This document shows, one piece after another, positions 1 through 64,000 of a stretch of 64,000 nucleotides of DNA; within the stretch, counting starts at the first letter, position 1; each line of letters begins with the position of its first letter. Origin of the DNA: Candidatus Fusicatenibacter intestinigallinarum. Its GTDB lineage: Bacteria; Bacillota; Clostridia; Lachnospirales; Lachnospiraceae. The DNA is taken from positions 43,251 to 107,250 of the forward strand of contig DWWU01000016.1 of the NCBI GenBank assembly GCA_019119555.1, in the 5' to 3' direction. The translations under genes were made by a program, and so were the position numbers. The notes beneath the pieces were generated by a model, which ran no database searches, was not told where the DNA came from, and saw nothing but the letters and a program-made list of their open reading frames with translations.

Positions 1-10
1 TTTTGTTCAT
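1..10 (-). CDS. 5' end of a gene, probably HU-family DNA-binding protein (partial)
   Basis: On the minus strand an AGGAGG Shine-Dalgarno site (about 18-25) sits at good spacing before an ATG at 8-10, followed by codons for Asn and Lys before the window ends. Only three codons are visible. HU is an inference from the upstream neighbour, since in many Clostridia mazG is followed by the HU gene, and HU proteins often begin Met-Asn-Lys. The start site is well supported; the identity is not. Confidence 0.4.
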
Positions 11-400
11 GAGTAAACTCCTCCTGTGTTTTCTTTCTTGCGATTGTTTTTCAGTCTGCCTGTCTTTGGTCCTCAGCAGCCCGGACACTCTCCGAGACCG
101 CCGCCTCTTTTCTTCGGGAATACGAAATTCCAGCCGAATCCTGATATTCTGGTTCTGCGCATTTTCTGCCATTTCCGATGATTTCCACAGACAACCTCTG
201 CGTCAGTACTTCTGTACAGCTCTGCCGGATCGCTGTACATCCAATAGTATCTGGCATTTGAACCGTGCTTATTCCGGCGATCAGCGCAATATTGGAATTT
301 CCTGACAGAATCGACTCTCTCCATATATATACCGCTTATGCACCTTTTTGTCAAGAAAAATGAGTGTTTTTCGGGGAAAACGTAGTTGCCGTCCAGAGCC

Positions 401-1144
401 TCACATCTCCTGTGATTCCGGACAGTGAACCGGCTTTTCTTCGTCTCTCTGCCTCAGTCTCTTCTCCAATGTATCTTTCAGCGCCTGTTCTCCGTTGATT
501 CCCGACAGCCGGAGAACATTGCTGATTTCATAGAGAATCGCTCCGCCGTCCTCATCCGTCACGGAACCGACCTCCTCCGCTCTCTGCAGCAGTTCCCGGA
601 CTGCCCGGACAGACATGTGGAAATCCGAACCGGTACCGTCGTACTTCTGCATTTTTTTCTGAACCTTCTGCGTGCGGAGCAGCGCCGGAAAACAGTGGGG
701 AACCCGTTCCATCTCTTCCTGGGGCGTCTCGGGAGCTTTTTCTTCCCGCTTCAGCGTCTCCCAGTCTTTCTTCTGCGTTCTTCCCTCCGCATCGGAAAAT
801 ACATGGGGATGGCGATGAATCATTTTCCTTCGGATCCCGTCGGCCACGTCGGCAAATGTAAAAGCATCCTCCTGTCGGCCGATCTCACTGTGGAGCATGA
901 CCTGAAACAGAAGATCCCCCAGTTCCTCCACAAGATCTTCGTCTCCTCCTCCATTTTCCATCGTCGTGACAGCGTCTGCCGTTTCATAGGCCTCCTCGAT
1001 CAGAAACGGTTTCAGAGAGCTGTGTGTCTGCGCACGATCCCAGGGGCATCCGTTCTCTCCGCGCAGCGCTTTTACCACATCATAGAATGCACTGAACGCT
1101 TCCAGCGCCTTCTGTTTCTGTCTGTCTTCTCTTTTCTCATTCAT
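401..1144 (-). CDS. mazG: Nucleoside triphosphate pyrophosphohydrolase MazG
   Basis: This 247-residue protein is of the MazG family, which hydrolyses NTPs and dNTPs to monophosphates and pyrophosphate, a cytoplasmic housecleaning role. The N-terminal half carries the family hallmarks: a GENGCPWDRAQTHSSL stretch, the first acidic motif EEAYE, and the second EELGDLLFQV. The C-terminal half holds a second, weaker MazG-like helical region, as in full-length bacterial MazG. The start is the ATG at 1144, preceded by AAAGGGGA; an upstream in-frame ATG at 1204 has no better ribosome site. A gene starting at position 10 follows in the same direction, so the two may be co-transcribed. Confidence 0.93.
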   Translation of the reverse strand: MNEKREDRQKQKALEAFSAFYDVVKALRGENGCPWDRAQTHSSLKPFLIEEAYETADAVTTMENGGGDEDLVEELGDLLFQVMLHSEIGRQEDAFTFADVADGIRRKMIHRHPHVFSDAEGRTQKKDWETLKREEKAPETPQEEMERVPHCFPALLRTQKVQKKMQKYDGTGSDFHMSVRAVRELLQRAEEVGSVTDEDGGAILYEISNVLRLSGINGEQALKDTLEKRLRQRDEEKPVHCPESQEM

Positions 1145-1247
1145 CTCTGCTGTTTCCCCTTTATCGCCGCAGGGCGAACAGCAAACACTGTCCGCCCTGC
1201 ACATTCCGCATATACCATATACGTTTCCGGAAATCTCTGTTATTGTT

Positions 1248-2981
1248 TTACATCATTTTGTTAATCATATCCAGAACTTCCTGTCCCAGCTTCTCAGACT
1301 TCGCGTCTGCATCCTCCAGAGAAGTTCCTTTTACGCCGTAATAGAATTTTACCTTCGGCTCTGTTCCGGACGGACGAACGCACAGCCATGCATCATCAGT
1401 CATATCGAAATAGAGCACGTTGGATTTCGGAAGGCCTGTTGTGGTAACCTCTCTGGTCGCCAGATCCGTAACCGTATCTTCCTTGTAATCACGGAAGGAA
1501 GTAACTTTATAATCGCCCACCTGTGTCGGCGGATTCTTTCTCAGTGTATCCATGATCTCCTGAATTTTCGCCAGTCCTTCGATGCCTTTCAGCGTGATGG
1601 ACTTGATGCTGTCTTTGTAATAGCCGTAACGCTCATACAGCTCGATCATCGCATCCCACAGAGTCATGTTTTTCGTCTTATAGTATGCCGCGCACTCACA
1701 CAGCGCCATCGTCGCAACGATCGCATCCTTGTCTCTCGCATGCGTTCCGATCAGACAGCCGTAGCTCTCTTCAAATCCGAACAGATACGTGCCTTTTCCG
1801 CTTGTCTCAAATCCGAGAATCTGCTGTCCGATATATTTGAATCCCGTCAGCACTTCGATCAGACGCACACCGTAATATTTCGCAATCGCATCCGCCATGT
1901 TCGTCGTAACGATCGTCTTGATCAGCGCACCGTCCTCCGGCAGTCCCTGCAGTTCTTTTTTCTGTCCGATCTCATAATCAGCCAGCAGGCATCCGGACAT
2001 ATTTCCGGTCAGAGAATGATACTCGCCGGTCTTGGAATCCTTTACATAAACGCCGAGACGGTCTGCATCCGGGTCTGTCGCAAGTACCAGATCCGCATCC
2101 ACTTCCTTCGCCAGCTTCAGACCCAGCGTAAATGCCTCCGCAGCCTCCGGATTCGGGTAGCTTACCGTCGGGAAATCGCCGTCCGGAAGCTCCTGCTCCG
2201 GCACAACATAAACGTTCTCAAATCCCAGCTCTTTCAGCACACGGCGCGCCGGAATGTTTCCGGTTCCATGCAGCGGGGAATACACGATCTTCAGTTCTTT
2301 CGCCATGGCCTGAATGGAATCCATATGAAGCACCTGGCTCTTCAGCTCCTCAATATAGGAATCGTCAATTGCCTGTCCGATCACTTCATAAAGACCGGCA
2401 GCGACAGCGTCCTCCCTGGACATGGTCTTTGTGGTACTGTAATCGGTGATTGCCTTTACCTCGGCCATAATTCCCGTGTCATGGGGCGGGGTAATCTGTG
2501 CGCCGTCTTCCCAGTACACTTTATATCCGTTGTACTCCGGCGGATTGTGGCTGGCTGTGATGTTGATTCCTGCAATACAGCCAAGCTTTCTTACTGCATA
2601 GGAAAGCTCCGGCGTCGGACGTAAGGATTCGAAGATATATGCCTTGATTCCGTTGGCAGCCAGGCACAGGGCTGCTTCATTGGCAAATTCCGGAGACATA
2701 TGACGGGAATCATAGGCAATCGCCACACCTTTGCTCTGTCCGTTCACAGATGCAATATAGTTCGCCAGACCCTGGGTCGCCTTGCGCACTACATAAATAT
2801 TCATGCGATTGGTTCCCGCACCGATTACACCGCGCAGACCTGCGGTTCCGAACTCGAGTTCTGTGTAAAAACGCTCCTTTATCTCATTCTCATCATCCGC
2901 AATCCCGCGCAGTTCCGCTTTGGTATCCTCATCGAAATAAGGATTGTTCAACCATGATTCGTAAATTTCCTTGTAATCCAT
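1248..2981 (-). CDS. pgcA: Alpha-phosphoglucomutase/phosphomannomutase
   Basis: A 577-residue enzyme of the alpha-D-phosphohexomutase superfamily that interconverts hexose 1- and 6-phosphates, mainly glucose phosphates, in the cytoplasm. The active-site serine loop is visible as TASHNPPEYNGYK, the metal-binding loop as DPDADRLG, the sugar-specificity loop as GFEESYG, and the phosphate-binding C-terminal loop as RPSGTEPK. Length matches Firmicute PgcA. A GGAGG site lies just before the ATG. It supplies UDP-glucose precursors and links glycogen or galactose use to glycolysis. The gene lies upstream of mazG with a gap of about 100 bp. Confidence 0.95.
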   Translation of the reverse strand: MDYKEIYESWLNNPYFDEDTKAELRGIADDENEIKERFYTELEFGTAGLRGVIGAGTNRMNIYVVRKATQGLANYIASVNGQSKGVAIAYDSRHMSPEFANEAALCLAANGIKAYIFESLRPTPELSYAVRKLGCIAGINITASHNPPEYNGYKVYWEDGAQITPPHDTGIMAEVKAITDYSTTKTMSREDAVAAGLYEVIGQAIDDSYIEELKSQVLHMDSIQAMAKELKIVYSPLHGTGNIPARRVLKELGFENVYVVPEQELPDGDFPTVSYPNPEAAEAFTLGLKLAKEVDADLVLATDPDADRLGVYVKDSKTGEYHSLTGNMSGCLLADYEIGQKKELQGLPEDGALIKTIVTTNMADAIAKYYGVRLIEVLTGFKYIGQQILGFETSGKGTYLFGFEESYGCLIGTHARDKDAIVATMALCECAAYYKTKNMTLWDAMIELYERYGYYKDSIKSITLKGIEGLAKIQEIMDTLRKNPPTQVGDYKVTSFRDYKEDTVTDLATREVTTTGLPKSNVLYFDMTDDAWLCVRPSGTEPKVKFYYGVKGTSLEDADAKSEKLGQEVLDMINKMM

Positions 2982-3091
2982 TTCGTACCTCCAATGATTT
3001 CCTGAATACTTTCAGTTTTTCCTTTGAGCAACAGTTCCGCCCCTTTCCGTTGAACAGTCGCTCTTTAAGTTACATTCTACCAAAAAATCAT

Positions 3092-4069
3092 TCAGAAATC
3101 CATATTATTTATAAAATTTAGCCAGCTTTTCTTCTGAGTTCTTATCTGTTCCAGCTTCTCAACATTCTTTTTTGACATCCAGGCTTTTTTCCCCACATAA
3201 TAATGATTGGCCAGCTTCCAGTATTTCCACGGATAAGACAGACGAATCCGAAGATTCTCCCGTTCCGCGTCCTCCAACGGGCGCTCTCTACCGTACGCTT
3301 CCAGAATTTCCGCGCCGATCTGCAGATCCCAGTTATGTTTTTCGAGAATCTTCCGCATAAACTGATACAGATCCGCTTCGGGCAGATCAAAATTCCATTT
3401 GTCAAAGTGAATGACCGTATCCTGTCCGTTTCCGCAGAACAGAATATTGTGCTGGTTAAACTCTCCATGACAGACACAGCCGTCCCGCCGCGCCTGTTCC
3501 CGGAGCTGCTCATAGCCGGAACCCTTCAGCGCCTCCACCGCCGCCTCCCCCTGTTCCAGAAACTCCTCCGCACTGGAAAAGAGCAGTTTTTCAAAGGTGT
3601 TTCTCTTCTGTTTTCCGGAAATATATTTCCGGATTTTCCGGATCTCCGCATTATGGCGGGCACACTCGCTGATCAGCGATTCCTTCTCATATTCCTTCCG
3701 GAGCGGCAGGTGGGCTGCCTTATGTAAACGCGCCATTGCGGCGGCGGCTCTTCGGATTTCCGGAACGCTGCGCGTATCGCATTCTTTTCCGGGATACCAC
3801 TCTCTCACCACATAAAACAATCCGTCCTCTCCCTGGGAAACCAGTTCCCCCGCTTCGTTGCGCACCGGGCAGTCCGTCTGCACCGCTCCGGAACGGGCGA
3901 TCTGTTCCTGGAGCTGGCACTGAAGCTCCAGCTTGTTTCTGGCCCCTCCGAATTCCTGGATGCTCTTCCATCCCGTCTCTGTCTCACACAGCATGGCCCC
4001 GCGGCCGCGGCAGACGGTTCTGGCGGTCAGGCCGTACTGACTCAATACTCCCACTCCGTTGTCGTACAA
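3092..4069 (-). CDS. CotS-family spore coat protein (kinase-like fold)
   Basis: The 325 residues match the CotS/YsxE group of spore coat proteins, which adopt an aminoglycoside-phosphotransferase-like fold. The phosphotransferase-type catalytic loop reads CHGEFNQHNILF, followed by VIHFDKWNFDLPEADLYQF, where the Asp corresponds to the metal-binding residue of the kinase DFG-like position. The N-terminal lobe contains LSQYGLTA, typical of the family. In known relatives the protein is assembled into the spore coat; whether it phosphorylates anything is unknown. Its presence supports an endospore-forming host. The start is the first ATG; other CotS genes often occur in clusters but this one stands alone. 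Confidence 0.82.
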   Translation of the reverse strand: MYDNGVGVLSQYGLTARTVCRGRGAMLCETETGWKSIQEFGGARNKLELQCQLQEQIARSGAVQTDCPVRNEAGELVSQGEDGLFYVVREWYPGKECDTRSVPEIRRAAAAMARLHKAAHLPLRKEYEKESLISECARHNAEIRKIRKYISGKQKRNTFEKLLFSSAEEFLEQGEAAVEALKGSGYEQLREQARRDGCVCHGEFNQHNILFCGNGQDTVIHFDKWNFDLPEADLYQFMRKILEKHNWDLQIGAEILEAYGRERPLEDAERENLRIRLSYPWKYWKLANHYYVGKKAWMSKKNVEKLEQIRTQKKSWLNFINNMDF

Positions 4070-4175
4070 GGATAGCTCCCCCTTTTCGATTTCGTCTTAC
4101 TATAAGTATGCGGGGATGTGAGAAAAAATGTTAGCGAGACCAGGCGTACCCCAGGAAGGATTTTTCAGTTCTGCT

Positions 4176-4850
4176 CTAAACCGGCAGCTTCTGCATCCTG
4201 CTCCGAATCGCACGCATCAGGCAGCTGACCACGTAGTAGGTGGTTTCGTAATGCATATAGCGCAGGGTGTTTTCATCGAAGAGAACCGACAGCTGGGCGG
4301 GAAACTCTTCGTCGGAGAGATAAAACCGCAGGCGCACGGGATAAAACGGATAAACGGGAATTTCATAACCGATATCGCCGCAGGGAATTTCCTTTCCGCC
4401 CAGCTCCCGGCAGGCAGCCTGATATGCGGCGGGATTTCCGTCAAAGTATCGGGCGTCCTCCGTCACGGCATTGTCTCCCAGCCCGTTGTTCTGTCCCACG
4501 CCCGGCAGGCTGTTGACCAGACACCAGCGGCCGCTGAGCGCCGCGTCGGGTTTTGCGTAGCAGAGAATGTCGTAGATGGATAACGCCTCCATATAATCTG
4601 CCGGTTCCGGCTGCAGCATCTCTGTCTTTCCCGACGTCGTCGGGATCAGCCGTTCCACCTCGCCGGACTGGCGGTTGACCCGGTATTCCGTTCCGATAAA
4701 CGGAAGATACAGAAATTCCCTGTCGTATTTCAGAGAAAAGCGGCGGATCATGGCTTCCTGATCGTATTTCAGAAATTCCGGGCGAATTTTTTCCTTCGCA
4801 TATTCGTAATTGTTTCTTCGTTCCTTATTTGACTCTCTGTTTGTCTTCAA
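4176..4850 (-). CDS. DUF3786 domain protein
   Basis: A protein of about 224 residues resembling the DUF3786 family of anaerobes, whose function is unknown. The characteristic core is visible around residues 35-200: a YDREFLYLPFIG segment, then a long stretch with YDILCYAK and a C-terminal part rich in aromatic residues. No signal peptide or membrane segment is seen. A TTG start at 4850 is chosen because GGAGG lies about 11 bases upstream; the longer frame from 4925 would overlap cca by 29 bases. It lies 46 bp downstream of cca in the same direction and is probably co-transcribed. Family assignment is from memory of motifs. Confidence 0.7.
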   Translation of the reverse strand: MKTNRESNKERRNNYEYAKEKIRPEFLKYDQEAMIRRFSLKYDREFLYLPFIGTEYRVNRQSGEVERLIPTTSGKTEMLQPEPADYMEALSIYDILCYAKPDAALSGRWCLVNSLPGVGQNNGLGDNAVTEDARYFDGNPAAYQAACRELGGKEIPCGDIGYEIPVYPFYPVRLRFYLSDEEFPAQLSVLFDENTLRYMHYETTYYVVSCLMRAIRSRMQKLPV

Positions 4851-4896
4851 TGTTACATTTTCCTCCTGGCAGACCAGAGGGCAATCCCGACGCATC

Positions 4897-6234
4897 TCAG
4901 ATGCGCTCCAGGTATCCTCTGGCAAATTTCTTCAGAATTTCCGGATCGTTGCGGGACGGCTCCTCCAGCACTTCATACAGCGCCGCTTTCAGCACCTCTC
5001 CGATCACCGGTCCCGGACTCGCTCCCAGGTCGACCACATCCTGTCCCTTCAGCTTCAGATCCTTCAGGCTGAGGCACTGGTTTTCTTCCAGGATCTTCCG
5101 GCTGACCCGCCGCACCTTCTCAATCCGTTCCAGTTTCTCCTTCCGCCGGTATTCACTCTGTGCCATCGCATCCGCATACTGCACATCCATCAACAGACGG
5201 AAAAGTTCCGGCGTAATACGGCTCATAATCCGCCGTACTGCCTTCTCCTCCGCGTTCATTCTGCAGTCATGCCACTGAATCAGTACGGTTACCTTCCGTA
5301 TCGTATCATTGTCAAACTTCAGCCGTCTCAGAATTTCCTTCGCCAACTCCACGCCTGCCCGTCCATGCCCCTTGAAATGGTCCACGCCTTCTTCATCTGT
5401 GGTGCGGCATTTTGGTTTTCCCATATCGTGAAGCAGCATGGTCCAGCGCAGCACCCTGTCGGCAGGAACGTAGCGCAGGCTCTCCAATGTGTGCCCGCCG
5501 ACGCTGAAGCGGTGGTGCGGGTTGTTCTGAGGCGTCTTCATCAGCAGATCAAACTCCGGAAGCACAATTTCTGTAATCCCCGCCTCCCAGGCGTTTCGAA
5601 GATATTCCGGCCGGTCGGAAACCAGAAGCTTTGTCAGTTCCACGGCGATTCGCTCCGCACTGATCTGTCTCAGTGAAGGAGCAAGCTTCCGGGCTGCGGT
5701 TCTGGTTTCTTCTTCGATCTGAAATCCCAACTGAGCGCTGAATCTGAACGCCCGGAGAATCCTCAGAGCGTCTTCCCCGAACCGTTCCTCAGGGTTGCCA
5801 ACACAGCGGATCCTCTTTTTCTGAAGGTCATCTATCCCGCCGTACAGATCCACCAGGCCGGACTGGTCGTTATAGGCCATCGCGTTGATTGTGAAATCAC
5901 GGCGCTTCAGATCTTCATCCAGATTCCGGGTGAATTCCACCTGCTTCGGATGCCTGGAATCCTCATACTCTCCGTCGATCCGATAAGTCGTCACCTCATG
6001 GGCGCGGCTGCCGGCAAGCACAGTCACTGTGCCGTGCTTCAGCCCGGTATCCACAGTCTTCTGAAAAATTTTCTTTACCTCATATGGCGTCGCCGATGTG
6101 GTAATATCCCAGTCGTCCGGCGTACGCCCCAGAATACTGTCCCTGACGCAGCCCCCCACAGCATAAGCCTCGTATCCTCTCGCCTGCAGACTGTCGATGA
6201 CCATTTTCACACTGGCCGGAAGTTTTATCTTCAA
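4897..6234 (-). CDS. cca: CCA tRNA nucleotidyltransferase (HD-domain type)
   Basis: About 445 residues forming a class II CCA-adding enzyme that builds or repairs the CCA 3' end of tRNAs. The nucleotidyltransferase head shows VGGCVRDSILGRTPDDWDI with the catalytic Asp pair, then RRDFTINAMAY and GNPEERFGEDALRILRAFRF, which are the family's neck motifs. A C-terminal HD domain is present (LLHDMGKP with HFKGH). The tRNA-fMet gene at 39972 has no encoded CCA, so such an enzyme is needed. The start is a TTG at 6234 behind AAAGGAG; an in-frame ATG at 6279 lacks a comparable site. Confidence 0.95.
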   Translation of the reverse strand: MKIKLPASVKMVIDSLQARGYEAYAVGGCVRDSILGRTPDDWDITTSATPYEVKKIFQKTVDTGLKHGTVTVLAGSRAHEVTTYRIDGEYEDSRHPKQVEFTRNLDEDLKRRDFTINAMAYNDQSGLVDLYGGIDDLQKKRIRCVGNPEERFGEDALRILRAFRFSAQLGFQIEEETRTAARKLAPSLRQISAERIAVELTKLLVSDRPEYLRNAWEAGITEIVLPEFDLLMKTPQNNPHHRFSVGGHTLESLRYVPADRVLRWTMLLHDMGKPKCRTTDEEGVDHFKGHGRAGVELAKEILRRLKFDNDTIRKVTVLIQWHDCRMNAEEKAVRRIMSRITPELFRLLMDVQYADAMAQSEYRRKEKLERIEKVRRVSRKILEENQCLSLKDLKLKGQDVVDLGASPGPVIGEVLKAALYEVLEEPSRNDPEILKKFARGYLERI

Positions 6235-6356
6235 TTCCTTTTCACTCCTTTGTCTCTTTCTTTCCGTCCCGGTTCTCACAGGGAACGACAGCCTGTACGG
6301 AAATCCCCTTCCCGGGCATTTCTCATACAGGCTGTATGTATAGCGGCAGATTTCTG

Positions 6357-6450
6357 GTAACAGTTCAGCCAGCTGAACTGTTACGGCATCCGGCCATTGA
6401 AAATCGCTACGCGATGGACCGGATGCCCACAGGCACTATGCTTTCACATG
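6357..6450 (-). repeat. R1 palindromic element, truncated copy
   Basis: Begins with the 28-bp terminal palindrome (arms GTAACAGTTCAGC/GCTGAACTGTTAC), then the CATCCGGCC hairpin with an ATCGC loop stem. The distal GGTCTGTGCA hairpin and last terminal repeat are missing. It ends within two bases of the dCMP deaminase stop codon, so the gene's 3' end may have been formed by this insertion or a later deletion. Confidence 0.85.
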
Positions 6451-6451
6451 G

Positions 6452-6940
6452 TCAGAGACTGACCTCCACTTTTCTGCCGGTGCTCTGGTAACGATAGTAC
6501 CTTACTCCTGCCGCATCCATCATTCTCTTGGACGCAATCACGCCATCGGTGTCCGCATACTTGTCGCATTCATAAATTACCGTGCGGATTCCCGACTGTA
6601 TGATCGCCTTTGCACATTCATTGCACGGGAACAGGGTCACATAAATCTTGGCGCCCTCCAGGCTTCCTCCCCGGTAATTAAGAATCGCATTCAGCTCGCT
6701 GTGCGTGCTGTACAGATACTTGCTTTTCAGGGGGTCTTCCGCGTCCCTGGCCCACGGAAACTCGTCGTCGGAGCATCCGATGGGGAACCCGTTATATCCC
6801 ATGGATAAAATTTTGTTGTCCGCGCTGACAATGCAGGCGCCCACCTGCGTATGGGGATCCTTGGAGCGCAGTCCGGAAAGCTTTGCGACTCCCATAAAAT
6901 ATTCGTCCCATGTCAGATAATCCTGTCTTTTACCAGTCAT
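6452..6940 (-). CDS. Deoxycytidylate (dCMP) deaminase, ComEB type
   Basis: A 162-residue zinc deaminase that converts dCMP to dUMP for dTTP synthesis. The zinc-binding and proton-shuttle motif reads STHSELNAI, with the two zinc cysteines in FPCNECAKAI. The N-terminal TWDEYFMGVAKLSGLRSKDP and TQVGA are typical of this enzyme. The start at 6940 has GGAAGGAGA immediately upstream; the longer frame from 6994 overlaps the upp stop and lacks a site. It is the last gene of the sua5-ywlE-rpiB-upp cluster. Together with upp it forms a pyrimidine salvage pair. Confidence 0.94.
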   Translation of the reverse strand: MTGKRQDYLTWDEYFMGVAKLSGLRSKDPHTQVGACIVSADNKILSMGYNGFPIGCSDDEFPWARDAEDPLKSKYLYSTHSELNAILNYRGGSLEGAKIYVTLFPCNECAKAIIQSGIRTVIYECDKYADTDGVIASKRMMDAAGVRYYRYQSTGRKVEVSL

Positions 6941-6993
6941 GCCTCTCCTTCCTTTCCGTCGGCAGCAGTCGTCTGACCGGACGGCTGCTCCCA

Positions 6994-7623
6994 TTATTTT
7001 GTCCCGAAAATACGGTCTCCGGCATCTCCCAGTCCCGGTACGATATAGCCGTGATCATTCAGCCGGTCATCCAGTGCGCCGATAAAGAGATCCACATCCG
7101 GATGTTCCTCCTGCATCCGCTTCACTCCCTCCGGAGCCGCAATGATACACATAAAGTGAAGCTTCTTCGCACCCTTCTGTTTCAGCATCGTAATAGCCGC
7201 TGTCGCAGAGCCGCCGGTCGCCAGCATAGGATCCGTCACAAATACCTCTCTGCTTGCAATATCCGACGGGAGCTTGCAGTAGTACTCCACCGGCTCCAGG
7301 GTTGCAGGATCCCGGTACAAACCGATATGTCCGACCTTTGCCGCGGGAATCATCGCCAGCATACCCTCAACCATTCCGAGGCCGGCGCGCAGAATCGGCA
7401 CAACCGCCATCTTCTTTCCCGCAAGCTGGCGGGCCGTCATCCTGCTGATCGGCGTCTCAATCTCCACCGGCTCCAGCGGCAGATCCCTGGTCGCTTCGTA
7501 GCACATCAGCATCGCAACCTCGCTGATCATTTCTCTGAACTCTTTGGAACTTGTGTCTTTTCTGCGGATAATTCCGATTTTATGCTGGATCAGCGGATGA
7601 TCCATGACGATTGTCTTTGCCAT
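6994..7623 (-). CDS. upp: Uracil phosphoribosyltransferase
   Basis: A 209-residue enzyme that makes UMP from uracil and PRPP. The PRPP-binding loop reads [17 protein letters not shown], and the C-terminal uracil-binding segment reads [16 protein letters not shown], both diagnostic. The start at 7623 follows GGAGGA closely; an earlier ATG at 7644 is rejected because this site lies between them. It lies 27 bp after rpiB, as in the B. subtilis ywl-glyA-upp region, which supports an operon. Confidence 0.97.
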
Positions 7624-7650
7624 TTTTTCCTCCTCCCGACGCATTCTGTT

Positions 7651-8082
7651 TTACAGTTCCTCAATCAGACGAATCCTTCTCTGATGGCGCTCCTCGCCGG
7701 AAAACGGTGTGTTGAGGAAAGTCTCCACGATCTTCACCGCCAGTCCCGGTCCGACCACTCGGCCTCCCATTGCCAGAATATTTGCATCATTGTGCAGGCG
7801 GGTCGCTTCCGCGCTGAAGCAGTCGCTACAGAGGGCCGCGCGAATTCCCGGCATCTTATTGGCAGCGATGGATATTCCGATTCCTGTTCCGCAGATCAGA
7901 ATTCCCTTATCGCAGCTGCCGTCAAGAACAGCGTTTCCAACCTTTCTTGCATAGACCGGATAATCCACCGCCTCTGTGCTGTGACATCCGAAATCCTTAT
8001 ACTCCAGTCCCTTACTGTCCAGATATGCCTTTACCTCCTGCATCAGTTCATATCCGCCATGATCACATCCAAGCGCTATCAT
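7651..8082 (-). CDS. rpiB: Ribose 5-phosphate isomerase B
   Basis: 143 residues of the RpiB/LacAB family, interconverting ribose 5-phosphate and ribulose 5-phosphate. The N-terminus MIALGCDHGGYEL contains the Asp-His phosphate-contact residues, and CGTGIGISIAANK supplies the anion hole with its preceding cysteine. C-terminal residues include RHQRRI, matching the phosphate-binding Arg region. The ATG overlaps the stop of the preceding phosphatase-like gene by four bases, a sign of translational coupling. LacA/B roles in tagatose metabolism are unlikely because no lac genes are present. Confidence 0.95.
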   Translation of the reverse strand: MIALGCDHGGYELMQEVKAYLDSKGLEYKDFGCHSTEAVDYPVYARKVGNAVLDGSCDKGILICGTGIGISIAANKMPGIRAALCSDCFSAEATRLHNDANILAMGGRVVGPGLAVKIVETFLNTPFSGEERHQRRIRLIEEL

Positions 8083-8540
8083 CGTCTCAGTTCCTCCTCA
8101 TTCAGTTTTTCCACAATGCCGGAAATGATGTTTTCCAGCATTTCATAACATTTACCATATGACGTCAACGGTTCTCCAAACACCGGTTCCACCTCTTTTT
8201 CCATCTGGAGAAACTCCGAGATGGTATAGATGTCCTCCGCATCCGGATACTCTTCCCGGATCTTATCTCTCTGCGCTTCCTCCATGGTCAGAATCAGATT
8301 GCCTTCCTGCAGATCCTCTGAGGAAAACGCAGTGGACGCATGGCCTTTGGCGGAATAACCGTTGCTGATCAGAACTGCCTCTGCCTTTTGATTGATGGGC
8401 TGCGAGAACAGAACAACCAGCCCCCGGGAATCAATCTCTATCGGACGAAACAGCGGCTTCGTCTTCATGATCACCTTTGCCATCGGCGCCCTGGATGTGT
8501 CGTCTGCATCCACAAAAATCAGCTTTTTATACAATTTCAC
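8079..8540 (-). CDS. Low-molecular-weight phosphatase-like protein lacking the catalytic cysteine (YwlE homologue)
   Basis: 153 residues with the fold signature of low-molecular-weight protein tyrosine/arginine phosphatases. Its position between sua5 and rpiB is the same as ywlE in B. subtilis, a protein-arginine phosphatase. The active-site loop, normally Cys-x5-Arg-Ser near residue 10, reads FVDADDTSRAPMA, so the nucleophilic cysteine position is Asp while the Arg is retained. The C-terminal general-acid region, usually Asp-Pro, reads EPVFGEPLTSYGKC with no Asp-Pro. The frame is otherwise intact and coupled to rpiB, so it is probably a folded but catalytically dead or repurposed protein. 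Confidence 0.8.
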   Translation of the reverse strand: MKLYKKLIFVDADDTSRAPMAKVIMKTKPLFRPIEIDSRGLVVLFSQPINQKAEAVLISNGYSAKGHASTAFSSEDLQEGNLILTMEEAQRDKIREEYPDAEDIYTISEFLQMEKEVEPVFGEPLTSYGKCYEMLENIISGIVEKLNEEELRR

Positions 8541-8555
8541 GTTCCTTACCTCTGC

Positions 8556-9605
8556 CTACGCTTCTATCAGCTTATGTCCCGCCGCTTTCAGAAGCCTGTT
8601 CATAATTGCCTGTCCCATCTTCGGTGTGTCAAACGCCTCCGAATAGATGACATCTACATGATCGCCGTCAAACTCCCGCAGAATCCCATACAGATGCCGG
8701 GCAATGGACGCTTCCTCCGACCGGGCGCCGATGCTCTTCACATCCCCGGCGGAATACTTCCGCCTTGTCTCATCTGTGCAAATGATTCCCACGGTAAGCC
8801 CCCGGGCAATCTGCTCTTCTGCCAGTTCCCGGATTTTCTGCACTACCTTTTCCTCCGGGCCTTCCACAATGGTCAGATCCGCTTTCGGCGCATAATGCTT
8901 ATAACGCATTCCCGGCGCTTTCGGACGGACCGCCGGCTCCTCCGCAAGGATTCCCGGATCCACCTTCACAGTTCCGAGGATCTGCTCCAGCCGTTCACGG
9001 TTCAGATATCCGGGCCGCAGAATCATCGGCGTCTTTTCCGTGAAATCCACAATGGTGGACTCCAGACCGATTTCCACCATACCCCCGTCCAGAATACAGT
9101 CGATCCTGTCGCCCAGATCCTCAATCACATGGGCCGCAGTGGTCGGACTTGGTCTTCCGGAGGTATTGGCGCTCGGCGCGGCCACAAAATCGCCGGCCGA
9201 CTGTATCAGCGCCTGCGCAATTCTGTTTCTGGGAAAGCGCACCGCCACTGTGTTCAGACCGCCTGTCGTTGCCAGAGGCACCACTTCCGTTTTCTCCAGA
9301 ATCATCGTCAGCGGGCCGGGCCAGCACTCCTGGGCCAGTTTTCTGGCATTGTCCGGAATGTTGCGGGCTACGATCTCCAGATCCTCCATCCGGGCAATGT
9401 GTACAATCAAAGGATTGTCGCTTGGCCTGCCCTTCGCCGCATAGATTTTCCGGGAAGCCTCCGCGTCCAGCGCGTTACCGCCCAGACCGTACACGGTTTC
9501 CGTGGGGAACGCCACCAGACCGCCGTCTTTTAAAATTTCTCCGGCTCTCCGTATGGCATCCTCATCCAGGTGTTCTTCTGTCATCTTGGCAACCCATGCC
9601 TTCAT
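8556..9605 (-). CDS. Threonylcarbamoyl-AMP synthase (Sua5/YwlC type)
   Basis: About 349 residues. The N-terminal YrdC domain makes threonylcarbamoyl-AMP from threonine, bicarbonate and ATP for the t6A37 modification of tRNAs. It shows GGLVAFPTETVYGLGGNA and KIYAAKGRPSDNPLIVHI. The C-terminal Sua5 domain follows a linker containing PGMRYKHYAP, the segment that closes over the active site. The chosen ATG at 9605 is preceded by AGGGAG; an upstream ATG at 9632 is less favourable. It heads the cluster leading to ywlE, rpiB, upp and the dCMP deaminase, the first spacer being only about 15 bp. Confidence 0.95.
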   Translation of the reverse strand: MKAWVAKMTEEHLDEDAIRRAGEILKDGGLVAFPTETVYGLGGNALDAEASRKIYAAKGRPSDNPLIVHIARMEDLEIVARNIPDNARKLAQECWPGPLTMILEKTEVVPLATTGGLNTVAVRFPRNRIAQALIQSAGDFVAAPSANTSGRPSPTTAAHVIEDLGDRIDCILDGGMVEIGLESTIVDFTEKTPMILRPGYLNRERLEQILGTVKVDPGILAEEPAVRPKAPGMRYKHYAPKADLTIVEGPEEKVVQKIRELAEEQIARGLTVGIICTDETRRKYSAGDVKSIGARSEEASIARHLYGILREFDGDHVDVIYSEAFDTPKMGQAIMNRLLKAAGHKLIEA

Positions 9606-9697
9606 CTTGTTCACTCCCTGTCTCTTTTTCATGTTCTTTTTTGATTATACCATCGCCGGGGAAAAATGGAAACCACTTTTTGTCTTCCCTTACAGCC

Positions 9698-9740
9698 GAA
9701 AAAGGCCCTGCGCCGTCGGTATCCCCGTACGGCACAGGGC
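9698..9740 (-). terminator. Rho-independent terminator of proS
   Basis: Read on the minus strand, GCCCTG-x-GCCGT pairs with ACGGC-x-CAGGGC around a short loop and is followed by five T residues. It lies 80 bp after the proS stop and before sua5, separating the two transcription units. Confidence 0.85.
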
Positions 9741-9819
9741 TGATTTCCGGTCAGTTTTTCCCCGGCGCGGTGTGTGCATATCATAGAAAGCCACAGCGCC
9801 TGCAGTTGCAACACTTCCG

Positions 9820-11562
9820 TTACTGCGGAACCTTTTCCGTGATCTCGCGTTTCAGCGTGTCGATCAGCTCCAGGATCTTCTCTTCCGCCTGTTCTTTTTC
9901 TGCCATAAACTGATAGCGTTTGTCCCGGGTTACGATCTCCACATGATTTTCCTTCATGTTTCTCGGGCTGACAACGACCCGCACCGGAACGCCCAGAAGA
10001 TCCGCATCGGAGAACATGGCTCCGGGACGGATATCTCTGTCGTCGTAGATGACTTCCACCTGTTTTCTCTGCAGACTCCGGTACAGATTGTCCGCATATT
10101 CTCTGCACTCCTCATCATCCACACGCAGGCAGCAGATGTGCACCTCCCACGGAGCAATGGTGATGGGCCAGATGGGGCCGTACGCATCGTGATGTGCTTC
10201 GCACACAGAGGCGGCAAGACGGCCGATTCCGATTCCGTAGCAGCCCATGATCGGATACTGCTCCTCGTTGTTTTTATCGATGTATTTCATTCCCATGCTT
10301 TTCGTGTATTTTGTGCCCAGCTGGAAGATATTTCCGACCTCGATTCCACGATGCACCCTGATCATCGGCTTTCCGCATTTCGGGCAGATGCCGCCGTCGC
10401 GGATCTTGGTAAAATCGTGGAACTCCGGCTCCTGTCCCAGATCACGCGCAAGGTTCAGCCCGATGTAATGGTAATCTCTTTCGTTTGCGCCGCAGGACAT
10501 GTATTCGATTCCCTTCAATGACCGGTCATACAGAACCGTCACATCCGGATTCAGCTGATACGGCCCGATAAATCCCGCCACCAGAACGCTGTCATCCTCG
10601 ATATTCGCCGGGTGAATGCCTTCCCCGATGTAATTGGTGATTTTCGTCTCGTTCGCCTCCATATCGCCGCGCATAAACACAACGACAAAACTGTCATCGC
10701 TGTTTTTCTGGTAAACGACAGCCTTGCAGGTATTCTCGATGGGGAGTTGCAGAGCTTTCGTCACATCGTCGATCGTGCTGAGATCCGGCGTGTAAAACTT
10801 CTCAAGCGCCGCGGCCTCCCTGGTATTTCCCGAATTGTCCACCAGATTGTCCGCAGCCTCCATATTCGCCTTGTAATCGCACGCCTCGCAGATTGCGATG
10901 GAATCCTCCCCGATCGGAGTCAGAAGCATATACTCATGGGAAATGCTTCCTCCCATCATACCGGAATCGGATTTTACGGCAACCACTTCCGGAACGCCGA
11001 CTCTCGCGAAGATGCGGAGATAAGCGTCATAGCAGATCTCATAATACCGCTCCAGATCCTCCTGGGAGGTGTGGAAGGAATAGGCGTCCTTCATCGTGAA
11101 CTCACGCACACGGATCAATCCGGCTCTCGGTCTCGCCTCATCCCGGAATTTCGTCTGAATCTGATAGATCATAAACGGATACTTGCTGTAGGAATTTGCA
11201 TATTCTCTCACCAGCTGCACCGATGCTTCCTCATGGGTCATTCCCAGCACCATGCTGCTGTTGTTGCGGTCACGGAAACGTACCAGCTCCGGTCCGACGC
11301 TCTGGAATCTTCCGGATTCCTCCCAGAGAGAACCGGGAAGAACCACCGGGAACATGACCTCCTGTCCGTCAATGGCGTCCATCTCCTCGCGGATAACCCG
11401 CTCGATTTTCGAAGTCACCCGTTTCCCCGGGGTAAACAGAGAATAGATACCATTTGCCACATACTTGATATATCCGCCTTTGATCATCAGCGCATGGCTG
11501 TCGACCACACAGTCCGCCGGCTTTTCCTTGAATCTCTCACCAACTAATTTTGAAACCTTCAT
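9820..11562 (-). CDS. proS: Prolyl-tRNA synthetase (bacterial type)
   Basis: About 580 residues of a class II synthetase that charges tRNA-Pro. The catalytic core carries RDEARPRAGLIRVREFTMKD (motif 2 region) near residues 140-160. A YbaK-like editing insertion of about 150 residues follows (roughly 230-390, containing NTCKAVVYQ), which hydrolyses Ala-tRNA-Pro. Motif 3 is GCYGIGIGRL, and a C-terminal anticodon-binding domain completes the usual bacterial arrangement. Two in-frame ATGs compete at 11571 and 11562; the second has better spacing from AGAGG. A full-length R1 element lies only 29 bp upstream. Confidence 0.97.
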   Translation of the reverse strand: MKVSKLVGERFKEKPADCVVDSHALMIKGGYIKYVANGIYSLFTPGKRVTSKIERVIREEMDAIDGQEVMFPVVLPGSLWEESGRFQSVGPELVRFRDRNNSSMVLGMTHEEASVQLVREYANSYSKYPFMIYQIQTKFRDEARPRAGLIRVREFTMKDAYSFHTSQEDLERYYEICYDAYLRIFARVGVPEVVAVKSDSGMMGGSISHEYMLLTPIGEDSIAICEACDYKANMEAADNLVDNSGNTREAAALEKFYTPDLSTIDDVTKALQLPIENTCKAVVYQKNSDDSFVVVFMRGDMEANETKITNYIGEGIHPANIEDDSVLVAGFIGPYQLNPDVTVLYDRSLKGIEYMSCGANERDYHYIGLNLARDLGQEPEFHDFTKIRDGGICPKCGKPMIRVHRGIEVGNIFQLGTKYTKSMGMKYIDKNNEEQYPIMGCYGIGIGRLAASVCEAHHDAYGPIWPITIAPWEVHICCLRVDDEECREYADNLYRSLQRKQVEVIYDDRDIRPGAMFSDADLLGVPVRVVVSPRNMKENHVEIVTRDKRYQFMAEKEQAEEKILELIDTLKREITEKVPQ

Positions 11563-11590
11563 TGCTTTCATCCTCTTCTGATTATTTTTT

Positions 11591-11723
11591 ATAACAGTTC
11601 AGCCCACTGAACTGTTACGGCATCCGGCCATTGAAAATCGCTTCACGATGGGCCGTATGCCCACAGGCTCTGCGTTTTCATACGGTCTGTGCAGTGAATG
11701 CACAGACCTGGCTGAACTGTAAC
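11591..11723 (-). repeat. R1 palindromic element, full length (133 bp)
   Basis: Complete copy. The terminal palindrome is followed by the GCATCCGGCC/GGGCCGTATGC hairpin, the GGTCTGTGCA/TGCACAGACC hairpin and the end repeat GGCTGAACTGTAAC. The flanking octamers match only loosely (5 of 8). It sits directly upstream of proS, probably within its leader or just before its promoter. Confidence 0.9.
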
Positions 11724-11854
11724 TATGATTCAGAACTCTGCCTCTGTGCGGCTCCGCGGATTTCCCGCAGGCGCCTGCATCCGGCAGTTCCGACATGTAT
11801 GATCTATTATAAACCCGACCGCTTCCTTATGTAAATACCCTCTTTTCATAAAAC

Positions 11855-11882
11855 GTAACCGTTCAGCCAGCTGAACGGTTAC
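11855..11882. repeat. R1 short form (28-bp palindrome)
   Basis: Arms GTAACCGTTCAGC and GCTGAACGGTTAC enclose a CA centre. A further half copy, GAACGGTTAC, follows immediately at 11883-11892, giving a partial tandem. It lies downstream of the PF06541 membrane protein gene. Confidence 0.88.
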
Positions 11883-11947
11883 GAACGGTTACCGCAAAAA
11901 GAGAAGCCCCCGAAGCTCCCATCGCATCTCTGCGGAGACAGGATCCT

Positions 11948-12514
11948 TCACTTTCCATGGCTGCGGTAATATTCTCTGCCTGCGCGCTCTCTTCCGGCCT
12001 TCTCCGGATTCTCCGCTTCCCCGCGCTCCGCGGACGTTTCCCGGGACATCCGCCAGAGTTCCGGAAGCGAAACATACCAGCGGAAAATCCGGTAACGCGG
12101 CCGCCGGCCGGTCCCGAACATCCAGTAATCCACCGCGTCTGTGAAAAGAATCGCCACCCCCGACAGAAAATACCAGTACACACTGTATCTGGGACAGATC
12201 AGATTCCCGCACAGGCTCATCCATTCGTCTCCGTAATCCCACATCCGGATTCCCAGCACCTCCAGCGAAAACAGCCCCGCAGCCAGCTCCAGACCCGTAA
12301 TCACCCCAGACCCGATCAGCATCTGGACCGGCAGCTGCAGCTTTCCCATTCCGCGGCGCAGCAGAAATCCCAGGATCACCATCGCGGCTCCGCCGGTCAG
12401 TCCCATCAGCCGGAAGCTGTATCCCCGGAACGTCACTTCAATAGCCAGATATACACAGTAACCGGCGAGGAACAACAGCAGATACCGCCAGAATTCTTTC
12501 TTCCATCCCGTCAT
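11948..12514 (-). CDS. PF06541-type membrane protein (putative ABC-transporter type IV family)
   Basis: About 188 residues with four or so hydrophobic segments (near residues 10-25, 35-50, 60-80 and 110-130), followed by a charged C-terminal tail. The segment MWDYGDEWMSLCGNLICPRYSVYW resembles the conserved loop of the PF06541 family, whose members are common in Clostridia and of unknown function. The start at 12514 has GGAAGGAG seven bases upstream. No partner ATPase is adjacent, so the family name should not be read as evidence of transport. Confidence 0.65.
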   Translation of the reverse strand: MTGWKKEFWRYLLLFLAGYCVYLAIEVTFRGYSFRLMGLTGGAAMVILGFLLRRGMGKLQLPVQMLIGSGVITGLELAAGLFSLEVLGIRMWDYGDEWMSLCGNLICPRYSVYWYFLSGVAILFTDAVDYWMFGTGRRPRYRIFRWYVSLPELWRMSRETSAERGEAENPEKAGRERAGREYYRSHGK

Positions 12515-12552
12515 CCGAATCTCCTTCCCGACATGGCAAATGATACTCAAAA

Positions 12553-12588
12553 AATAAGAGACACTGTCTTTTTCCAGTATCTCTTATT
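12553..12588. terminator. Bidirectional hairpin terminator
   Basis: AATAAGAGAcACTG pairs with CAGTaTCTCTTATT around a T-rich loop, with A and T tracts on either side. It lies between the PF06541 gene and the AraC gene. Because both genes run on the minus strand, its use there would be to end the AraC transcript. Confidence 0.7.
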
Positions 12589-12627
12589 TCTTCCGCCGAT
12601 ATTCCACTCCGGCGCGGCTGGCAGATT

Positions 12628-12655
12628 GTTACAGTTCAGCAGACTGAACGGTTAC
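12628..12655. repeat. R1 short form with perfect 8-bp target duplication
   Basis: A 28-bp imperfect palindrome beginning GTTACAGTTCAGC and ending ACTGAACGGTTAC. The octamer GGCAGATT is present on both sides (12620-12627 and 12656-12663), which is what insertion with an 8-bp target-site duplication would leave. Confidence 0.92.
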
Positions 12656-12725
12656 GGCAGATTTTATTTTTTCATATTCTTTCGCTGCTCTCACTTCAGA
12701 GACGCTGTCTGCACTGCGGGACTTT

Positions 12726-13601
12726 TTACAGGACTTCTATCTGATGCTGCCGGCGGTATTCCTTCGGGGAAACTCCGTATTCCCGCTTGAATCTGCGGTA
12801 AAAACTGGTATAATCCGAAAAACCGAACTGCTGGCAGATCTGTCCGATGGGCTCGTCCCCGAGAATCGCGTCCTTGCAGGCGTCCAACCGTTTTCTTGTA
12901 ATATACTGATGGGCTGACATCCCCACTTTGTCCTTAAACAGATGAGCAATATAATATTTATTCAGAAAGAACTGATTGGAGAGCCGTTCCAGGGACAGAT
13001 CCTCCTCCAGGTGAGATCCGATAAAATTGCAGATCATCTGATACGTCTCCTCCTCGCCTTTGGCTACTTTTTTATGGTTCTGCTCATAAACCATCCGGTT
13101 CATCACCAGCAGAATCTCATTCAGTTTCAGATAGAGGAACGCTTTTTTCCCATACCGGTCTCCCCACTGCTCCTCAATCATCCGGAATGCCATGCCCTGA
13201 AGCTGATTCGCCAGAATCGTGTCGAACTGATACAGAAACTGCTTTTTCAGCTGCGCACGCTCAAACAGATATCCGTAATCCTCCGACTGAAGCAGAAGTC
13301 CTTCCAGATAGCCTGCCGAAATCCACAGGACAATTCTCCGGTAAGGTTTCTCATGATTCCGAATTCGCAGAAAATGGACGATGCCCGGCGGAATCACCAG
13401 AACTTCTCCCGGCTTCGGCCAGAACACCTGCTCCTCCGCGTTCATCTCCGCATCCCCCTCCAGAAAAAAATAGATTTCATAATAATTGTGCGAATGCGCA
13501 CGTACCGGAGAAAGGTTATAGTCATTATAATAGTAGATTTCGTAATCCTTCTCCTCCATATACTGCCGTTTCTTCCACTCCGTCTCAAGCTGCCTCTTCA
13601 T
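12726..13601 (-). CDS. AraC-family transcriptional regulator, probable regulator of uxuA-uxuB-uxaC
   Basis: 291 residues. An N-terminal cupin-like sensor domain (around 20-110, with HSHNYYEIYFFLEG and PGEVLVIPPGIVH) is followed by a C-terminal pair of helix-turn-helix motifs (about 185-285: LSNQFFLNKYYIAHLFKDKVG and IGQICQQFGFSDYTSFYRRFK). It is transcribed divergently from uxuA across a 199-bp gap, the usual arrangement for a local sugar-acid activator. The start has CAGGAG upstream. Control of the glucuronate genes is inferred from position only. Confidence 0.88.
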   Translation of the reverse strand: MKRQLETEWKKRQYMEEKDYEIYYYNDYNLSPVRAHSHNYYEIYFFLEGDAEMNAEEQVFWPKPGEVLVIPPGIVHFLRIRNHEKPYRRIVLWISAGYLEGLLLQSEDYGYLFERAQLKKQFLYQFDTILANQLQGMAFRMIEEQWGDRYGKKAFLYLKLNEILLVMNRMVYEQNHKKVAKGEEETYQMICNFIGSHLEEDLSLERLSNQFFLNKYYIAHLFKDKVGMSAHQYITRKRLDACKDAILGDEPIGQICQQFGFSDYTSFYRRFKREYGVSPKEYRRQHQIEVL

Positions 13602-13800
13602 ATCTCATCTCCTGTATCCATCCGATTTTTCGTTTATTTTGTATGATTTTTCTATAAAATACACATTCTTTTCTTACATAATACCGCAATACCGCAATTT
13701 TTGCAATATATAGCACAATTTTGTCTATGGTAACTTTCTCCAATTACGATAAAATAGTAAATAACAAATCAATGATCCATAAGAAAGGAGTTTACAAACT
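13602..13800 (+). promoter_or_regulatory. Divergent control region between the AraC regulator and uxuA
   Basis: AT-rich spacer. A TAAAAT element at 13750-13755 could be the -10 of uxuA, but nothing close to TTGACA lies at the right distance, which would suit an activator-dependent promoter. Direct repeats of AATACCGC occur at about 13679-13695. A strong AAGGAG site precedes uxuA. The role of the repeats as operator is a guess. Confidence 0.4.
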
Positions 13801-14880
13801 ATGGAAATGACAATGCGCTGGTACGGCAAAGACTATGATACCGTAACTCTGGAGCAGATTCGCCAGACCTGCTACGTAAAGGGCATCATCACCACACTGT
13901 ACAACAAAATGCCGGGAGAGGTATGGACGCTGGACGAGATCCTGGCAATGAAAAAAGAAGTTGAGGATGCTGGCCTTCATCTGGCAGGTATCGAGAGCGT
14001 GAATGTCAGCGACGCCATTAAGACAGGCGCGCCGGAGCGTGACAAAGACATCGCTGCCTACATCGAGACTCTGGAAAATCTCGGAAAAGCCGATATCCAT
14101 ATGGTATGCTACAACTTCATGCCGGTATTCGACTGGACAAGAACCGAGCTGGACCGCAAGAGAGCAGACGGCTCCACGGTTCTGGCTTACAATCAGGACA
14201 CCATCGACAAGATGGATCCGGAAGCAATGTTCTCCAGCATCAAAGACGACATGAACGGTTCCATCATGCCGGGCTGGGAGCCGGAGCGTATGGAGAAGGT
14301 AAAAGAGTTGTTCGAGCTGTACAAAGACATCGACGATGACAAACTGCTGGACAACCTGAAATACTTCCTGGAAGCGATTATGCCGGTATGTGACAAATAC
14401 GACATCAACATGGCGATCCATCCGGACGATCCCTCCTGGAGCGTATTCGGTCTGCCGCGTATCATCTCCACACAGGCAAACCTGAAACGTATGATGGAAA
14501 TGGTTCCGAACAAACACAACGGCGTTACCTTCTGTACCGGTTCCTACGGAACAAACCTGGGCAACGACCTGATCGATACCATCCATATGCTGAAAGGCAG
14601 AATCCACTTCGCACATGTTCGCAACCTTCGTTTCAACGACGGTATGCGCGACTTCGAGGAGAGCGCACATCTGAGCGCTGACGGAACCTTCGACATGCAT
14701 GCAATCATGAAGGCTCTGTATGAGACCGGTTTTGAAGGCCCGATCCGTCCGGACCACGGACGTATGATCTGGGGTGAGAAAGCAATGCCGGGCTATGGTC
14801 TGTACGACCGTGCGCTGGGCGCCGCTTACCTGTGCGGACTGTGGGAGTCCATCGAGAAAGACGCAAAGGAAGCAAAATAA
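13801..14880 (+). CDS. uxuA: D-mannonate dehydratase
   Basis: 359 residues, the length of Firmicute and proteobacterial UxuA. It dehydrates D-mannonate to 2-keto-3-deoxygluconate in glucuronate breakdown. Family motifs include MTMRWYGKDYDTVTLEQIRQ at the N-terminus, HPDDPSWSVFGLPRI with metal ligands in the TIM barrel, CTGSYG, and IRPDHGRMIWGE near the C-terminus. It is the first gene of the uxuA-uxuB-uxaC run, and codon use is strongly biased, suggesting high expression. The strand opposite has a long open frame that is a compositional shadow. Confidence 0.97.
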   Translation: MEMTMRWYGKDYDTVTLEQIRQTCYVKGIITTLYNKMPGEVWTLDEILAMKKEVEDAGLHLAGIESVNVSDAIKTGAPERDKDIAAYIETLENLGKADIHMVCYNFMPVFDWTRTELDRKRADGSTVLAYNQDTIDKMDPEAMFSSIKDDMNGSIMPGWEPERMEKVKELFELYKDIDDDKLLDNLKYFLEAIMPVCDKYDINMAIHPDDPSWSVFGLPRIISTQANLKRMMEMVPNKHNGVTFCTGSYGTNLGNDLIDTIHMLKGRIHFAHVRNLRFNDGMRDFEESAHLSADGTFDMHAIMKALYETGFEGPIRPDHGRMIWGEKAMPGYGLYDRALGAAYLCGLWESIEKDAKEAK

Positions 14881-14907
14881 TTCATCCTGTAACCGTTATT
14901 TTCCGCA

Positions 14908-14968
14908 GCCTGCCGGCGTCATCCGCCGGAATCCGAAACAGCAGCGAACCGCTCCGTATCCGGCAGGC
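14908..14968 (+). repeat. Intercistronic hairpin between uxuA and uxuB
   Basis: GCCTGCCGG pairs with CCGGCAGGC at the edges, with an inner CGGCG/CGCCG stem. No T tract follows, so it is not a simple terminator. It may stabilise or set differential expression of the uxuA message. Confidence 0.5.
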
Positions 14969-15033
14969 AGCCAGAGGCGTGGGTTTGCTCTGTTCTGCTG
15001 CGGACATATAAAAAGAAAGAAGCGTAGAGAATT

Positions 15034-16656
15034 ATGAAACTTACATTAGAAGGTATCAAAAACCGCAGTGAATGGGAAGCAGCCGGCATCACCCTTCCTT
15101 CCTACGACATTGAGAAAGTTGTTGAAAACACGAAAAAAGCTCCGTCATGGGTACATTTCGGAATCGGAAACATTTTCCGTATCTTCATCGGCGGTCTGGC
15201 AGACACCCTGATCTCCAACGGAGAATCCGACAAGGGCATCACCTGCGTCGAGACCTTTGACTTCGACGTGGTAGACAAAATCTACGATCCGTACGACAAT
15301 CTGGTGCTGGCTGTCACCCTGAAGGCAGACGGCTCCACAGACAAAAAAGTGCTGGGTTCCCTGACCGAGGCCATCAAAGCGCAGGCAAACGTTCCGGAAA
15401 CCTGGAACAGACTGAAAGAAATCTTTACCAGCAAAGAGCTGCAGATGATTTCCTTCACAATCACAGAAAAAGGATATGCGCTGAAAGCCGCTGACGGAAC
15501 CTATTTCCCGTTTATTCAGGCTGACATCGACAATGGTCCGGAAAAACCGGGTGCGGCAATGGCAATCGTATGCGCGCTGCTGAACGAACGTTACAAAGCA
15601 GGCAAACTGCCTCTGGCTGTCGTTTCCATGGACAACTGCTCTCACAACGGTGAGAAACTGCAGAACTCCATCGTTACGATGGCAAAAGAATGGCAGGCAA
15701 AAGGATTTGTAGACGACGGATTCATCGAGTACCTGACCGATGAAAATCAGGTTTCCTTCCCGTGGTCCATGATCGACAAGATCACTCCGAGACCGGCGGA
15801 TTCTGTATGCGCAGAGCTGGAAAAAGCAGGCGTTGAGGATGTTGCTCCGGTCATCACCTCCAAGAGAACCTATATCGCTCCGTTTGTAAACGCTGAGGAG
15901 CCCCAGTATCTGGTTATCGAGGACAAATTCCCGAACGGAAGACCGGCTCTGGAAAAAGCAGGCGTTTACATGACCGACAGAGACACCGTAAACAAGGTAG
16001 AGCGCATGAAAGTCTGCACCTGCCTGAATCCGTTGCACACCGCACTGGCTGTTTTCGGCTGCCTGCTGGGATATGACCTGATTGCAGATGAAATGAAAAA
16101 TGAGACTCTCGTTAAACTGGTAAAACGTATCGGATACGTGGAAGGACTTCCGGTTGTTACAGATCCTGGAATTCTTTCTCCGAAAGCATTCATCGACGAA
16201 GTTCTGAACGTTCGTGTTCCGAACCCGTTCATGCCGGATACCCCGCAGCGTATCGCTACCGATACCTCCCAGAAACTTGCAATCCGTTTCGGCGAGACCA
16301 TCAAGGCTTATCAGGCGGACGACAGCCTGAACCTGGACGACCTGAACGGCATCCCGCTGGTATTTGCAGGATGGCTGCGTTATCTGATGGGCGTGGATGA
16401 CAACGGAAATGAGTTCGAACTGAGCCCGGATCCGCTGCTGGATACTGTTTGCCCGTATGTCAAAGACTTCAAGCTGGGTGAAGTACCGTCAAAAGAGGAA
16501 CTGGCTTCCAAGCTGTCCGGCCTGCTCTCCAACGCTTCTATTTTTGGCGTTGATCTGTGCGAGATCGGCATGTGCGACAAGGTTCTGACCGCATTCGCTG
16601 AAATGCTGGCTGGTCCTGGCGCAGTTGCCGCTACTCTGGAGAAACATCTGGCATAA
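15034..16656 (+). CDS. uxuB: Fructuronate reductase / mannitol dehydrogenase family oxidoreductase
   Basis: 540 residues of the polyol-specific long-chain dehydrogenase family. The N-terminal nucleotide-binding part begins with WVHFGIGNIFRIFIGGLAD. The catalytic lysine region resembles VERMKVCTCLNPLHTALAVFGCLLGY, with the Lys-x4-Asn-x2-His pattern. Context between mannonate dehydratase and glucuronate isomerase points to D-fructuronate to D-mannonate reduction rather than mannitol or altronate (UxaB) chemistry. It is somewhat longer than E. coli UxuB. Translation starts 153 bp after uxuA. Confidence 0.92.
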   Translation: MKLTLEGIKNRSEWEAAGITLPSYDIEKVVENTKKAPSWVHFGIGNIFRIFIGGLADTLISNGESDKGITCVETFDFDVVDKIYDPYDNLVLAVTLKADGSTDKKVLGSLTEAIKAQANVPETWNRLKEIFTSKELQMISFTITEKGYALKAADGTYFPFIQADIDNGPEKPGAAMAIVCALLNERYKAGKLPLAVVSMDNCSHNGEKLQNSIVTMAKEWQAKGFVDDGFIEYLTDENQVSFPWSMIDKITPRPADSVCAELEKAGVEDVAPVITSKRTYIAPFVNAEEPQYLVIEDKFPNGRPALEKAGVYMTDRDTVNKVERMKVCTCLNPLHTALAVFGCLLGYDLIADEMKNETLVKLVKRIGYVEGLPVVTDPGILSPKAFIDEVLNVRVPNPFMPDTPQRIATDTSQKLAIRFGETIKAYQADDSLNLDDLNGIPLVFAGWLRYLMGVDDNGNEFELSPDPLLDTVCPYVKDFKLGEVPSKEELASKLSGLLSNASIFGVDLCEIGMCDKVLTAFAEMLAGPGAVAATLEKHLA

Positions 16657-16692
16657 CTGTAAAGCGCTGTGCAGCAGCCTTTACAGCGGCAT

Positions 16693-16720
16693 GTAACCGT
16701 TCAGCCCGCTGAACGGTTAC
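16693..16720. repeat. R1 short form
   Basis: Arms GTAACCGTTCAGC/GCTGAACGGTTAC with a central CC. It lies in the spacer between uxuB and uxaC. Flanking octamers agree at 5 of 8 positions, so the duplication is decayed or absent. Confidence 0.85.
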
Positions 16721-16800
16721 GGCAGCGTCAAAAAGCAACAGGATTGCGGAACCCGGACACAGGTTTCGCAATCCGCAGAAAAACAAGAAGGGAGAACATC

Positions 16801-18201
16801 ATGAAGAATTTTATGGATTCTGATTTTCTGCTTCAGACTGAGACCGCGAAAATGCTCTATCACGATGCAGCAGAGACCATGCCGATTTTCGATTACCATA
16901 ACCATCTGAACCCGAAAGCGATTCTGGACGACGAGCAGATGGATAACCTGACCCAGGTATGGCTGGGCGGCGACCATTACAAATGGCGTGCAATGCGCGC
17001 AATGGGCGTTCCGGAGGAACTGATAACCGGAAACGGCGCAGATTATGACAAATTCCTGGCATGGGCGCGCACCATCGAAAATTCCATCGGAAATCCGCTG
17101 TATCACTGGACACATCTGGAGCTGCAGCGTTATTTCGGCATCACCGCTCCGCTCTCCGAGGCGACAGCAAAACAGATCTGGGACAGCGCCAACGAGCAGA
17201 TGCGCACCAAAGAGTTTTCCGTTCGCAATCTGATTCTTCGTCAGAATGTTAAATATATGTGCACCACCGATGATCCGGCAGACGACCTGGCATGCCACAA
17301 GGCTCTGAAGGAAGAGAACTTCGGCTGCACCGTACTTCCGACGTTCCGTCCGGAAAAGGCGATGGCCATCGAGAAACCCGCGTATGCAGACTATATCGCA
17401 AAACTGTCTGAAGTTTCCGGCGTGGACATTAAGAATGTGGACGACCTGATGAAAGCTCTGGAAATCCGTATGGACTATTTCATCAGTGTGGGCTGCGTGG
17501 TAACTGACCACAGCCTGGAAGGATGCTTCTATCATCCTGCAACCGTTGAGGATGTGGACCGCGTCATGAAGAAACGCCTGGAAGGCCAGGAGCTGACCGC
17601 TGAAGAGTGCGGTATGTATAAAGGCTACGTTATGATCGCCCTGGGCAAGATGTATGCACGGAAAAACGTTGTTATGCAGCTGCACATCGGCGCACTGCGC
17701 AACAACTCCTCCCGTCAGCTGGCAGCTATCGGCGTGGACTCCGGCTTCGACAGCATGGACGATATCAAATATGCTTCCTATCTGAGCACAATGCTCAACG
17801 AAATGGACAAGGAAAATCTGCTTCCGAAGACGGTTCTCTACTCTCTGAACCCCAACGACAACGAAATGCTCGCCAGCATGGCAGGAAACTTCCAGGGCGG
17901 CGGCATCCGTGGAAAGATGCAGTTCGGAACCGCATGGTGGTTCAATGATCACAAACCGGGCATGGAGGCTCAGCTGACTGTACTGTCCAGCATCGGCCTG
18001 ATCTCCCCGTTCATCGGAATGCTGACAGACTCCAGAAGCTTCCTTTCTTTCCCGCGTCACGAGTATTTCCGCCGCATTCTGTGCAATGTAGTCGGAAACT
18101 GGGTAGAGAACGGCGAGTACCCGAATCATCCGGAGTTCCTGAAGGATCTGGTGAAAAACATCAGCTACAACAACGCATACAACTATTTCTTTACGAAATA
18201 A
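16801..18201 (+). CDS. uxaC: Glucuronate isomerase
   Basis: 466 residues, the normal length for UxaC. It converts D-glucuronate to D-fructuronate (and galacturonate to tagaturonate). Motifs of the amidohydrolase-like barrel are visible: IFDYHNHLNPKAI near residue 35, YHWTHLELQRYFGI, MQLHIGALRNNS, and GTAWWFNDHKPGMEAQLT. The start at 16801 follows GAAGGGAGAA; a longer frame from 16669 would run through the R1 element and is rejected. It completes the upper glucuronate pathway with UxuB and UxuA. Confidence 0.97.
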   Translation: MKNFMDSDFLLQTETAKMLYHDAAETMPIFDYHNHLNPKAILDDEQMDNLTQVWLGGDHYKWRAMRAMGVPEELITGNGADYDKFLAWARTIENSIGNPLYHWTHLELQRYFGITAPLSEATAKQIWDSANEQMRTKEFSVRNLILRQNVKYMCTTDDPADDLACHKALKEENFGCTVLPTFRPEKAMAIEKPAYADYIAKLSEVSGVDIKNVDDLMKALEIRMDYFISVGCVVTDHSLEGCFYHPATVEDVDRVMKKRLEGQELTAEECGMYKGYVMIALGKMYARKNVVMQLHIGALRNNSSRQLAAIGVDSGFDSMDDIKYASYLSTMLNEMDKENLLPKTVLYSLNPNDNEMLASMAGNFQGGGIRGKMQFGTAWWFNDHKPGMEAQLTVLSSIGLISPFIGMLTDSRSFLSFPRHEYFRRILCNVVGNWVENGEYPNHPEFLKDLVKNISYNNAYNYFFTK

Positions 18202-18214
18202 GAAGAATGCAGAA

Positions 18215-18242
18215 GCAGCCGTTTGGCCCGCCAAACGGCTGC
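18215..18242 (+). terminator. Hairpin after uxaC
   Basis: A perfect GCAGCCGTTTGG/CCAAACGGCTGC stem directly after the uxaC stop, without its own T tract. It precedes the stronger terminator next to it and may protect the mRNA 3' end. Confidence 0.6.
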
Positions 18243-18246
18243 CGGA

Positions 18247-18298
18247 AAGAGCCTCTGTGCGGCAGATACACGTTGATCTGCCCACGGGGCTCTTTTTT
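18247..18298 (+). terminator. Rho-independent terminator of the uxu/uxa operon
   Basis: AAAGAGCC...GGCAGAT pairs with ATCTGCC...GGGCTCTTT, followed by a run of T. It ends the uxuA-uxuB-uxaC transcript. Confidence 0.88.
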
Positions 18299-18380
18299 AT
18301 ATAACAGGGGACCGCATTCCCTGCTATATGAAAACGCTCTGCGGGATACGTACTCGCGCAGAGCAGAAATTTGTCGCAAG
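18298..18380 (-). repeat. R2 repeat (TATATAACAGG hairpin plus GC-rich hairpin)
   Basis: Carries the TATAACAGGG/CCCTGCTATA hairpin and CGCTCTGCG/CGCGCAGAGC hairpin, ending at a GCGACAAATTTC motif read on the minus strand. The same block order occurs at 39829-39924 and, partly, at 63800-63870. Confidence 0.75.
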
Positions 18381-18426
18381 GCGGCCGAACGGTAACTTAA
18401 AATTACCTAAAATTTCTCTAATTGAC

Positions 18427-18455
18427 TTGACATTGCCGGCAATATTATATATAAC
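18427..18455 (+). promoter_or_regulatory. Strong sigma-A promoter of the DarA-family gene
   Basis: Perfect TTGACA at 18427-18432, a 17-bp spacer, and TATAAC at 18450-18455. A transcript would begin about 18462 and carry a leader of some 118 nt before the start codon. Confidence 0.82.
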
Positions 18456-18579
18456 TGGTACTATAGAACGCCGACAGGAAATAAATTGCCGGAAAATTCT
18501 GCATTTACGGGAATGCCTGCAGAACATGCAGCATAGCCTTCTTTCCGGGTTCGGCGGGAAACAGGGAGGGATACATATT

Positions 18580-18918
18580 ATGAAACTCTTAATTGCTATC
18601 ATGAAAAAAGAAGACAAGACTGACACAATCGCAGCGCTGAACCAGAAAGGGATTTTTGTCACGGAACTGGCTACCACCGGCGGTTTTCTTCAGGAAAAAA
18701 ATACAACTCTGATGATCGGAACCGAAGACGCTAACGCCCCTATCGCACTGAATGTTCTCCGCGAATATGCAGGGCTCCGGAAATCCGTCACCTATTCGAC
18801 GCCTCACGCAGAAGGCGGAACCGGTTATTCCGGCGCCGGCTACTCTGTTCCCATCGACACAACTGCAGGCGGTTGTACCGTATTTGAACTGACGATGGAT
18901 CGTCTGGAAAAGTTCTGA
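18580..18918 (+). CDS. darA: Cyclic-di-AMP receptor, DarA/PstA (YaaQ) family
   Basis: 112 residues of the PII-like DarA family, which binds c-di-AMP as a trimer in Firmicutes. The N-terminus MKLLIAIMKKEDKTDTIAALN and the segment VTELATTGGFLQEKNTTLMIG match the beta-alpha-beta core, with the conserved Thr-Gly-Gly-Phe-Leu loop that contacts the nucleotide. The Gly-rich insertion GGTGYSGAGYSVP matches the large B-loop. The start has AGGGAGGG upstream. In other Firmicutes the gene usually sits near tmk and holB; here it is isolated between sugar-acid genes, under a near-consensus promoter. Confidence 0.93.
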   Translation: MKLLIAIMKKEDKTDTIAALNQKGIFVTELATTGGFLQEKNTTLMIGTEDANAPIALNVLREYAGLRKSVTYSTPHAEGGTGYSGAGYSVPIDTTAGGCTVFELTMDRLEKF

Positions 18919-18941
18919 TTTGAGCGTTCTGATTTTATGTG

Positions 18942-19028
18942 AAAACGTGCGTCCTGTTCCGGCCGCCTTGGTTCTGCAGATGGAACTGTTCCATGCGGAA
19001 CCGAGACGCCTGAGACGCACGTTTTTTC
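18942..19028 (+). terminator. Terminator of darA
   Basis: AAAACGTGCGTC pairs with GACGCACGTTTT over a long internal branch that has its own GGTTC/GAACC stem, then a T tract. Confidence 0.75.
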
Positions 19029-19077
19029 TATGTAATCACAGAAAACTTCTCCGGCAACTTACCGTTCCTCGATGATC

Positions 19078-19105
19078 GCAACCTTTCAGCCAGCTGAACG
19101 GGAAT
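19078..19105. repeat. R1 short form, degenerate, with 7/8 target duplication
   Basis: A diverged 28-bp copy (core TTCAGCCAGCTGAACGG). Left octamer CGATGATC and right octamer CAATGATC differ at one position. It touches the stop codon of the AraC gene at 19105, so the insertion may have supplied or moved that gene's last codons. Confidence 0.75.
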
Positions 19106-19914
19106 CAATGATCTCCGTTCTGAGGCAGCCGCAAAGCCGCCGCTTTTCTGTACTCGGTCGGCGTCATCCCCTCTCTCTGCCGGAACTGACGCATAAAATG
19201 AAGTTCTGACTCATAGCCGCAGACTTCCGCCAGCATCCACACCGCCAGATCTGTAGTCTCCAGAAGAAATTTTGCCCGCTCCATTCTTGCCTCAATCACA
19301 TCACGGATACAGGAAATTCCGAAAACCTCCCGGTACAGATGCTGAAAATAAGAGACACTCAGATGAAGCTGCGATGCCATCGCCGGAACCTGCCAGTGTT
19401 TCTCCGGCGTATTGTATATTTCCGTTCTGAGCTCCTGCAGTGCGCGGAAATACGGCCTTTCCCACCGTCTGTCCGACTGTTCCTGTATCTGATCCGACAG
19501 ACCGTACAGCAGTCCTCTCAGCAGCGCATCTTCCGCTTCCGCCTGATACCTTCCGCCTGCCCGCCGCTTTCTCACCAGAACACGCAGACATCCGGACAGA
19601 GACGGAAGATCCGGAAGCGCCAGAGGCGTCTGCACCGGAAGATTCAATTCTCCCAACAGTTCCTCCTCTCCTTCCGCCACAAAATGCAGCCAGTCATCTT
19701 TGTAGGGAGTCCCGACTGAGCCGTAACGCACCGGAGCATGCGGCAGAAAAAGAACTGCCGTCTGTGGCTCCGTCTCCGTCCGGATGCCGTTCAGATAAAA
19801 GTAAGCGGGTGATTTTACCAGCAGCAGCGTATAATCGGGCACGCCCGTCTGCCGGAGCATCTCATAAGGATGCGCATGTACCGCGTCATATCCTCCGTAA
19901 ATAAACCGAAGCAT
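19105..19914 (-). CDS. AraC-family transcriptional regulator, probable regulator of the GH88 gene
   Basis: 269 residues with an N-terminal sensor domain (about 1-150; contains LLLVKSPAYFYLNG and a cupin-like strand pattern) and C-terminal AraC helices (about 165-265: MASQLHLSVSYFQHLYREVFG and LAEVCGYESELHFMRQFRQREGMTPTEYRKAAA). It is divergent from the GH88 gene, from which it is separated by 371 bp containing a promoter and two R1 copies. A role in sensing unsaturated uronides is inferred from position. No close relation to the regulator at 12726 is obvious outside the DNA-binding domain. Confidence 0.88.
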   Translation of the reverse strand: MLRFIYGGYDAVHAHPYEMLRQTGVPDYTLLLVKSPAYFYLNGIRTETEPQTAVLFLPHAPVRYGSVGTPYKDDWLHFVAEGEEELLGELNLPVQTPLALPDLPSLSGCLRVLVRKRRAGGRYQAEAEDALLRGLLYGLSDQIQEQSDRRWERPYFRALQELRTEIYNTPEKHWQVPAMASQLHLSVSYFQHLYREVFGISCIRDVIEARMERAKFLLETTDLAVWMLAEVCGYESELHFMRQFRQREGMTPTEYRKAAALRLPQNGDH

Positions 19915-19942
19915 CGTCTCCTCCTCACCTGATCTGTTTCTG

Positions 19943-20019
19943 CGTTACCGTTCAGCCGGATCTGTGCATTCACTGCGCAGACCTGCTGGAAAGCCCAGTG
20001 CCTGCGCCCGGAGCATCCG
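19943..20019 (+). repeat. R1 element, 5' part only
   Basis: Starts GTTACCGTTCAGCC, continues through the GATCTGTGCA/TGCGCAGACC hairpin and fades out after GCATCCG. It has the same orientation as the full copy at 20114, so the two form a pair about 95 bp apart. Confidence 0.75.
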
Positions 20020-20066
20020 TTTCCGCAGAAAAAGCAGAATCCGTCAGTTATTCATATTTTAAGTCA

Positions 20067-20095
20067 TTGCTGCCGGACCGTCAATGTACTATATT
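20067..20095 (+). promoter_or_regulatory. Predicted promoter of the GH88 gene
   Basis: TTGCTG at 20067-20072, a 17-bp spacer and TATATT at 20090-20095. The start point would be near 20102, so the full R1 element at 20114-20246 would be transcribed as part of the leader. Confidence 0.55.
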
Positions 20096-20113
20096 GAAAC
20101 GGTAACGAAAAAC

Positions 20114-20246
20114 GTTACAGTTCAGCCAGGTCTGTGCATTTACTGCACAGAGCGTATGAAAGCATAGCGCCTGTGGGCATCCGGCCCATCGCGAAGCGAT
20201 TTTCAATGGCCGGATACCGCAACAGTTCAGCTGGCTGAACTGTTAC
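20114..20246 (+). repeat. R1 palindromic element, full length, perfect 8-bp target duplication
   Basis: The best-preserved copy, 133 bp. It begins GTTACAGTTCAGCC, then the GGTCTGTGCA/TGCACAGAGC hairpin, the GCATCCGGCC hairpin enclosing ATCGC/GCGAT, and ends in the 28-bp palindrome. CGAAAAAC is present on both sides (20106-20113 and 20247-20254). No coding capacity is seen. Confidence 0.94.
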
Positions 20247-20285
20247 CGAAAAACCTTATTGCACAAAACAGGAGGATAACGGATT

Positions 20286-21437
20286 ATGCTGTATTCACAG
20301 GATCAGACTTGGGCGTCCGAAGCGCTGGAACGCTTTCTATTAAAAATGACTGTCATGCGCGAGCGTGCATGTACAAAAATTCCCTACACCACAAAAAACG
20401 GAAAATATGACGATAATTCCACACTGGCAGCAGAAAAGAGCATGGGGATCGGCTGGTGGACCAATGGTTTCTGGGCCGGTATGATGTGGCTGCTGTATCA
20501 CGAGACAAAAGAGGAACGGTATGCTGAAATCGCTCGCTTTTCCGAAGAACAGCTGGACACCTGTTTTGATGAATTTTATGATCTCAGCCATGATCTGGGT
20601 TTTGTTTACCAGCCCACCGCCGTTGCTGATTACCGCCTGACCGGTTCACAGGCAGGAAGACGGCGGGGACTTCATGCCGCATGTCTTCTCGCCGGCCGGT
20701 TCAATCCTGCAGGAAATTTTATCCGTGCCTGGAACGACTGGGGCGACGGACGCGACACGACCGGATGGGCGATCATTGACTGTATGATGAATCTGAATCT
20801 TCTTTACTGGGCCAGCGACGAACTCGGCGATCCACGCTTCCGCCAGATCGCAATGCTCCATGCCGATACCGCCATGTCTGCATTTGTACGCCCGGACGGT
20901 TCCGTAAACCACATCGTCTCCTTCGATCCGGAAACAGGAATACTTCTCGGCTCCCTGGGCGGTCAGGGCTACGGCGAAGGTTCCTCGTGGACCCGCGGCC
21001 AGGCGTGGGGCATCTATGGTTTTGCGCTGAGCTATGTTCATACCGGAAAGACGGAGTATCTCGACACAGCAAAGCGGATCGCCCACTACTTTATTTCCAA
21101 TATCCCGGAAGATGGACGGATTCCCACAGACTTCCGCGCTCCGGTGGAACCGTTCTATGAAGACGCTTCCGCCGCCGCGATTGCTGCATGCGGATTTCTT
21201 GAGCTTGCAGACCTTGTGCCTGCGCTGGAAAAAGATCTCTACCGGAAGGCCGCTGTGAAACTGCTCAGAACGCTGGACAGCCGGAACTGTGATTACAATC
21301 CCGACACTGACGGTGTTCTCAGGAACTGTACCGCTGCATACCATGACAAAACGCACGAATTTCATATTGTCTACGGCGACTATTTCTATCTGGAAGCCCT
21401 TTTGATGCTGAAGGGCAGCGACTTCCGCATGTGGTAG
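20286..21437 (+). CDS. Glycoside hydrolase family 88 unsaturated glucuronyl hydrolase
   Basis: 383 residues of an (alpha/alpha)6-barrel hydrolase that removes the 4,5-unsaturated uronic acid left by polysaccharide lyases on glycosaminoglycan or related oligosaccharides. Motifs include GIGWWTNGFWAGMMWLLY, SHDLGFVY with one catalytic Asp, DTTGWAIIDCMMNL with the second Asp that attacks the vinyl ether, and SWTRGQAWGIYGF. There is no signal peptide, so it acts on imported oligosaccharides. AGGAGG precedes the ATG. It extends the neighbouring glucuronate pathway to lyase products, though these enter via KDG rather than UxaC. Confidence 0.94.
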   Translation: MLYSQDQTWASEALERFLLKMTVMRERACTKIPYTTKNGKYDDNSTLAAEKSMGIGWWTNGFWAGMMWLLYHETKEERYAEIARFSEEQLDTCFDEFYDLSHDLGFVYQPTAVADYRLTGSQAGRRRGLHAACLLAGRFNPAGNFIRAWNDWGDGRDTTGWAIIDCMMNLNLLYWASDELGDPRFRQIAMLHADTAMSAFVRPDGSVNHIVSFDPETGILLGSLGGQGYGEGSSWTRGQAWGIYGFALSYVHTGKTEYLDTAKRIAHYFISNIPEDGRIPTDFRAPVEPFYEDASAAAIAACGFLELADLVPALEKDLYRKAAVKLLRTLDSRNCDYNPDTDGVLRNCTAAYHDKTHEFHIVYGDYFYLEALLMLKGSDFRMW

Positions 21438-21475
21438 CAGGGCGGCGCAGAAAGTCCATTTCATGCTGTCTGCAT

Positions 21476-22174
21476 TTATGATATTCCGCTGTCTTTGCCA
21501 AGATATTCCAGGATACCGCTGACGATCGCATCTGTGAGTGTCTCCTGATATGCCTGATCGGTGAGAAGCTCCGCTTCCTCCGGGTTGGACAGGAACCCGC
21601 ACTCACAGATAACCAGCGGCACATCAGTCCGCTCCAGCAGATAATAAGTGGTATTCCCCTTCGCCTGCCTGTGATTCTCGGGATCTACCTGCGCAATCAG
21701 TGCATTCTGCAGTTCTTCGGCAAGCTTCTTCCCCTCTGTGGAATCCTCATAGTAAAAAACCTGCGCCCCCTTCACCGAGGCGTCCGGGTAGCTGTTCTGA
21801 TGTATGCTCACCACACAGACGGGTTGTTCCTCATGGATCAGTTCCACCCTTCGCTGCAGATCCTGAACTTTCTTGTTGGAGGAATCTTCATCATACAGAC
21901 CCTGATCGGTTTCCCGGGTCATCACAACCTGAATTCCCTGTTTTTCCAGTTTATCCCTCAGCATCAGAGAAATTTCCAGATTGATCTCTTTTTCCTCCAC
22001 ATCATTGATTCCGATTTTTCCAGGATCCATCCCTCCGTGCCCCGGGTCCACAACAACTGTTTTCTTTTCCCCATTGATGTTTTCCACCAGCTTAGCCCCC
22101 TCCCGCGACAGGCAGTAAGCGGCGATCAGAAACAATACCGCCATCAGAACTTCCATCGTCTTTCTTTTCAGCAC
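21476..22174 (-). CDS. cwlD: N-acetylmuramoyl-L-alanine amidase, CwlD type
   Basis: About 232 residues. An N-terminal membrane anchor or signal (MEVLMAVLFLIAAYC) precedes an Amidase_3 catalytic domain with VVVDPGHGGMDPG (zinc His), the Glu in EKEINLEIS, VSIHQN (zinc His), and the catalytic CECGFLSN. CwlD starts muramic-delta-lactam formation in spore cortex, needed for germination; length and architecture fit CwlD better than vegetative amidases. The GTG at 22174 is chosen because the ATG at 22192 lies inside the terminator hairpin of the upstream gene; an ATG at 22156 is a further option. Confidence 0.88.
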   Translation of the reverse strand: MLKRKTMEVLMAVLFLIAAYCLSREGAKLVENINGEKKTVVVDPGHGGMDPGKIGINDVEEKEINLEISLMLRDKLEKQGIQVVMTRETDQGLYDEDSSNKKVQDLQRRVELIHEEQPVCVVSIHQNSYPDASVKGAQVFYYEDSTEGKKLAEELQNALIAQVDPENHRQAKGNTTYYLLERTDVPLVICECGFLSNPEEAELLTDQAYQETLTDAIVSGILEYLGKDSGIS

Positions 22175-22221
22175 AAAAAACCCCCGCTGCATATACTCTA
22201 CCTATGTATATGCAGCGGGGG
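22175..22221 (-). terminator. Terminator of the DivIVA-like gene
   Basis: On the minus strand CCCCCGCTGCATATA pairs with TATATGCAGCGGGGG and is followed by TTTTTT. It lies immediately before cwlD and overlaps one of the possible cwlD starts. Confidence 0.85.
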
Positions 22222-22261
22222 GGCCGTTTCAAACCTCCGCACCGGGAACAAGCCGGATGTA

Positions 22262-23119
22262 TCAGGATTCCTCATCGTCTTTCAGAAGGCGGTGAATCTC
22301 ATTTTCAAGTTCCTCATCAAACTCCATATCTTCGTCCAGAAATTCTGCCGTCTCCGCTTTCTTCTCCTCAGCGCCGGGCGTTTTCCCCTCCTGCTTCTCC
22401 TGCGGATTACTGACCTGCGGCTGTTCCTTTCCGTCCTGCTTATTTTCCTGCTTTCCGGCCTCTTTCGCCGCGTTTGCCTGCAGCTCTCTGAAAAAAGGCT
22501 CCATCCTGTCAGAGGATCTGTCCAGGGCGTCTTTTACCATGCGCACCTTCTTATAGCTCTCCAGAAATCCTTTCTGCAGCGCGTCCATTGCCCGGATAAT
22601 CTGCGTCACTTCTGTCTGTACCATGCGGTAACCGCTGGAACCCTGGGCCATCTGCTGCTGCATAAACTGCTGCGCTTCCTTCGCCTGCTGCTCAATCTTG
22701 GCTTCGTAAACCGCTACAACCTCTTCTTCTTTCTCCCGGGCTTCTTTCACCAGCCGCGCGCAGTCCTCTTTGGTCTCCTGAAGCATTTTTTCACATTTTT
22801 CCTTCGTTTCCGCCATCATATTGTCGGAACGAACTTTCGCGTCAAACACCAGTTTTCCGATGCTGTCATAATTGTCAATATAGCTCTGATATTTTTCCCT
22901 GATGTCTTTCTGGAGCTGTTCGATCTCCGTTTCCTTTGCCCTGACAGACTGCCGCAGCTCCTCAATCAGACTGTCGCGCTCTGCAATCTGCTCCTCCAGG
23001 CTTTTCCTCTCCGCATCGGCCTCGTCCCGGGCCTCCCGGAACTTTGCCATAACGTCCTCTTTGTCAAATCCCCCCATCAGCGTGGTTTTAAATAAAGATT
23101 CATCCAGTTCTGCTGCCAT
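22262..23119 (-). CDS. DivIVA-like coiled-coil protein
   Basis: 285 residues, predicted mainly helical. Residues 8-25 (FKTTLMGGFDKEDVMAKF) resemble the N-terminal membrane-curvature domain of DivIVA/GpsB proteins. A long heptad-like coiled coil rich in Glu, Lys and Gln covers about 25-200, and an acidic low-complexity tail follows. Such proteins recruit cell-wall or chromosome partners at poles and septa. The start at 23119 has GGAGG eight bases upstream. It is 22 bp downstream of the GH18 gene, so the two are likely co-transcribed. The DivIVA assignment is moderate, from the N-terminal motif only. Confidence 0.65.
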   Translation of the reverse strand: MAAELDESLFKTTLMGGFDKEDVMAKFREARDEADAERKSLEEQIAERDSLIEELRQSVRAKETEIEQLQKDIREKYQSYIDNYDSIGKLVFDAKVRSDNMMAETKEKCEKMLQETKEDCARLVKEAREKEEEVVAVYEAKIEQQAKEAQQFMQQQMAQGSSGYRMVQTEVTQIIRAMDALQKGFLESYKKVRMVKDALDRSSDRMEPFFRELQANAAKEAGKQENKQDGKEQPQVSNPQEKQEGKTPGAEEKKAETAEFLDEDMEFDEELENEIHRLLKDDEES

Positions 23120-23141
23120 TTGATACTCCTCCATTCTTTTG

Positions 23142-24842
23142 TTATTCCGTGAGATGACTGGAGATAATGTTCCAGACCGTTGCGCGCTCAAATCCAAGTT
23201 TCCACTCCGCGACGCCGGAAAGGCCATACTCTTCAATCAGTTTCATTTTTTCCTCGATGGACTGTTCATCTTCCATCCATATGGTATACCGGGCAGTGTC
23301 TGTCTCAACCGTCGCCACATTCTGTCCTACAGACGCATCCCAGGTTTTTGTCATTCCCATCTGTGTCACATACTGATCCGCGCCGTCCATACCCAGCACC
23401 TCGCTGGTCACGCCCACCTGACCAAAGTTTTCCGTCCAGATCCGCGTATAGAACGGAATCGCGCAGATAATCTTTTCCGCGGGGATATCCTCCAGCAGCG
23501 TCTGAATTCCGCTCTCCACAAACGGAAGGGACGCTACAGAACCCGCCTCCTCGCTGCCGGCGTAGTGTTCATCATATCCCATCATAACCATATAATCGAT
23601 GGTCTTTGCCTGTTCTCCCCTGTTATAATACTCCGTAAACGGCTGAGGCACAGCCGTATCCACAGACACCACAAGGTTTGCCGCATGGGCTGCCGCTGAC
23701 AGTTCTCTCAGGAACTGAATATAGTGGGGAATCGACGCCTCCGTCAGCTGCTCGAAATCCACATTGATTCCATCCATCCCTGTCTGCTGTGCGGCCTGGA
23801 TCAGCTGGCTGATGATATTGGTGCGCACCGAATGGCTGGCAAGAGCCGTTTCCGTGCTGAAATTCTCATTAAAGTTGTCAACCAGCCCCCACACCTCCAT
23901 GCCTGCTCCGTGGGCCTGACTGACATAATCCGCGCTGGCCAGACTGGACAGGGTTCCCGTGTTATCCACCACAGAAAACCAGGTCGGCGATATCACGTTG
24001 ACTCCTGTCACATTTGCAATCGCCGATCCCAGCGCATCGTTGGCCGCCTGCGAAGTCGTCTGATGCCATGCAAGATTGATTTTGTGATCCCGTCGGATTC
24101 CGGCAAACACAAGGCTGGCGTCCTGTGCATGAGACGGCGCTTCCCGGGCGTCAGAGACATCCTGACGTTCCACATAACCGATGTATCCGTCCTGCGTCTC
24201 CACCTGCATCCATTCGTCAAGCGTTTCCTGCAGATAAAGAATCTCTCCTCCGGCGACCGATGTAAGAATCTCGCTTTTGATTCCTCCCCGATACCTCACG
24301 GGAGTCTCATCGGCAGTAACCTCCACCTGAGTCAGACCGTTCCACTCTGTCCGGCACACCGCACGGTTCGGATCCGTATAGAACGCATAATCCATATCCG
24401 TATACTGCTTCACAAATTCCAGGGCAATACAGACGGTACCGTCCGCTTCCATCTGCACAGCCGCCTGTCCGCCCGAAGTGCTGTATGTCGTATCTCCCGG
24501 AGCAACCGTCATCACACCGGAAGGAATTGTCAGTAAAATAGCCTGGGATTCCTGATCCCAGTAAAAACCACTGTTCAGTTCACTGGAAACAAAGCTGACC
24601 GAAGCATAGATCTCACCCTGAATCATCCGGCCTTTCTCTTCGCTGACACTGCCGTTGATAACCAGCGCGGCCTCCGTATCGTCGTTCAGCTGAAAGTATG
24701 CTTTCTGATCCATCTGTTCTGTGCTCGGCGTATATCTCTGCACCAGAAAAGAAATACATCCCGCCGCCGCAAGCACAACGATCAGCAGGATTACCACCAG
24801 AACAGGCGAAACTCTCCCCTTCTTTTTCCTGTTCTTCTGCAT
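23142..24842 (-). CDS. Secreted or membrane-anchored GH18 hydrolase with SH3-like domain
   Basis: 566 residues. One N-terminal transmembrane or signal segment (about 13-35) is followed by a copper-amine-oxidase-N-like region (about 70-170, PNRAVCRTEWNG), an SH3-like domain (about 180-230, ILYLQETLDEWMQVETQDGYIGYV) and a C-terminal GH18 barrel (about 245-566). The GH18 signature DGINVDFE contains the catalytic Glu. Architecture resembles spore-cortex or peptidoglycan N-acetylglucosaminidases of the SleL/YaaH group. The neighbouring cwlD supports a role in spore cortex or cell wall remodelling. Confidence 0.88.
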   Translation of the reverse strand: MQKNRKKKGRVSPVLVVILLIVVLAAAGCISFLVQRYTPSTEQMDQKAYFQLNDDTEAALVINGSVSEEKGRMIQGEIYASVSFVSSELNSGFYWDQESQAILLTIPSGVMTVAPGDTTYSTSGGQAAVQMEADGTVCIALEFVKQYTDMDYAFYTDPNRAVCRTEWNGLTQVEVTADETPVRYRGGIKSEILTSVAGGEILYLQETLDEWMQVETQDGYIGYVERQDVSDAREAPSHAQDASLVFAGIRRDHKINLAWHQTTSQAANDALGSAIANVTGVNVISPTWFSVVDNTGTLSSLASADYVSQAHGAGMEVWGLVDNFNENFSTETALASHSVRTNIISQLIQAAQQTGMDGINVDFEQLTEASIPHYIQFLRELSAAAHAANLVVSVDTAVPQPFTEYYNRGEQAKTIDYMVMMGYDEHYAGSEEAGSVASLPFVESGIQTLLEDIPAEKIICAIPFYTRIWTENFGQVGVTSEVLGMDGADQYVTQMGMTKTWDASVGQNVATVETDTARYTIWMEDEQSIEEKMKLIEEYGLSGVAEWKLGFERATVWNIISSHLTE

Positions 24843-24934
24843 TGTTCATCCTCCGTCCTCCCCTGTGGGGATTTTCTCTCCATTTGTTCTTAATGCACAG
24901 AATTCTTTTGCCTGTCATAACAGCTCCAGTATAA

Positions 24935-25570
24935 CAAAAAAAGCACCCGTTAGCAACAAGTTATGCGCAAGGGACCAAACATCGCCAGCTGCCTCCGGGT
25001 GCCTGACAGTCTTTTCTGTCTTTGCCGTTTCCGACTCTGTGATATACAAAAACAGCAGACAAAGCTGCCATTCCGGGAAAATCTCTTTTTCTGCGCCGCG
25101 GCTCTCTCACCGCTGTCCGACAGAAATATGTATTCCTGCGGTCCATGCAGAAAACGCACAGACCTTACTGAACGGTAACGCGCCAGAACTCTGTTCTGCA
25201 GATTTCCCTTATTTTTATAGTTTCCAAAGAACTCCCACAGCAGTTTTCGTAAAAGCTCTGCCGTCTGCCCGCGAAAGCAGCAACTCAGCCAGTGGATCCG
25301 TAAAACCAAAGATACAGACCTGGCAAAACCGGCATGCATCGTCAATAATACTGCGGGAAAATACCGAAGAAGCAAAACGGTCACAAAGAATCTGCAGCCG
25401 CTCACCCAACGGAACGCTGCGAAAATTTCTGATAAACAAGACCAGCAGGAATCACAGGCGGGAGAAGATGCACCTTTTCCCGAAACCCGTACTGCTGTAT
25501 TGGTTCTTTCTTTCATTATACCGAAGAAAGCCGAAAAAACAACCCTCAAATTATGAAAAAAGTGTTAAGT
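24935..25570. other. Gap of about 640 bp without a recognisable gene
   Basis: Short open frames occur on both strands but none has a ribosome site, family resemblance or codon use like the neighbours. A minus-strand frame at 25215-25439 beginning with TTG might be a gene remnant; it matches nothing I recognise. A decayed R1 terminus sits at 25156-25179. Confidence 0.5.
25156..25179 (-). repeat. R1 terminal fragment
   Basis: GCACAGACCTTACTGAACGGTAAC matches the distal end of the full element (GCACAGACCTGGCTGAACTGTAAC) with a few changes. The rest of the element is gone. Confidence 0.6.
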
Positions 25571-25572
25571 TC

Positions 25573-25600
25573 TTTACATCCTGGCCCGATGTGCTATACT
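25573..25600 (+). promoter_or_regulatory. Predicted sigma-A promoter of mecA
   Basis: TTTACA at 25573-25578, a 16-bp spacer and TATACT at 25595-25600, about 50 bp before the start codon. Confidence 0.75.
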
Positions 25601-25650
25601 ATAAGGTAGTAGCCTGATATTTTTAACCTTTACGAGAGGATGTGACGGTT

Positions 25651-26409
25651 TTGAAAATTGAAAAGCTCAATGACAATCAGATTCGCTGTACCCTGACCAG
25701 CGCGGATCTGGCAAACCGAAAAATTAAGCTCAGCGAACTGGCTTACGGAACCGAAAAAGCCAGGAACCTGTTTCAGGATATGATGGTGGAAGCCAACGCT
25801 CAGTTCGGCTTTAACTATGACAATGCACCGCTGATGGTGGAAGCGATACCGGTTGCTCCGGACAGCATCGTTCTGATTATCACGAAAGTAGACGATCCCC
25901 AGGAGCTGGATACCCGTTTTTCGAAATTCGCTCCCTCCAGCGACGACGAAAATGCCGAACCGGTTCAGTATTCCGGTGCGGACGATATCATCGATCTTTT
26001 CCAGAAACTGTACGAGGCAAGAGCAAAAGCAGCCGACAGGAAAAAGACGGCTGACACGGAAAAATCTCCGGAAACTCCAACAGAGGAATCTCCGGAAGCT
26101 TCTGCTCCCGTTGATCTTGTCCGTGCTTTCCAGTTTTATACACTGGATGAAGTGATTGCCTCCGCAGGCGCACTGAACCATTATTTTTCAGGAAAAAATT
26201 CCCTGTACAAGGTGGAACCGCAGAATTGTTATCAACTGATCCTTCATCAATCAGGCTGCTCACCGGAGGATTTCAACAAAATCTGCAACATTCTTTCCGA
26301 GTACGGACGGCAGAAAGCATTTTCCGGCATCGGAGAAGCCGCTCTCATGGAACACAGTGAAGTTCTGATCCGCGACACAGCGCTTCAGCAGCTTTCCGGG
26401 CTGGCATAA
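25651..26409 (+). CDS. mecA: Adaptor protein MecA
   Basis: About 252 residues with the MecA arrangement: an N-terminal domain that binds substrates (KIEKLNDNQIRCTLTSADL), a charged low-complexity linker at roughly 110-150 rich in Glu, Pro, Ser and Lys, and a C-terminal ClpC-binding domain (FQFYTLDEVIASAG ... LYKVEPQNCYQLIL). MecA delivers proteins to the ClpC-ClpP protease and in B. subtilis controls competence. I place the start at the TTG of 25651, because it gives the usual Met-Lys-Ile-Glu N-terminus and good spacing from GAGAGG; a GTG at 25642 is too close. Confidence 0.9.
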   Translation: MKIEKLNDNQIRCTLTSADLANRKIKLSELAYGTEKARNLFQDMMVEANAQFGFNYDNAPLMVEAIPVAPDSIVLIITKVDDPQELDTRFSKFAPSSDDENAEPVQYSGADDIIDLFQKLYEARAKAADRKKTADTEKSPETPTEESPEASAPVDLVRAFQFYTLDEVIASAGALNHYFSGKNSLYKVEPQNCYQLILHQSGCSPEDFNKICNILSEYGRQKAFSGIGEAALMEHSEVLIRDTALQQLSGLA

Positions 26410-26429
26410 CATTTCCTGCAAGCGGAGCG

Positions 26430-26470
26430 TTTTCATATAACAGGATACGCAGTTTCCTGTTATATGAAAA
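26430..26470. repeat. R2-like inverted repeat after mecA
   Basis: TTTTCATATAACAGGA pairs with TCCTGTTATATGAAAA. The AT-rich half of the R2 repeat is recognisable here without the GCGACAAATTTC part. Confidence 0.65.
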
Positions 26471-26520
26471 AAGCGCCGCGTCTGCTCACCCCAATGGGGT
26501 GACGGACGCGGCGCTTTTTT
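26469..26520 (+). terminator. Strong terminator of mecA
   Basis: AAAGCGCCGCGTC pairs with GACGCGGCGCTTT, with an inner CACCCC/GGGGTG stem, followed by a T run. With its A tract on the left it can also work for the ferredoxin gene on the other strand. Confidence 0.9.
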
Positions 26521-26587
26521 CGCTCACGTATGTAGCCGGCAGACAGCCGTTCAGAAAAGCCTGAGCCCTCATGCCAGCGGAAACGGA

Positions 26588-26758
26588 TTACTCCTCTACG
26601 ATCGCCTCTGTCGGACAGACACTTGCGCATGTTCCGCACTCTACACAGGTATCAGCGTCGATCACATACTTGCTGTCTCCCTCAGAAATTGCCTCTACCG
26701 GGCACTCTCCTGCGCATGTTCCGCAGCTTACACACTCGTCGGTAATTACATATGCCAT
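26588..26758 (-). CDS. 2[4Fe-4S] ferredoxin
   Basis: A 56-residue clostridial-type ferredoxin. Two clusters are bound by CVSCGTCAGECP and CVECGTCASVCP, each a Cys-x2-Cys-x2-Cys-x3-Cys-Pro set, repeated with the internal symmetry typical of the family. It is a low-potential cytoplasmic electron carrier for enzymes such as pyruvate:ferredoxin oxidoreductase and hydrogenase. The ATG at 26758 has AAAGGAGG upstream; a longer frame from 26818 adds a basic leader with no support. It is divergent from the DUF1858 gene. Confidence 0.96.
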   Translation of the reverse strand: MAYVITDECVSCGTCAGECPVEAISEGDSKYVIDADTCVECGTCASVCPTEAIVEE

Positions 26759-26920
26759 GTTCTTTTCCTCCTTTTGTTTTTTCGTCTTGCGACGTACGTT
26801 TTTGACCTTTGCCGCCATCCGTTCCGTTGGAAACGAGGACGCTTATCAGGTACTAACCACATTTTAAACGATTGCATACGGAAATACAAGTACTATTTTT
26901 CATACAATCCTGCCGGGGGC

Positions 26921-26950
26921 TTGCATTCCGTCCCTCCGTGGTATTATAAT
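26921..26950 (+). promoter_or_regulatory. Predicted promoter of the DUF1858 gene
   Basis: TTGCAT at 26921-26926, an 18-bp spacer and a perfect TATAAT at 26945-26950. Confidence 0.75.
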
Positions 26951-26994
26951 AGACTCTGTCACAGAAACAGAAATGATCAAGGAGGAATCAATAT

Positions 26995-27195
26995 ATGAAA
27001 ATTTCCAAAGATATGACGATCGGCGAACTGATCCGACTGGATCAGAACATTATTGCAATTCTGATGCGCGCGGGTATGCACTGCATCGGATGCCCGTCCG
27101 CTCAGGGGGAATCTCTGGCTGAAGCAGCTATGGTACACGGAATCGATGCGGACGTTCTGGAAGCGCAGATCAACGACTATCTGTCCAGCAAATAA
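26995..27195 (+). CDS. DUF1858 (hybrid-cluster-associated redox disulfide) protein
   Basis: 66 residues matching DUF1858, a small helical domain often found beside or fused to hybrid cluster protein in anaerobes. The redox motif Cys-x2-Cys is seen in [18 protein letters not shown], preceded by the family's [22 protein letters not shown]. Its function is not established; a thiol-redox or iron-sulfur role is assumed. AAGGAGG precedes the ATG. The divergent ferredoxin neighbour suits a redox role. Confidence 0.88.
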
Positions 27196-27216
27196 ACAGC
27201 ATACAGAAAAACCTGC

Positions 27217-27337
27217 GTGACAGTTCAGCCAGGTCTGTGCATCCACTGCACAGACCGTATAAAAGCATATTTCCTGTGAGCATCCGTCCCATCACAAAGC
27301 GATTTTCAACGGCTGGATGCGGATGAAACGGCTGAAG
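27217..27337 (+). repeat. R1 element, diverged near-full copy
   Basis: Begins GTGACAGTTCAGCCAGG and contains the GGTCTGTGCA/TGCACAGACC hairpin, then the CATCCG region with AAGCGATTTTCAACGGC. The terminal 28-bp palindrome is scrambled. Located 20 bp after the DUF1858 stop. Confidence 0.75.
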
Positions 27338-27341
27338 AAAT

Positions 27342-27373
27342 GGGCAGTCATTCCGTCAGCGGAACGGCTGCCC
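27342..27373. terminator. Hairpin between convergent DUF1858 and MerR genes
   Basis: GGGCAG-x3-TTCCG pairs with CGGAA-x3-CTGCCC. T-rich sequence follows on the plus strand, so it could stop the DUF1858 transcript. Confidence 0.55.
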
Positions 27374-27378
27374 ATAAT

Positions 27379-28044
27379 TTATTTTCTTTTTTTCCTTTTC
27401 TTTTTCGGAAGCTGTTCCGCAGTGACAGCCGCTTCTTTTCTCGACCTCTGATGTTTCCGTATTGCTTCATCCACTCTCTTATAACGTTCTTCCTGTCTTT
27501 TTTTCAGCATCATCTGACGCATCAGCCGCTCCAGAATCTGATAAAACTGTTCCTGCCGTTCCTCCCTGCTTTTTTCCTCTTTCGCAGGCGTTTTTTCCTT
27601 TTCCTTCCTGTCTCCTGCTTTTTTCTGTTCGTTCTGCTTTTCCTTCCGCTCCGGCGTCTCTTTGAACTCTCCCACAGGACTTCCGACCTCACGTACCTCG
27701 ACGGTTTTTGCCTCCTGCAGCTCCTGACAGTCTGCAGGCAGCTTTGACCGGGCAGGAAGCACCTCAACCTCCAGAACATCCCGGAAATCCTTTTCCTGCG
27801 CCGCCTGTTCCGCAGCCTGACGCAGCTTCGGCAGAAGCTCCCGAATCGCTTTCAGATGAAGGCCCTTCTTTTTCAGTTCCTTAATGCTGAGAAAAATCTG
27901 TATGTCCTCTGCGGTATAAAACCGATGTCCCATCGCATTTCTTCCAATCGTAATTCCCAACTCTTCTTCCCAGTAACGGAGTACATGCGCCTTTTCTCCC
28001 GTCAGCTGCTCTGCTTCCGATATCTGATAGATTTTATGTTCCAT
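27379..28044 (-). CDS. MerR-family DNA-binding protein with charged tail
   Basis: 221 residues. Residues 1-75 form a MerR winged helix (YQISEAEQLTGEKAHVLRYWEEELG, then GHRFYTAEDIQIFLSIKELKKKG). The remaining two-thirds is highly charged, Glu-, Lys- and Arg-rich coil ending in KKKRKKRK. No metal- or ligand-binding C-terminal domain of the classic MerR type is present. Similar proteins are common in Lachnospiraceae but without known targets. The basic tail might bind DNA or RNA non-specifically; that is an inference. Confidence 0.85.
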   Translation of the reverse strand: MEHKIYQISEAEQLTGEKAHVLRYWEEELGITIGRNAMGHRFYTAEDIQIFLSIKELKKKGLHLKAIRELLPKLRQAAEQAAQEKDFRDVLEVEVLPARSKLPADCQELQEAKTVEVREVGSPVGEFKETPERKEKQNEQKKAGDRKEKEKTPAKEEKSREERQEQFYQILERLMRQMMLKKRQEERYKRVDEAIRKHQRSRKEAAVTAEQLPKKKRKKRK

Positions 28045-28174
28045 CCCTTAACCCCTTTCGCACTCGCTGTCCTACGCTTTCTGAAACAGCTGCCTCTCGA
28101 TTTCACGGTTCTCAGCCGGAGCCAGATCCTCCGAGGGAAGGATGCCTTCCGGGAGAGAAACCATTCTGTCTTTT

Positions 28175-28203
28175 ATTATAGAATCCCCATCCCCGTCCCG
28201 CAA
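28175..28203 (-). promoter_or_regulatory. Predicted promoter of the MerR-family gene
   Basis: On the minus strand TTGCGG (28198-28203), a 17-bp spacer and perfect TATAAT (28175-28180). Confidence 0.75.
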
Positions 28204-28270
28204 GAAAATCCGTTCGCCAATTTCCCTTCCAGACTGACAAAAAGGACAAAAAAACCCATGTATTCTCTGC

Positions 28271-28299
28271 TTGCCGTCTTTCTTTTTATCCCCTATAAT
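28271..28299 (+). promoter_or_regulatory. Predicted promoter of the GH20 gene
   Basis: TTGCCG at 28271-28276, a 17-bp spacer and perfect TATAAT at 28294-28299. The leader to the start codon would be about 165 nt. Nothing else is seen in the 427-bp gap between the MerR and GH20 genes except the MerR promoter. Confidence 0.7.
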
Positions 28300-28471
28300 G
28301 ATATTAACTTCAACCGTTCAGCCGAAGGAAGCGCCACAGGCATCTGTCCTTCCGGTTCATGGTGCAGCGGACCAATCTCCGCCTCAGGTCTTCGTCCTGT
28401 GCAGGCGCCTGAATCACTGGCTGGCCAATAAGAAAACAGATACCGAAAGGCAATGAAAGGAGGATTTTTTC

Positions 28472-30364
28472 ATGAAATTTCAACTGACCGGGGAGGAAGC
28501 GGCTCTGAAACAGGGACTGCAGCTCCTGCTGGAAGCAAAAGGCCATCAGCTGGCCGAAGGGGGAATCTCCATTGTCCCCGCGCCTCATCCGGAAAAGACG
28601 CTTACCGTCTCCAGAACCGGCGACCGTGTGGAAATCGGATACTGTCAGACCGTGCATTTTTTCCGGGGAATGAGCCTTGTGCTCCAGCATCCGGAGGACA
28701 GCACCTATTCCTGCCGGGAAACCGTCTGGCTGGATGAAAACGGACTGATGCTGGACTGTTCCAGAAATGCCGTCTATCGTTTGGATTTTGTCCGGGAATA
28801 TCTGCAGATGATGGCGTTTGCCGGAATGAACACGCTGTACCTTTATCTGGAGGATACCTATGAGATTCCGGAATACCCGTATTTCGGACAGATGCGGGGC
28901 CGCTACAGCCAGCAGGATCTGAGGGAGATCGACGCCTTCGCCAAAATTTTCGGAATCGAAGTGGTTCCCTGCATCCAGACCCTGGCTCATATGCGCACCT
29001 TTCTGCGCTGGCCGGATTCCGATCCCCTCCGCGATACAGACAATATCCTGATGGCGGAGGATCCGGAAACCTACCGTCTGATCCGGGCCATGCTCCGTTC
29101 CCTGCGCCAGTGTCTTTCCACTCACAGAATTCATCTGGGCATGGATGAGGCGGAAGGGCTCGGCACAGGCCGCTACCTGCTGAAAAACGGCTATCAGGAT
29201 CCGATTCAGATCCTTCAGCGGCATCTGGTCCACGTCATGGACTACTGTAAGGAGTTTGACTTCCGGCCGATGATCTGGAGTGATATGTACTTCAAGCTTG
29301 CGGGAAAAAGTGAAAGCTATTATGATCTTCCGGAGGATTACCAGTGGAAGGAGGAAGAAAAAGCGCCGGAGGAACTGACCCTGGTATACTGGGACTACTA
29401 CAGCCACGACGAATCCATATACCGAAAAATGGTGCGCCTGCACCAGGGACTTGCCTCTCATCTTGTGTTTGCCGGAGGCGGATGGATCTGGAACGGCCTT
29501 TCTCCCAACTACAGCCGCGCTACAGACACCACCCGGAAAGCAATGCATGTGCTCCACGAAAAAGGTCTCCGACAGGCATTCTGTACCCTGTGGGGCGACA
29601 ACGGAAGCGAGACGCCGCAGACGGCAGGGCTTTATTCCGCAATTCTGTTCTCCGAGTTCGGTTTTCATGAGGAAGTGGACGATGCTCTCTTAAACAGCCG
29701 TCTGTTGTTTCACACAGGCGTCTCCCTTGCGGACTGGATGCTTCTGGATCGTCTGGATGCCGTCCCCGGGACTGCTCCGGATAACCGAAGAGCCGCAAAT
29801 CCTTCCAAAATGCTGTTCTATCAGGATCCTCTTCTCGGGCTGTTTGACGCTCAGACGCATCATCTGGATCTGGAACAGTGGTACCGCCGTCTCACCGAAG
29901 ACCTGGAACAGGCGCTCCCCCGGATTCCGGACAGATTCCGGTCTCTGTTCCTGTACTATTACCAGCTTGCTTCCCTGCTGTCCCGGAAGGCCACGCTTGG
30001 ACAGAAACTGACCGGCGCCTATCTTGCGGGAAACCGGAACGCCCTTTCGCTCCTGTCGGAGGAAGTTCTGCCTTCCTGTATCGAGGATTCCCGGGCAGTT
30101 CTTGCGCTTCGGGAAAAGCTGTGGATGGATCTTGTACGTCCTCAGGGCTTCGAGGTCGTAAACATCCGGATGAGCGGCGTCACCGCAAGGCTGGAAGCCG
30201 CGAAGCGCCGCGTGGACGCCTGGCTGTCAGGTGAGATCCGTTCCATTCCGGAACTGGAGGATCCCCGCCTGCCTTACGATCCCTCGCTCACCGGTGACGA
30301 CGCCCTGACCACCCACAATCTCTGGGAAACCCTGGTGACCGCCTCAAACATGTGCGGCGTCTGA
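28472..30364 (+). CDS. Glycoside hydrolase family 20 beta-N-acetylhexosaminidase
   Basis: 630 residues without a signal peptide, so probably cytoplasmic. The barrel begins near residue 85 (LMLDCSRNAVYRLDFVREYLQMMAFAGMN). The catalytic Asp-Glu pair appears as HLGMDEAEGLG near residue 225, and later aromatic residues such as YWDYYSHDES and GGGWIWNGLSPNY line the sugar site. The C-terminal 200 residues are helical. It resembles the GH20C-type exo-hexosaminidases of streptococci and clostridia, which remove terminal GlcNAc or GalNAc from imported oligosaccharides. A remnant of an acyltransferase gene lies downstream on the other strand. Confidence 0.92.
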   Translation: MKFQLTGEEAALKQGLQLLLEAKGHQLAEGGISIVPAPHPEKTLTVSRTGDRVEIGYCQTVHFFRGMSLVLQHPEDSTYSCRETVWLDENGLMLDCSRNAVYRLDFVREYLQMMAFAGMNTLYLYLEDTYEIPEYPYFGQMRGRYSQQDLREIDAFAKIFGIEVVPCIQTLAHMRTFLRWPDSDPLRDTDNILMAEDPETYRLIRAMLRSLRQCLSTHRIHLGMDEAEGLGTGRYLLKNGYQDPIQILQRHLVHVMDYCKEFDFRPMIWSDMYFKLAGKSESYYDLPEDYQWKEEEKAPEELTLVYWDYYSHDESIYRKMVRLHQGLASHLVFAGGGWIWNGLSPNYSRATDTTRKAMHVLHEKGLRQAFCTLWGDNGSETPQTAGLYSAILFSEFGFHEEVDDALLNSRLLFHTGVSLADWMLLDRLDAVPGTAPDNRRAANPSKMLFYQDPLLGLFDAQTHHLDLEQWYRRLTEDLEQALPRIPDRFRSLFLYYYQLASLLSRKATLGQKLTGAYLAGNRNALSLLSEEVLPSCIEDSRAVLALREKLWMDLVRPQGFEVVNIRMSGVTARLEAAKRRVDAWLSGEIRSIPELEDPRLPYDPSLTGDDALTTHNLWETLVTASNMCGV

Positions 30365-30420
30365 GTGCTATGAAGCATTTTTAATAACAGGGAACGCAAG
30401 TTTCCCTATCAAGTTAAAAA

Positions 30421-30469
30421 ACATCCTCTGAAACCGTCACACAACGGTCTCAGAGGATGTTCTGTTTTT
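30421..30469 (+). terminator. Terminator of the GH20 gene
   Basis: ACATCCTCTGA-x-ACCGT pairs with ACGGT-x2-CAGAGGATGT, then TGTTTTT. A weak R2-like inverted repeat (AATAACAGGGAA/TTTCCCTATCAAG) lies just before it at 30380-30413. Confidence 0.85.
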
Positions 30470-30925
30470 CCGTTTCAGAACCCCGAAGGCGCTTCCGATT
30501 TTTCCGCCGGCCTCCAGCCAGTATTTTGCACGTCTCTGCGAGACGTGGTCTGCGGAACTTCCGAGAGATCCGCATCTCTGTTCCGGAACAGCCACTGCAT
30601 ATACTCTCTGCTCTCCGGATCTACGCTGCGGATCTCATACTCCTGCTGAAATTTCAGTATCTTTGAATTTTCATCCAGAAGATCCCTCAGATACGGAGAC
30701 AGCAGCCAGGAATCGCAGATATAGCTGCAGTCCGCATACTCCGGAAAATATCTTTCAAAAAACGATTCTGAACAGTTTTAGCCCCGTCTGACGGCAGGTC
30801 CACCATTCCCGGTCGAACCCGAAGCTTCCGAAACTTTCCTGATATTCCCTGACAAAACGGGAGAAGACTCCCATCGTATCAAAATAAATATCCTCCGGAT
30901 TTCCTCCCGAAATCTCCGGTTCCAT
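30470..30925 (-). pseudogene. Remnant of a GNAT_C-type acyltransferase
   Basis: Three frame segments on the minus strand can be joined into a recognisable protein. The first (from about 30925) reads DTMGVFSRFVREYQESFGSF and then GFDREWWTCRQTGLKLFRI. After a missing block and frame change comes RYFPEYADCSYICDSWLL and SPYLRDLLDENSKILKFQQE. A second frameshift near 30540 leads to KYWLEAGGKIGSAFGVL. This order matches acyltransferases with a GNAT_C domain found in gut Clostridia. The N-terminus and about 45-50 central residues are absent, so no product is expected. An R1 fragment lies at the 5' break. Confidence 0.72.
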
Positions 30926-30945
30926 GGTTCACTGTACCCTGTTCC

Positions 30946-30990
30946 GTAATAGTTCAGCCAGCTGAACGGTTGCCGCATCCGGCCACTGTA
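30946..30990 (-). repeat. R1 element, truncated copy
   Basis: Starts GTAATAGTTCAGCCAGCTGAACGGTTGC and continues with GCATCCGGCC before ending. It lies between the acyltransferase remnant and the dnaB stop codon at 30998. Confidence 0.8.
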
Positions 30991-30997
30991 TCTTTTC

Positions 30998-32329
30998 TCA
31001 ACGCTGAATATTGGCAAATTTTGTGTAATCCGGCAGCCATACCAGATTGACCGTACCAATGGGGCCGTTACGCTGTTTTGCAATAATGATCTCGGCAATT
31101 CCCTTGTCCTCGGAGTCTTTGTTGTAATAGTCGTCACGGTAGATAAACATTACCACATCGGCATCCTGTTCGATCGCTCCTGACTCACGCAGGTCGGACA
31201 GCATCGGCCGGTGATCCGTCCTCTGCTCCACCGCACGGGACAACTGGGACAGCGCCACCACCGGAACATTCAGCTCACGGGCCAGCGCTTTCAGTGCCCG
31301 GGAAATATCCGAAATCTCCTGCTGCCTGGAATCCGTTCTCCGCCCGCTTCCTGTCATCAGCTGCAGATAGTCGATGATCACAATATCCAGGCCATGCTCC
31401 AACTTATACTTTCTGCACTTGGAACGCAGCTCTCCGATGGAGATACCGGGAGTATCGTCGATAATCAGCTTCGACTCTCCGATCATTCCCGCGCTCTCAA
31501 TCAGCTTGCTCCAGTCTTCGTCCTTCAGATTTCCGGTACGCAGATTCTGGGAATCCACCTTCGATTCCATGGAGAACAACCGGTTCATCAGCTGCTCCCG
31601 CGACATCTCAAGGCTGAAGATTGCAACCGCCTTATCCTTTTTAAAGGCCATATACTGGGCGATATTCAGGACAAAGGCCGTCTTTCCCATGGACGGACGG
31701 GCCGCGATCAGAATAAAATCCGACGGCTGAAGACCGGAAGTCTTATAATCCAGATCGGTAAATCCTGTCGGCAGCCCGGTCACGCTTCCTTTGGTCTTTG
31801 ACGCCCGCTCGATGTTCTCCAGCGTATTCATGACTACCTGGCGGATCGGCACATAATCCCCGGAATTCCTCTGCTGCAGCAGCTGAAACATCCGTTTCTC
31901 CGTCTCCTCCAGGATCACCTCCACAGGTTCTTTATTCAGATAACATTCGTTCTCTATCTCCTCGCTCAGCCTGATCAGACGACGCAGCACCGCTTTTTCG
32001 CTGACAATAGTCGCGTAATGGCGAACGTTGGCCGAGGTGGGAACCGCATTGAGCAGATCGCGGACAAATTCCATGGATGTGATCTCCGGCGGCAGATCCT
32101 TCTCTTTCAGGCGGTTCTGCAGCGTCACCAGATCCACCGGTTTTCCTTCGTTGAAAAGTTCCACCATTGCGTCGAAAATGACTCCATACTGATGCTGGTA
32201 GAAGTCATCGCTGGTCAGCATCTCGGATGCCGCCATGATCGCCTCTCTTCCCATCAGCATGGAGCCAATCACAGACTGTTCCGCCTCAATACTATGCGGT
32301 AAAATCCGCTTAATGAGTGCCTCTTCCAT
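30998..32329 (-). CDS. dnaB: Replicative DNA helicase DnaB
   Basis: 443 residues with the standard two-part DnaB layout. An N-terminal helical domain (about 1-110; PHSIEAEQSVIGSML) is followed by a RecA-like motor. Walker A is ARPSMGKTAF near residue 210, Walker B is IVIIDYLQLM, and QLSRAVEQR is the sensor loop. The hexamer unwinds DNA at the replication fork. It follows rplI by 7 bp, matching the conserved Firmicute gdpP-rplI-dnaB operon. Confidence 0.97.
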   Translation of the reverse strand: MEEALIKRILPHSIEAEQSVIGSMLMGREAIMAASEMLTSDDFYQHQYGVIFDAMVELFNEGKPVDLVTLQNRLKEKDLPPEITSMEFVRDLLNAVPTSANVRHYATIVSEKAVLRRLIRLSEEIENECYLNKEPVEVILEETEKRMFQLLQQRNSGDYVPIRQVVMNTLENIERASKTKGSVTGLPTGFTDLDYKTSGLQPSDFILIAARPSMGKTAFVLNIAQYMAFKKDKAVAIFSLEMSREQLMNRLFSMESKVDSQNLRTGNLKDEDWSKLIESAGMIGESKLIIDDTPGISIGELRSKCRKYKLEHGLDIVIIDYLQLMTGSGRRTDSRQQEISDISRALKALARELNVPVVALSQLSRAVEQRTDHRPMLSDLRESGAIEQDADVVMFIYRDDYYNKDSEDKGIAEIIIAKQRNGPIGTVNLVWLPDYTKFANIQR

Positions 32330-32336
32330 CTGTATC

Positions 32337-32783
32337 TTACGCTTCCTTTACGATCACTTTCAGTTTCGCAGTTACTTTCGGGTGCAGTTTGATCGCAACC
32401 TCCGTTGTTCCCAGAACCTTGATCGGTGCGGAGAGCTGCATCTTTTTCTTTTCAATCTCATAGCCCAGCTGTTCCTTTGCCGCTTCCGCGATCTCTTTTG
32501 TGGAAATGCTTCCGAATACCCTTCCGCCTTCCCCGACCTTGATCGACACGGTCACAGACTTATCTTCCAGCTCCCTGGCAAAAGCTTTCGCCTCCTCCAG
32601 CTTCTCCGCCGCAACCTTATCCTCGTGGGCTTTCTGAAGCTTCAGCTCATTGAGGTTCTTTGCCGTCGCCTCCACGCCGAGTTTTTTCGGCAGCAGCATA
32701 TTGCGGGCATATCCGTCGCTGACATTGACAGTGTCCCCTTTTTTTCCCAGTGATTTTACATCCTCCAGTAAGATAACTTTCAT
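32337..32783 (-). CDS. rplI: 50S ribosomal protein L9
   Basis: 148 residues, the normal length. The N-terminal rRNA-binding domain begins [34 protein letters not shown], and a long connecting helix (about 40-75) joins it to the C-terminal domain, including [15 protein letters not shown]. It starts 4 bp after the gdpP stop, so expression is coupled. Confidence 0.98.
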
Positions 32784-32787
32784 TTAA

Positions 32788-34836
32788 TCAGATTTCTCCT
32801 TCCTCAAGCATTTCTGTCAGTGTATCTTTCAAAATTCTCTTTGCCTCATTCATACCTGTTTCCAGCTGACAGCCGGCCATGTTCAGATGACCGCCGCCCC
32901 CCATCCGCTCCATGATAATCTGGACATTGACTTCATCGATCGCACGGGCGCTCACATAGATCACACCCCGGTATTCCGTCAGCACAAATGAAGCCTTGAC
33001 TCCGATAACATTCAGCAGCTCATTGGCCGCCTGAGAGCCGATCACCGTAGGGCTGTCCACATAATCGCCCGGACATTCCGAAATCGCAAAGCAGTCCAGA
33101 AAAATCTCCGCATTGCTGATCGTCTCGCCTTTCGCCCGGTAATCGTTCATGTTTTCCCGGAACAGCTTGCGCACGCGGGTCACATCCGCGCCGCAGCGGC
33201 GCAGAAACGCAGCCGCCTCAAAAGTACGCACACCTGTCTTCTGCTGAAAATTGTCCGTATCGATCATAATACCCGCGTACAGACTGTCCGCCTCTATGTT
33301 GCGGATCCGGACGCCGTCGGCAAAATACTGCAGAATCTCCGCGACCATCTCGCAGGCGGACGATGCATACGGTTCCACATAAGCCAGAACCGCGTTGCGT
33401 ATCACCTCGCTGCCCTGGCGGTGATGATCCAGAACGACGATGGTCTTTGTCATATAAAGAATGTCTTCGCATTCCGTGTAGCTTGGCCGGTTGACGTCCA
33501 CAACAACGACCAGCGTATTCTCATCCACAAGCTCTCTGGCTTCGTGGCGGTCGATAAACATGGAGTCGTCGTAATCGGGATTGTTCAGAAACCCTTCCAT
33601 CAGCGGCCGGATAGAATTGTTCTGTCCTTCCAGAACAATGTGCGCTGTCTTGTTCAGGGTTTTCGCCGCCCGGTAAATTCCGATGGCAGATCCGAAAGAA
33701 TCCGCATCCGGATTTTTATGGCCCATGACCACAATGCGATCCTTGCTGAGCATGAACTCCTTCAGCGCATGGGCTTTCACCCGCGCCTTTACTCTTGTAT
33801 TCTTTTCCACCGCCTGGGTTTTGCCGCCGAAATACTGGATACTCTCTCCGTCTTTCATGACCACTTGGTCGCCGCCGCGGCCCAGGGCAAGATCGATGGC
33901 GATACGGGCGTACTCGGAATTTTTCACATAGGAATCGGCATTGTATCCGATACCGATACTGATCGTCACAGCCATATCATTTCCGATATTGACCGCTTTG
34001 ACTTCCTCCAGAATGTCAAACCGTTTCTCCTTCAGTATCTCCAGAGATTTCCTGCGCATGACAAGTAGGTATTTATCTTTTTCCAGTTTCCGTATCACTC
34101 CGTCAATGCGGGTAAAATACTGGTTCATCTTACGCTCCACCAGTGCCGCCAGAAGAGAACGGCGCACCGGCTCGATGCTTTCCATGACTTCTTCATAATT
34201 GTCCAGATAGAGAAGTCCCGCGACCATCTTTTCGTCTTCGCATTTCAGAATATACTCGTTCAGTTCCGTCTCGTCAAACAGATACATCACCTGGATAAAG
34301 CAGCCGCTTTCCTCCGCTTCCAGAACCTGGCTTCTCTCAAGAAGCTCATCGATGCACACTGCCCTGAGCAGCACACGGAAATTTCTTTTTTCATACGTAA
34401 TATGAAGCTCTGTTTCCCCTCCGTCCTTCGGAAGCTTTTCCTGTGTAATGCCCGGGAAAACAGACGTAACAGATTTGTGATACCGCTTATCCTTACCGGT
34501 CAGTTCTGTGAATGCCAGGTTGACCCAGAGAAGCTTTCCCTGCTGGTCCATCACCGCATACGGAATTTCCAGTTCCTGAAGCAGGCGTTTCTGCACCTGT
34601 CCGTACTCGGCGGCGAACGTCACCATCTCGTTCAGAATCCTGGGCCTGCTCCTGAAATAGAGCGACAGCGCAATCACCACGTAGACTCCGACACAGAAGG
34701 TAAACCAGATTCCGGCTTTCACCTGAATGAAATACATCGCCACATTCATGGCAATCAGGAGCGCGGAAAGCAGGATCGGCCAGATCATATACCGCTTCAT
34801 CCGCCCGGCAAATTTGAGTTTATTGTTATCGTTCAT
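32788..34836 (-). CDS. gdpP: Cyclic-di-AMP phosphodiesterase GdpP
   Basis: About 682 residues in the GdpP order: two N-terminal membrane helices (about 15-55), a degenerate PAS domain (about 75-170), a degenerate GGDEF domain (about 175-300) and a DHH/DHHA1 phosphodiesterase (about 330-680). Catalytic metal ligands are visible in VVMGHKNPDADSFGSA, VVVDVNRPS and LDHHRQGSE, with GGGGHLNMAG in DHHA1. The enzyme cleaves c-di-AMP to pApA at the membrane. The start at 34836 has AAAGGTG upstream. With darA at 18580 it gives the window two c-di-AMP components; no synthase is seen here. Confidence 0.95.
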   Translation of the reverse strand: MNDNNKLKFAGRMKRYMIWPILLSALLIAMNVAMYFIQVKAGIWFTFCVGVYVVIALSLYFRSRPRILNEMVTFAAEYGQVQKRLLQELEIPYAVMDQQGKLLWVNLAFTELTGKDKRYHKSVTSVFPGITQEKLPKDGGETELHITYEKRNFRVLLRAVCIDELLERSQVLEAEESGCFIQVMYLFDETELNEYILKCEDEKMVAGLLYLDNYEEVMESIEPVRRSLLAALVERKMNQYFTRIDGVIRKLEKDKYLLVMRRKSLEILKEKRFDILEEVKAVNIGNDMAVTISIGIGYNADSYVKNSEYARIAIDLALGRGGDQVVMKDGESIQYFGGKTQAVEKNTRVKARVKAHALKEFMLSKDRIVVMGHKNPDADSFGSAIGIYRAAKTLNKTAHIVLEGQNNSIRPLMEGFLNNPDYDDSMFIDRHEARELVDENTLVVVVDVNRPSYTECEDILYMTKTIVVLDHHRQGSEVIRNAVLAYVEPYASSACEMVAEILQYFADGVRIRNIEADSLYAGIMIDTDNFQQKTGVRTFEAAAFLRRCGADVTRVRKLFRENMNDYRAKGETISNAEIFLDCFAISECPGDYVDSPTVIGSQAANELLNVIGVKASFVLTEYRGVIYVSARAIDEVNVQIIMERMGGGGHLNMAGCQLETGMNEAKRILKDTLTEMLEEGEI

Positions 34837-35015
34837 CCACACAAACACCTTTCAGAATAGATATTTGTCCACATTACGCCTTGTATTATACCACTAAATC
34901 CGTCAAAGCAAAAGCTTTTTTTGTCGCATCGGATACCGGTGCATCAGGTCCGGACAGAAAACTGCGGGACGGTTTCCTGTTCAGACTGAGTGAAATCCGT
35001 ATACTGAAATCTGCA

Positions 35016-35046
35016 GCAAAATACCCCGCAGCAAGCTGCGGGGTAT
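35016..35046 (-). terminator. Terminator of the rpsF-ssb-rpsR operon
   Basis: On the minus strand ATACCCCGCAG pairs with CTGCGGGGTAT around a four-base loop, followed by TTTTG. It lies 113 bp after the rpsR stop. Confidence 0.85.
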
Positions 35047-35158
35047 CCGGTTTCATTCACACTCAATGTATGCCCGCCGACACACGGCGGTCTTCTCCTT
35101 CCAGCGGCGCTGCCAGGCTGGGTTTCACACAGGCCTGACCGTATCGCCAGCGGAAAAA

Positions 35159-35413
35159 TCAATCATCCACGTACGGCATAATCGCCATATGTCTTGCACG
35201 CTTTACTGCCACTGTCACTGCTCTCTGATGCTTTGCACAGGTTCCTGTCACACGTCTCGGCAGAATTTTTCCGCGCTCAGATACATATTTTTTCAGTTTC
35301 GCTGCATCCTTGTAGCTGATTTCCTCACCGCCGCAGAATACACAGACTTTTCTTCTTCTGCGCATCGGTTTTCTGGATGCCGGTTTTTCACTGTTATTGT
35401 ATGCCATGTTCAC
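35159..35413 (-). CDS. rpsR: 30S ribosomal protein S18
   Basis: 84 residues with the S18 core [40 protein letters not shown] short N-terminal extension carries [10 protein letters not shown], Cys residues common in clostridial S18. It is last in the rpsF-ssb-rpsR operon and pairs with S6 on the 30S platform. Confidence 0.98.
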
Positions 35414-35437
35414 ACTCTCCTTTATCCCAAAATCATG

Positions 35438-35920
35438 TTAGTTAAATGGAAGTTCCTCGTCGATTCCATCCGGAATATTCATAAATCCATCTGCGGACAT
35501 ACCGCCCATATCGTGGGAAGGTGCGGCAGGAGCCGATGAAGGCGCGGCATTCGGCGCGGCATTATAGGAAGAGGAATATCCTCCGTTGCGCTCGCTTGCG
35601 CTCTTGCTCTCTGCAAATTCCTGATCCTCCACAACCACATCTGTCGTGTAAACCTTCTGGCCTTCACGGTTGGTATAGCTTCCGGTCTGGATACGTCCTG
35701 TGATGGCGATCTTTGTTCCCTGGCGAAGATATTTCTCTGCGAACTCCGCCTGACGGCCGAAAGCAACGCAGCCGATAAAATCAGCCGTCGCATCTCCATC
35801 GCGTTTGAATCGTCTGTCCACCGCGAGTGTGTAGCGGGCCACTGCCGTCGCACTTTCACCAGCGGAATATCTCACATCCGGGTCTCTTGTCAGTCGTCCC
35901 ATTAAAATGACTTTATTCAT
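35438..35920 (-). CDS. ssb: Single-stranded DNA-binding protein
   Basis: 160 residues. The OB-fold domain (about 1-110) begins MNKVILMGRLTRDPDVRYS and holds FIGCVAFGRQAEFAEKYLRQG. A low-complexity Ala/Pro/Ser linker follows, ending in the acidic tip DEELPFN, the partner-docking tail of bacterial SSB. Its place between rpsF and rpsR is the standard Firmicute order. Confidence 0.97.
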   Translation of the reverse strand: MNKVILMGRLTRDPDVRYSAGESATAVARYTLAVDRRFKRDGDATADFIGCVAFGRQAEFAEKYLRQGTKIAITGRIQTGSYTNREGQKVYTTDVVVEDQEFAESKSASERNGGYSSSYNAAPNAAPSSAPAAPSHDMGGMSADGFMNIPDGIDEELPFN

Positions 35921-35931
35921 TGATCTACCTC

Positions 35932-36219
35932 TTATGCCTCTTTCTTTACAACCAGGTATCTCAGTACATTGTCCATGATGCGCATATGACGCTCGATCTC
36001 TGCCGGAGCGGTTGTCTCAGCTTCGAACTGAATAAAGTAATAATAGCCTTCACGCATATGCTGGATTTCGTATGCGAGGCGTTTTTTGCCCCACTCTTCC
36101 ACCTCGGAAATCGTTCCGCCGTAACGGGTTACATAGCCTTTCGCTTTCTCCACAACGGCATTGCGCTCTTCTTCCTCGAGCTTGGCGTTTACAACCAGTG
36201 CTAATTCGTACTTGTTCAT
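35932..36219 (-). CDS. rpsF: 30S ribosomal protein S6
   Basis: 95 residues: MNKYELALVVNAKLEEEER, GGTISEVEEWGKKRLAYEI and YYYFIQFEAE are S6 hallmarks. AGAAGGAGGG lies before the ATG at 36219; a longer frame from 36318 would run through the leader. It heads the operon. Confidence 0.97.
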   Translation of the reverse strand: MNKYELALVVNAKLEEEERNAVVEKAKGYVTRYGGTISEVEEWGKKRLAYEIQHMREGYYYFIQFEAETTAPAEIERHMRIMDNVLRYLVVKKEA

Positions 36220-36242
36220 GCTTTCCCTCCTTCTGGTCTTTG

Positions 36243-36263
36243 GCCCCCTGAACGACAGGGAGC
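36243..36263 (-). promoter_or_regulatory. Leader hairpin of rpsF, candidate S6:S18 autoregulatory site
   Basis: GCTCCCTG pairs with CAGGGGGC around a five-base loop, 24 nt before the S6 start. Many bacteria have an S6:S18-binding RNA here, but I cannot match its conserved bulge with certainty. Confidence 0.4.
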
Positions 36264-36295
36264 AAGGAATCCGTTTTTGTATATCACAGACTCCA

Positions 36296-36324
36296 ATTTT
36301 AACATAATCCTCCCGCAATTACAA
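36296..36324 (-). promoter_or_regulatory. Predicted promoter of the rpsF operon
   Basis: On the minus strand TTGTAA (36319-36324), a 17-bp spacer and TAAAAT (36296-36301). The leader would be about 70 nt. Confidence 0.65.
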
Positions 36325-36354
36325 GAGGATGACGGAGTTTTTTTCCAGCGATAG

Positions 36355-36382
36355 GTAACAGTTCAGCCAGCTGAACTGTTAC
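36355..36382. repeat. R1 short form
   Basis: Intact 28-bp palindrome (GTAACAGTTCAGC/GCTGAACTGTTAC). Flanks AGCGATAG and GGCGATAC share GCGATA, 6 of 8 positions, in keeping with a decayed target duplication. Confidence 0.88.
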
Positions 36383-36421
36383 GGCGATACTGCTGAAGTT
36401 TTTGTACTATAAAAGATACTT

Positions 36422-36607
36422 TCAGGCTTCTTTTTTTCTTATGCCGCGGGTGTTCTTTTCCACAAGTTTGCGTGCAATCATAATCTGGTGTCCGCATCCG
36501 GTGCATTTCAGCCGGAAATCAGCTCCTACCCGGAGGATTTCCCACTCGCTGCTTCCACAGGGATGAGGTTTTTTCAGTTTTACAATATCTCCAATTTCGT
36601 AATTCAT
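36422..36607 (-). CDS. DUF951 domain protein
   Basis: 61 residues of DUF951, a small zinc-ribbon-like protein found across Firmicutes near rpsF. It begins MNYEIGDIVKLKKPHPCGSSEWEILRVG and has KCTGCGHQIMI, so the Cys pattern C...C-x2-C could bind a metal. The function is unknown. Its ATG overlaps the sirtuin stop by four bases, indicating translational coupling. Confidence 0.9.
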   Translation of the reverse strand: MNYEIGDIVKLKKPHPCGSSEWEILRVGADFRLKCTGCGHQIMIARKLVEKNTRGIRKKEA

Positions 36608-37335
36608 AGTTCCCTCACTTTTATCCGGGCCAGCACCTGCCCGATCGGTTCTTCAATCAGAAGATCTGCGTTGCTGTCCACCGGTGTCGCACTCCGGTTC
36701 AAGACCACCAGCGCGTCTCCATGAAAATAGCGGAGCAGTCCTGCCGCCGGATACACGGCCAGGGAGGTGCCTCCCACAAGCATCAGATCCGCTTCCTCAA
36801 TTGCCTGTACAGCCTGTTCCATCACATTCTGGTCCAGCGGCTCCTCGTACAGAACCACATCCGGCTTTATGATCCCCTGACAGACCGGGCATCGGGGAAC
36901 CCCCTCGGTGGCGAGAATCTCCTGCGCGCTGTAGAAGGCTCCGCACTTCATACAATGATTTCTGTGTATACTCCCATGAAGTTCATATACGATCCTGCTT
37001 CCCGCAGCCTGATGGAGGCCGTCAATATTCTGAGTCACCACAGCCTTCAGCTTTCCGGCGCGCTCAAGCTCCGCCAGCTTTCTGTGGGCGCTGTTGGGCT
37101 CCGCATCCAGCACCAGCATCTTGTCCCGGTAAAACCGGAAGAACTCCTCCGGATGGCGCATGAAATACGTATGGCTCAAAATAGTCTCCGGAGGAACCTC
37201 ATATTTCTGATGATAGAGCCCGTCCACGCTCCTGAAATCAGGAATTCCGCTCTCCGTGGAAACCCCCGCTCCTCCGAAAAACACCAGCCTCTCATGGCGG
37301 TCAATCAGTTCCTGCAGTTTTTCAATCTTATCCAT
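36604..37335 (-). CDS. NAD-dependent protein deacylase, sirtuin family
   Basis: 243 residues. Sirtuin signatures are complete: GGAGVSTESGIPDFRS for NAD binding, VTQNIDGLHQ, the catalytic His in ELHGS, and a zinc module CMKCG...CPVC. GGTSLAVYPA and LNRS complete the Rossmann fold. It removes acetyl or other acyl groups from lysines using NAD. The start at 37335 has AGGAGGG upstream. It is coupled to DUF951 and lies 55 bp after sortase B. Confidence 0.95.
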   Translation of the reverse strand: MDKIEKLQELIDRHERLVFFGGAGVSTESGIPDFRSVDGLYHQKYEVPPETILSHTYFMRHPEEFFRFYRDKMLVLDAEPNSAHRKLAELERAGKLKAVVTQNIDGLHQAAGSRIVYELHGSIHRNHCMKCGAFYSAQEILATEGVPRCPVCQGIIKPDVVLYEEPLDQNVMEQAVQAIEEADLMLVGGTSLAVYPAAGLLRYFHGDALVVLNRSATPVDSNADLLIEEPIGQVLARIKVREL

Positions 37336-37390
37336 TCTTTTCCCTCCTGGAGTATGTTTCCTGGCGTTTTTTCCGTATCCTCCGGAAGGC

Positions 37391-38194
37391 TTACGAAATC
37401 CTGACTCCCTGGACGACAAACCTCCGGGAGGAGTCGCGGGCCGCACAGGTGGACAAAGTGACGATTTTGCTGTTCTGATCCATTGCCGGCACTTCAAGGG
37501 GCACCTCGCTCCTTGCGGCCATGTCCGCCTGATACTGAGTAAAACTTTCTCCCGGACCGGAAAACAAGGTGTAGGCGTCGCTGATCGCATCCGTATAAAA
37601 TGCGCTGAAAGCCTGATACCGGTAATCGCCCTCCGGCGTGAGAATCCAGAAATAAACGCTGTCCTTATATTTTTCCTGCTCCTTGAACTGCTTCAGCTTG
37701 CCGAACATGGACTGATTCTTCATATTATGTCCATAGACGATGGTATTGCAGTCAGAGAAATTGTCATTGTTCTGATAATCCACGAAAATGGATCCTGCAT
37801 AATTGCTGTTTCCCTCATAGGTGGTGTGGAGGTATTCCTCATTATCCTCCCCCTGGACAATAGGATAACTGATATCCAGCGCCTCTATGTACAGCCAGCC
37901 TTTCACATCCGGATTGATTGCCTGCAGCGAAGCAAAATCCACGGTCAGAGGGGCCTGCACAGGCTCCGGCTCCCCGCCATTTTCATCCGGAGCTTCCTTC
38001 GACGGTTCCGGCGTTACCTGGACCGTATATTGTCTCAGTTCATTGTATTCATCCGTTCCTTCTTTATAGGAAAGAAAGATTTTTATCAGGTTGTACGCGG
38101 AAAACACGAGCACGCACAGGGCTGCAACAAACAGAAGTTTCCAGAGGATGCTTCCGGATGTGCCCCGCGTCTTTTTTTTACTTTTTTTCGCCAT
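37391..38194 (-). CDS. srtB: Class B sortase
   Basis: About 267 residues with one N-terminal membrane helix (about 18-40), a Pro/Glu-rich linker and a class B sortase domain. The catalytic triad is visible: His in VYGHNM, Cys in VTLSTCA and Arg in RRFVVQG. Class B sortases anchor proteins carrying NPxT-type signals to peptidoglycan, often for iron acquisition, or assemble spore and pilus parts. No gene with an obvious sorting signal occurs in this window. The ATG at 38194 is chosen to give a basic N-terminus; the longer frame starts at 38221. Confidence 0.92.
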   Translation of the reverse strand: MAKKSKKKTRGTSGSILWKLLFVAALCVLVFSAYNLIKIFLSYKEGTDEYNELRQYTVQVTPEPSKEAPDENGGEPEPVQAPLTVDFASLQAINPDVKGWLYIEALDISYPIVQGEDNEEYLHTTYEGNSNYAGSIFVDYQNNDNFSDCNTIVYGHNMKNQSMFGKLKQFKEQEKYKDSVYFWILTPEGDYRYQAFSAFYTDAISDAYTLFSGPGESFTQYQADMAARSEVPLEVPAMDQNSKIVTLSTCAARDSSRRFVVQGVRIS

Positions 38195-38305
38195 AGCGTT
38201 ATCTCTCAGACAGGCCCGCACACATGCATCCCCGCATGTATCCCGACCGGTTTTCTCCTTTTTGCTTTATTTTATTCCATCTCCTTTTTACTTGTCAACC
38301 CACAG

Positions 38306-38362
38306 TGCGAAGGGATTATCAATTGCCGGATGCAGTAACAGTTCAACGGGCCGAACTGCTAC
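38306..38362 (+). repeat. R1 element, distal half
   Basis: GCGAAGGGATTATCAATTG corresponds to the loop of the CATCCGGCC hairpin, followed by CCGGATGC and the palindrome GTAACAGTTC...GAACTGCTAC. The proximal half is absent. It lies 35 bp upstream of the promoter at 38397. Confidence 0.75.
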
Positions 38363-38396
38363 TGTAACTATCCTGTCACTGTATTTTTTCCTTTGC

Positions 38397-38426
38397 TTTA
38401 CATCTCCTGCATTTTCATAGTACAAT
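38397..38426 (+). promoter_or_regulatory. Predicted promoter of the glutamate synthase-like gene
   Basis: TTTACA at 38397-38402, an 18-bp spacer, TACAAT at 38421-38426. The leader is about 130 nt. Confidence 0.6.
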
Positions 38427-38563
38427 AGGTATCAGAAAACAACTCTGACATCCGCCGTCTGTCCCGAAGATATCTGTCTTTCCCGACCAAACGTCGGAAT
38501 GTTTTAACCATGCCGTATATTTTTCAGAATATCCGGCACCATTCTTTTGAAAGGAAGGACTCT

Positions 38564-39811
38564 ATGGCAATTCATGTATTAGATGAAGCGAACCGTTGTC
38601 TGAACTGTAAAGTTCCCCAGTGTCAGAAGGGCTGTCCCATCCACACACCGATCCCCACCGTGATCCAGCTGATGCTTCACGGCAAGCTGGACGAAGCCGG
38701 ATGGATGCTTTTTGAAAACAACCCGCTGACCACTGTCTGCAGTCTGATCTGCAACCACGAAAACCAGTGTGAAGGCCACTGTGTGCTTGGCCGCAAAGGA
38801 GCCCCCGTTCATTTTTCTTCTATTGAAAGCTATATTTCTACCACCTACAGCACAAAAATGGTCAAAGGACCGGCTCCGTCCAACGGGATGAGGGTCGCGA
38901 TCATCGGCTCCGGACCTGCCGGCCTGACAATCGCGGTACTCCTTGCGCGCAAAGGCTACCAGGTTACCATTTTCGAAGGAAAAGACAAGATTGGCGGCGT
39001 TCTCCGCTACGGAATTCCGGATTTCCGGCTTCCGAAAAGTGTTCTCGACGACTTTGAATACCGCCATCTGCTTCTGAAAGACATCAAAGTACGCCCGAAC
39101 ACGACAATTGGCGGAGCCATTTCCATCGACGATCTGCTCCGTGACGACTATAAATCAATTTTCGTGGGAACCGGAGTATGGCGTCCCAACACGCTGCGCA
39201 TCAAAGGCGAGACGCTTGGCCACGTACATTTCGGGATCAATTACCTGAACAATCCGGACAGTTTCCATCTCGGCGAGCGCGTCATTGTAATCGGCGCAGG
39301 CAACGCCGCAATGGATGTGGCACGTACAGCGCTCCGAAAGGGCGTCCGCTACCTCCAGTGCTTCTCCCGTACCTCCACGGTTGCAGCAAGCAAGCATGAA
39401 TTCGATTACGCCGTTCTGGAAGGAGTGGAATTTATCTACTGCAAAATCCCAGTGGAAATCGTGGATGAAGGCGTTATTTTTGCGGACGCTGAGGAAAAGG
39501 AAGACGGCTCCGTCGAGCGGATCCCCGGAACAGAAAAACTGTATCCCGCCAACAGCGTCATCATCTCCATCAGCCAGGGACCGGCTGACAAACTGGTCAA
39601 TACGACCAAGGGTCTGAAAGCCAACAGCCGCGGACTTCTCGAAGCAGACGAGGAAGGCCACACCTCCCGTCCGGAAATTTTCGCCAGCGGTGACGTTGTC
39701 AACGGCGCGCGCACTGTTGTGGAAGCGGTCGCTCATTCCAAAATTGTCGCAGAAGCAATGGATGCCTATATGCAGAGTCTTCCAAAGGACGCGGAAGATG
39801 AGACTCCGTAA
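38564..39811 (+). CDS. NAD(P)-dependent oxidoreductase, glutamate synthase small-subunit (GltD) family
   Basis: 415 residues. An N-terminal iron-sulfur domain has CLNCKVPQCQKGCPIHTPIP, and a second Cys group VCSLICNHENQCEGHC. The FAD site follows (VAIIGSGPAGLTIAVLLARKGYQVTIFE), then a second Rossmann NAD(P) site (VIVIGAGNAAMDVARTALRKG) and a C-terminal ASGDVVNGARTVVEAVAHS. This set also occurs in NfnB and in subunits paired with GltB. No large subunit is adjacent, so its electron partner is unknown. The start at 38564 follows AAAGGAAGGA. Confidence 0.88.
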   Translation: MAIHVLDEANRCLNCKVPQCQKGCPIHTPIPTVIQLMLHGKLDEAGWMLFENNPLTTVCSLICNHENQCEGHCVLGRKGAPVHFSSIESYISTTYSTKMVKGPAPSNGMRVAIIGSGPAGLTIAVLLARKGYQVTIFEGKDKIGGVLRYGIPDFRLPKSVLDDFEYRHLLLKDIKVRPNTTIGGAISIDDLLRDDYKSIFVGTGVWRPNTLRIKGETLGHVHFGINYLNNPDSFHLGERVIVIGAGNAAMDVARTALRKGVRYLQCFSRTSTVAASKHEFDYAVLEGVEFIYCKIPVEIVDEGVIFADAEEKEDGSVERIPGTEKLYPANSVIISISQGPADKLVNTTKGLKANSRGLLEADEEGHTSRPEIFASGDVVNGARTVVEAVAHSKIVAEAMDAYMQSLPKDAEDETP

Positions 39812-39828
39812 GCATATGCAGCCGGGCG

Positions 39829-39924
39829 CGATCGCTTCAGCGACAGATTTCTGCTCCGCGCGAGTGCGCATCCCGCGGGGCATTTTTATATAGCAGGAAA
39901 CAGGTTTCCTGCTATATAAAAAAC
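39829..39924 (+). repeat. R2 repeat, full copy, doubling as terminator
   Basis: TTCAGCGACAGATTTC is followed by the hairpin GCTCCGCG/CGCGGGGC and a T tract, then TATATAGCAGGAAAC/GTTTCCTGCTATATA. In this place the first hairpin would terminate the preceding oxidoreductase gene; the second faces the tRNA gene on the other strand. Confidence 0.8.
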
Positions 39925-39971
39925 TCCGGTACCTGCTTCTTCGGACAGGCACCGGAGTTTTCACAAAAAAA

Positions 39972-40045
<74 letters not shown>

Positions 40046-40062
40046 ACGTCTTTATATTATAT

Positions 40063-40091
40063 ATTATAGTTCTATTTACGTTCTGTGTCAA
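40063..40091 (-). promoter_or_regulatory. Consensus promoter of tRNA-fMet
   Basis: On the minus strand TTGACA (40086-40091), exactly 17 bp, TATAAT (40063-40068). Both hexamers are perfect. Transcription would begin about 10 bp before the tRNA. Confidence 0.93.
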
Positions 40092-40121
40092 TGACAAACT
40101 GTCAGAAAAATCAGTCCTCTC

Positions 40122-40150
40122 TTGATTTCCCGCCGGTTCTATGGTAGACT
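40122..40150 (+). promoter_or_regulatory. Predicted promoter of the PTS IIC-like gene
   Basis: TTGATT at 40122-40127, a 17-bp spacer, TAGACT at 40145-40150. Moderate match. Confidence 0.5.
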
Positions 40151-40234
40151 TTTACAATCCGGTTACCACTGTAAACTTTTACTGTAAACCAAATGGTTTT
40201 GCAGGGAAAACAATCTGAGGGAGGAACTCACACT

Positions 40235-41299
40235 ATGAAAACTCTGAAAAAAGTGTGCACACACATCTTCATTGACGGTCTGGGCGGAATGACCCATGGC
40301 TTGTTCGCAACCCTGATCATCGGCACAATTCTGCAGCAGATCGGAACTCTGATCGGCGGCCAGCCCGGCGCACTGATCTTTCAGGCCGGAAAGATTGCAG
40401 CCGCACTGACGAGCGCCGGAATCGGCGTCGGCGTTGCCGTCAAATACCAGGAAAGCTCACTGGTTACCGTATCCGCCGGAATTGCAGCTGTGATTGGCGG
40501 ATATGCCACACAGATTCTCGCAGGTACCTTTTTCGTCGACGGAAACGTGATCTTTTCCGGTCCCGGCGAACCTCTCGGCGCTTTTATCGCCGCTTTCATC
40601 GGAATTACCGTCGGACACCTGATCTCCGGAAAAACCAAACTGGATATTATTCTGACGCCTGTCGTCACCATCGGTTTCGGCGGAGCAGCCGGACTTCTGG
40701 CGGGGCCTCCTGTCTCCAGACTGATGACCGGCCTGGGAAGCATCGTCAACTGGGGAACCGAACAGCAGCCGCTGCTGATGGGAATCATCGTGTCTGTGGT
40801 AATGGGAATGGTTCTCACGCTTCCGATCAGTTCCGCAGCCCTGGGAATCATTCTCAATCTCTCAGGCCTGGCTGCCGGAGCGGCTACCATCGGCTGCTGC
40901 TGCAATATGGTCGGCTTTGCAGTCGCAAGCTACCGTGAAAACGGCTTCGGCGGGCTGATCGCCCAGGGACTCGGCACTTCCATGCTCCAGGTGCCGAACA
41001 TTATGCGTCATCCTCAGATCTGGCTCCCTGCGATTCTTTCCAGCGCTATCCTCGGACCCGTCGGAACGATGGCGGCAAACATGCAGAACAATGCGACCGG
41101 CTCCGGTATGGGATCGGCCGGACTGGTGGGACAGCTTACTACCTATGAGACGATGATCGCCTATGATCCTGCTTCCACGGTTCTCATCAAAATTCTGCTT
41201 CTGCATTTCATTCTCCCGGCAGTCCTCACCCTTCTCTTCTCAGAATTCATGAGAAAGAAAGGACTGATCCGGGAAGGCGATATGTCTCTGGGCATCTGA
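40235..41299 (+). CDS. PTS EIIC-like membrane protein (PfoR-related family)
   Basis: 354 residues, mostly hydrophobic, with about nine to ten membrane segments rich in Gly and Ala. It matches the PTS_EIIC_2/PfoR group, which includes membrane proteins annotated as PTS subunit IIC or as regulator PfoR. Typical segments are FIDGLGGMTHGLFATLIIGTI near the N-terminus, PVVTIGFGGAAGLLAGPPVS and MGMVLTLPISSAAL. No EIIA or EIIB gene is adjacent. The start at 40235 follows GAGGGAGG. The substrate cannot be deduced. Confidence 0.8.
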   Translation: MKTLKKVCTHIFIDGLGGMTHGLFATLIIGTILQQIGTLIGGQPGALIFQAGKIAAALTSAGIGVGVAVKYQESSLVTVSAGIAAVIGGYATQILAGTFFVDGNVIFSGPGEPLGAFIAAFIGITVGHLISGKTKLDIILTPVVTIGFGGAAGLLAGPPVSRLMTGLGSIVNWGTEQQPLLMGIIVSVVMGMVLTLPISSAALGIILNLSGLAAGAATIGCCCNMVGFAVASYRENGFGGLIAQGLGTSMLQVPNIMRHPQIWLPAILSSAILGPVGTMAANMQNNATGSGMGSAGLVGQLTTYETMIAYDPASTVLIKILLLHFILPAVLTLLFSEFMRKKGLIREGDMSLGI

Positions 41300-41351
41300 C
41301 CAGACGGAAAATTCCCGGACCGTCCGGTGTTTTTCTCTGTATACAACATCA

Positions 41352-41400
41352 GAAACTGCATCCCCTGACCGGAATTCTCCGGCTCCGCGGATGCAGTTCC
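41352..41400. terminator. Hairpin between convergent PTS-like and serine hydrolase genes
   Basis: AACTGCATCC pairs with GGATGCAGTT, with CCGGA/TCCGG inside. No T tract follows; a weaker stem followed by TGTTTTT lies at 41301-41333. Confidence 0.5.
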
Positions 41401-41429
41401 TGACCGTTTCACGGAATCCGTTCTCCTGA

Positions 41430-43232
41430 TTACTCCTCTTTTTCTTCCGTTTCCGTCTCTTCCGACTCTTCCAGAACGCCATACACCGTCGGTTCGATGG
41501 TTCGCTCTATCAGGATGCGGATCATATCTTCACCGCCGTTTTCCTTGAGCAGATTCAGAAACTTTCCTGCCATTTCCGACATAATGCTCTCCAGGCCCTC
41601 TATAATCAGCGCACGGCCCGGCGATTCCTTCCATCTAACCTCGATTCTGTCCCTGTGGAAATAGATCCGAAGGGTTCTTCGCATGGCTTCCTCCAGAAAT
41701 GCGATCCCGATTTTCAGGACACAGACTCCATCCTCGTTCGACGCAAATTCTCCCACTGCCCCGACCAGATATTTCTCCCCGTTCACTTCCACCACGCTGA
41801 CTGCGGCCCGGTCCTTTCCCAGTTCGATTTTATGCCGGTCTTCTCCTTCCTTCAGCAGCAGAAAAAGCTTTCCGTTTTCCCACTGAAATCCCATTTTTTC
41901 AATTCCATTGGAAAAGTTGTTATGGAATACCTGCATTGCCAGCGGGAACAGCCCCACATGGCGGTCTTCCATCCGGTACATCCTGCCGGAAATCAGTTCC
42001 TGCCGTCCCGCCTCCGAGGTCCCGTTCCGGCGTCCCGGAGAGTGGTTCTTCCATCCGCCGCGCCGAATCGGTAGACGATCATGGCGGATTCCCTCCAGCT
42101 GTCTCTCCAGAACTTCCAGTTTTCTTCTCTTCTCCGGAATTTCAGGGAGGCTGTCTGCCGCCTGAAATTCCTTTCCGAAATATTTTCTCAGAATCCGAAG
42201 CAGTTCACAGTTTACAAACAGCTCATTGCTGCCCGCATTGGTCACAAGAACCATTTCAAGGTCGGGGAGCACCAGCACATTCTGTCCCAGCATCCCGTTA
42301 AACGCGTAACTTCCCGGCCGCTCATCCATCCAGATCTGATAGCCGTATCCATATCTGCCCATTCGCTCCTGAGGATTGGAATGGACTGTTGTGGAGCGCT
42401 CCACCCAGCCTTCCGGGAGAATCCGCTGCCCCTGCCAGATTCCGTCCTGCAGATACAGTTGTCCCAGCTTCGCCGCATCCTCCGGGCAGAGAAACAGACC
42501 CCAGCCGCCTTTGGTAATTCCCGCAGGACAGGTTTCCCAGAAAATGCGCCTGATGTTCAGAGGCTCCCAGAGACGGGATTTCAGATATTCCATCATGGAC
42601 ATTCCCGTCCGTTCTGTCACGATTGCTGACAGCATATAAGAATTCATGCTGTTGTACTCAAATTCAGTTCCCGGCGTTCCTCTGACCGGAGCTTCCAGAA
42701 ATCCTCCCACCCAGTCATTTCCGGACACAGCGCCCATCTCATTGAAATCTACGCCGCTTTGCATGGTCAGGAGATCTTCAACCGTGATCGTCGGACGGAA
42801 GATTTTCTGCAGCAGTTTCATCCGTCCGTCAAAAATACTGTGAATATCCTCATCCAGAGACACTTTTCCTTCCGCCTCCAGAAAACCGATCGCCATTCCT
42901 GTAATACTCTTGCACAGAGAATAGGTGGCGTGCCAGATTCCGCTGCGGTATGGCGAGAAGTTGCATTCACAGATCTTTTTCCCGTGCCGCAGAATCATCA
43001 GATGGTGCATGTCCGTCTGAATGCTGTCCGCCAGTTCCCGGAGCATTGCGGCGAGATACTCGCTGGAGATTCCCTGGCTTTCGGGAGTCGCCGCCTCAAA
43101 GCACGAAGGGTCCGGCGCCGGGGATATCTCCGTTTTCTGCGGTGTGAAATCGGTTCTTCCCAGATGTCCCGTTGTTCCGTTGATCAGTTCCCATACGATT
43201 TCGATTGTATTCAGCTGCTCTCTTGCCGACAT
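41430..43232 (-). CDS. Serine hydrolase, class C beta-lactamase-like
   Basis: About 600 residues. The beta-lactamase fold (about 40-370) has the catalytic Ser-x2-Lys in YSLCKSITG, LLTMQSGVDFNEM, the Tyr-containing segment FEYNSMNSYMLSAIVTERTG and a late GMLGQNVLVLPD where KTG is usual in lactamases. The remaining 230 residues are an unassigned C-terminal domain with an acidic end (EESEETETEEKEE). No signal peptide is seen, so an intracellular esterase or peptidase is more likely than antibiotic resistance. AAGGAGG precedes the ATG at 43232. Confidence 0.85.
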   Translation of the reverse strand: MSAREQLNTIEIVWELINGTTGHLGRTDFTPQKTEISPAPDPSCFEAATPESQGISSEYLAAMLRELADSIQTDMHHLMILRHGKKICECNFSPYRSGIWHATYSLCKSITGMAIGFLEAEGKVSLDEDIHSIFDGRMKLLQKIFRPTITVEDLLTMQSGVDFNEMGAVSGNDWVGGFLEAPVRGTPGTEFEYNSMNSYMLSAIVTERTGMSMMEYLKSRLWEPLNIRRIFWETCPAGITKGGWGLFLCPEDAAKLGQLYLQDGIWQGQRILPEGWVERSTTVHSNPQERMGRYGYGYQIWMDERPGSYAFNGMLGQNVLVLPDLEMVLVTNAGSNELFVNCELLRILRKYFGKEFQAADSLPEIPEKRRKLEVLERQLEGIRHDRLPIRRGGWKNHSPGRRNGTSEAGRQELISGRMYRMEDRHVGLFPLAMQVFHNNFSNGIEKMGFQWENGKLFLLLKEGEDRHKIELGKDRAAVSVVEVNGEKYLVGAVGEFASNEDGVCVLKIGIAFLEEAMRRTLRIYFHRDRIEVRWKESPGRALIIEGLESIMSEMAGKFLNLLKENGGEDMIRILIERTIEPTVYGVLEESEETETEEKEE

Positions 43233-43339
43233 ATGCAATCCTCCTTTACGCTATTTTAACACAGATCAGCGGACAGGTAAATGGAGACTGTTTACCGTTT
43301 CTGAGGGCACTGTGTCTTATCCGGATTGTGCGGGAACCG

Positions 43340-43362
43340 GGCAGACCTGGCGGAACTGTAAC
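43340..43362 (-). repeat. R1 terminal fragment
   Basis: GGCAGACCTGGCGGAACTGTAAC resembles the distal 23 bases of the full element. Located between the serine hydrolase start and the tRNA promoter. Confidence 0.55.
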
Positions 43363-43398
43363 CCTGTTTTCTTTTTTTTTATTTTTTCAAAAAAGTGC

Positions 43399-43427
43399 TT
43401 GCAATATTCAGGGACATATGATAATAT
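43399..43427 (+). promoter_or_regulatory. Promoter of the tRNA-Glu/tRNA-Cys unit
   Basis: TTGCAA at 43399-43404, a 17-bp spacer, TAATAT at 43422-43427, ending 40 bp before tRNA-Glu. Confidence 0.7.
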
Positions 43428-43467
43428 ACATTTGTTGCCAAGTTCGGCAGCGAAAACAACGCCAATC

Positions 43468-43539
43468 GGCTCCGTGGTCAAGCGGTTAAGACATCGCCCT
43501 TTCACGGCGGTAACACGGGTTCGATTCCCGTCGGAGTCA
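43468..43539 (+). tRNA. tRNA-Glu (UUC)
   Basis: 72 nt. Acceptor GGCTCCG pairs with CGGAGTC; the anticodon loop CTTTCAC reads UUC; the T arm is ACGGGTTCGATTCCCGT. No CCA is encoded. Confidence 0.96.
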
Positions 43540-43574
43540 TCTTCTGTTTTACAGAAGTTTATTTCATACTATAC

Positions 43575-43646
43575 GGCGCAGTAGCCAAGTGGTAAGGCAT
43601 AGGTCTGCAACACCTCGATTCACCGGTTCAAATCCGGTCTGCGCCT
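43575..43646 (+). tRNA. tRNA-Cys (GCA)
   Basis: 72 nt. Acceptor GGCGCAG pairs with CTGCGCC; the anticodon loop CTGCAAC reads GCA; the T arm is CCGGTTCAAATCCGG. It lies 35 bp after tRNA-Glu, likely one transcript. Confidence 0.95.
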
Positions 43647-43654
43647 CTGAAAAG

Positions 43655-43700
43655 AAGCCTGTGAAAACGTGAATTCGTTTGCACAGGCTTTTTTCTTTTT
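43655..43700 (+). terminator. Terminator of the tRNA-Glu/Cys unit
   Basis: AAGCCTGTG pairs with CACAGGCTT, with an inner AAACG/CGTTT stem, then a T tract. Confidence 0.88.
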
Positions 43701-43723
43701 TCCCCGGCAGCGCAGAAAATCAG

Positions 43724-43752
43724 TTGCCTTCTTCCGGATGTGGTGCTATACT
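43724..43752 (+). promoter_or_regulatory. Promoter of the cobalamin-controlled operon
   Basis: TTGCCT at 43724-43729, a 17-bp spacer, TATACT at 43747-43752, some 35 bp before the riboswitch. Confidence 0.75.
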
Positions 43753-43781
43753 GATCATAGCAATTTATTTGACAACTAAAT

Positions 43782-43950
43782 AAACAGTTGGTGCCGCAGG
43801 CAGAGCGCTGCGGAGAATAGGGAAACAGGTGAAAGGCCTGTGCGATCTCGTCACTGTATGCAGTAGCGTGTTGCAAAAAATGTCACTGAGAAATCGGGAA
43901 GGCTGCAATACGTGTTGATCTGTGAGCCAGGAGACCTGCCAGCTGTGGTA
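43782..43950 (+). ncRNA. Cobalamin riboswitch aptamer
   Basis: The B12 box GCCAGGAGACCTGCC is at about 43926-43940. Upstream are the conserved GGGAAACAGGTGAAAGGCCTG stretch split over the core stems and AATCGGGAAGGC. This order is the class I/adenosylcobalamin aptamer. It precedes the exported chelatase gene and an intrinsic terminator, so cobalamin should switch off the operon. Confidence 0.94.
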
Positions 43951-44093
43951 CGGGGATTTCGAATTCCAGATCACGAGGTTTGATTGTACCGAAATACTTT
44001 GTCCGGTTCTGAAAGAACAGATCTGTGTGTCTGCGCAGCCGCCTGCGTATTCCGCACGTTTTGCTCCAGAAAGACCGCGGCAATTTTTACGAC

Positions 44094-44130
44094 AATCCAA
44101 CTGCATTTATGCGTTGGATTTCTTTTTTCC
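44094..44130 (+). terminator. Riboswitch expression platform terminator
   Basis: AATCCAAC pairs with GTTGGATT around an 11-base loop, followed by TTTCTTTTTT. It lies about 60 bp before the first gene. Confidence 0.85.
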
Positions 44131-44189
44131 GTATCTTTTTTTATTTATTTTCAGATAAACTGCAAGTTTATAAAAAAGGAGAAAGAAAA

Positions 44190-45437
44190 ATGAAAAGAAA
44201 AAAAGTTGTATCTCTTCTCTGTGCCGCCGCTGTGGCGTGCTCTCTGTTTGCGGGATGCGGAACATCCGCACCGGATTCCGCTCCCTCATCTGTTTCGGCA
44301 GCTTCTGACAGTGAAACTTCTTCTGTCAGCGCTTCTTCTGCCAGTTCTTCCGACGATGCAGAATCCGATCAGGCGGCTGCCGATCATGTGGCAGAACTGA
44401 TCGACGCCATTTATGTACAGGAACGTACCGAAGACACTGACGCTCAGTGCGAAGAGGCAAAGGCTGCCTGGGACGCGCTCACCGACCTCCAGAAAGAACT
44501 TGTGTCCGGCGAATACGCGGATCCGGATTATTTCGGCCGTGATACGGGAGATGCCTCTGCCGACAATCCACGCAATGGAGACGATATTGGAGAAAATGAG
44601 CTTCTGGTGGTGAGTTTCGGTACCTCCTTCAATGACAGCCGTGTCTCCGACATCAAAGGAATTGAGGACACCCTGCAGTCGGCTTACCCCGACTGGTCCG
44701 TCAGGAGAGCGTTTACCGCACAGATTATCATCAACCACATCCAGGCCCGTGACGGCGAAAAAATCGACAATATGCAGCAGGCGCTGGAACGCGCTGTCTC
44801 CAACGGTGTAAAAAATCTTGTGATTCAGCCTACCCATCTGATGCACGGCGCCGAGTACGACGAACTGGCGGAAGCCGTGGAAGAATACAAAGATCAGTTT
44901 GATTCCGTGCAGATTGCAGAACCGCTTCTGGGCGAAGCAGGATCAGACGCCACGGTCATCAACGATGACAAAGCTGCTGTAGCGGAAGCCGTAACCTCCG
45001 CCGCTGTCACGGAAGCCGGATATGACAGCCTGGATTCTGCAAAAGCCGACGGAACCGCTTTTGTTTTTCTGGGCCACGGAACCTCCCATACGGCCAAGGT
45101 TTCCTACAGCCAGATGCAGACGCAGATGAACAGCCTGGGCTATGACAATGTCTTTATCGGAACCGTCGAGGGAGAACCGGAAGAGACTGCCTGCGAGGCG
45201 GTAATTGACGCGGTTTCTCAGGCCGGATATAAAAAAGTAGTTCTTCGCCCGCTGATGGTTGTCGCAGGCGACCATGCCAACAATGATATGGCCGGCGAGG
45301 ACGAAGATTCCTGGCTCAGCATGTTTGAGGCATCCGGAAACTTCGAACGCGTAGATACTCAGATTGCCGGACTTGGTGAAATCAGCGCCATCCAGGATAT
45401 CTATGTGGCACATACTGCAGCAGTGATCGGAGGGTGA
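44190..45437 (+). CDS. Exported CbiK-like sirohydrochlorin cobaltochelatase lipoprotein
   Basis: 415 residues. A lipoprotein signal peptide (about 1-22) ends in the lipobox LFAGC. A Ser/Ala/Asp-rich linker of about 70 residues follows, then a CbiK chelatase domain (about 130-415) with LLVVSFGTSFNDSR, VIQPTHLMHGAEY and VFLGHGTSH; the His of each is a candidate metal ligand. CbiK inserts Co2+ (or Fe2+) into sirohydrochlorin inside the cell, but this copy is exported and surface-bound. Under cobalamin control and beside an ABC importer, its role may be metal capture or tetrapyrrole processing; that is inference. Confidence 0.9.
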   Translation: MKRKKVVSLLCAAAVACSLFAGCGTSAPDSAPSSVSAASDSETSSVSASSASSSDDAESDQAAADHVAELIDAIYVQERTEDTDAQCEEAKAAWDALTDLQKELVSGEYADPDYFGRDTGDASADNPRNGDDIGENELLVVSFGTSFNDSRVSDIKGIEDTLQSAYPDWSVRRAFTAQIIINHIQARDGEKIDNMQQALERAVSNGVKNLVIQPTHLMHGAEYDELAEAVEEYKDQFDSVQIAEPLLGEAGSDATVINDDKAAVAEAVTSAAVTEAGYDSLDSAKADGTAFVFLGHGTSHTAKVSYSQMQTQMNSLGYDNVFIGTVEGEPEETACEAVIDAVSQAGYKKVVLRPLMVVAGDHANNDMAGEDEDSWLSMFEASGNFERVDTQIAGLGEISAIQDIYVAHTAAVIGG

Positions 45438-45443
45438 CCAGAT

Positions 45444-45977
45444 ATGAAAGGAAAGAGAATCTCTCTGTTTCTGGCGGCTGCATTGTCCCTCAGCGCCCTG
45501 ATCACCGGCTGCGGAAGTGAAACAGCTTCCCGTTCTTCCTCGGGAGATGCCGCAAACGTTTCTTCGGAGGCGGATACCGCCTCCCGTTCGGAAACCTCAG
45601 GGTCTGTCCTGGAGGACGGCGTTTACTCCGCTGATTTCAGCACAGACAGCAGCATGTTCCATATAAGCGAGGCCTGTGACGGAAAAGGAACCCTCACTGT
45701 TGAAAACGGAACAATGACCATACATATTTCCCTGGCGTCCAAAAATATTGTGAATCTTTATCCCGGACTTGCCGAAGACGCTCAGAAAGACGGGGCAGAA
45801 CTTCTCTCGCCAACCGTCGATACCGTCACCTACAGCGACGGTATCTCCGAAGAAGTCTATGGCTTTGACGTACCGGTTCCGGCTCTGGACGAAGAATTCG
45901 ATCTTGCGCTCGTAGGAAGCAAAGGAACCTGGTATGACCATAAAGTCATTGTTTCAAACCCTGAGAAAACAGAATAA
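45444..45977 (+). CDS. Lipoprotein with NEAT-like beta-sandwich domain
   Basis: 177 residues. A signal peptide with lipobox LITGC is followed by a Ser-rich linker and a C-terminal domain (about 55-175). This starts LEDGVYSADFSTDSSMFHI and has a KGTLTVENGTMTIHISL strand pair, resembling NEAT-like haem- or metal-relay domains. The usual haem-ligand Tyr-x3-Tyr is not seen. It begins 6 bp after the chelatase stop, so the two are made together. Function within the operon is unknown; it may pass a ligand to the ABC binding protein. Confidence 0.7.
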   Translation: MKGKRISLFLAAALSLSALITGCGSETASRSSSGDAANVSSEADTASRSETSGSVLEDGVYSADFSTDSSMFHISEACDGKGTLTVENGTMTIHISLASKNIVNLYPGLAEDAQKDGAELLSPTVDTVTYSDGISEEVYGFDVPVPALDEEFDLALVGSKGTWYDHKVIVSNPEKTE

Positions 45978-45986
45978 AAGCCTCTC

Positions 45987-46019
45987 TGCAGAGGCGCCCG
46001 GACAGGCCGCCTCTGCAGA
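45987..46019 (+). repeat. Perfect hairpin after the NEAT-like lipoprotein gene
   Basis: An 11-bp stem CTGCAGAGGCG/CGCCTCTGCAG without a T tract. It may protect the upstream message or reduce read-through to later genes. Confidence 0.6.
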
Positions 46020-46074
46020 CGCTTCAGAAAACATCTTTATAACAACAGCAACTGTCATATCGGAGAGAAAATCC

Positions 46075-46102
46075 GCACCAGTTCAGCCAGCTGAACTGTA
46101 AC
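46075..46102. repeat. R1 short form inserted in a hairpin loop, 7/8 target duplication
   Basis: GCACCAGTTCAGC...GCTGAACTGTAAC. Left flank GAAAATCC and right flank GAAAATTC match 7 of 8. Outside these, CTGTCATATC (46052) pairs with GATATGACAG (46116), so the insertion lies in the loop of an older hairpin. Confidence 0.85.
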
Positions 46103-46152
46103 GAAAATTCTTTCTGATATGACAGAATCTTTTTGAGAAGTGATATTCCAAT

Positions 46153-46848
46153 ATGAAAAAAAAGATCTTTTTCTACACAGCAAAACTTTATCAGACAGTC
46201 TTCCATACATTAAAACTCCGCAGCCTTCGTCTCTGCGGAACAAAACTCTCTGAGCTGAAATCCGCAGCTCTTTTCCTTATCGCCGCAGCAGCCCTGTTTT
46301 CCTCCCCGCTTCTTTGTATGGCCGCCCAGTCCGGCGGCACCGAGGCTTCTTCCGAAGCAGATCTTCCAGGATGGGAACATGCGGTAGAGACAACGCTGGA
46401 AGACGGGGAATACTCTGTCGATGTGACGCTGGAAGGAGGAAGCGGAAGAGCCTCCATCTCCTCCCCCGCTCTCCTGATCATCCGTGAAGGAAAGGCTTTT
46501 GCCAGAATCGAGTGGAGCAGTTCCGCCTATGATTACATGAAAGTGGAGGACAACACCTATTTCCCGGTCAATACAGAAGGAAATTCCGTATTTGAAATTC
46601 CGGTCTGCGCTTTTGACCAGCCTGTGACAGTCATCGGAGATACGACGGCAATGAGTACTCCCCATGAAGTGGAATACACGCTGACTTTTTCGGAAGCTTC
46701 CATTGTTCCTGAAGCAGGCGGAGACGCCCCGGGATCCGCATTTCTTCCCGGCGTGATCATCGCCGCTGTTCTGTGTGCCGCCGCTGTTCTCCTGTATTTT
46801 CTTTTCAGACACAGAACGCACAGCCGGGGGAAAAAGAACGGAACATAA
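46153..46848 (+). CDS. Membrane-anchored NEAT-like surface protein
   Basis: 231 residues. An N-terminal signal segment (about 35-58) leads to an exported domain (about 75-180). This carries DGEYSVDVTLEGGSGRASI, then WSSSAYDYMKVEDNTYFPV and FEIPVCAFDQPVTVIGDTTA, a set seen in Lachnospiraceae proteins annotated as iron- or haem-related. A C-terminal membrane helix (about 193-215) and basic tail (RHRTHSRGKK) anchor it. No LPxTG or NPxT signal is present despite the sortase B gene at 37391. The start codon's ribosome site is weak. It lies 175 bp after the lipoprotein gene. Confidence 0.7.
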   Translation: MKKKIFFYTAKLYQTVFHTLKLRSLRLCGTKLSELKSAALFLIAAAALFSSPLLCMAAQSGGTEASSEADLPGWEHAVETTLEDGEYSVDVTLEGGSGRASISSPALLIIREGKAFARIEWSSSAYDYMKVEDNTYFPVNTEGNSVFEIPVCAFDQPVTVIGDTTAMSTPHEVEYTLTFSEASIVPEAGGDAPGSAFLPGVIIAAVLCAAAVLLYFLFRHRTHSRGKKNGT

Positions 46849-46898
46849 ACTTCAAAAACATCATGATGACGCAGCAAGTGTGTCAGGAAGGAGAAGCA

Positions 46899-48056
46899 AT
46901 GAAAAAGAAACGATCTTTTATAGGATGCTGCATCCTCTGCATTCTGATAGGCTGCTTCGTCACAGCCTGCGGCAGTTCACAGGAATCTTTTTCTCTGGAA
47001 AACCGCGATCCATCGTCGGTCAGCCGCTCACTGAATTACAGAAGCAGTATGGAACTGGATTACGCACAGGAATTTTCGGTCGACTATTATCAGGACGGCT
47101 ATTCCCTGATTTCCATCTCTGACGGGACGCAGTATCTGCTCATTCCCGAAGGAAAAAAAGCTCCCGAAGATCTCGGGGAAGACATTATTCCTCTCTGCCA
47201 GCCTGTGGAAAACATTTATCTGGCAGCATCCGCTGTCATGGATATGTTTGTCTCTGTGGACGCTCTGGATACCATCCGTTTCAGTTCTCTTCAAAAGGAC
47301 AGCTGGTATATTGAACCGGCAAAGCAGGCGATGGAGACAGGCAGTATTCTGTACGCCGGAAAATATTCTGCGCCCGACTACGAACAGATCCTGAACGGCG
47401 AATGCGGGCTTGCAATCGAAAATACAATGATTTTTCACACACCTGAAGTCAAAGAACAGCTGGCAAAATTCGGAATTCCCGTATTTGTTGATTATTCCAG
47501 CTATGAAGAGCATCCGCTGGGAAGGACGGAATGGGTAAAACTCTACGGACTGCTGACTGGCCGGGAAGAAGAGGCACAGGCGGCGTTTGCATCCGAAAAA
47601 AAAGCGTTCGAATCTGTCAGCGGCTCGGAACAGACCGGAAAAACGGTTGCGTTTTTCTACGTGACCGCCAGCGGTCAGGTAAATGTCCGCCGTGCCACCG
47701 ACTACCTTCCGAAAATGATTGAAATGGCTGGCGGAAAATATATTTTCCAGGATACCGGCGACGACGGTACCTCCTCCACGATGAGCATGGAAATGGAAGA
47801 ATTTTATGCACAGGCCAGAGATGCGGATTACATTATTTACAACAGCACGATTGACGGAGAACTCTCCTCTGTCGAAGACCTGATCGCCAAAAACCCTCTT
47901 TTCAGCAATTTCAGAGCGGTTCAGGACAAAAATGTCTACTGCACATCAAAGAACCTGTACCAGTCAACGATGGAACTCGGTTCTATCATCGCTGATATTC
48001 ACAATATGCTGAACGGAGGCAACGACAATCTTACCTATATTTATAAGCTGGAGTGA
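46899..48056 (+). CDS. ABC transporter substrate-binding lipoprotein, FecB/BtuF type
   Basis: 385 residues with a lipoprotein signal (lipobox FVTAC) and a class III periplasmic-binding-like fold of two Rossmann lobes joined by a helix. Motifs include VENIYLAASAVMDMFVSVDALD, DYEQILNGECGLAIE, and MIEMAGGKYIFQD typical of siderophore, haem or cobalamin receptors. AAGGAGAA precedes the ATG. It is followed closely by the permease and ATPase genes. Cobalamin control suggests a cobalt-related or corrinoid ligand, but binding residues do not decide between haem, siderophore and corrinoid. Confidence 0.88.
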   Translation: MKKKRSFIGCCILCILIGCFVTACGSSQESFSLENRDPSSVSRSLNYRSSMELDYAQEFSVDYYQDGYSLISISDGTQYLLIPEGKKAPEDLGEDIIPLCQPVENIYLAASAVMDMFVSVDALDTIRFSSLQKDSWYIEPAKQAMETGSILYAGKYSAPDYEQILNGECGLAIENTMIFHTPEVKEQLAKFGIPVFVDYSSYEEHPLGRTEWVKLYGLLTGREEEAQAAFASEKKAFESVSGSEQTGKTVAFFYVTASGQVNVRRATDYLPKMIEMAGGKYIFQDTGDDGTSSTMSMEMEEFYAQARDADYIIYNSTIDGELSSVEDLIAKNPLFSNFRAVQDKNVYCTSKNLYQSTMELGSIIADIHNMLNGGNDNLTYIYKLE

Positions 48057-48062
48057 CATAAC

Positions 48063-49079
48063 ATGCTGAAACACAAAAGATACTATGCAGCCTTTATCAT
48101 CCTGATTCTCCTGGCATTTTTTCTTCTGACGCTGAATCTCTGTATCGGCAGCGTAGCAACTCCGTTCACAGAGCTTCCGGACATTCTCGGAAAAGACAGC
48201 GCCGACACGGTATCCAGGGATATTATAACGCAGATCCGGGCCCCCCGTGCACTGGCCGCGGGTATTCTGGGCGGAGCGCTTGCCCTGTCCGGATATCTGC
48301 TGCAGACCTTCTTTCACAATCCCATCGCCAGTCCGTTCACCCTGGGAATCTCTTCCGGCGCCAAACTGGTGGTGGCTCTCGTTATGGTGGCTTCTCTCGG
48401 ATTTTCTTTTCATCTCAATTCATGGATGATGATTTTTGCAGCCTTTGCCGGCTCTCTGCTCTGCATGGGTTTCGTCATCCTGGCCTCCCGTGTCATCAGT
48501 CATATGGCTATGCTGATCGTCAGCGGAGTCATGATCGGATACATATGCTCCGCCGTCACAGATTTCGTTGTCACCTTTGCCGATGATGAAAATATCGTAA
48601 ATCTCCATAACTGGTCTCAGGGAAGCTTCTCAGGGATCACATGGGAGAATGTGGCGGTTATGGCGGTTGTCACAGCCGTCGCTTCCTTCTGCGTCTTTCT
48701 GCTGTCCAAGCCCATCAGCGCCTATCAGATGGGAGAAGCCTATGCCCGGAACATGGGACTGAATGTCCGGACCTTCCGTATCCTTCTTGTAATTCTGTCC
48801 AGCATTCTTTCCGCCTGTGTCACAGCGTTCGCAGGTCCCGTGTCTTTTGTGGGAATTGCCGTACCGCATCTGATAAAACGTCTGCTGGGCACCGTACGTC
48901 CTCTGCTGATGATCCCCGCCTGCTTTCTGGGCGGCGCGGTCTTCTGTCTGTTCTGCGATCTTCTTGCCAGAACCATGTTTGCGCCGACAGAACTTTCCAT
49001 CAGTACCGTGACCGCGGTTTTCGGAGCTCCGGTCGTCATTTATATTATGATACACAAAAAGAAAGAGAGGGCTGAATGA
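48063..49079 (+). CDS. ABC transporter permease, FecCD/BtuC family
   Basis: 338 residues with about nine to ten membrane segments. FecCD hallmarks are RAPRALAAGILGGALALSGYLLQTFFHNPIASPFTLGISSGA near the N-terminus and GPVSFVGIAVPHLIKRLLG, the coupling region that meets the ATPase. It begins 6 bp after the binding-protein gene. A homodimer would form the import channel. Confidence 0.95.
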   Translation: MLKHKRYYAAFIILILLAFFLLTLNLCIGSVATPFTELPDILGKDSADTVSRDIITQIRAPRALAAGILGGALALSGYLLQTFFHNPIASPFTLGISSGAKLVVALVMVASLGFSFHLNSWMMIFAAFAGSLLCMGFVILASRVISHMAMLIVSGVMIGYICSAVTDFVVTFADDENIVNLHNWSQGSFSGITWENVAVMAVVTAVASFCVFLLSKPISAYQMGEAYARNMGLNVRTFRILLVILSSILSACVTAFAGPVSFVGIAVPHLIKRLLGTVRPLLMIPACFLGGAVFCLFCDLLARTMFAPTELSISTVTAVFGAPVVIYIMIHKKKERAE

Positions 49080-49083
49080 CAGC

Positions 49084-50193
49084 ATGGAGGATTTTTACTT
49101 CTATACCGAGGGACTGACCGTTGGGTATGACGGCGTCCCGCTGGTCAAAAATATCAGAATTCATATGAAAAAAGGGGAAATTCTGACTCTGATCGGACCA
49201 AACGGCGCAGGAAAAACCACTATTCTTCGGAGCATCATCCGACAGCTTGCACCTCTTGGCGGCGTCGTCTGGCTGGACGGAAAACAGACAGAAAAAATGA
49301 GCGGCAGGGAACTGTCCAGGAAACTGTCGGTTGTGCTGACTGAGAGAATCCGCCCGGAAATGATGACCTGCGAGGATGTGGTGGCCACCGGCCGCTACCC
49401 TTATACCGGAACATTCGGCATACTCACCAGCGAGGACCGGCACATCGTACGGGAATCCATGGAACTGGTTCATATTCTGGAGCTGAAAGACCGGGATTTC
49501 CTGGAAATCAGCGACGGCCAGAAACAGCGGGTCATGCTGGCGAGAGCCCTCTGTCAGCAGCCGGATATTATCGTCCTGGACGAACCGACGTCCTTTCTTG
49601 ATATCCGCTACAAGCTGGAATTTCTGTCCATCCTTCAGACCATGGCCAGAACAAAAAACCTTTCGGTTCTGATGTCCCTGCATGAACTCGACCTGGCCGG
49701 CAGAATTTCGGACAAAATCGCCTGTGTCAGCGGAGATAAAATTGACCGGTTCGGAACACCTGAAGAGATTTTTACTGAGGGATACATTCCGAAACTGTAT
49801 CAGATGACCACAGGATTCTACGACGGACGAACCGGAGATCTGGAACTTCCGCGTCCGGAAGGCAAACCGGAACTCCTGGTAATTGCCGGAAACGGCACCG
49901 GCACCTCTCTGTTCCGAAAGCTTCAGCGGGAACAGCGCCCCTTCGCCGTCGGCATTCTCTGGGAAAACGATCTGGATTATCCGGCAGCCCGTGCCCTGGC
50001 GGCTCAGGTGGTAAGTGTCAGAGCGTTTCATCCCATAGAAACATCGAAAAAAGAACAGATGAAACAGCTTGCGGATCAGTGCCGGGCTGTATTCTGTACT
50101 CTCCCGCCGGAGGAAATGACCGGCATGGCGGCAGCCCTCCGGGAAATCAGGGACTACGCCGCATCTCTGGGAAAACTCTGTTCGGATCCCTGA
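49084..50193 (+). CDS. ABC transporter ATPase, FecE/BtuD family, with C-terminal extension
   Basis: 369 residues. The ATPase (about 1-255) has Walker A GPNGAGKTT, signature ISDGQKQRV (in place of LSGGQ), Walker B IIVLDEPTS and the switch His in SLHELD. An extra C-terminal domain of about 110 residues follows (LLVIAGNGTGTSLFRKLQ ... FCTLPPEEMTGMAAALREI) with a Rossmann-like strand-helix pattern. The extension is not usual for FecE and its purpose is unknown; a regulatory or nucleotide-binding role is possible. Start 4 bp after the permease stop. Confidence 0.93.
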   Translation: MEDFYFYTEGLTVGYDGVPLVKNIRIHMKKGEILTLIGPNGAGKTTILRSIIRQLAPLGGVVWLDGKQTEKMSGRELSRKLSVVLTERIRPEMMTCEDVVATGRYPYTGTFGILTSEDRHIVRESMELVHILELKDRDFLEISDGQKQRVMLARALCQQPDIIVLDEPTSFLDIRYKLEFLSILQTMARTKNLSVLMSLHELDLAGRISDKIACVSGDKIDRFGTPEEIFTEGYIPKLYQMTTGFYDGRTGDLELPRPEGKPELLVIAGNGTGTSLFRKLQREQRPFAVGILWENDLDYPAARALAAQVVSVRAFHPIETSKKEQMKQLADQCRAVFCTLPPEEMTGMAAALREIRDYAASLGKLCSDP

Positions 50194-50195
50194 AC

Positions 50196-50227
50196 CTGCG
50201 GGCATCCGGCCGTTGAAAATCGCTTCT
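50196..50227 (-). repeat. R1 internal fragment
   Basis: GGGCATCCGGCCGTTGAAAATCGCTTCTC matches the central hairpin only. It starts immediately after the ATPase stop. Confidence 0.65.
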
Positions 50228-50286
50228 CTGTTGCTTCCTGTTTTTCAATCCTGTAAAATAGAAATAACACAACCTTTTATAGAATC

Positions 50287-50418
50287 AGAACCGTTCAGCC
50301 AGCTGAGCCGCTACTGCATCCGCCCATTGAAAACCGCTTCGCGATGGGCCGGATGCCACAGGTATTATGCTTTTCCACGGTCTGCGCAGTGAATGCACAG
50401 ACCTGGCTGAACTGTAAC
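50287..50418 (-). repeat. R1 palindromic element, full length, slightly diverged
   Basis: Has the 28-bp palindrome (with GAGCCGCTAC at its right arm), the GCATCC/GGATGC hairpin enclosing the GCTTCGCGATGGG region, the GGTCTGCGCA/TGCACAGACC hairpin and the final GGCTGAACTGTAAC. Flanks TAGAATCA and TGAAATCA agree at 6 of 8. It lies just upstream of the GH3 gene. Confidence 0.88.
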
Positions 50419-50447
50419 TGAAATCACAACATACACAGGAGGGTTTT

Positions 50448-52646
50448 ATGGCTTACACAAAAATTCAGAAGCAGGGCTATACGCTTTACAAAAACGAAGA
50501 TGGCTGTGTGATCGGCACAGTCAACGGCAGCGTCCTGGAACAGGACGGCCTGATTTTCCGTGATCTGGCGGGAACCGGCACACTGCTGCCCTATGAGGAC
50601 TGGCGGCTGGAGCCGTCCGCCCGCGCCCGTGATCTGGCCGGAAGGCTTTCGGTGGATATGATTGCAGGACTGATGCTCTATTCCAGTCATCAGATGATAC
50701 CTGCTGCGCTTCCGGGAACTTCGTTCCCGGCCACCTACGGCGGAAAAGCTTTCCCGGACAGCGGCTGTCAGCCATGGGATATGAGCGATCAGCAGAAAGA
50801 ATTTCTTGAGAAGGACAACATCCGCCATGTACTTGTGACCCGGTTCCAGGACATCCGCACGGCCGTGCGCTGGCAGAATACCATGCAGGCTTACGCCGAA
50901 TCACTCCCCTACGGAATTCCCGTGAATTTTTCTTCCGACCCGCGGCACGGTTCCGCGGACAGTGGAGCAGAATATAAAAGCGGAAGCTGTGAAGTTTCCA
51001 AATGGCCGGAGGGGATCGGTATGGCCGCACTCTTTGACCCGGAGCGTACCCGTACGTTTGCCCGCATCGCCGCCAGGGAATACCGCGCGCTGGGAATCAC
51101 CACTGCGTTGGGACCTCAGATTGATCTCTGCACAGAACCCCGGTGGATGCGGCTTCCGGATACCATGGGACCCGACTGCGAAATGACGATTCGCATGACG
51201 AAAGCTTACTGTGACGGCCTTCAGACCACAGAGGACTCCGAAACCGGCTGGGGAAGCCAGAGCGTCAATGCCATGGTGAAACACTGGCCCGGCGGCGGAA
51301 CCGGCGAAGGCGGCCGCGACGCCCACTACGCTTTCGGTCAGTTTGCGGTCTATCCCGGAGGCCGGTTCAGAGAGCATATGCGTCCCTTCACAGAAGGCGC
51401 CTTCGCCCTGGACGGTCCCACCGGAAAAGCGGCGGCTGTCATGCCCTACTATACCGTATCCTGGAACCAGGATCAGAAAAATCATGAAAACGTGGGGAAT
51501 TCCTACAGTGAATATATGATCCGGGATCTGCTGCGGACTTCCTGCGGCTACGACGGAGTGGTCTGCACCGACTGGGGAATCACCGATGATCCCGCAAAAG
51601 AGCTGGATGCCTTCGGCAGCAGGTGCTATGGAACCGAAGACCTTACTGTGGCAGAACGCCACCTGAGAATTATCATGAACGGCGTCGATCAATTCGGCGG
51701 AAACAACGACAAAGCGCCGATTCTTGAAGCTTACCGGATCGGATGTGAACGTTACGGAGAAGAAGTCATGCGGAAACGTATGGAAGAATCTGCCGTCCGC
51801 ATTCTGACCAACACCTTCCGCGTCGGCCTGTTTGATAACCCGTATCTGGATGAGGAGGAAAGCGTCCGCACCGTCGGCTGCCGCGAATTTGTTCAGACAG
51901 GCTACCAGGCACAGCTGGATTCGGTTGTTCTCCTGAAAAACCGGAATCTCACACTTCCTTTGAAAAAGCACCGGAAAGTTTATGTTCCCGACCGTCACAT
52001 TCGTCCGATGAAAGGATTTTTCCGGCAGATGGAAGAAGAACGGTTCTGCCGTCCCATCGAAACAGAACTGCTGTCAGAGTATTTTGAACCGGTTTCCGAT
52101 CCGGAGGAAGCGGACGCTGCTATCGTACTGATCGAAAGCCCTCTGACCAACGGCGGTTACGAAAACGGCGGCTACGTTCCCATCAGTCTGCAGTACCGCC
52201 CCTACCAGGCGGTCAGCGCCCGGGAAACCAGCATTGCCGGAAGCACCTGGAGACCGGAAGATCTCAATCGTTCCTATCAGGGAAAAACAGTGACAACCGC
52301 CAACGAGGAGGATCTGGATCTGGTCATTCAGACAAAAAAAATCATGGGTGAGAAGCCGGTCATCGTCTGCATCGCCATGCACAACCCGGCCGTATGCGCC
52401 GAGTTCGAACCCTATGCCGACGCCATCCTTGCAGATTTCGGCGTCAGCCGCAGAGCCCTGCTGGATCTGATCACAGGCGCCTCGCCTTTCAGAGGCCGTC
52501 TTCCTGTTCAGCTGCCGCGGGATATGGATACCGTCGAACGTCACTGCGAGGACGTCGCCTTTGACCTGGAGCCTTATGTGGACGGGGAAGGCCACAGCTA
52601 CGATTACGGCTACGGTCTCGACAGCAGCGGCAAACTGCTCGGGTGA
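50448..52646 (+). CDS. Glycoside hydrolase family 3 protein (beta-glucosidase-like)
   Basis: 732 residues, no signal peptide. The N-terminal barrel (about 100-430) contains the nucleophile Asp in GVVCTDWGITDD. KHWPGGGTGEGGRDAH is the substrate-binding loop. The alpha/beta sandwich domain follows (about 480-700; VVLLKNRNLTLPL). The exact sugar cannot be told; beta-glucosides or beta-xylosides are common for the family. AGGAGG precedes the ATG. The LysR gene downstream faces it and may not be its regulator. Confidence 0.9.
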   Translation: MAYTKIQKQGYTLYKNEDGCVIGTVNGSVLEQDGLIFRDLAGTGTLLPYEDWRLEPSARARDLAGRLSVDMIAGLMLYSSHQMIPAALPGTSFPATYGGKAFPDSGCQPWDMSDQQKEFLEKDNIRHVLVTRFQDIRTAVRWQNTMQAYAESLPYGIPVNFSSDPRHGSADSGAEYKSGSCEVSKWPEGIGMAALFDPERTRTFARIAAREYRALGITTALGPQIDLCTEPRWMRLPDTMGPDCEMTIRMTKAYCDGLQTTEDSETGWGSQSVNAMVKHWPGGGTGEGGRDAHYAFGQFAVYPGGRFREHMRPFTEGAFALDGPTGKAAAVMPYYTVSWNQDQKNHENVGNSYSEYMIRDLLRTSCGYDGVVCTDWGITDDPAKELDAFGSRCYGTEDLTVAERHLRIIMNGVDQFGGNNDKAPILEAYRIGCERYGEEVMRKRMEESAVRILTNTFRVGLFDNPYLDEEESVRTVGCREFVQTGYQAQLDSVVLLKNRNLTLPLKKHRKVYVPDRHIRPMKGFFRQMEEERFCRPIETELLSEYFEPVSDPEEADAAIVLIESPLTNGGYENGGYVPISLQYRPYQAVSARETSIAGSTWRPEDLNRSYQGKTVTTANEEDLDLVIQTKKIMGEKPVIVCIAMHNPAVCAEFEPYADAILADFGVSRRALLDLITGASPFRGRLPVQLPRDMDTVERHCEDVAFDLEPYVDGEGHSYDYGYGLDSSGKLLG

Positions 52647-52706
52647 AACGCAGACCTTCGAAAAAGCATTCTGCGCAATTGATCCGGTTATTTGTCGAAC
52701 ACTGTA

Positions 52707-53582
52707 CTAGACCATAATTTTCTTCGCAGTATCCATAAAGTACTTCATGACTGAGGAAAGATACTTCTTTCTGTGATAAGCAAGACAGACTTTGTTTTCA
52801 AAAACAAAATCGGACAGATAAATCTGGGAAAGCTTTCTCGCTTTCATCTCTTCTCTGGCGAATTTTTCCGGGAGCACGGTTACCCCAAGCCCGCAGCGAA
52901 TCGCTTCCAGAAGGGCCTCCGGCGAGGAACTCTCCCAGGCCGGTTCTGCAGTACAGCCTGCCTGTGCAACCGCCTTCTGGAAACTCTCGAACGCACCGCT
53001 GCCCCGTTCACGGAACAGCAGCGGCTGCTCGAGGAACTCCCGAAGCGTAAGAACCTGTCCGGCCAGACTGTGATCCGGCGCGCAGACCGCAAGATGTCTT
53101 TCCATAAAAAGATAAGTCACATGTATCAGCCCAGACTGAATCACATTTCCCACAATCGCCAGATCCAGCTGATTTTCCAACAGCAGTTTTTCCAGCGCTT
53201 CCGTTGTGTTTATCTTCACCTGCACGGTAATATTCGGAAATTTTCTGTTGAATTCCCGTGTCAGCGCCGGTATATAATAAATACCCACACTGACGCTCGC
53301 TCCCACCCACAGAGTTCCTCTCACATCAGGATCCCTGTCAGATTGTCCCGCGCCGTCGTAAAGATCGATCAGCTGAACCGCATATTTAAAAAATTTTTTT
53401 CCCTCCTCAGTGAGTCTCATACGCTGACCCGTGCGCCGGAAAAAATATGTCCCGTAATGCTCCTCCAGTTCACGGAGCACGCCTCTGACCGTTTTCTGCG
53501 AAAGCACAAGTTCTTCCGCCGCTTTCGTGATACTCTCTGTCCTGGCCGCCGCAATAAAAATCCGAAAATGACGAATCGTCAT
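52707..53582 (-). CDS. LysR-family transcriptional regulator
   Basis: 291 residues. The winged helix-turn-helix (about 1-65: MTIRHFRIFIAAARTESITKAAEELVLSQKTVRGVLRELE) is followed by a substrate-binding domain (about 90-290) with LWVGASVSVGIYYIPALTREF and LLEAIRCGLGVTVLPE. It resembles the CysB/CbbR/YeiE-type subgroup. No divergent target is apparent: upstream is a U32 peptidase gene facing the same way, and downstream GH3 runs towards it. Confidence 0.93.
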   Translation of the reverse strand: MTIRHFRIFIAAARTESITKAAEELVLSQKTVRGVLRELEEHYGTYFFRRTGQRMRLTEEGKKFFKYAVQLIDLYDGAGQSDRDPDVRGTLWVGASVSVGIYYIPALTREFNRKFPNITVQVKINTTEALEKLLLENQLDLAIVGNVIQSGLIHVTYLFMERHLAVCAPDHSLAGQVLTLREFLEQPLLFRERGSGAFESFQKAVAQAGCTAEPAWESSSPEALLEAIRCGLGVTVLPEKFAREEMKARKLSQIYLSDFVFENKVCLAYHRKKYLSSVMKYFMDTAKKIMV

Positions 53583-53614
53583 ACTGCTCTCCTACCCGCT
53601 CCCATCGCTGTCCT

Positions 53615-53642
53615 TCAACAGTTCAGCCAGCTGAACTGTTAC
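53615..53642. repeat. R1 short form
   Basis: TCAACAGTTCAGC/GCTGAACTGTTAC. Flanks do not match. Lies between the LysR and U32 peptidase genes. Confidence 0.82.
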
Positions 53643-53672
53643 CTGCTGCAACCTGCTCTTTACAGCTGTCTG

Positions 53673-54905
53673 TCACTCAATCTCACGTCTTCTGAGAATG
53701 TCGAAGCATTCCGTTTCCATACCCAGATCCACCCAAAGCTTCTGTTTCGGGTGCGGCGCGCTTTCCATCGGAGTTCCGTCCTCATCATAAATCGCTTTTA
53801 CGGTCACCGTCCGGTTCTCCCCGTCCGGCTTCATGATCTCAATTTTCTCACCCACGCTGAATTTGTTTCTCTGCTCGATTCTGCAGCAGCCTCTGTCATC
53901 CCTCTCCCCCGCGATACCCAGATAAGTATAATCCTTCGCATAGGTGTTGCTGTCATAGATCTGCGCCTTATCCGTAGGCTTCCCATAGAAAAAGCCGGTG
54001 GTAAACTGCCGGTACGTACAGTTGGAAATCTGGCTCCGGTACCAATCCATATGCTCCTCATAGAGCTTTGAATCCTCAAAATAATCATCGATGGCTTTCC
54101 GGTAAGTGCGGGCGACAGTGGCCACATAGAGCGCCGTCTTCATCCTCCCCTCAATTTTAAAGCTGTCGATTCCGGCCTCCACCAGGTCGGGGATATGCTC
54201 GATCATACACAGATCTTTGGAATTGAAAATGTAGGTTCCCCTCTCATTTTCATATACCGGAAAATACTCGCCCGGGCGGGATTCTTCCATCACCGCGTAT
54301 TTCCAGCGGCACGGATGTGTACATGCCCCCTGGTTTGCGTCTCTTCCCGTGAAGAAATTTGACAGAAGACATCGTCCCGAATAGGATATGCACATAGCTC
54401 CGTGAACAAAAGTCTCAATTTCCATCTCGTCGGGAATCTGCCGGCGGATTTCCTTCAGTTCCTCAAGAGAAAGTTCTCTCGCAGACACCACGCGCTTTGC
54501 CCCGAGCCGGTGCCAGAACAGATAGGTCCCGTAGTTGGTGTTATTGGCCTGCGTACTGATATGACGCTCAATTTCCGGACACACCTCCACCGCAATCTGA
54601 TACACGCCGGGATCCGAGATAATCAGCGCATCCGGCCCCACGTTCTTCAGTTCTTCAAAATATGCCCTGACTCCCTCCAGGTCCCTGTTGTGGGCCAGAA
54701 TATTGGCCGTCACATAGACCCGGACGCCATGGGCGTGGGCAAAGGCAATCCCCTCTTTGATTTCTTCCATTGAAAAATTTTTCGCCTTGGCACGCAGTCC
54801 GAAAGCTTCGCCGCCGATATAAACAGCATCCGCCCCGAAAACCACCGCAACCTTCAATACCTCAAGACTGCTGGCAGGCACCAGCAATTCCGGTTTTTTC
54901 TTCAT
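53673..54905 (-). CDS. U32-family peptidase (YrrO/RlhA-like)
   Basis: About 410 residues. The U32 signature is seen as GAMCISYSGRCLLSNFFTGRDANQGACTHPC with the conserved Cys residues, preceded by the barrel VYIGGEAFGLRAKAKNFS. Although called peptidases, members in E. coli (RlhA, TrhP) modify rRNA or tRNA by hydroxylation. B. subtilis yrrN/yrrO lie in the same order with yrrM. The ATG at 54905 has GGAGG five bases upstream; a longer ATG frame at 54923 is rejected. It overlaps neither neighbour. Confidence 0.9.
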   Translation of the reverse strand: MKKKPELLVPASSLEVLKVAVVFGADAVYIGGEAFGLRAKAKNFSMEEIKEGIAFAHAHGVRVYVTANILAHNRDLEGVRAYFEELKNVGPDALIISDPGVYQIAVEVCPEIERHISTQANNTNYGTYLFWHRLGAKRVVSARELSLEELKEIRRQIPDEMEIETFVHGAMCISYSGRCLLSNFFTGRDANQGACTHPCRWKYAVMEESRPGEYFPVYENERGTYIFNSKDLCMIEHIPDLVEAGIDSFKIEGRMKTALYVATVARTYRKAIDDYFEDSKLYEEHMDWYRSQISNCTYRQFTTGFFYGKPTDKAQIYDSNTYAKDYTYLGIAGERDDRGCCRIEQRNKFSVGEKIEIMKPDGENRTVTVKAIYDEDGTPMESAPHPKQKLWVDLGMETECFDILRRREIE

Positions 54906-55024
54906 ACTTTCCTCCATTCTCAAAAAGAAAAAGGCATTTTTACAGCAGCCGCTGTATCTTATGCCTTTTTACAATACACTCTGTTTGCTTTCCGTGTTCC
55001 GGTCAGCAGATCACCTGTTCCCGG

Positions 55025-55681
55025 TCAGTCTCTGCCACTTTCCACCTTTACACTGACAGTAATCCCGTCGCCCAGCGGGATGATGGAAGTACGAAGACCA
55101 GGATCATGCTTCAGTTCATACAGATATTCTCTCATTCTCTTATGAATCGTACGGTTTCTGCGCTCCACAGCAAAACGGGATTCAATGACGTCCCCGTCCT
55201 GAAGCACATTATCCGAAATCAGAACGCCGCCCGGACCAAGAAGTCTCAGCGTTTCCGGGAGAAAATGAAGATACTGTCCCTTCGCGGCGTCCATAAAAAT
55301 CAGATCATAAGGCCCTTCCAGCGCTTTCAGAATTTCCGCCGCATCGCCCTTCAGAAACGTGATCCGGTCCGCATATCCGGATTCCCGGAAATTTTTTTCC
55401 GCTGTAGAGAATCGTTTTTCATAGTTTTCAATCGTTGTGATCCTGGCATCCGGTCTTCCGTATTCCGCCATCAATATCGCAGAAAATCCCACAGCGGTTC
55501 CCACCTCCAGAATCCGTTCCGGTTTCTGGACGGCAAGAAACATCTTCAGAAAGCTCTGCATTTCCCGGCGGATAATCGGAACCCGATCCGCCTTCGCTTT
55601 CTGCTCCAGGCGCTCCAGAAACGGTGTATGTCCCGTATCCAGAGAATTAATATACGCATTCATGCGTTCCTCTGTGATCAT
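55025..55681 (-). CDS. SAM-dependent O-methyltransferase, YrrM/TrmR-like
   Basis: 218 residues of the catechol-O-methyltransferase-like family. The SAM site has ILEVGTAVGFSAILMA, the acidic loop reads RITTIENYEK, and the metal Asp appears in DLIFMDAAKGQYLHFL, then GGVLISDNVLQDGDV. In B. subtilis, TrmR (YrrM) methylates 5-hydroxyuridine of tRNA to mo5U; synteny with the U32 and mltG genes supports this role here. Confidence 0.92.
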   Translation of the reverse strand: MITEERMNAYINSLDTGHTPFLERLEQKAKADRVPIIRREMQSFLKMFLAVQKPERILEVGTAVGFSAILMAEYGRPDARITTIENYEKRFSTAEKNFRESGYADRITFLKGDAAEILKALEGPYDLIFMDAAKGQYLHFLPETLRLLGPGGVLISDNVLQDGDVIESRFAVERRNRTIHKRMREYLYELKHDPGLRTSIIPLGDGITVSVKVESGRD

Positions 55682-55698
55682 GGTTTTTCTGCTTCTCC

Positions 55699-56121
55699 TT
55701 ACTCCTGAGCCTCCTCCTGCTGAGGCTGCCCTTCTGTATTATTCTGGGACAGAATTTCCAGCATTTCATCCACGGTCTGAGACGTGTTCAGAATATACGT
55801 ACCCGGCAGCAGTTTTCCATGATATCCGGAAAAGAGTACCTGCGCCCGGAATACAAGCAGATCCTCGTCAATCAGCCCATTTTCAATCAGCATCTCGCCG
55901 ATCTCTCCCTCGTTCATCTCCGCCGTAACTTCAACCGTAACTTCCGTCCCTTCCTGAGCCGACGCCACCGGCTGCTGATTAAAAATATCAAACCCGAATT
56001 CATAGGCCGTCTTCCCTGCAAAGATGAGCACCAGCAGCAGACAGATATAAATCAGGATTTTCAGTATCCCCCTCGCTCCGGTCACTGCCGCGCGATAGCC
56101 GGCATCCTTTTTCTTGCCCAT
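55699..56121 (-). CDS. Short MltG-like membrane protein lacking the catalytic domain
   Basis: About 140 residues: a basic N-terminus, one membrane helix (about 20-42), and one small domain (about 60-125) reading EVTAEMNEGEIGEMLIENGLIDEDLLVFRA and KLLPGTYILN, which matches the LysM-like N-terminal part of MltG/YceG. The transglycosylase domain that normally follows (about 200 residues) is missing, and the frame ends in a QEEAQE tail. Synteny with yrrM is the normal mltG position. The start at 56121 follows AAGGAG. It could modulate septal wall processing without cutting it. Confidence 0.85.
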   Translation of the reverse strand: MGKKKDAGYRAAVTGARGILKILIYICLLLVLIFAGKTAYEFGFDIFNQQPVASAQEGTEVTVEVTAEMNEGEIGEMLIENGLIDEDLLVFRAQVLFSGYHGKLLPGTYILNTSQTVDEMLEILSQNNTEGQPQQEEAQE

Positions 56122-56132
56122 AGACACTCCTT

Positions 56133-56468
56133 CTAATACTCAGGCACAAACACATGAATCTCATCTGTGATCCGCTGCTGAACCTTCTGGATCATCTTAC
56201 AGACCGCCAGCTCCGCTTCCAGATAAGCATTGGCCTTCTGATTCTTTCTGAGATCATAAAAATCGCGTTCAAGAGCATCCACCGCGTCAAAAAGATCTAC
56301 GTCGTCTGACTGCTGCAGATGATAATTTTTTATCCGATAATCGTCAATCCTTCTTTTCAGTTCCGGATCCCTGGAAATTTCCTGCTCCATCCACAGGTAA
56401 TTCTGATATTCCCTGCTTTCCTGCATTTCCAGAATCAGGCTGTCCAGACATTCTGACACCTTATCCAT
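56133..56468 (-). CDS. YlbF/YmcA-family regulator
   Basis: 111 residues, helical, of the YlbF/YmcA family. In B. subtilis this complex carries iron-sulfur clusters and helps RNase Y mature mRNAs. Visible features are DPELKRRIDDYRIKNYHLQQ and AYLEAELAVCKMIQKVQQRI. It starts 4 bp after the RNase J stop and is likely co-transcribed with it. Paralogues YaaT and YmcA are not in this window. Confidence 0.88.
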   Translation of the reverse strand: MDKVSECLDSLILEMQESREYQNYLWMEQEISRDPELKRRIDDYRIKNYHLQQSDDVDLFDAVDALERDFYDLRKNQKANAYLEAELAVCKMIQKVQQRITDEIHVFVPEY

Positions 56469-56472
56469 TTTT

Positions 56473-58140
56473 TTATGCCTCCATAATAATCGGCAGGATC
56501 ATAGGTCTTCTCTTTGTGCGTTTCCACACAAAATCTCCAAGCGCATCCTTTACTGCCGATTTTATCTTGCCCCAGTCCGAAATACGGCGGTTCAGACAGG
56601 AATCGAGCGCTTCCTCCACAACTTCACGGGCTTCGCCCATCAGATCCTCGGATTCTCTCACATAGACAAAACCGCGGGATACGATATCCGGACCTGCGAG
56701 AAGCTGATTGCTTCTTTTTTCCAGCGTGAGAACCACCACCATAATACCGTCCTCCGACAGATGCTGGCGGTCACGCAGTACAATATTTCCCACATCGCCG
56801 ACGCCAAGGCCGTCGACCATAATAGCTCCTGTGGGCGCCTGACCTTCCGCCAGTTCTGCTCCGCTGTCGTCCAGCGACAGCACATCCCCTGAATGCATCA
56901 GGAAAATATGATCTTTCGGTATTCCAAGGCTCTGGGCAATTCCCGCATGAGCCTTCAGATGACGGTACTCACCGTGAACCGGAATCGAATATTTTGGCTT
57001 CACAAGGGAATAGATCAGTTTGATTTCTTCCTGGCAAGCATGTCCGGACACATGGACATTCTGGAAGATAACGTCCGCGCCCTGCTCCGACAGATCGTTG
57101 ATAATATTCGACACAGCCTTCTCATTGCCCGGAATCGGGTTTGAGCTGAAAATCACCGTATCTCCCGGCTTGATGGATACCTTTTTGTGAAGATGAGCCG
57201 CCATTCTGGACAGCGCCGCCATAGACTCTCCCTGGCTTCCGGTGGTGATCAGCACCAGCTGTTCATCTGTATAATTTTTCATCTGCTCAATGTCGATCAG
57301 CGTATTTTCAGGAATCTGAATGTAGCCCAGCTCCTGGGCAGTGGAGATTACATTGACCATACTGCGGCCTTCCACCACCACCTTGCGGCCAAACTTATAC
57401 GCGGAATAGATAATCTGCTGCACACGGTCCACATTGGACGCGAACGTGGCAATGATGATCCGGCTGTTCCGGTGTTCCGCAAACAGTCCGTCGATCGTAT
57501 GGCCTACGGTGCGCTCCGACATGGTAAATCCGGGCCGCTCCGCGTTGGTGCTGTCGCACATCAGCGCAAGCACTCCCTTCTTTCCGATCTCCGCGAAACG
57601 CTGAAGATCAATCGCATCGCCGAATACCGGAGTGTAATCCACCTTAAAGTCACCGGTGTGAACCACGATGCCCGCCGGCGAATAGATCGCAAGAGCCGCC
57701 GCATCTGCAATGCTGTGATTTGTTTTGATAAATTCAATCCGGAATGCCCCCAGATTAATGGACTGCCCGTGGCGGATTGTCTTTCTCTTCGTCGTCCGCA
57801 GCAGTCCATGCTCCTTCAGTTTATTCTCAATCAGACCAATGGTCAGTTTTGTGGCATAAACCGGAACGTTTACCTCCTTCAGAACATATGGCAGCGCTCC
57901 GATATGGTCTTCATGACCGTGGGTGATGACAAATCCCTTTACCTTGTTAATATTATTTTTCAGATAGGTCACATCCGGGATTACCAGGTCGATTCCCAGC
58001 ATATCATCTTCCGGGAAAGCCAGTCCACAGTCCACAACAATAATACTGTCCTCATACTCGAAGGCAGTAATATTCATTCCGATCTGCTCCAGTCCGCCGA
58101 GCGGAATGATCTTTAATTTACTTGTATTATCCTTTTTCAA
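56473..58140 (-). CDS. rnj: Ribonuclease J
   Basis: 555 residues, the usual length. The metallo-beta-lactamase domain shows VITHGHEDHIGALPY (zinc ligands), KTNHSIADA, VVHTGDFKVDYTPV, and CDSTNAERPG; the beta-CASP domain and C-terminal oligomerisation part follow. The enzyme degrades and processes RNA, both as endonuclease and 5'-3' exonuclease. The start is a TTG at 58140 behind GGAGGTG with tight spacing; the ATG at 58191 leads to a basic extension unlike relatives. Confidence 0.95.
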   Translation of the reverse strand: MKKDNTSKLKIIPLGGLEQIGMNITAFEYEDSIIVVDCGLAFPEDDMLGIDLVIPDVTYLKNNINKVKGFVITHGHEDHIGALPYVLKEVNVPVYATKLTIGLIENKLKEHGLLRTTKRKTIRHGQSINLGAFRIEFIKTNHSIADAAALAIYSPAGIVVHTGDFKVDYTPVFGDAIDLQRFAEIGKKGVLALMCDSTNAERPGFTMSERTVGHTIDGLFAEHRNSRIIIATFASNVDRVQQIIYSAYKFGRKVVVEGRSMVNVISTAQELGYIQIPENTLIDIEQMKNYTDEQLVLITTGSQGESMAALSRMAAHLHKKVSIKPGDTVIFSSNPIPGNEKAVSNIINDLSEQGADVIFQNVHVSGHACQEEIKLIYSLVKPKYSIPVHGEYRHLKAHAGIAQSLGIPKDHIFLMHSGDVLSLDDSGAELAEGQAPTGAIMVDGLGVGDVGNIVLRDRQHLSEDGIMVVVLTLEKRSNQLLAGPDIVSRGFVYVRESEDLMGEAREVVEEALDSCLNRRISDWGKIKSAVKDALGDFVWKRTKRRPMILPIIMEA

Positions 58141-58202
58141 ATAGCACCTCCGTCTGAGAGGGCGCACCCCTCCCTGTTTTTCCGAACACAAAGAATGTCA
58201 TG

Positions 58203-58460
58203 TTACTCGAACTCAACATCATCCTCCAGCATCTGGGAAAACACTCCGGACACGGCTTCAAACTCGACCTCGTCTTCCACCATCACATACTCGCTTTCCT
58301 CTCCCTGGGACGACGGGAGCTCTTTTAAGATATAGGCATTCGCCTCACTCTGCATAGAATCAGAGACCAGAAGATAATTGATTCCGCTGATCCTGGTCTG
58401 CTCCTCTATGTAAAATTCCTCTTTCGTTCCGTCATCTGCTGTAAATGTAATTTTTTCCAT
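58203..58460 (-). CDS. DUF1292-family protein (YrzB-like)
   Basis: 85 residues, acidic. It matches DUF1292 (YrzB), a small protein of unknown function found after ruvX and ireB in Firmicutes. Features are MEKITFTADDGTKEEFYIEEQ, INYLLVSD and an acidic C-terminus. An R1 element is wedged between it and ruvX, where in other genomes the genes usually follow closely. Confidence 0.88.
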   Translation of the reverse strand: MEKITFTADDGTKEEFYIEEQTRISGINYLLVSDSMQSEANAYILKELPSSQGEESEYVMVEDEVEFEAVSGVFSQMLEDDVEFE

Positions 58461-58497
58461 ACAATATTCCTTCGATAATTCTATATAATAACCGGCT

Positions 58498-58601
58498 GTT
58501 ACAGTTCATCCAGGTCTGTGCATTCACTGCACAGACCGTATAAAATCGCAGAACCTGCGGGCACCCGGCCCATCGCGAAGCGATTTTCAATGGACTGTTA
58601 C
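58498..58601 (+). repeat. R1 element with internal deletion
   Basis: Begins GTTACAGTTCATCCAGG, has the GGTCTGTGCA/TGCACAGACC and GCACCCGGCC regions and AAGCGATTTTCAATGG, then jumps straight to ACTGTTAC. Most of the second arm of the CCGGCC hairpin and one terminus are missing. It interrupts the ireB-ruvX-yrzB order. Confidence 0.85.
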
Positions 58602-58658
58602 GATAACTGCGCGCTCCGGCCGGCTGCACATCGGCCCGGAATTCCGCTCCATACTCTG

Positions 58659-59093
58659 TCATTCCTGACGGTTCATCGCAAGATAATCCAGATATCCCTG
58701 CAGAATAAAAACAGCCGCAAGCATATCCACATATTCCTTCCGGTTTTCTCTCCGTATCCCTGTTTCCATCATGGTTCTGTCCGCCTCAACCGTCGTAAGA
58801 CGCTCATCCCACATGACAACATGCAGGCCTGTCCGCTTTTCCAGCATTTTCTGAAATTCCAGCGATTTCTCAGCCCGCTCTCCGATATCATTATTCATAT
58901 GCTTCGGAAGACCCAGTACAATTCTCTCTACCTTATACTGGTCAACCAATTCTTCAATCCTGGCAAGCGTCTGACGCAGTTTCTTTTCCGACTTTCTGCG
59001 GATGATCTCCACACCCTGCGCAGTCAGGCCAAGAGGGTCGCTGACAGCTACCCCTACCGTTTTTGAACCAAAATCCAGTCCCATAATCCGCAT
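58659..59093 (-). CDS. ruvX: Putative Holliday junction resolvase / pre-16S nuclease YqgF (RuvX)
   Basis: 144 residues with the RNase H-like fold. [22 protein letters not shown] holds the first catalytic Asp, [12 protein letters not shown] and [15 protein letters not shown] the others. E. coli YqgF matures the 16S rRNA 5' end; a resolvase role has also been proposed. Start 6 bp after ireB, as in most Firmicutes. Confidence 0.95.
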
Positions 59094-59099
59094 ATCAGA

Positions 59100-59369
59100 C
59101 TATTTCCTTTTCCAGGATTCGTTCCTGATATACTCTTTGAGAAGTTCCTCCACAAGCTCGTCACGCTCAACCTTCATAATCATACTGCGCGCGCCTTTAT
59201 AGCTGGTAATATACGTAGGATCTCCGGACATAATATATCCCACAATCTGATTGACCGGGTTATACCCTTTCTCAGCCATTGCATTGTAGACTACATTCAG
59301 AACCTCTTTCACCTGGATCTCCGGCTCTGTTTTTACCTTAAAATATTGTGTGTTGCTCGTTCCTGACAT
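59100..59369 (-). CDS. IreB-family regulatory phosphoprotein (DUF965)
   Basis: 89 residues of the IreB (YrzL/DUF965) family. The N-terminus MSGTSNTQYFKVKTEPEIQVKEVLNVVYNAM keeps the Thr-rich segment phosphorylated by the Ser/Thr kinase IreK in Enterococcus faecalis. NPVNQIVGYIMSGDPTYITSY is the conserved core. alaS often lies upstream in other Firmicutes, but here the upstream gene is a transporter. Confidence 0.95.
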   Translation of the reverse strand: MSGTSNTQYFKVKTEPEIQVKEVLNVVYNAMAEKGYNPVNQIVGYIMSGDPTYITSYKGARSMIMKVERDELVEELLKEYIRNESWKRK

Positions 59370-59463
59370 AGTTTCTTCACGTCCTCAATTTATTAATATC
59401 ATTTTTATTCTAATATACTTTACATAAAAATTCAATGACTATTTGCCAATTTTTGTTTCGCCG

Positions 59464-59536
59464 GGTTACTGTTCCGCCAGGTCTGTGCATCCACTGCACA
59501 GACCGCAGGAAAGTATAGTGCCTGCGGGCATCCGGA
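59464..59536 (+). repeat. R1 element, 5' part only
   Basis: Starts GGTTACTGTTCCGCCAGG, with the GGTCTGTGCA/TGCACAGACC hairpin, and stops after GCATCCGG. The distal half is absent. It lies between ireB and the NSS transporter. Confidence 0.78.
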
Positions 59537-59596
59537 ACTGATACTTTCAGTTTCGCCCGAAAACGGGTCCGATATACCTCTTCAGAAAGATAAAAC

Positions 59597-59636
59597 GCAG
59601 CCCCTGCAATTTCACAAAACGAAATGCAGGGGCTGC
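59597..59636 (-). terminator. Terminator of the NSS transporter gene
   Basis: GCAGCCCCTGCA-TTTC pairs with GAAAT-TGCAGGGGCTGC around a short loop; the minus strand continues GTTTTATC. Confidence 0.8.
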
Positions 59637-59657
59637 AAAATTCACTGTCCGACGTTC

Positions 59658-61013
59658 TCACAGAGTGATACCGCCGAACTGAGCCAACGTATAGGAAATC
59701 AGAATAATCACCAGAAATACCGGCGCAATGTATTTGATCATAATCTCATAGATCCGTTTCCGCCCGAATTTCTCACCGTTTCTTGTCACCTCGTCTGTGA
59801 TCGTCTTCGTTCCGATCACCCATCCCACCAGAATGCAGGTGAACAGTGCCACCAGCGGCATCAGCACGCTGTTGCTCAGATAATCGAAAAAGGTCAGAAG
59901 GTCCATGCCGAGGATCTGAATGCCGGACCATATGCCGTTTCCCAGAGAGACCGGAATTCCTACAGCCAGCGCAAAAATCAGGGTTCCCGTACACGCCGCC
60001 TTCCTGCTGATCCCGAAGTGCTCCATCAGTACAGAGACGATCGCCTCCATAACGGAGACTGAACTGGTCAGCGCCGCAAACAGAACCAGGACAAAGAACA
60101 GGAAGCCGATCACCCTTCCTCCTGCCATGTCTCCGAAAACCTTCGGCAGCGTCACGAACATCAGACCCGGTCCACTGGAAGACATTCCTTCCTCCCCGCT
60201 GAAAATATAAACCGCAGGCACTACCATCAGGCCGGCAAGCAGGGCGACCACCGTGTCAAAAAGTTCAATCTGATTGACCGATTTCGTCAGGCAGACTTCC
60301 TTTTTGGTATATGAGCCGTAAGTGACCATAATTCCCATCGCAAGGCTCATGGAGAAAAACATCTGGCCCATTGCCGCGCAGATGGTTTTCAGGGAAAATT
60401 TTGAAAAATCAGGGAGCAGATAATATCTGGCCCCTTCCAGCGCTCCCGGCAGCGTCAGAATATAGATGCAGATTCCGATGCTCAGCAGCACAAGAAGGGG
60501 CATCATAATGCGGCTGATTTTTTCAATTCCCTTTTCCACGCCGCCCATAACGATCAGCCAGGTGGCAACCAGATAAACCGCAAAATAAATCAGCGGGGAC
60601 ACAGTCGAACCTGTGAACGCCGCAAAAAAGCCGTCCCCGGCTGCTTCCGCAGTCATTCCCTGCAGATAGACCATCATATATTTCAGCACCCATCCGCCGA
60701 TCACGCAGTAATATGGAAGAATGATGACCGGAATTGCCGCCGCCAGATAGCCCAGAAATTTAAACTTCCTGCACAGTTTTTGATATGCCATCACAGGACT
60801 GCTCCCTGTCTTTCGTCCAATCGCAATCTCCGTTGTCATGAGCGCAAAACCGAAAGTCAGCGCCAGTACAATATATACCAGGATAAAAATCCCGCCGCCG
60901 TACTGCGCCGCCAGCGGCGGAAAACGCCACAGGTTTCCCAGTCCCACCGCGCTGCCGGCCGCTGCCAGAACAAATCCAAGCCCTCCGGTAAAACTTCCAC
61001 GTTTCTTTTCCAT
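59658..61013 (-). CDS. Sodium-dependent amino acid transporter, NSS/SNF family
   Basis: 451 residues, about 11 membrane helices. The N-terminus GGLGFVLAAAGSAVGLGNLWRFP is the unwound TM1 sodium/substrate site of LeuT-type transporters. TM6 contains SMSLAMGIMVTYGSYTKK, with the family's unwound segment. It imports an amino acid or related amine with Na+; the substrate cannot be told. It has 11 rather than 12 helices, like many bacterial members. Transcribed alone. Confidence 0.94.
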   Translation of the reverse strand: MEKKRGSFTGGLGFVLAAAGSAVGLGNLWRFPPLAAQYGGGIFILVYIVLALTFGFALMTTEIAIGRKTGSSPVMAYQKLCRKFKFLGYLAAAIPVIILPYYCVIGGWVLKYMMVYLQGMTAEAAGDGFFAAFTGSTVSPLIYFAVYLVATWLIVMGGVEKGIEKISRIMMPLLVLLSIGICIYILTLPGALEGARYYLLPDFSKFSLKTICAAMGQMFFSMSLAMGIMVTYGSYTKKEVCLTKSVNQIELFDTVVALLAGLMVVPAVYIFSGEEGMSSSGPGLMFVTLPKVFGDMAGGRVIGFLFFVLVLFAALTSSVSVMEAIVSVLMEHFGISRKAACTGTLIFALAVGIPVSLGNGIWSGIQILGMDLLTFFDYLSNSVLMPLVALFTCILVGWVIGTKTITDEVTRNGEKFGRKRIYEIMIKYIAPVFLVIILISYTLAQFGGITL

Positions 61014-61060
61014 TGTTCTCTGTTTCCTCCCTCACAATTCCGGATAACCACTGCTCTTTC

Positions 61061-61087
61061 GTAACGGTTCAGCCAGCGAACCGTTAC
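61061..61087. repeat. R1 short form with 7/8 target duplication
   Basis: GTAACGGTTCAGC...GCGAACCGTTAC, 27 bp. Left flank GCTCTTTC and right flank GTTCTTTC differ at one base. Confidence 0.88.
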
Positions 61088-61147
61088 GTTCTTTCTGCGT
61101 CGGCCCGGAACATTCTCTGCCGCCTTTCCCGGCAGCCGTATGTTATT

Positions 61148-61175
61148 GTAACCGTTCGGCCAGCCGAACTGTAAC
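61148..61175. repeat. R1 short form with perfect 8-bp target duplication
   Basis: GTAACCGTTCGGC/GCCGAACTGTAAC. ATGTTATT occurs on both sides (61140-61147 and 61176-61183). Confidence 0.93.
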
Positions 61176-61243
61176 ATGTTATTACAGCATAGCACACTGT
61201 CATATTGCAGTCAACGTTTTTTGTCAAAAGAACGTTCTCTAAG

Positions 61244-61271
61244 ATTGCCGTTCAGCCGGCTGTACAGTTAT
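61244..61271. repeat. R1 short form, decayed
   Basis: ATTGCCGTTCAGCCGGCTGT and following bases keep the core but both ends have drifted. It is the third copy within 210 bp. Confidence 0.7.
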
Positions 61272-61301
61272 TTTGCGAGGGAAGCATTATTCTCTGCCGC
61301 T

Positions 61302-62813
<1,512 letters not shown>

Positions 62814-62882
62814 TCAGAATTTCCCGGCCCGCTTCTGTCCGCGGAGCCTCTGTGTTCTTATGTCTTTGATTCATGTGCTTTT

Positions 62883-62888
62883 ATTATA
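62883..62888 (-). promoter_or_regulatory. Predicted -10 element of the GH51 gene
   Basis: Perfect TATAAT on the minus strand, 85 bp before the start codon, but no good -35 at 16-18 bp. This would fit activation by the divergent AraC regulator. Confidence 0.5.
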
Positions 62889-62993
62889 GCAGGAAGCCGG
62901 CGGACATAAATGAACTAATTTCTTACAATATTGACTTTTTTTCCGGTTTTGTCCGTGATATAGTAATCCCATGACAAACCAGGAGGCGATTGC

Positions 62994-63791
62994 ATGATTA
63001 CGATTGAATACTGCGGATATCACACCCATAACCCCGACCGGGATCTGATTTTCCGGCCGTCCGGTTCTTCCAGCTATCTTTTTCTTCTTGTTCTCTCTCC
63101 CATGCGCTTTACCTTTCAGGAGAAGCAGGAACCGGTGCGGGCCGAGCCGGGCGCCTGTATTCTTTATACTCCCGGCGTATACCAGCATTATCAGGCGGAA
63201 AAGGTATTTTTCAACAGCTATGTCCACTTTTTCTGCGAAGAAGACGAACTGGCTCCTTACCAGCTTATCTGCAACCGGCTGTTTTACCCGGAAAGCACCG
63301 ATAACCTCAACTGGCTGATCAAAAATATATACCACGAATCCATCAACCGCTTCGACTGTTCCTCCCTGATGATTCACCACTATGTCCATCAACTTCTGAT
63401 TGAGCTTCACCGAAGCCGGCAGAGTCTCGGCAGCCGCACGGACCGTCAGCAGAATATTTATCCCGAACTACTGTCTCTCCGCTCCCATATGCTTCAGAAC
63501 TGCAGCCAGCCCTGGAGCGTGGAACAGCTGTGCGGCATTCTGAATATAGGAAAAAGTCAGTTTTACCGGTATTATGAAATGTATTTTCACAGCTCTCCCA
63601 AAGAAGAACTTCTTCAGGCGAGACTGCAGAAAGCCAGATACCTGCTCACCAACGACGCGATGACAGTAAAGCAGGCCGCATACATGGCAGGTTTCCAGAA
63701 CATCTGCTACTTTAACCGCGTGTTCAAAAAAGTGTGTGGATGTTCTCCCGGAGAGTACAGAAAGAATGCAGCCGGACAGCAAACCACCTGA
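62994..63791 (+). CDS. AraC-family transcriptional regulator, probable regulator of GH51
   Basis: 265 residues. An N-terminal cupin sensor domain (about 10-95; CGYHTHNPDRDLIF, GACILYTPGVYQHYQ) and C-terminal AraC helices (about 165-260: WSVEQLCGILNIGKSQFYRYYEMYF and VKQAAYMAGFQNICYFNRVFKKVCGCSPGEYRK). Divergent from the arabinofuranosidase gene. AGGAGG precedes the ATG. Confidence 0.9.
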   Translation: MITIEYCGYHTHNPDRDLIFRPSGSSSYLFLLVLSPMRFTFQEKQEPVRAEPGACILYTPGVYQHYQAEKVFFNSYVHFFCEEDELAPYQLICNRLFYPESTDNLNWLIKNIYHESINRFDCSSLMIHHYVHQLLIELHRSRQSLGSRTDRQQNIYPELLSLRSHMLQNCSQPWSVEQLCGILNIGKSQFYRYYEMYFHSSPKEELLQARLQKARYLLTNDAMTVKQAAYMAGFQNICYFNRVFKKVCGCSPGEYRKNAAGQQTT

Positions 63792-63799
63792 TCCCATTA

Positions 63800-63870
63800 G
63801 TCGCCTTAGCGACAAACTTCTGCTCCGCGCCAGTACGCATCCCGCGGAGCGTTTTTTTATCCCAGGAAAC
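63800..63870 (+). repeat. R2 repeat, partial, doubling as terminator
   Basis: GTCGC...GCGACAAACTTC, then GCTCCGCG/CGCGGAGC and a run of seven T, then a shortened CAGGAAAC. It follows the AraC stop by under 10 bp and would end its transcript. The remaining 130 bp to the window end is AT-rich with no gene seen. Confidence 0.8.
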
Positions 63871-64000
63871 AATGCTCATGTACGGTAAAGAAGCAAGCAA
63901 CCGAAAACAATAGATAGACCGCCAGCACTACACTATTCCGAACCAAAGACCAAAAGATAAGCATTTTGAGAAAATCTAAACTTTTGGATTTTCCTACAAT

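Follow-up and report, generated by a model that had tools for sequence, protein, structure and literature searches.

R1, a short repeat scattered through the 64,000-nucleotide stretch of DNA analysed here (the window), is a MITE, a non-autonomous DNA transposon. A longer, like-ended element probably supplies the transposase that moves it in trans, and the solitary 28-bp palindromes that accompany R1 are probably scars left by deletion of its interior.

Architecture and abundance of R1

The R1 unit is 133 bp long and carries 14-bp inverted ends and two internal hairpins. At its right end, the terminal repeat is preceded by an additional copy in inverted orientation, and the two together form a 28-bp palindrome. 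At this length the unit is too small to encode a transposase, as expected of a non-coding MITE. The reference copy is organized as follows:

20106..20113, no strand: left target-site duplication of the 20114 copy
20114..20246, + strand: R1 reference, full copy, 133 bp, with the 8/8-bp duplication CGAAAAAC on both sides
20114..20127, + strand: left terminal inverted repeat, GTTACAGTTCAGCC
20129..20153, + strand: hairpin 1, GGTCTGTGCA / TGCACAGAGC, 5-nt loop, with 9 of its 10 pairs formed here
20176..20218, + strand: hairpin 2, GGCATCCGGCC ... GGCCGGATACC, inner CATCGCGAAGCGAT
20219..20246, + strand: 28-bp end palindrome (inverted terminal-repeat copy plus right terminal repeat)
20247..20254, no strand: right target-site duplication of the 20114 copy

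In an alignment that omits the 50287 copy, one of three from the window, the pairing of both hairpins was mostly retained across five genera, with the stem sequence of hairpin 2 having been swapped.

The initial annotation had estimated about 24 copies in the window, and a profile built from full copies resolved 23 separate elements (E<=1), namely four full or nearly full, 11 palindrome-type and eight partial. The three full copies that it had named (11591, 20114 and 50287) proved to be real and were joined by a fourth, nearly full one at 58498, while its figure of about ten bare 28-bp palindromes agrees with the 10 found. The terminal repeat GTTACAGTTCAGCC, with at most three mismatches, occurred at 43 window sites, compared with a mean of 3.68 and a largest value of 10 in 100 dinucleotide shuffles. 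Besides the reference copy, the elements are:

11591..11723, - strand: full copy, duplication 5/8; absent at the matching place of L088, which is 146 bp shorter
50287..50418, - strand: full copy, 132 bp, duplication 4/8
58498..58628, + strand: nearly full, profile 1-126, right end degraded
6357..6455, - strand: partial, profile 35-133
19944..20021, + strand: partial, profile 1-72
25123..25179, - strand: partial, profile 1-57
27218..27322, + strand: partial, profile 2-106
38303..38361, + strand: partial, profile 74-132
43306..43362, - strand: partial, profile 1-58
50180..50227, - strand: partial, profile 79-127
59465..59536, + strand: partial, profile 1-72
30946..30990, - strand: palindrome with the beginning of hairpin 2, profile 89-133
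11855..11882, no strand: solitary 28-bp palindrome, no duplication remaining (1/8)
12628..12655, no strand: solitary palindrome, duplication GGCAGATT 8/8; L088 may hold a decayed counterpart at the matching position
16693..16720, no strand: solitary palindrome, duplication 5/8
19078..19105, no strand: solitary palindrome, degraded, duplication 7/8
36355..36382, no strand: solitary palindrome, duplication 6/8; the orthologous site in L106 holds a full R1 (6112-6244)
46075..46102, no strand: solitary palindrome, duplication 7/8
53615..53642, no strand: solitary palindrome, duplication 4/8
61061..61090, no strand: palindrome, degraded
61148..61175, no strand: solitary palindrome, duplication ATGTTATT 8/8
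61244..61271, no strand: palindrome, degraded, duplication 4/8

Far from being confined to the window, R1 is a genome-wide family that is present in several genera. The exact end pattern GTWACHGTTCAGNC was found at 269 sites in 2.53 Mb of this genome, where the reversed pattern was absent (0 sites), and copies and remnants together number well over a hundred. Across G000 to G006 of the genus, exact end sites numbered 269, 0, 90, 386, 53, 169 and 2, respectively, with 0-2 for the reversed control. A 464-kb sample, made up of the window and 20 stretches chosen around full copies, contained 171 R1 elements (profile, E<=1), of which 131 were truncated or palindrome-only. Using crude gene models in this sample, overlaps of more than 20 bp were seen for 16 of 141 elements, as against 85% of random 60-bp placements, showing that R1 is strongly, though not absolutely, intergenic. 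The earlier statement that no copy lies within a coding region therefore holds as a strong tendency, but one of 20 window elements (16693-16725) does overlap a gene model by more than 20 bp.

Target-site duplications and candidate helper elements

Duplications of 8 bp, matching at seven or more bases, flanked 20 of 40 full copies, compared with a mean of 0.42 and a maximum of 2 in a control that paired one copy's left flank with another's right (200 shuffles, same small shifts permitted). Of the solitary palindromes, 31 of 71 were flanked in the same way, the control giving a mean of 0.37 and a maximum of 4 (300 shuffles). The duplicated bases are A+T-rich, with a GC content of 0.36 in 46 elements versus 0.48 between genes, and show a weak symmetric preference. 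Such duplications were absent from the other 20 full copies and 40 solitary palindromes, which age might explain. Of the two readings offered initially, MITE or REP-type, the first is thus borne out by terminal inverted repeats together with 8-bp duplications, and the second is not supported, given the duplications around solitary palindromes.

Elements with like ends, duplications of 7-8/8 and different interiors occur in several Lachnospiraceae genera. Within the same genus, G004 harbors a longer mobile element with ends GTTACAGTTCAGCCAGGTAGC. These ends are 21 bp long and their first 18 bases are those of the R1 left end; all 21 that were located are 100% identical. All eight distinct right-end flanks (from nine right ends) paired with one of 11 listed left-end flanks through an exact 8-bp duplication. 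This element is probably the autonomous partner of R1, and its transposase would move R1 in trans. Of 20 placed ends, 19 stop within two bases of a contig end and one continues for 125 bases; the interior, and hence any transposase, is missing from the assembly. G004 offers a candidate for the parent element raised by the initial annotation, but no transposase gene was seen between such ends. None was found among nine window ORFs tested either, in agreement with the initial annotation.

Searches with pieces of the G004 element gave little. Its left end had no match in plasmids, a search of 299 family genomes other than G004 returned nothing like its right end beyond two weak partial matches, the chosen tail had no PDB match, and the short end pieces had no Pfam or NCBIfam match. 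In 13 genomes the tail yielded just three weak matches outside G004 (E 0.23-1.26), none beside like ends. A search for end pairs 0.6-4 kb apart with a duplication returned three rows from two distinct places; each has an end in or beside an R1 copy and was rejected. No pair exceeding 246 bp was found in L226-L275, searched to 4.5 kb. Viral contigs gave 10 exact matches to the 18-base end. The one in L222 falls within an SSB-like gene, carrying the SSB-like motif TTWLNCNLWGK, and was rejected as a chance match; the other nine were viewed at end sites only.

IS66-family elements have a GTAA tip and generate an 8-bp duplication, as R1 does, and a helper from this family is conceivable, albeit doubtful. 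Searches for IS66 genes covered the seven genus genomes and then G009, G025, G035, G123, G200, G205, G254 and G402. IS66 genes are present in G005, as a fragment with a stop, and in G009, but not in G025; among genomes with like-ended elements they matched in G200 and G205, but not in G035, G402, G123 or G254. By eye, the tail of the G004 end also looks IS66-like. Against such a helper, PF03050 was unmatched in G000, G002, G003 and G004 (the last lacking the element interior in its assembly), and a profile of eight local IS66 C-termini ranked the G004 tail 570 of 821, no better than random pieces. Pfam and NCBIfam were likewise blank on the G004 pieces, though these are short. Moreover, the IS66 ends that could be read differ from those of R1, being GTAAGCGTCAAATAAGA in G200 and G205 and GTAGGTAATCATCCG in G001, so that no ends common to R1 and an IS66 element were found among these copies; the other IS66 matches have no readable ends. 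One disrupted IS66-like gene, which lies close to GTAACTACTCAGCACC in G200, was set aside, given that a search of 397 family genomes returned three matches (one being the query gene) and no shared ends.

Origin of the solitary palindromes

In a sister species, a full R1 (L106, 6112-6244) occupies the site orthologous to a bare palindrome of the present genome (36355-36382). At least this palindrome is thus the scar of an internal deletion, the full-versus-solitary contrast being confined to this single site. In Tn10, nearly precise excision is a deletion between internal repeats that leaves a short two-end remnant inside the duplication. A comparable deletion in R1 would run between the terminal repeat and its extra internal copy, direct repeats about 105 bp apart, and would come about by slippage, or else by recombination, where the hairpins lie. 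The extra inverted end beside the terminal end would then convert the deleted copy into a palindrome, and most other solitary palindromes probably arose by the same route. Nearly precise excision of Tn10 is named in the part of PMC5991714 drawn on here; in the present case the substrate would be a 133-bp MITE and the outcome a genome-wide family of 28-bp palindromes. In G200, 29-bp minimal elements with 8/8 duplications consist of the left tip of the local MITE joined to its right end.

Alternatively, the palindrome might itself be transposable, with two inward-facing ends placed back to back and recognized by the same transposase, in which case solitary copies would be new insertions. We consider this unlikely, although several observations are in its favor. 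The duplications around 31 of 71 solitary palindromes are compatible with it, as are 28-29-bp elements with 8/8 duplications in G402 and G123 as well as G200. The tips also fit: GTTAC forms the left tip of 23 of 34 full copies, whereas most solitary palindromes resemble GTAAC at each of their two tips (the third base is A/A in 38 of 71, A/T in 19 and other in 14), and movement as a unit predicts that A/A should outnumber A/T. A crossover in the present G000 repeats would favor A/T, so that deletion requires either older GTAAC-ended copies or another route; GTAAC ends are present in several G003 copies. Against movement as a unit stand the orthologous site and the G200 minimal elements, which join a left tip to the right end of a longer element, as deletion would. 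In addition, 28 bp would leave scant space for two bound transposase subunits. At the presence/absence sites compared with L088, the flanks have diverged and no clean empty sites were found.

If interior deletion is the source, the REP-like palindromes of these gut bacteria record past transposition and do not form a repeat class of their own, and their origin is testable through comparison of sister genomes. An uncharacterised transposase that duplicates 8 bp would then lie behind hundreds of mostly intergenic Lachnospiraceae insertions. A wider proposal can be put forward only tentatively: a Lachnospiraceae transposon lineage with a double inverted terminus may, by interior deletion to a duplication-flanked 28-bp palindrome, turn a MITE into a REP-like family, and this may be a general origin of solitary intergenic palindromes, or the palindrome may even have become the minimal transposase substrate.

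Structured RNA, REPs and known repeat families

Selection of R1 as a structured RNA or a regulator of host genes, with mobility secondary, appears quite improbable. The hairpins do mostly stay paired across five genera despite replacement of the second stem, overlap with gene models does not exceed 20 bp for 125 of the 141 elements sampled, and R1 lies between convergent genes less often than random intergenic placements do (9 of 122, versus 17%). However, mismatches in 62 copies showed no clear strand bias, the counts of G-T versus A-C being 8 versus 12 in hairpin 1, 26 versus 18 in hairpin 2 and 31 versus 18 in the end repeats. Elements consistently favored neither one side of genes (the nearest gene end was 5' for 64 and 3' for 58) nor one orientation (38 same and 34 opposite in tandem contexts), and the preponderance of truncated or palindrome-only elements also argues against such a role. 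Rfam gave no gathering-score match for R1 across the whole window, and three matches for 20050-20300 at E<=5 were all below the gathering score. Dispersal as REP/BIME palindromes by a REP-associated tyrosine transposase (RAYT) is highly implausible: R1 palindromes are short, high-copy and mostly intergenic, but the 133-bp unit has terminal inverted repeats and 8-bp target-site duplications, and such duplications are not expected of REPs.

In keeping with the initial annotation, R1 has no named match in Rfam or the searched literature, a comparison that did not cover ISfinder. Correia/NEMIS, ERIC, RUP and bcr1 are, like R1, short, high-copy, hairpin-forming and largely intergenic, and some are MITE-like. 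Their ends and duplication lengths differ from those of R1, and we know of none with a double-end palindrome that survives alone. Copy numbers for Correia and ERIC are reported in the part of PMC10969869 used here. The same part describes QMITE2 of Coxiella burnetii as a MITE with 7-9-bp direct repeats and a predicted stable fold, present in 78 copies, of which ten are full-length and the truncated ones are said to resemble REPs. QMITE2 thus resembles R1 in its direct repeats, foldability, few full copies and REP-like truncated forms, but it has terminal repeats of 23-29 bp, is about 190 bp long and resides in an unrelated host; that part of PMC10969869 mentions no palindrome that is constantly present at one end and flanked by a duplication when alone. 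Also described there is the size-variable Chunjie MITE of Geobacter uraniireducens, which has conserved ends and 57 additional partial copies. Like R1, it has conserved ends and many partial copies, but it is longer, at 178-235 bp.

Structure, copy number and insertion of R1

The consensus of R1, a 133-bp, mostly intergenic repeat that we read as a MITE, begins with the terminal repeat GTTACAGTTCAGCC, followed by hairpin 1 (GGTCTGTGCA-loop-TGCACAGACC), a spacer and hairpin 2 (GGCATCCGGCC-CATCGCGAAGCGATTTTCAAT-GGCCGGATGCC). The element closes with the 28-bp palindrome GTAACAGTTCAGCTGGCTGAACTGTTAC, which comprises an internal inverted end copy and the right end itself; each element therefore carries three end copies, two right-facing and one left-facing. 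A 152-bp variant (L054 9448-9599) has a right end with an extra palindrome half, and the duplication of this longer unit is 8/8.

A profile built from full copies identified 23 elements in the window at E<=1, and the 14-base end, at <=3 mismatches, was found at 43 window sites (shuffled sequence mean, 3.68). In the host genome (2.53 Mb, 75.7% complete, 45 contigs), the exact end pattern occurs at 269 sites, of which 10 are in the window; the reversed control yielded 0. As the window holds these 10 exact sites and 23 elements, rough scaling suggests ~600-900 copies or remnants genome-wide. A genome query with the full copy at window 20114..20246 (+) gave 488 first-look candidates, 40 of which were scored. 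Target-site duplications (8 bp, at least 7/8 bases matching) flanked 20/40 full copies (control mean, 0.42) and 31/71 solitary palindromes, i.e., end palindromes without the element interior (control mean, 0.37). The latter set was obtained from 122 palindromes by removing 51 located in longer elements. The duplicated bases are A+T-rich. At L036 (G003, same genus), an R1 copy is inserted within another palindrome, with the 8-bp duplication visible in the flanks.

Only 16/141 R1 elements overlapped gene models by >20 bp, compared with 85% of random pieces. Convergent gene pairs contained 9/122 elements (expectation, 17%), and the nearest gene end was 5' in 64 cases and 3' in 58.

Origin of the solitary palindromes

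At one orthologous site, a palindrome at window 36355-36382 corresponds to a full element in G003 (L106 6112-6244), with flanks of 89% identity over 376 bases and 85% over 356 bases, and the outer right flank adjoining the element directly. This was the only full-versus-solitary site among 14 both-flank alignment rows between the G000 (host genome) sample and fetched loci of other genomes, some rows representing one site from both sides. L088 holds what may be a decayed counterpart of the window palindrome at 12628, so some solitary palindromes may predate the divergence of the species. The third base at the two tips of solitary palindromes is A/A in 38/71 and A/T in 19/71, yet 23/34 full G000 copies have the left tip GTTAC, which counts against the simplest version of a deletion-scar origin. 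The 29-bp elements of G200 consist of GTAAC joined to ATTTCTGCC(C/T)GGCTGAACTGTTAC, the right end of the local MITE.

Distribution and hairpin pairing across genera

R1 matched 6/61 genomes searched, including 4/7 of the genus (G000, G002, G003, G005); outside it, a single nearly full copy lies in G025, and G009 has parts of the end. No match was found in 24 genomes from other families of the order. Among 48 named stretches with the R1 interior, 36 are Fusicatenibacter MAGs, the other 12 being labelled Dorea, Lachnospiraceae bacterium or Lacrimispora saccharolytica An817. A limited literature search, including portions of PMC10969869 and PMC5991714, found no described match, and the literature basis for claiming novelty is thin.

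A longer end pattern was found in 10/397 family genomes. End sites were counted in G200 (93), G402 (37), G123 (18), G254 (46), G035 (176), G205 (8) and G019 (1). Nearby loci contained pairs with duplications of at least 7/8 and lengths of 28-29, 41, 49, 81, 96, 134, 143, 163, 173-174, 188, 211 and 242-246 bp; some odd lengths perhaps arise by chance. G003 also has a 141-144-bp family with other hairpins and again a palindromic end. Further MITE families with related ends measure 194-199 bp (L161-L164, G004) and 164-165 bp (L166-L169, G009), with 8/8 duplications in 4/8 loci. The occurrence of the 20-base element end on a viral contig (L222 8416-8435), within an SSB-like gene and encoding part of TTWLNCN, is due to chance.

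In 12 hand-picked copies from five genera, hairpin 1 pairs 10/10 in 8 copies and 9/10 in 4. The outer stem of hairpin 2 is unbroken (at least 10 pairs, G-T allowed) in 8/12, the remaining 4 having 5-8 pairs by strict count, partly from single mismatches. Its stem GGCATCCGGCC is swapped for GTGCAAAATCC, with the inner CATCGC(C)GAAG(G)CGAT mostly retained. Because pairing is mostly kept while stem sequence is replaced, the folded form would appear to be needed, most simply for R1 movement or persistence. A strand test for RNA-level selection found no clear bias.

Candidate helper and other repeats

In G004 (same genus), which the R1 query did not match, a longer element is represented by 21 ends. 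Its 21-bp ends, GTTACAGTTCAGCCAGGTAGC, share their first 18 bases with the R1 left end. Of 20 placed ends, 19 terminate at a contig end and one extends 125 bases further; the stretches of its copies that could be read do not differ, and the length is >264 bp. Each of the 8 distinct right flanks is paired with a left flank by an exact 8-bp duplication. This element has moved, and it probably carries the transposase.

IS66 was considered as helper and lacked support in IS66 searches, end comparison and a C-terminal profile. IS66-like elements in two other genera (L276 74-2602, L279 79-2598) have inverted ends GTAAGCGTCAAATAAGA, and GTAACTACTCAGCACC, near the end of a broken IS66-like gene in G200 (L281 1309-1324), loosely resembles the R1 end.

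A second small family, GCGGAGCGTTTTCATATAACAGGATAC, occurs at window 18286-18312, 26422-26448, 39875-39901 and 63844-63870, and includes a 50-bp inverted pair (18293-18342/26422-26471) and a 71-bp direct pair (39832/63801). Directly downstream of tRNA-Glu and tRNA-Cys genes, window 43772-43957 contains a cobalamin riboswitch scoring well over gathering.
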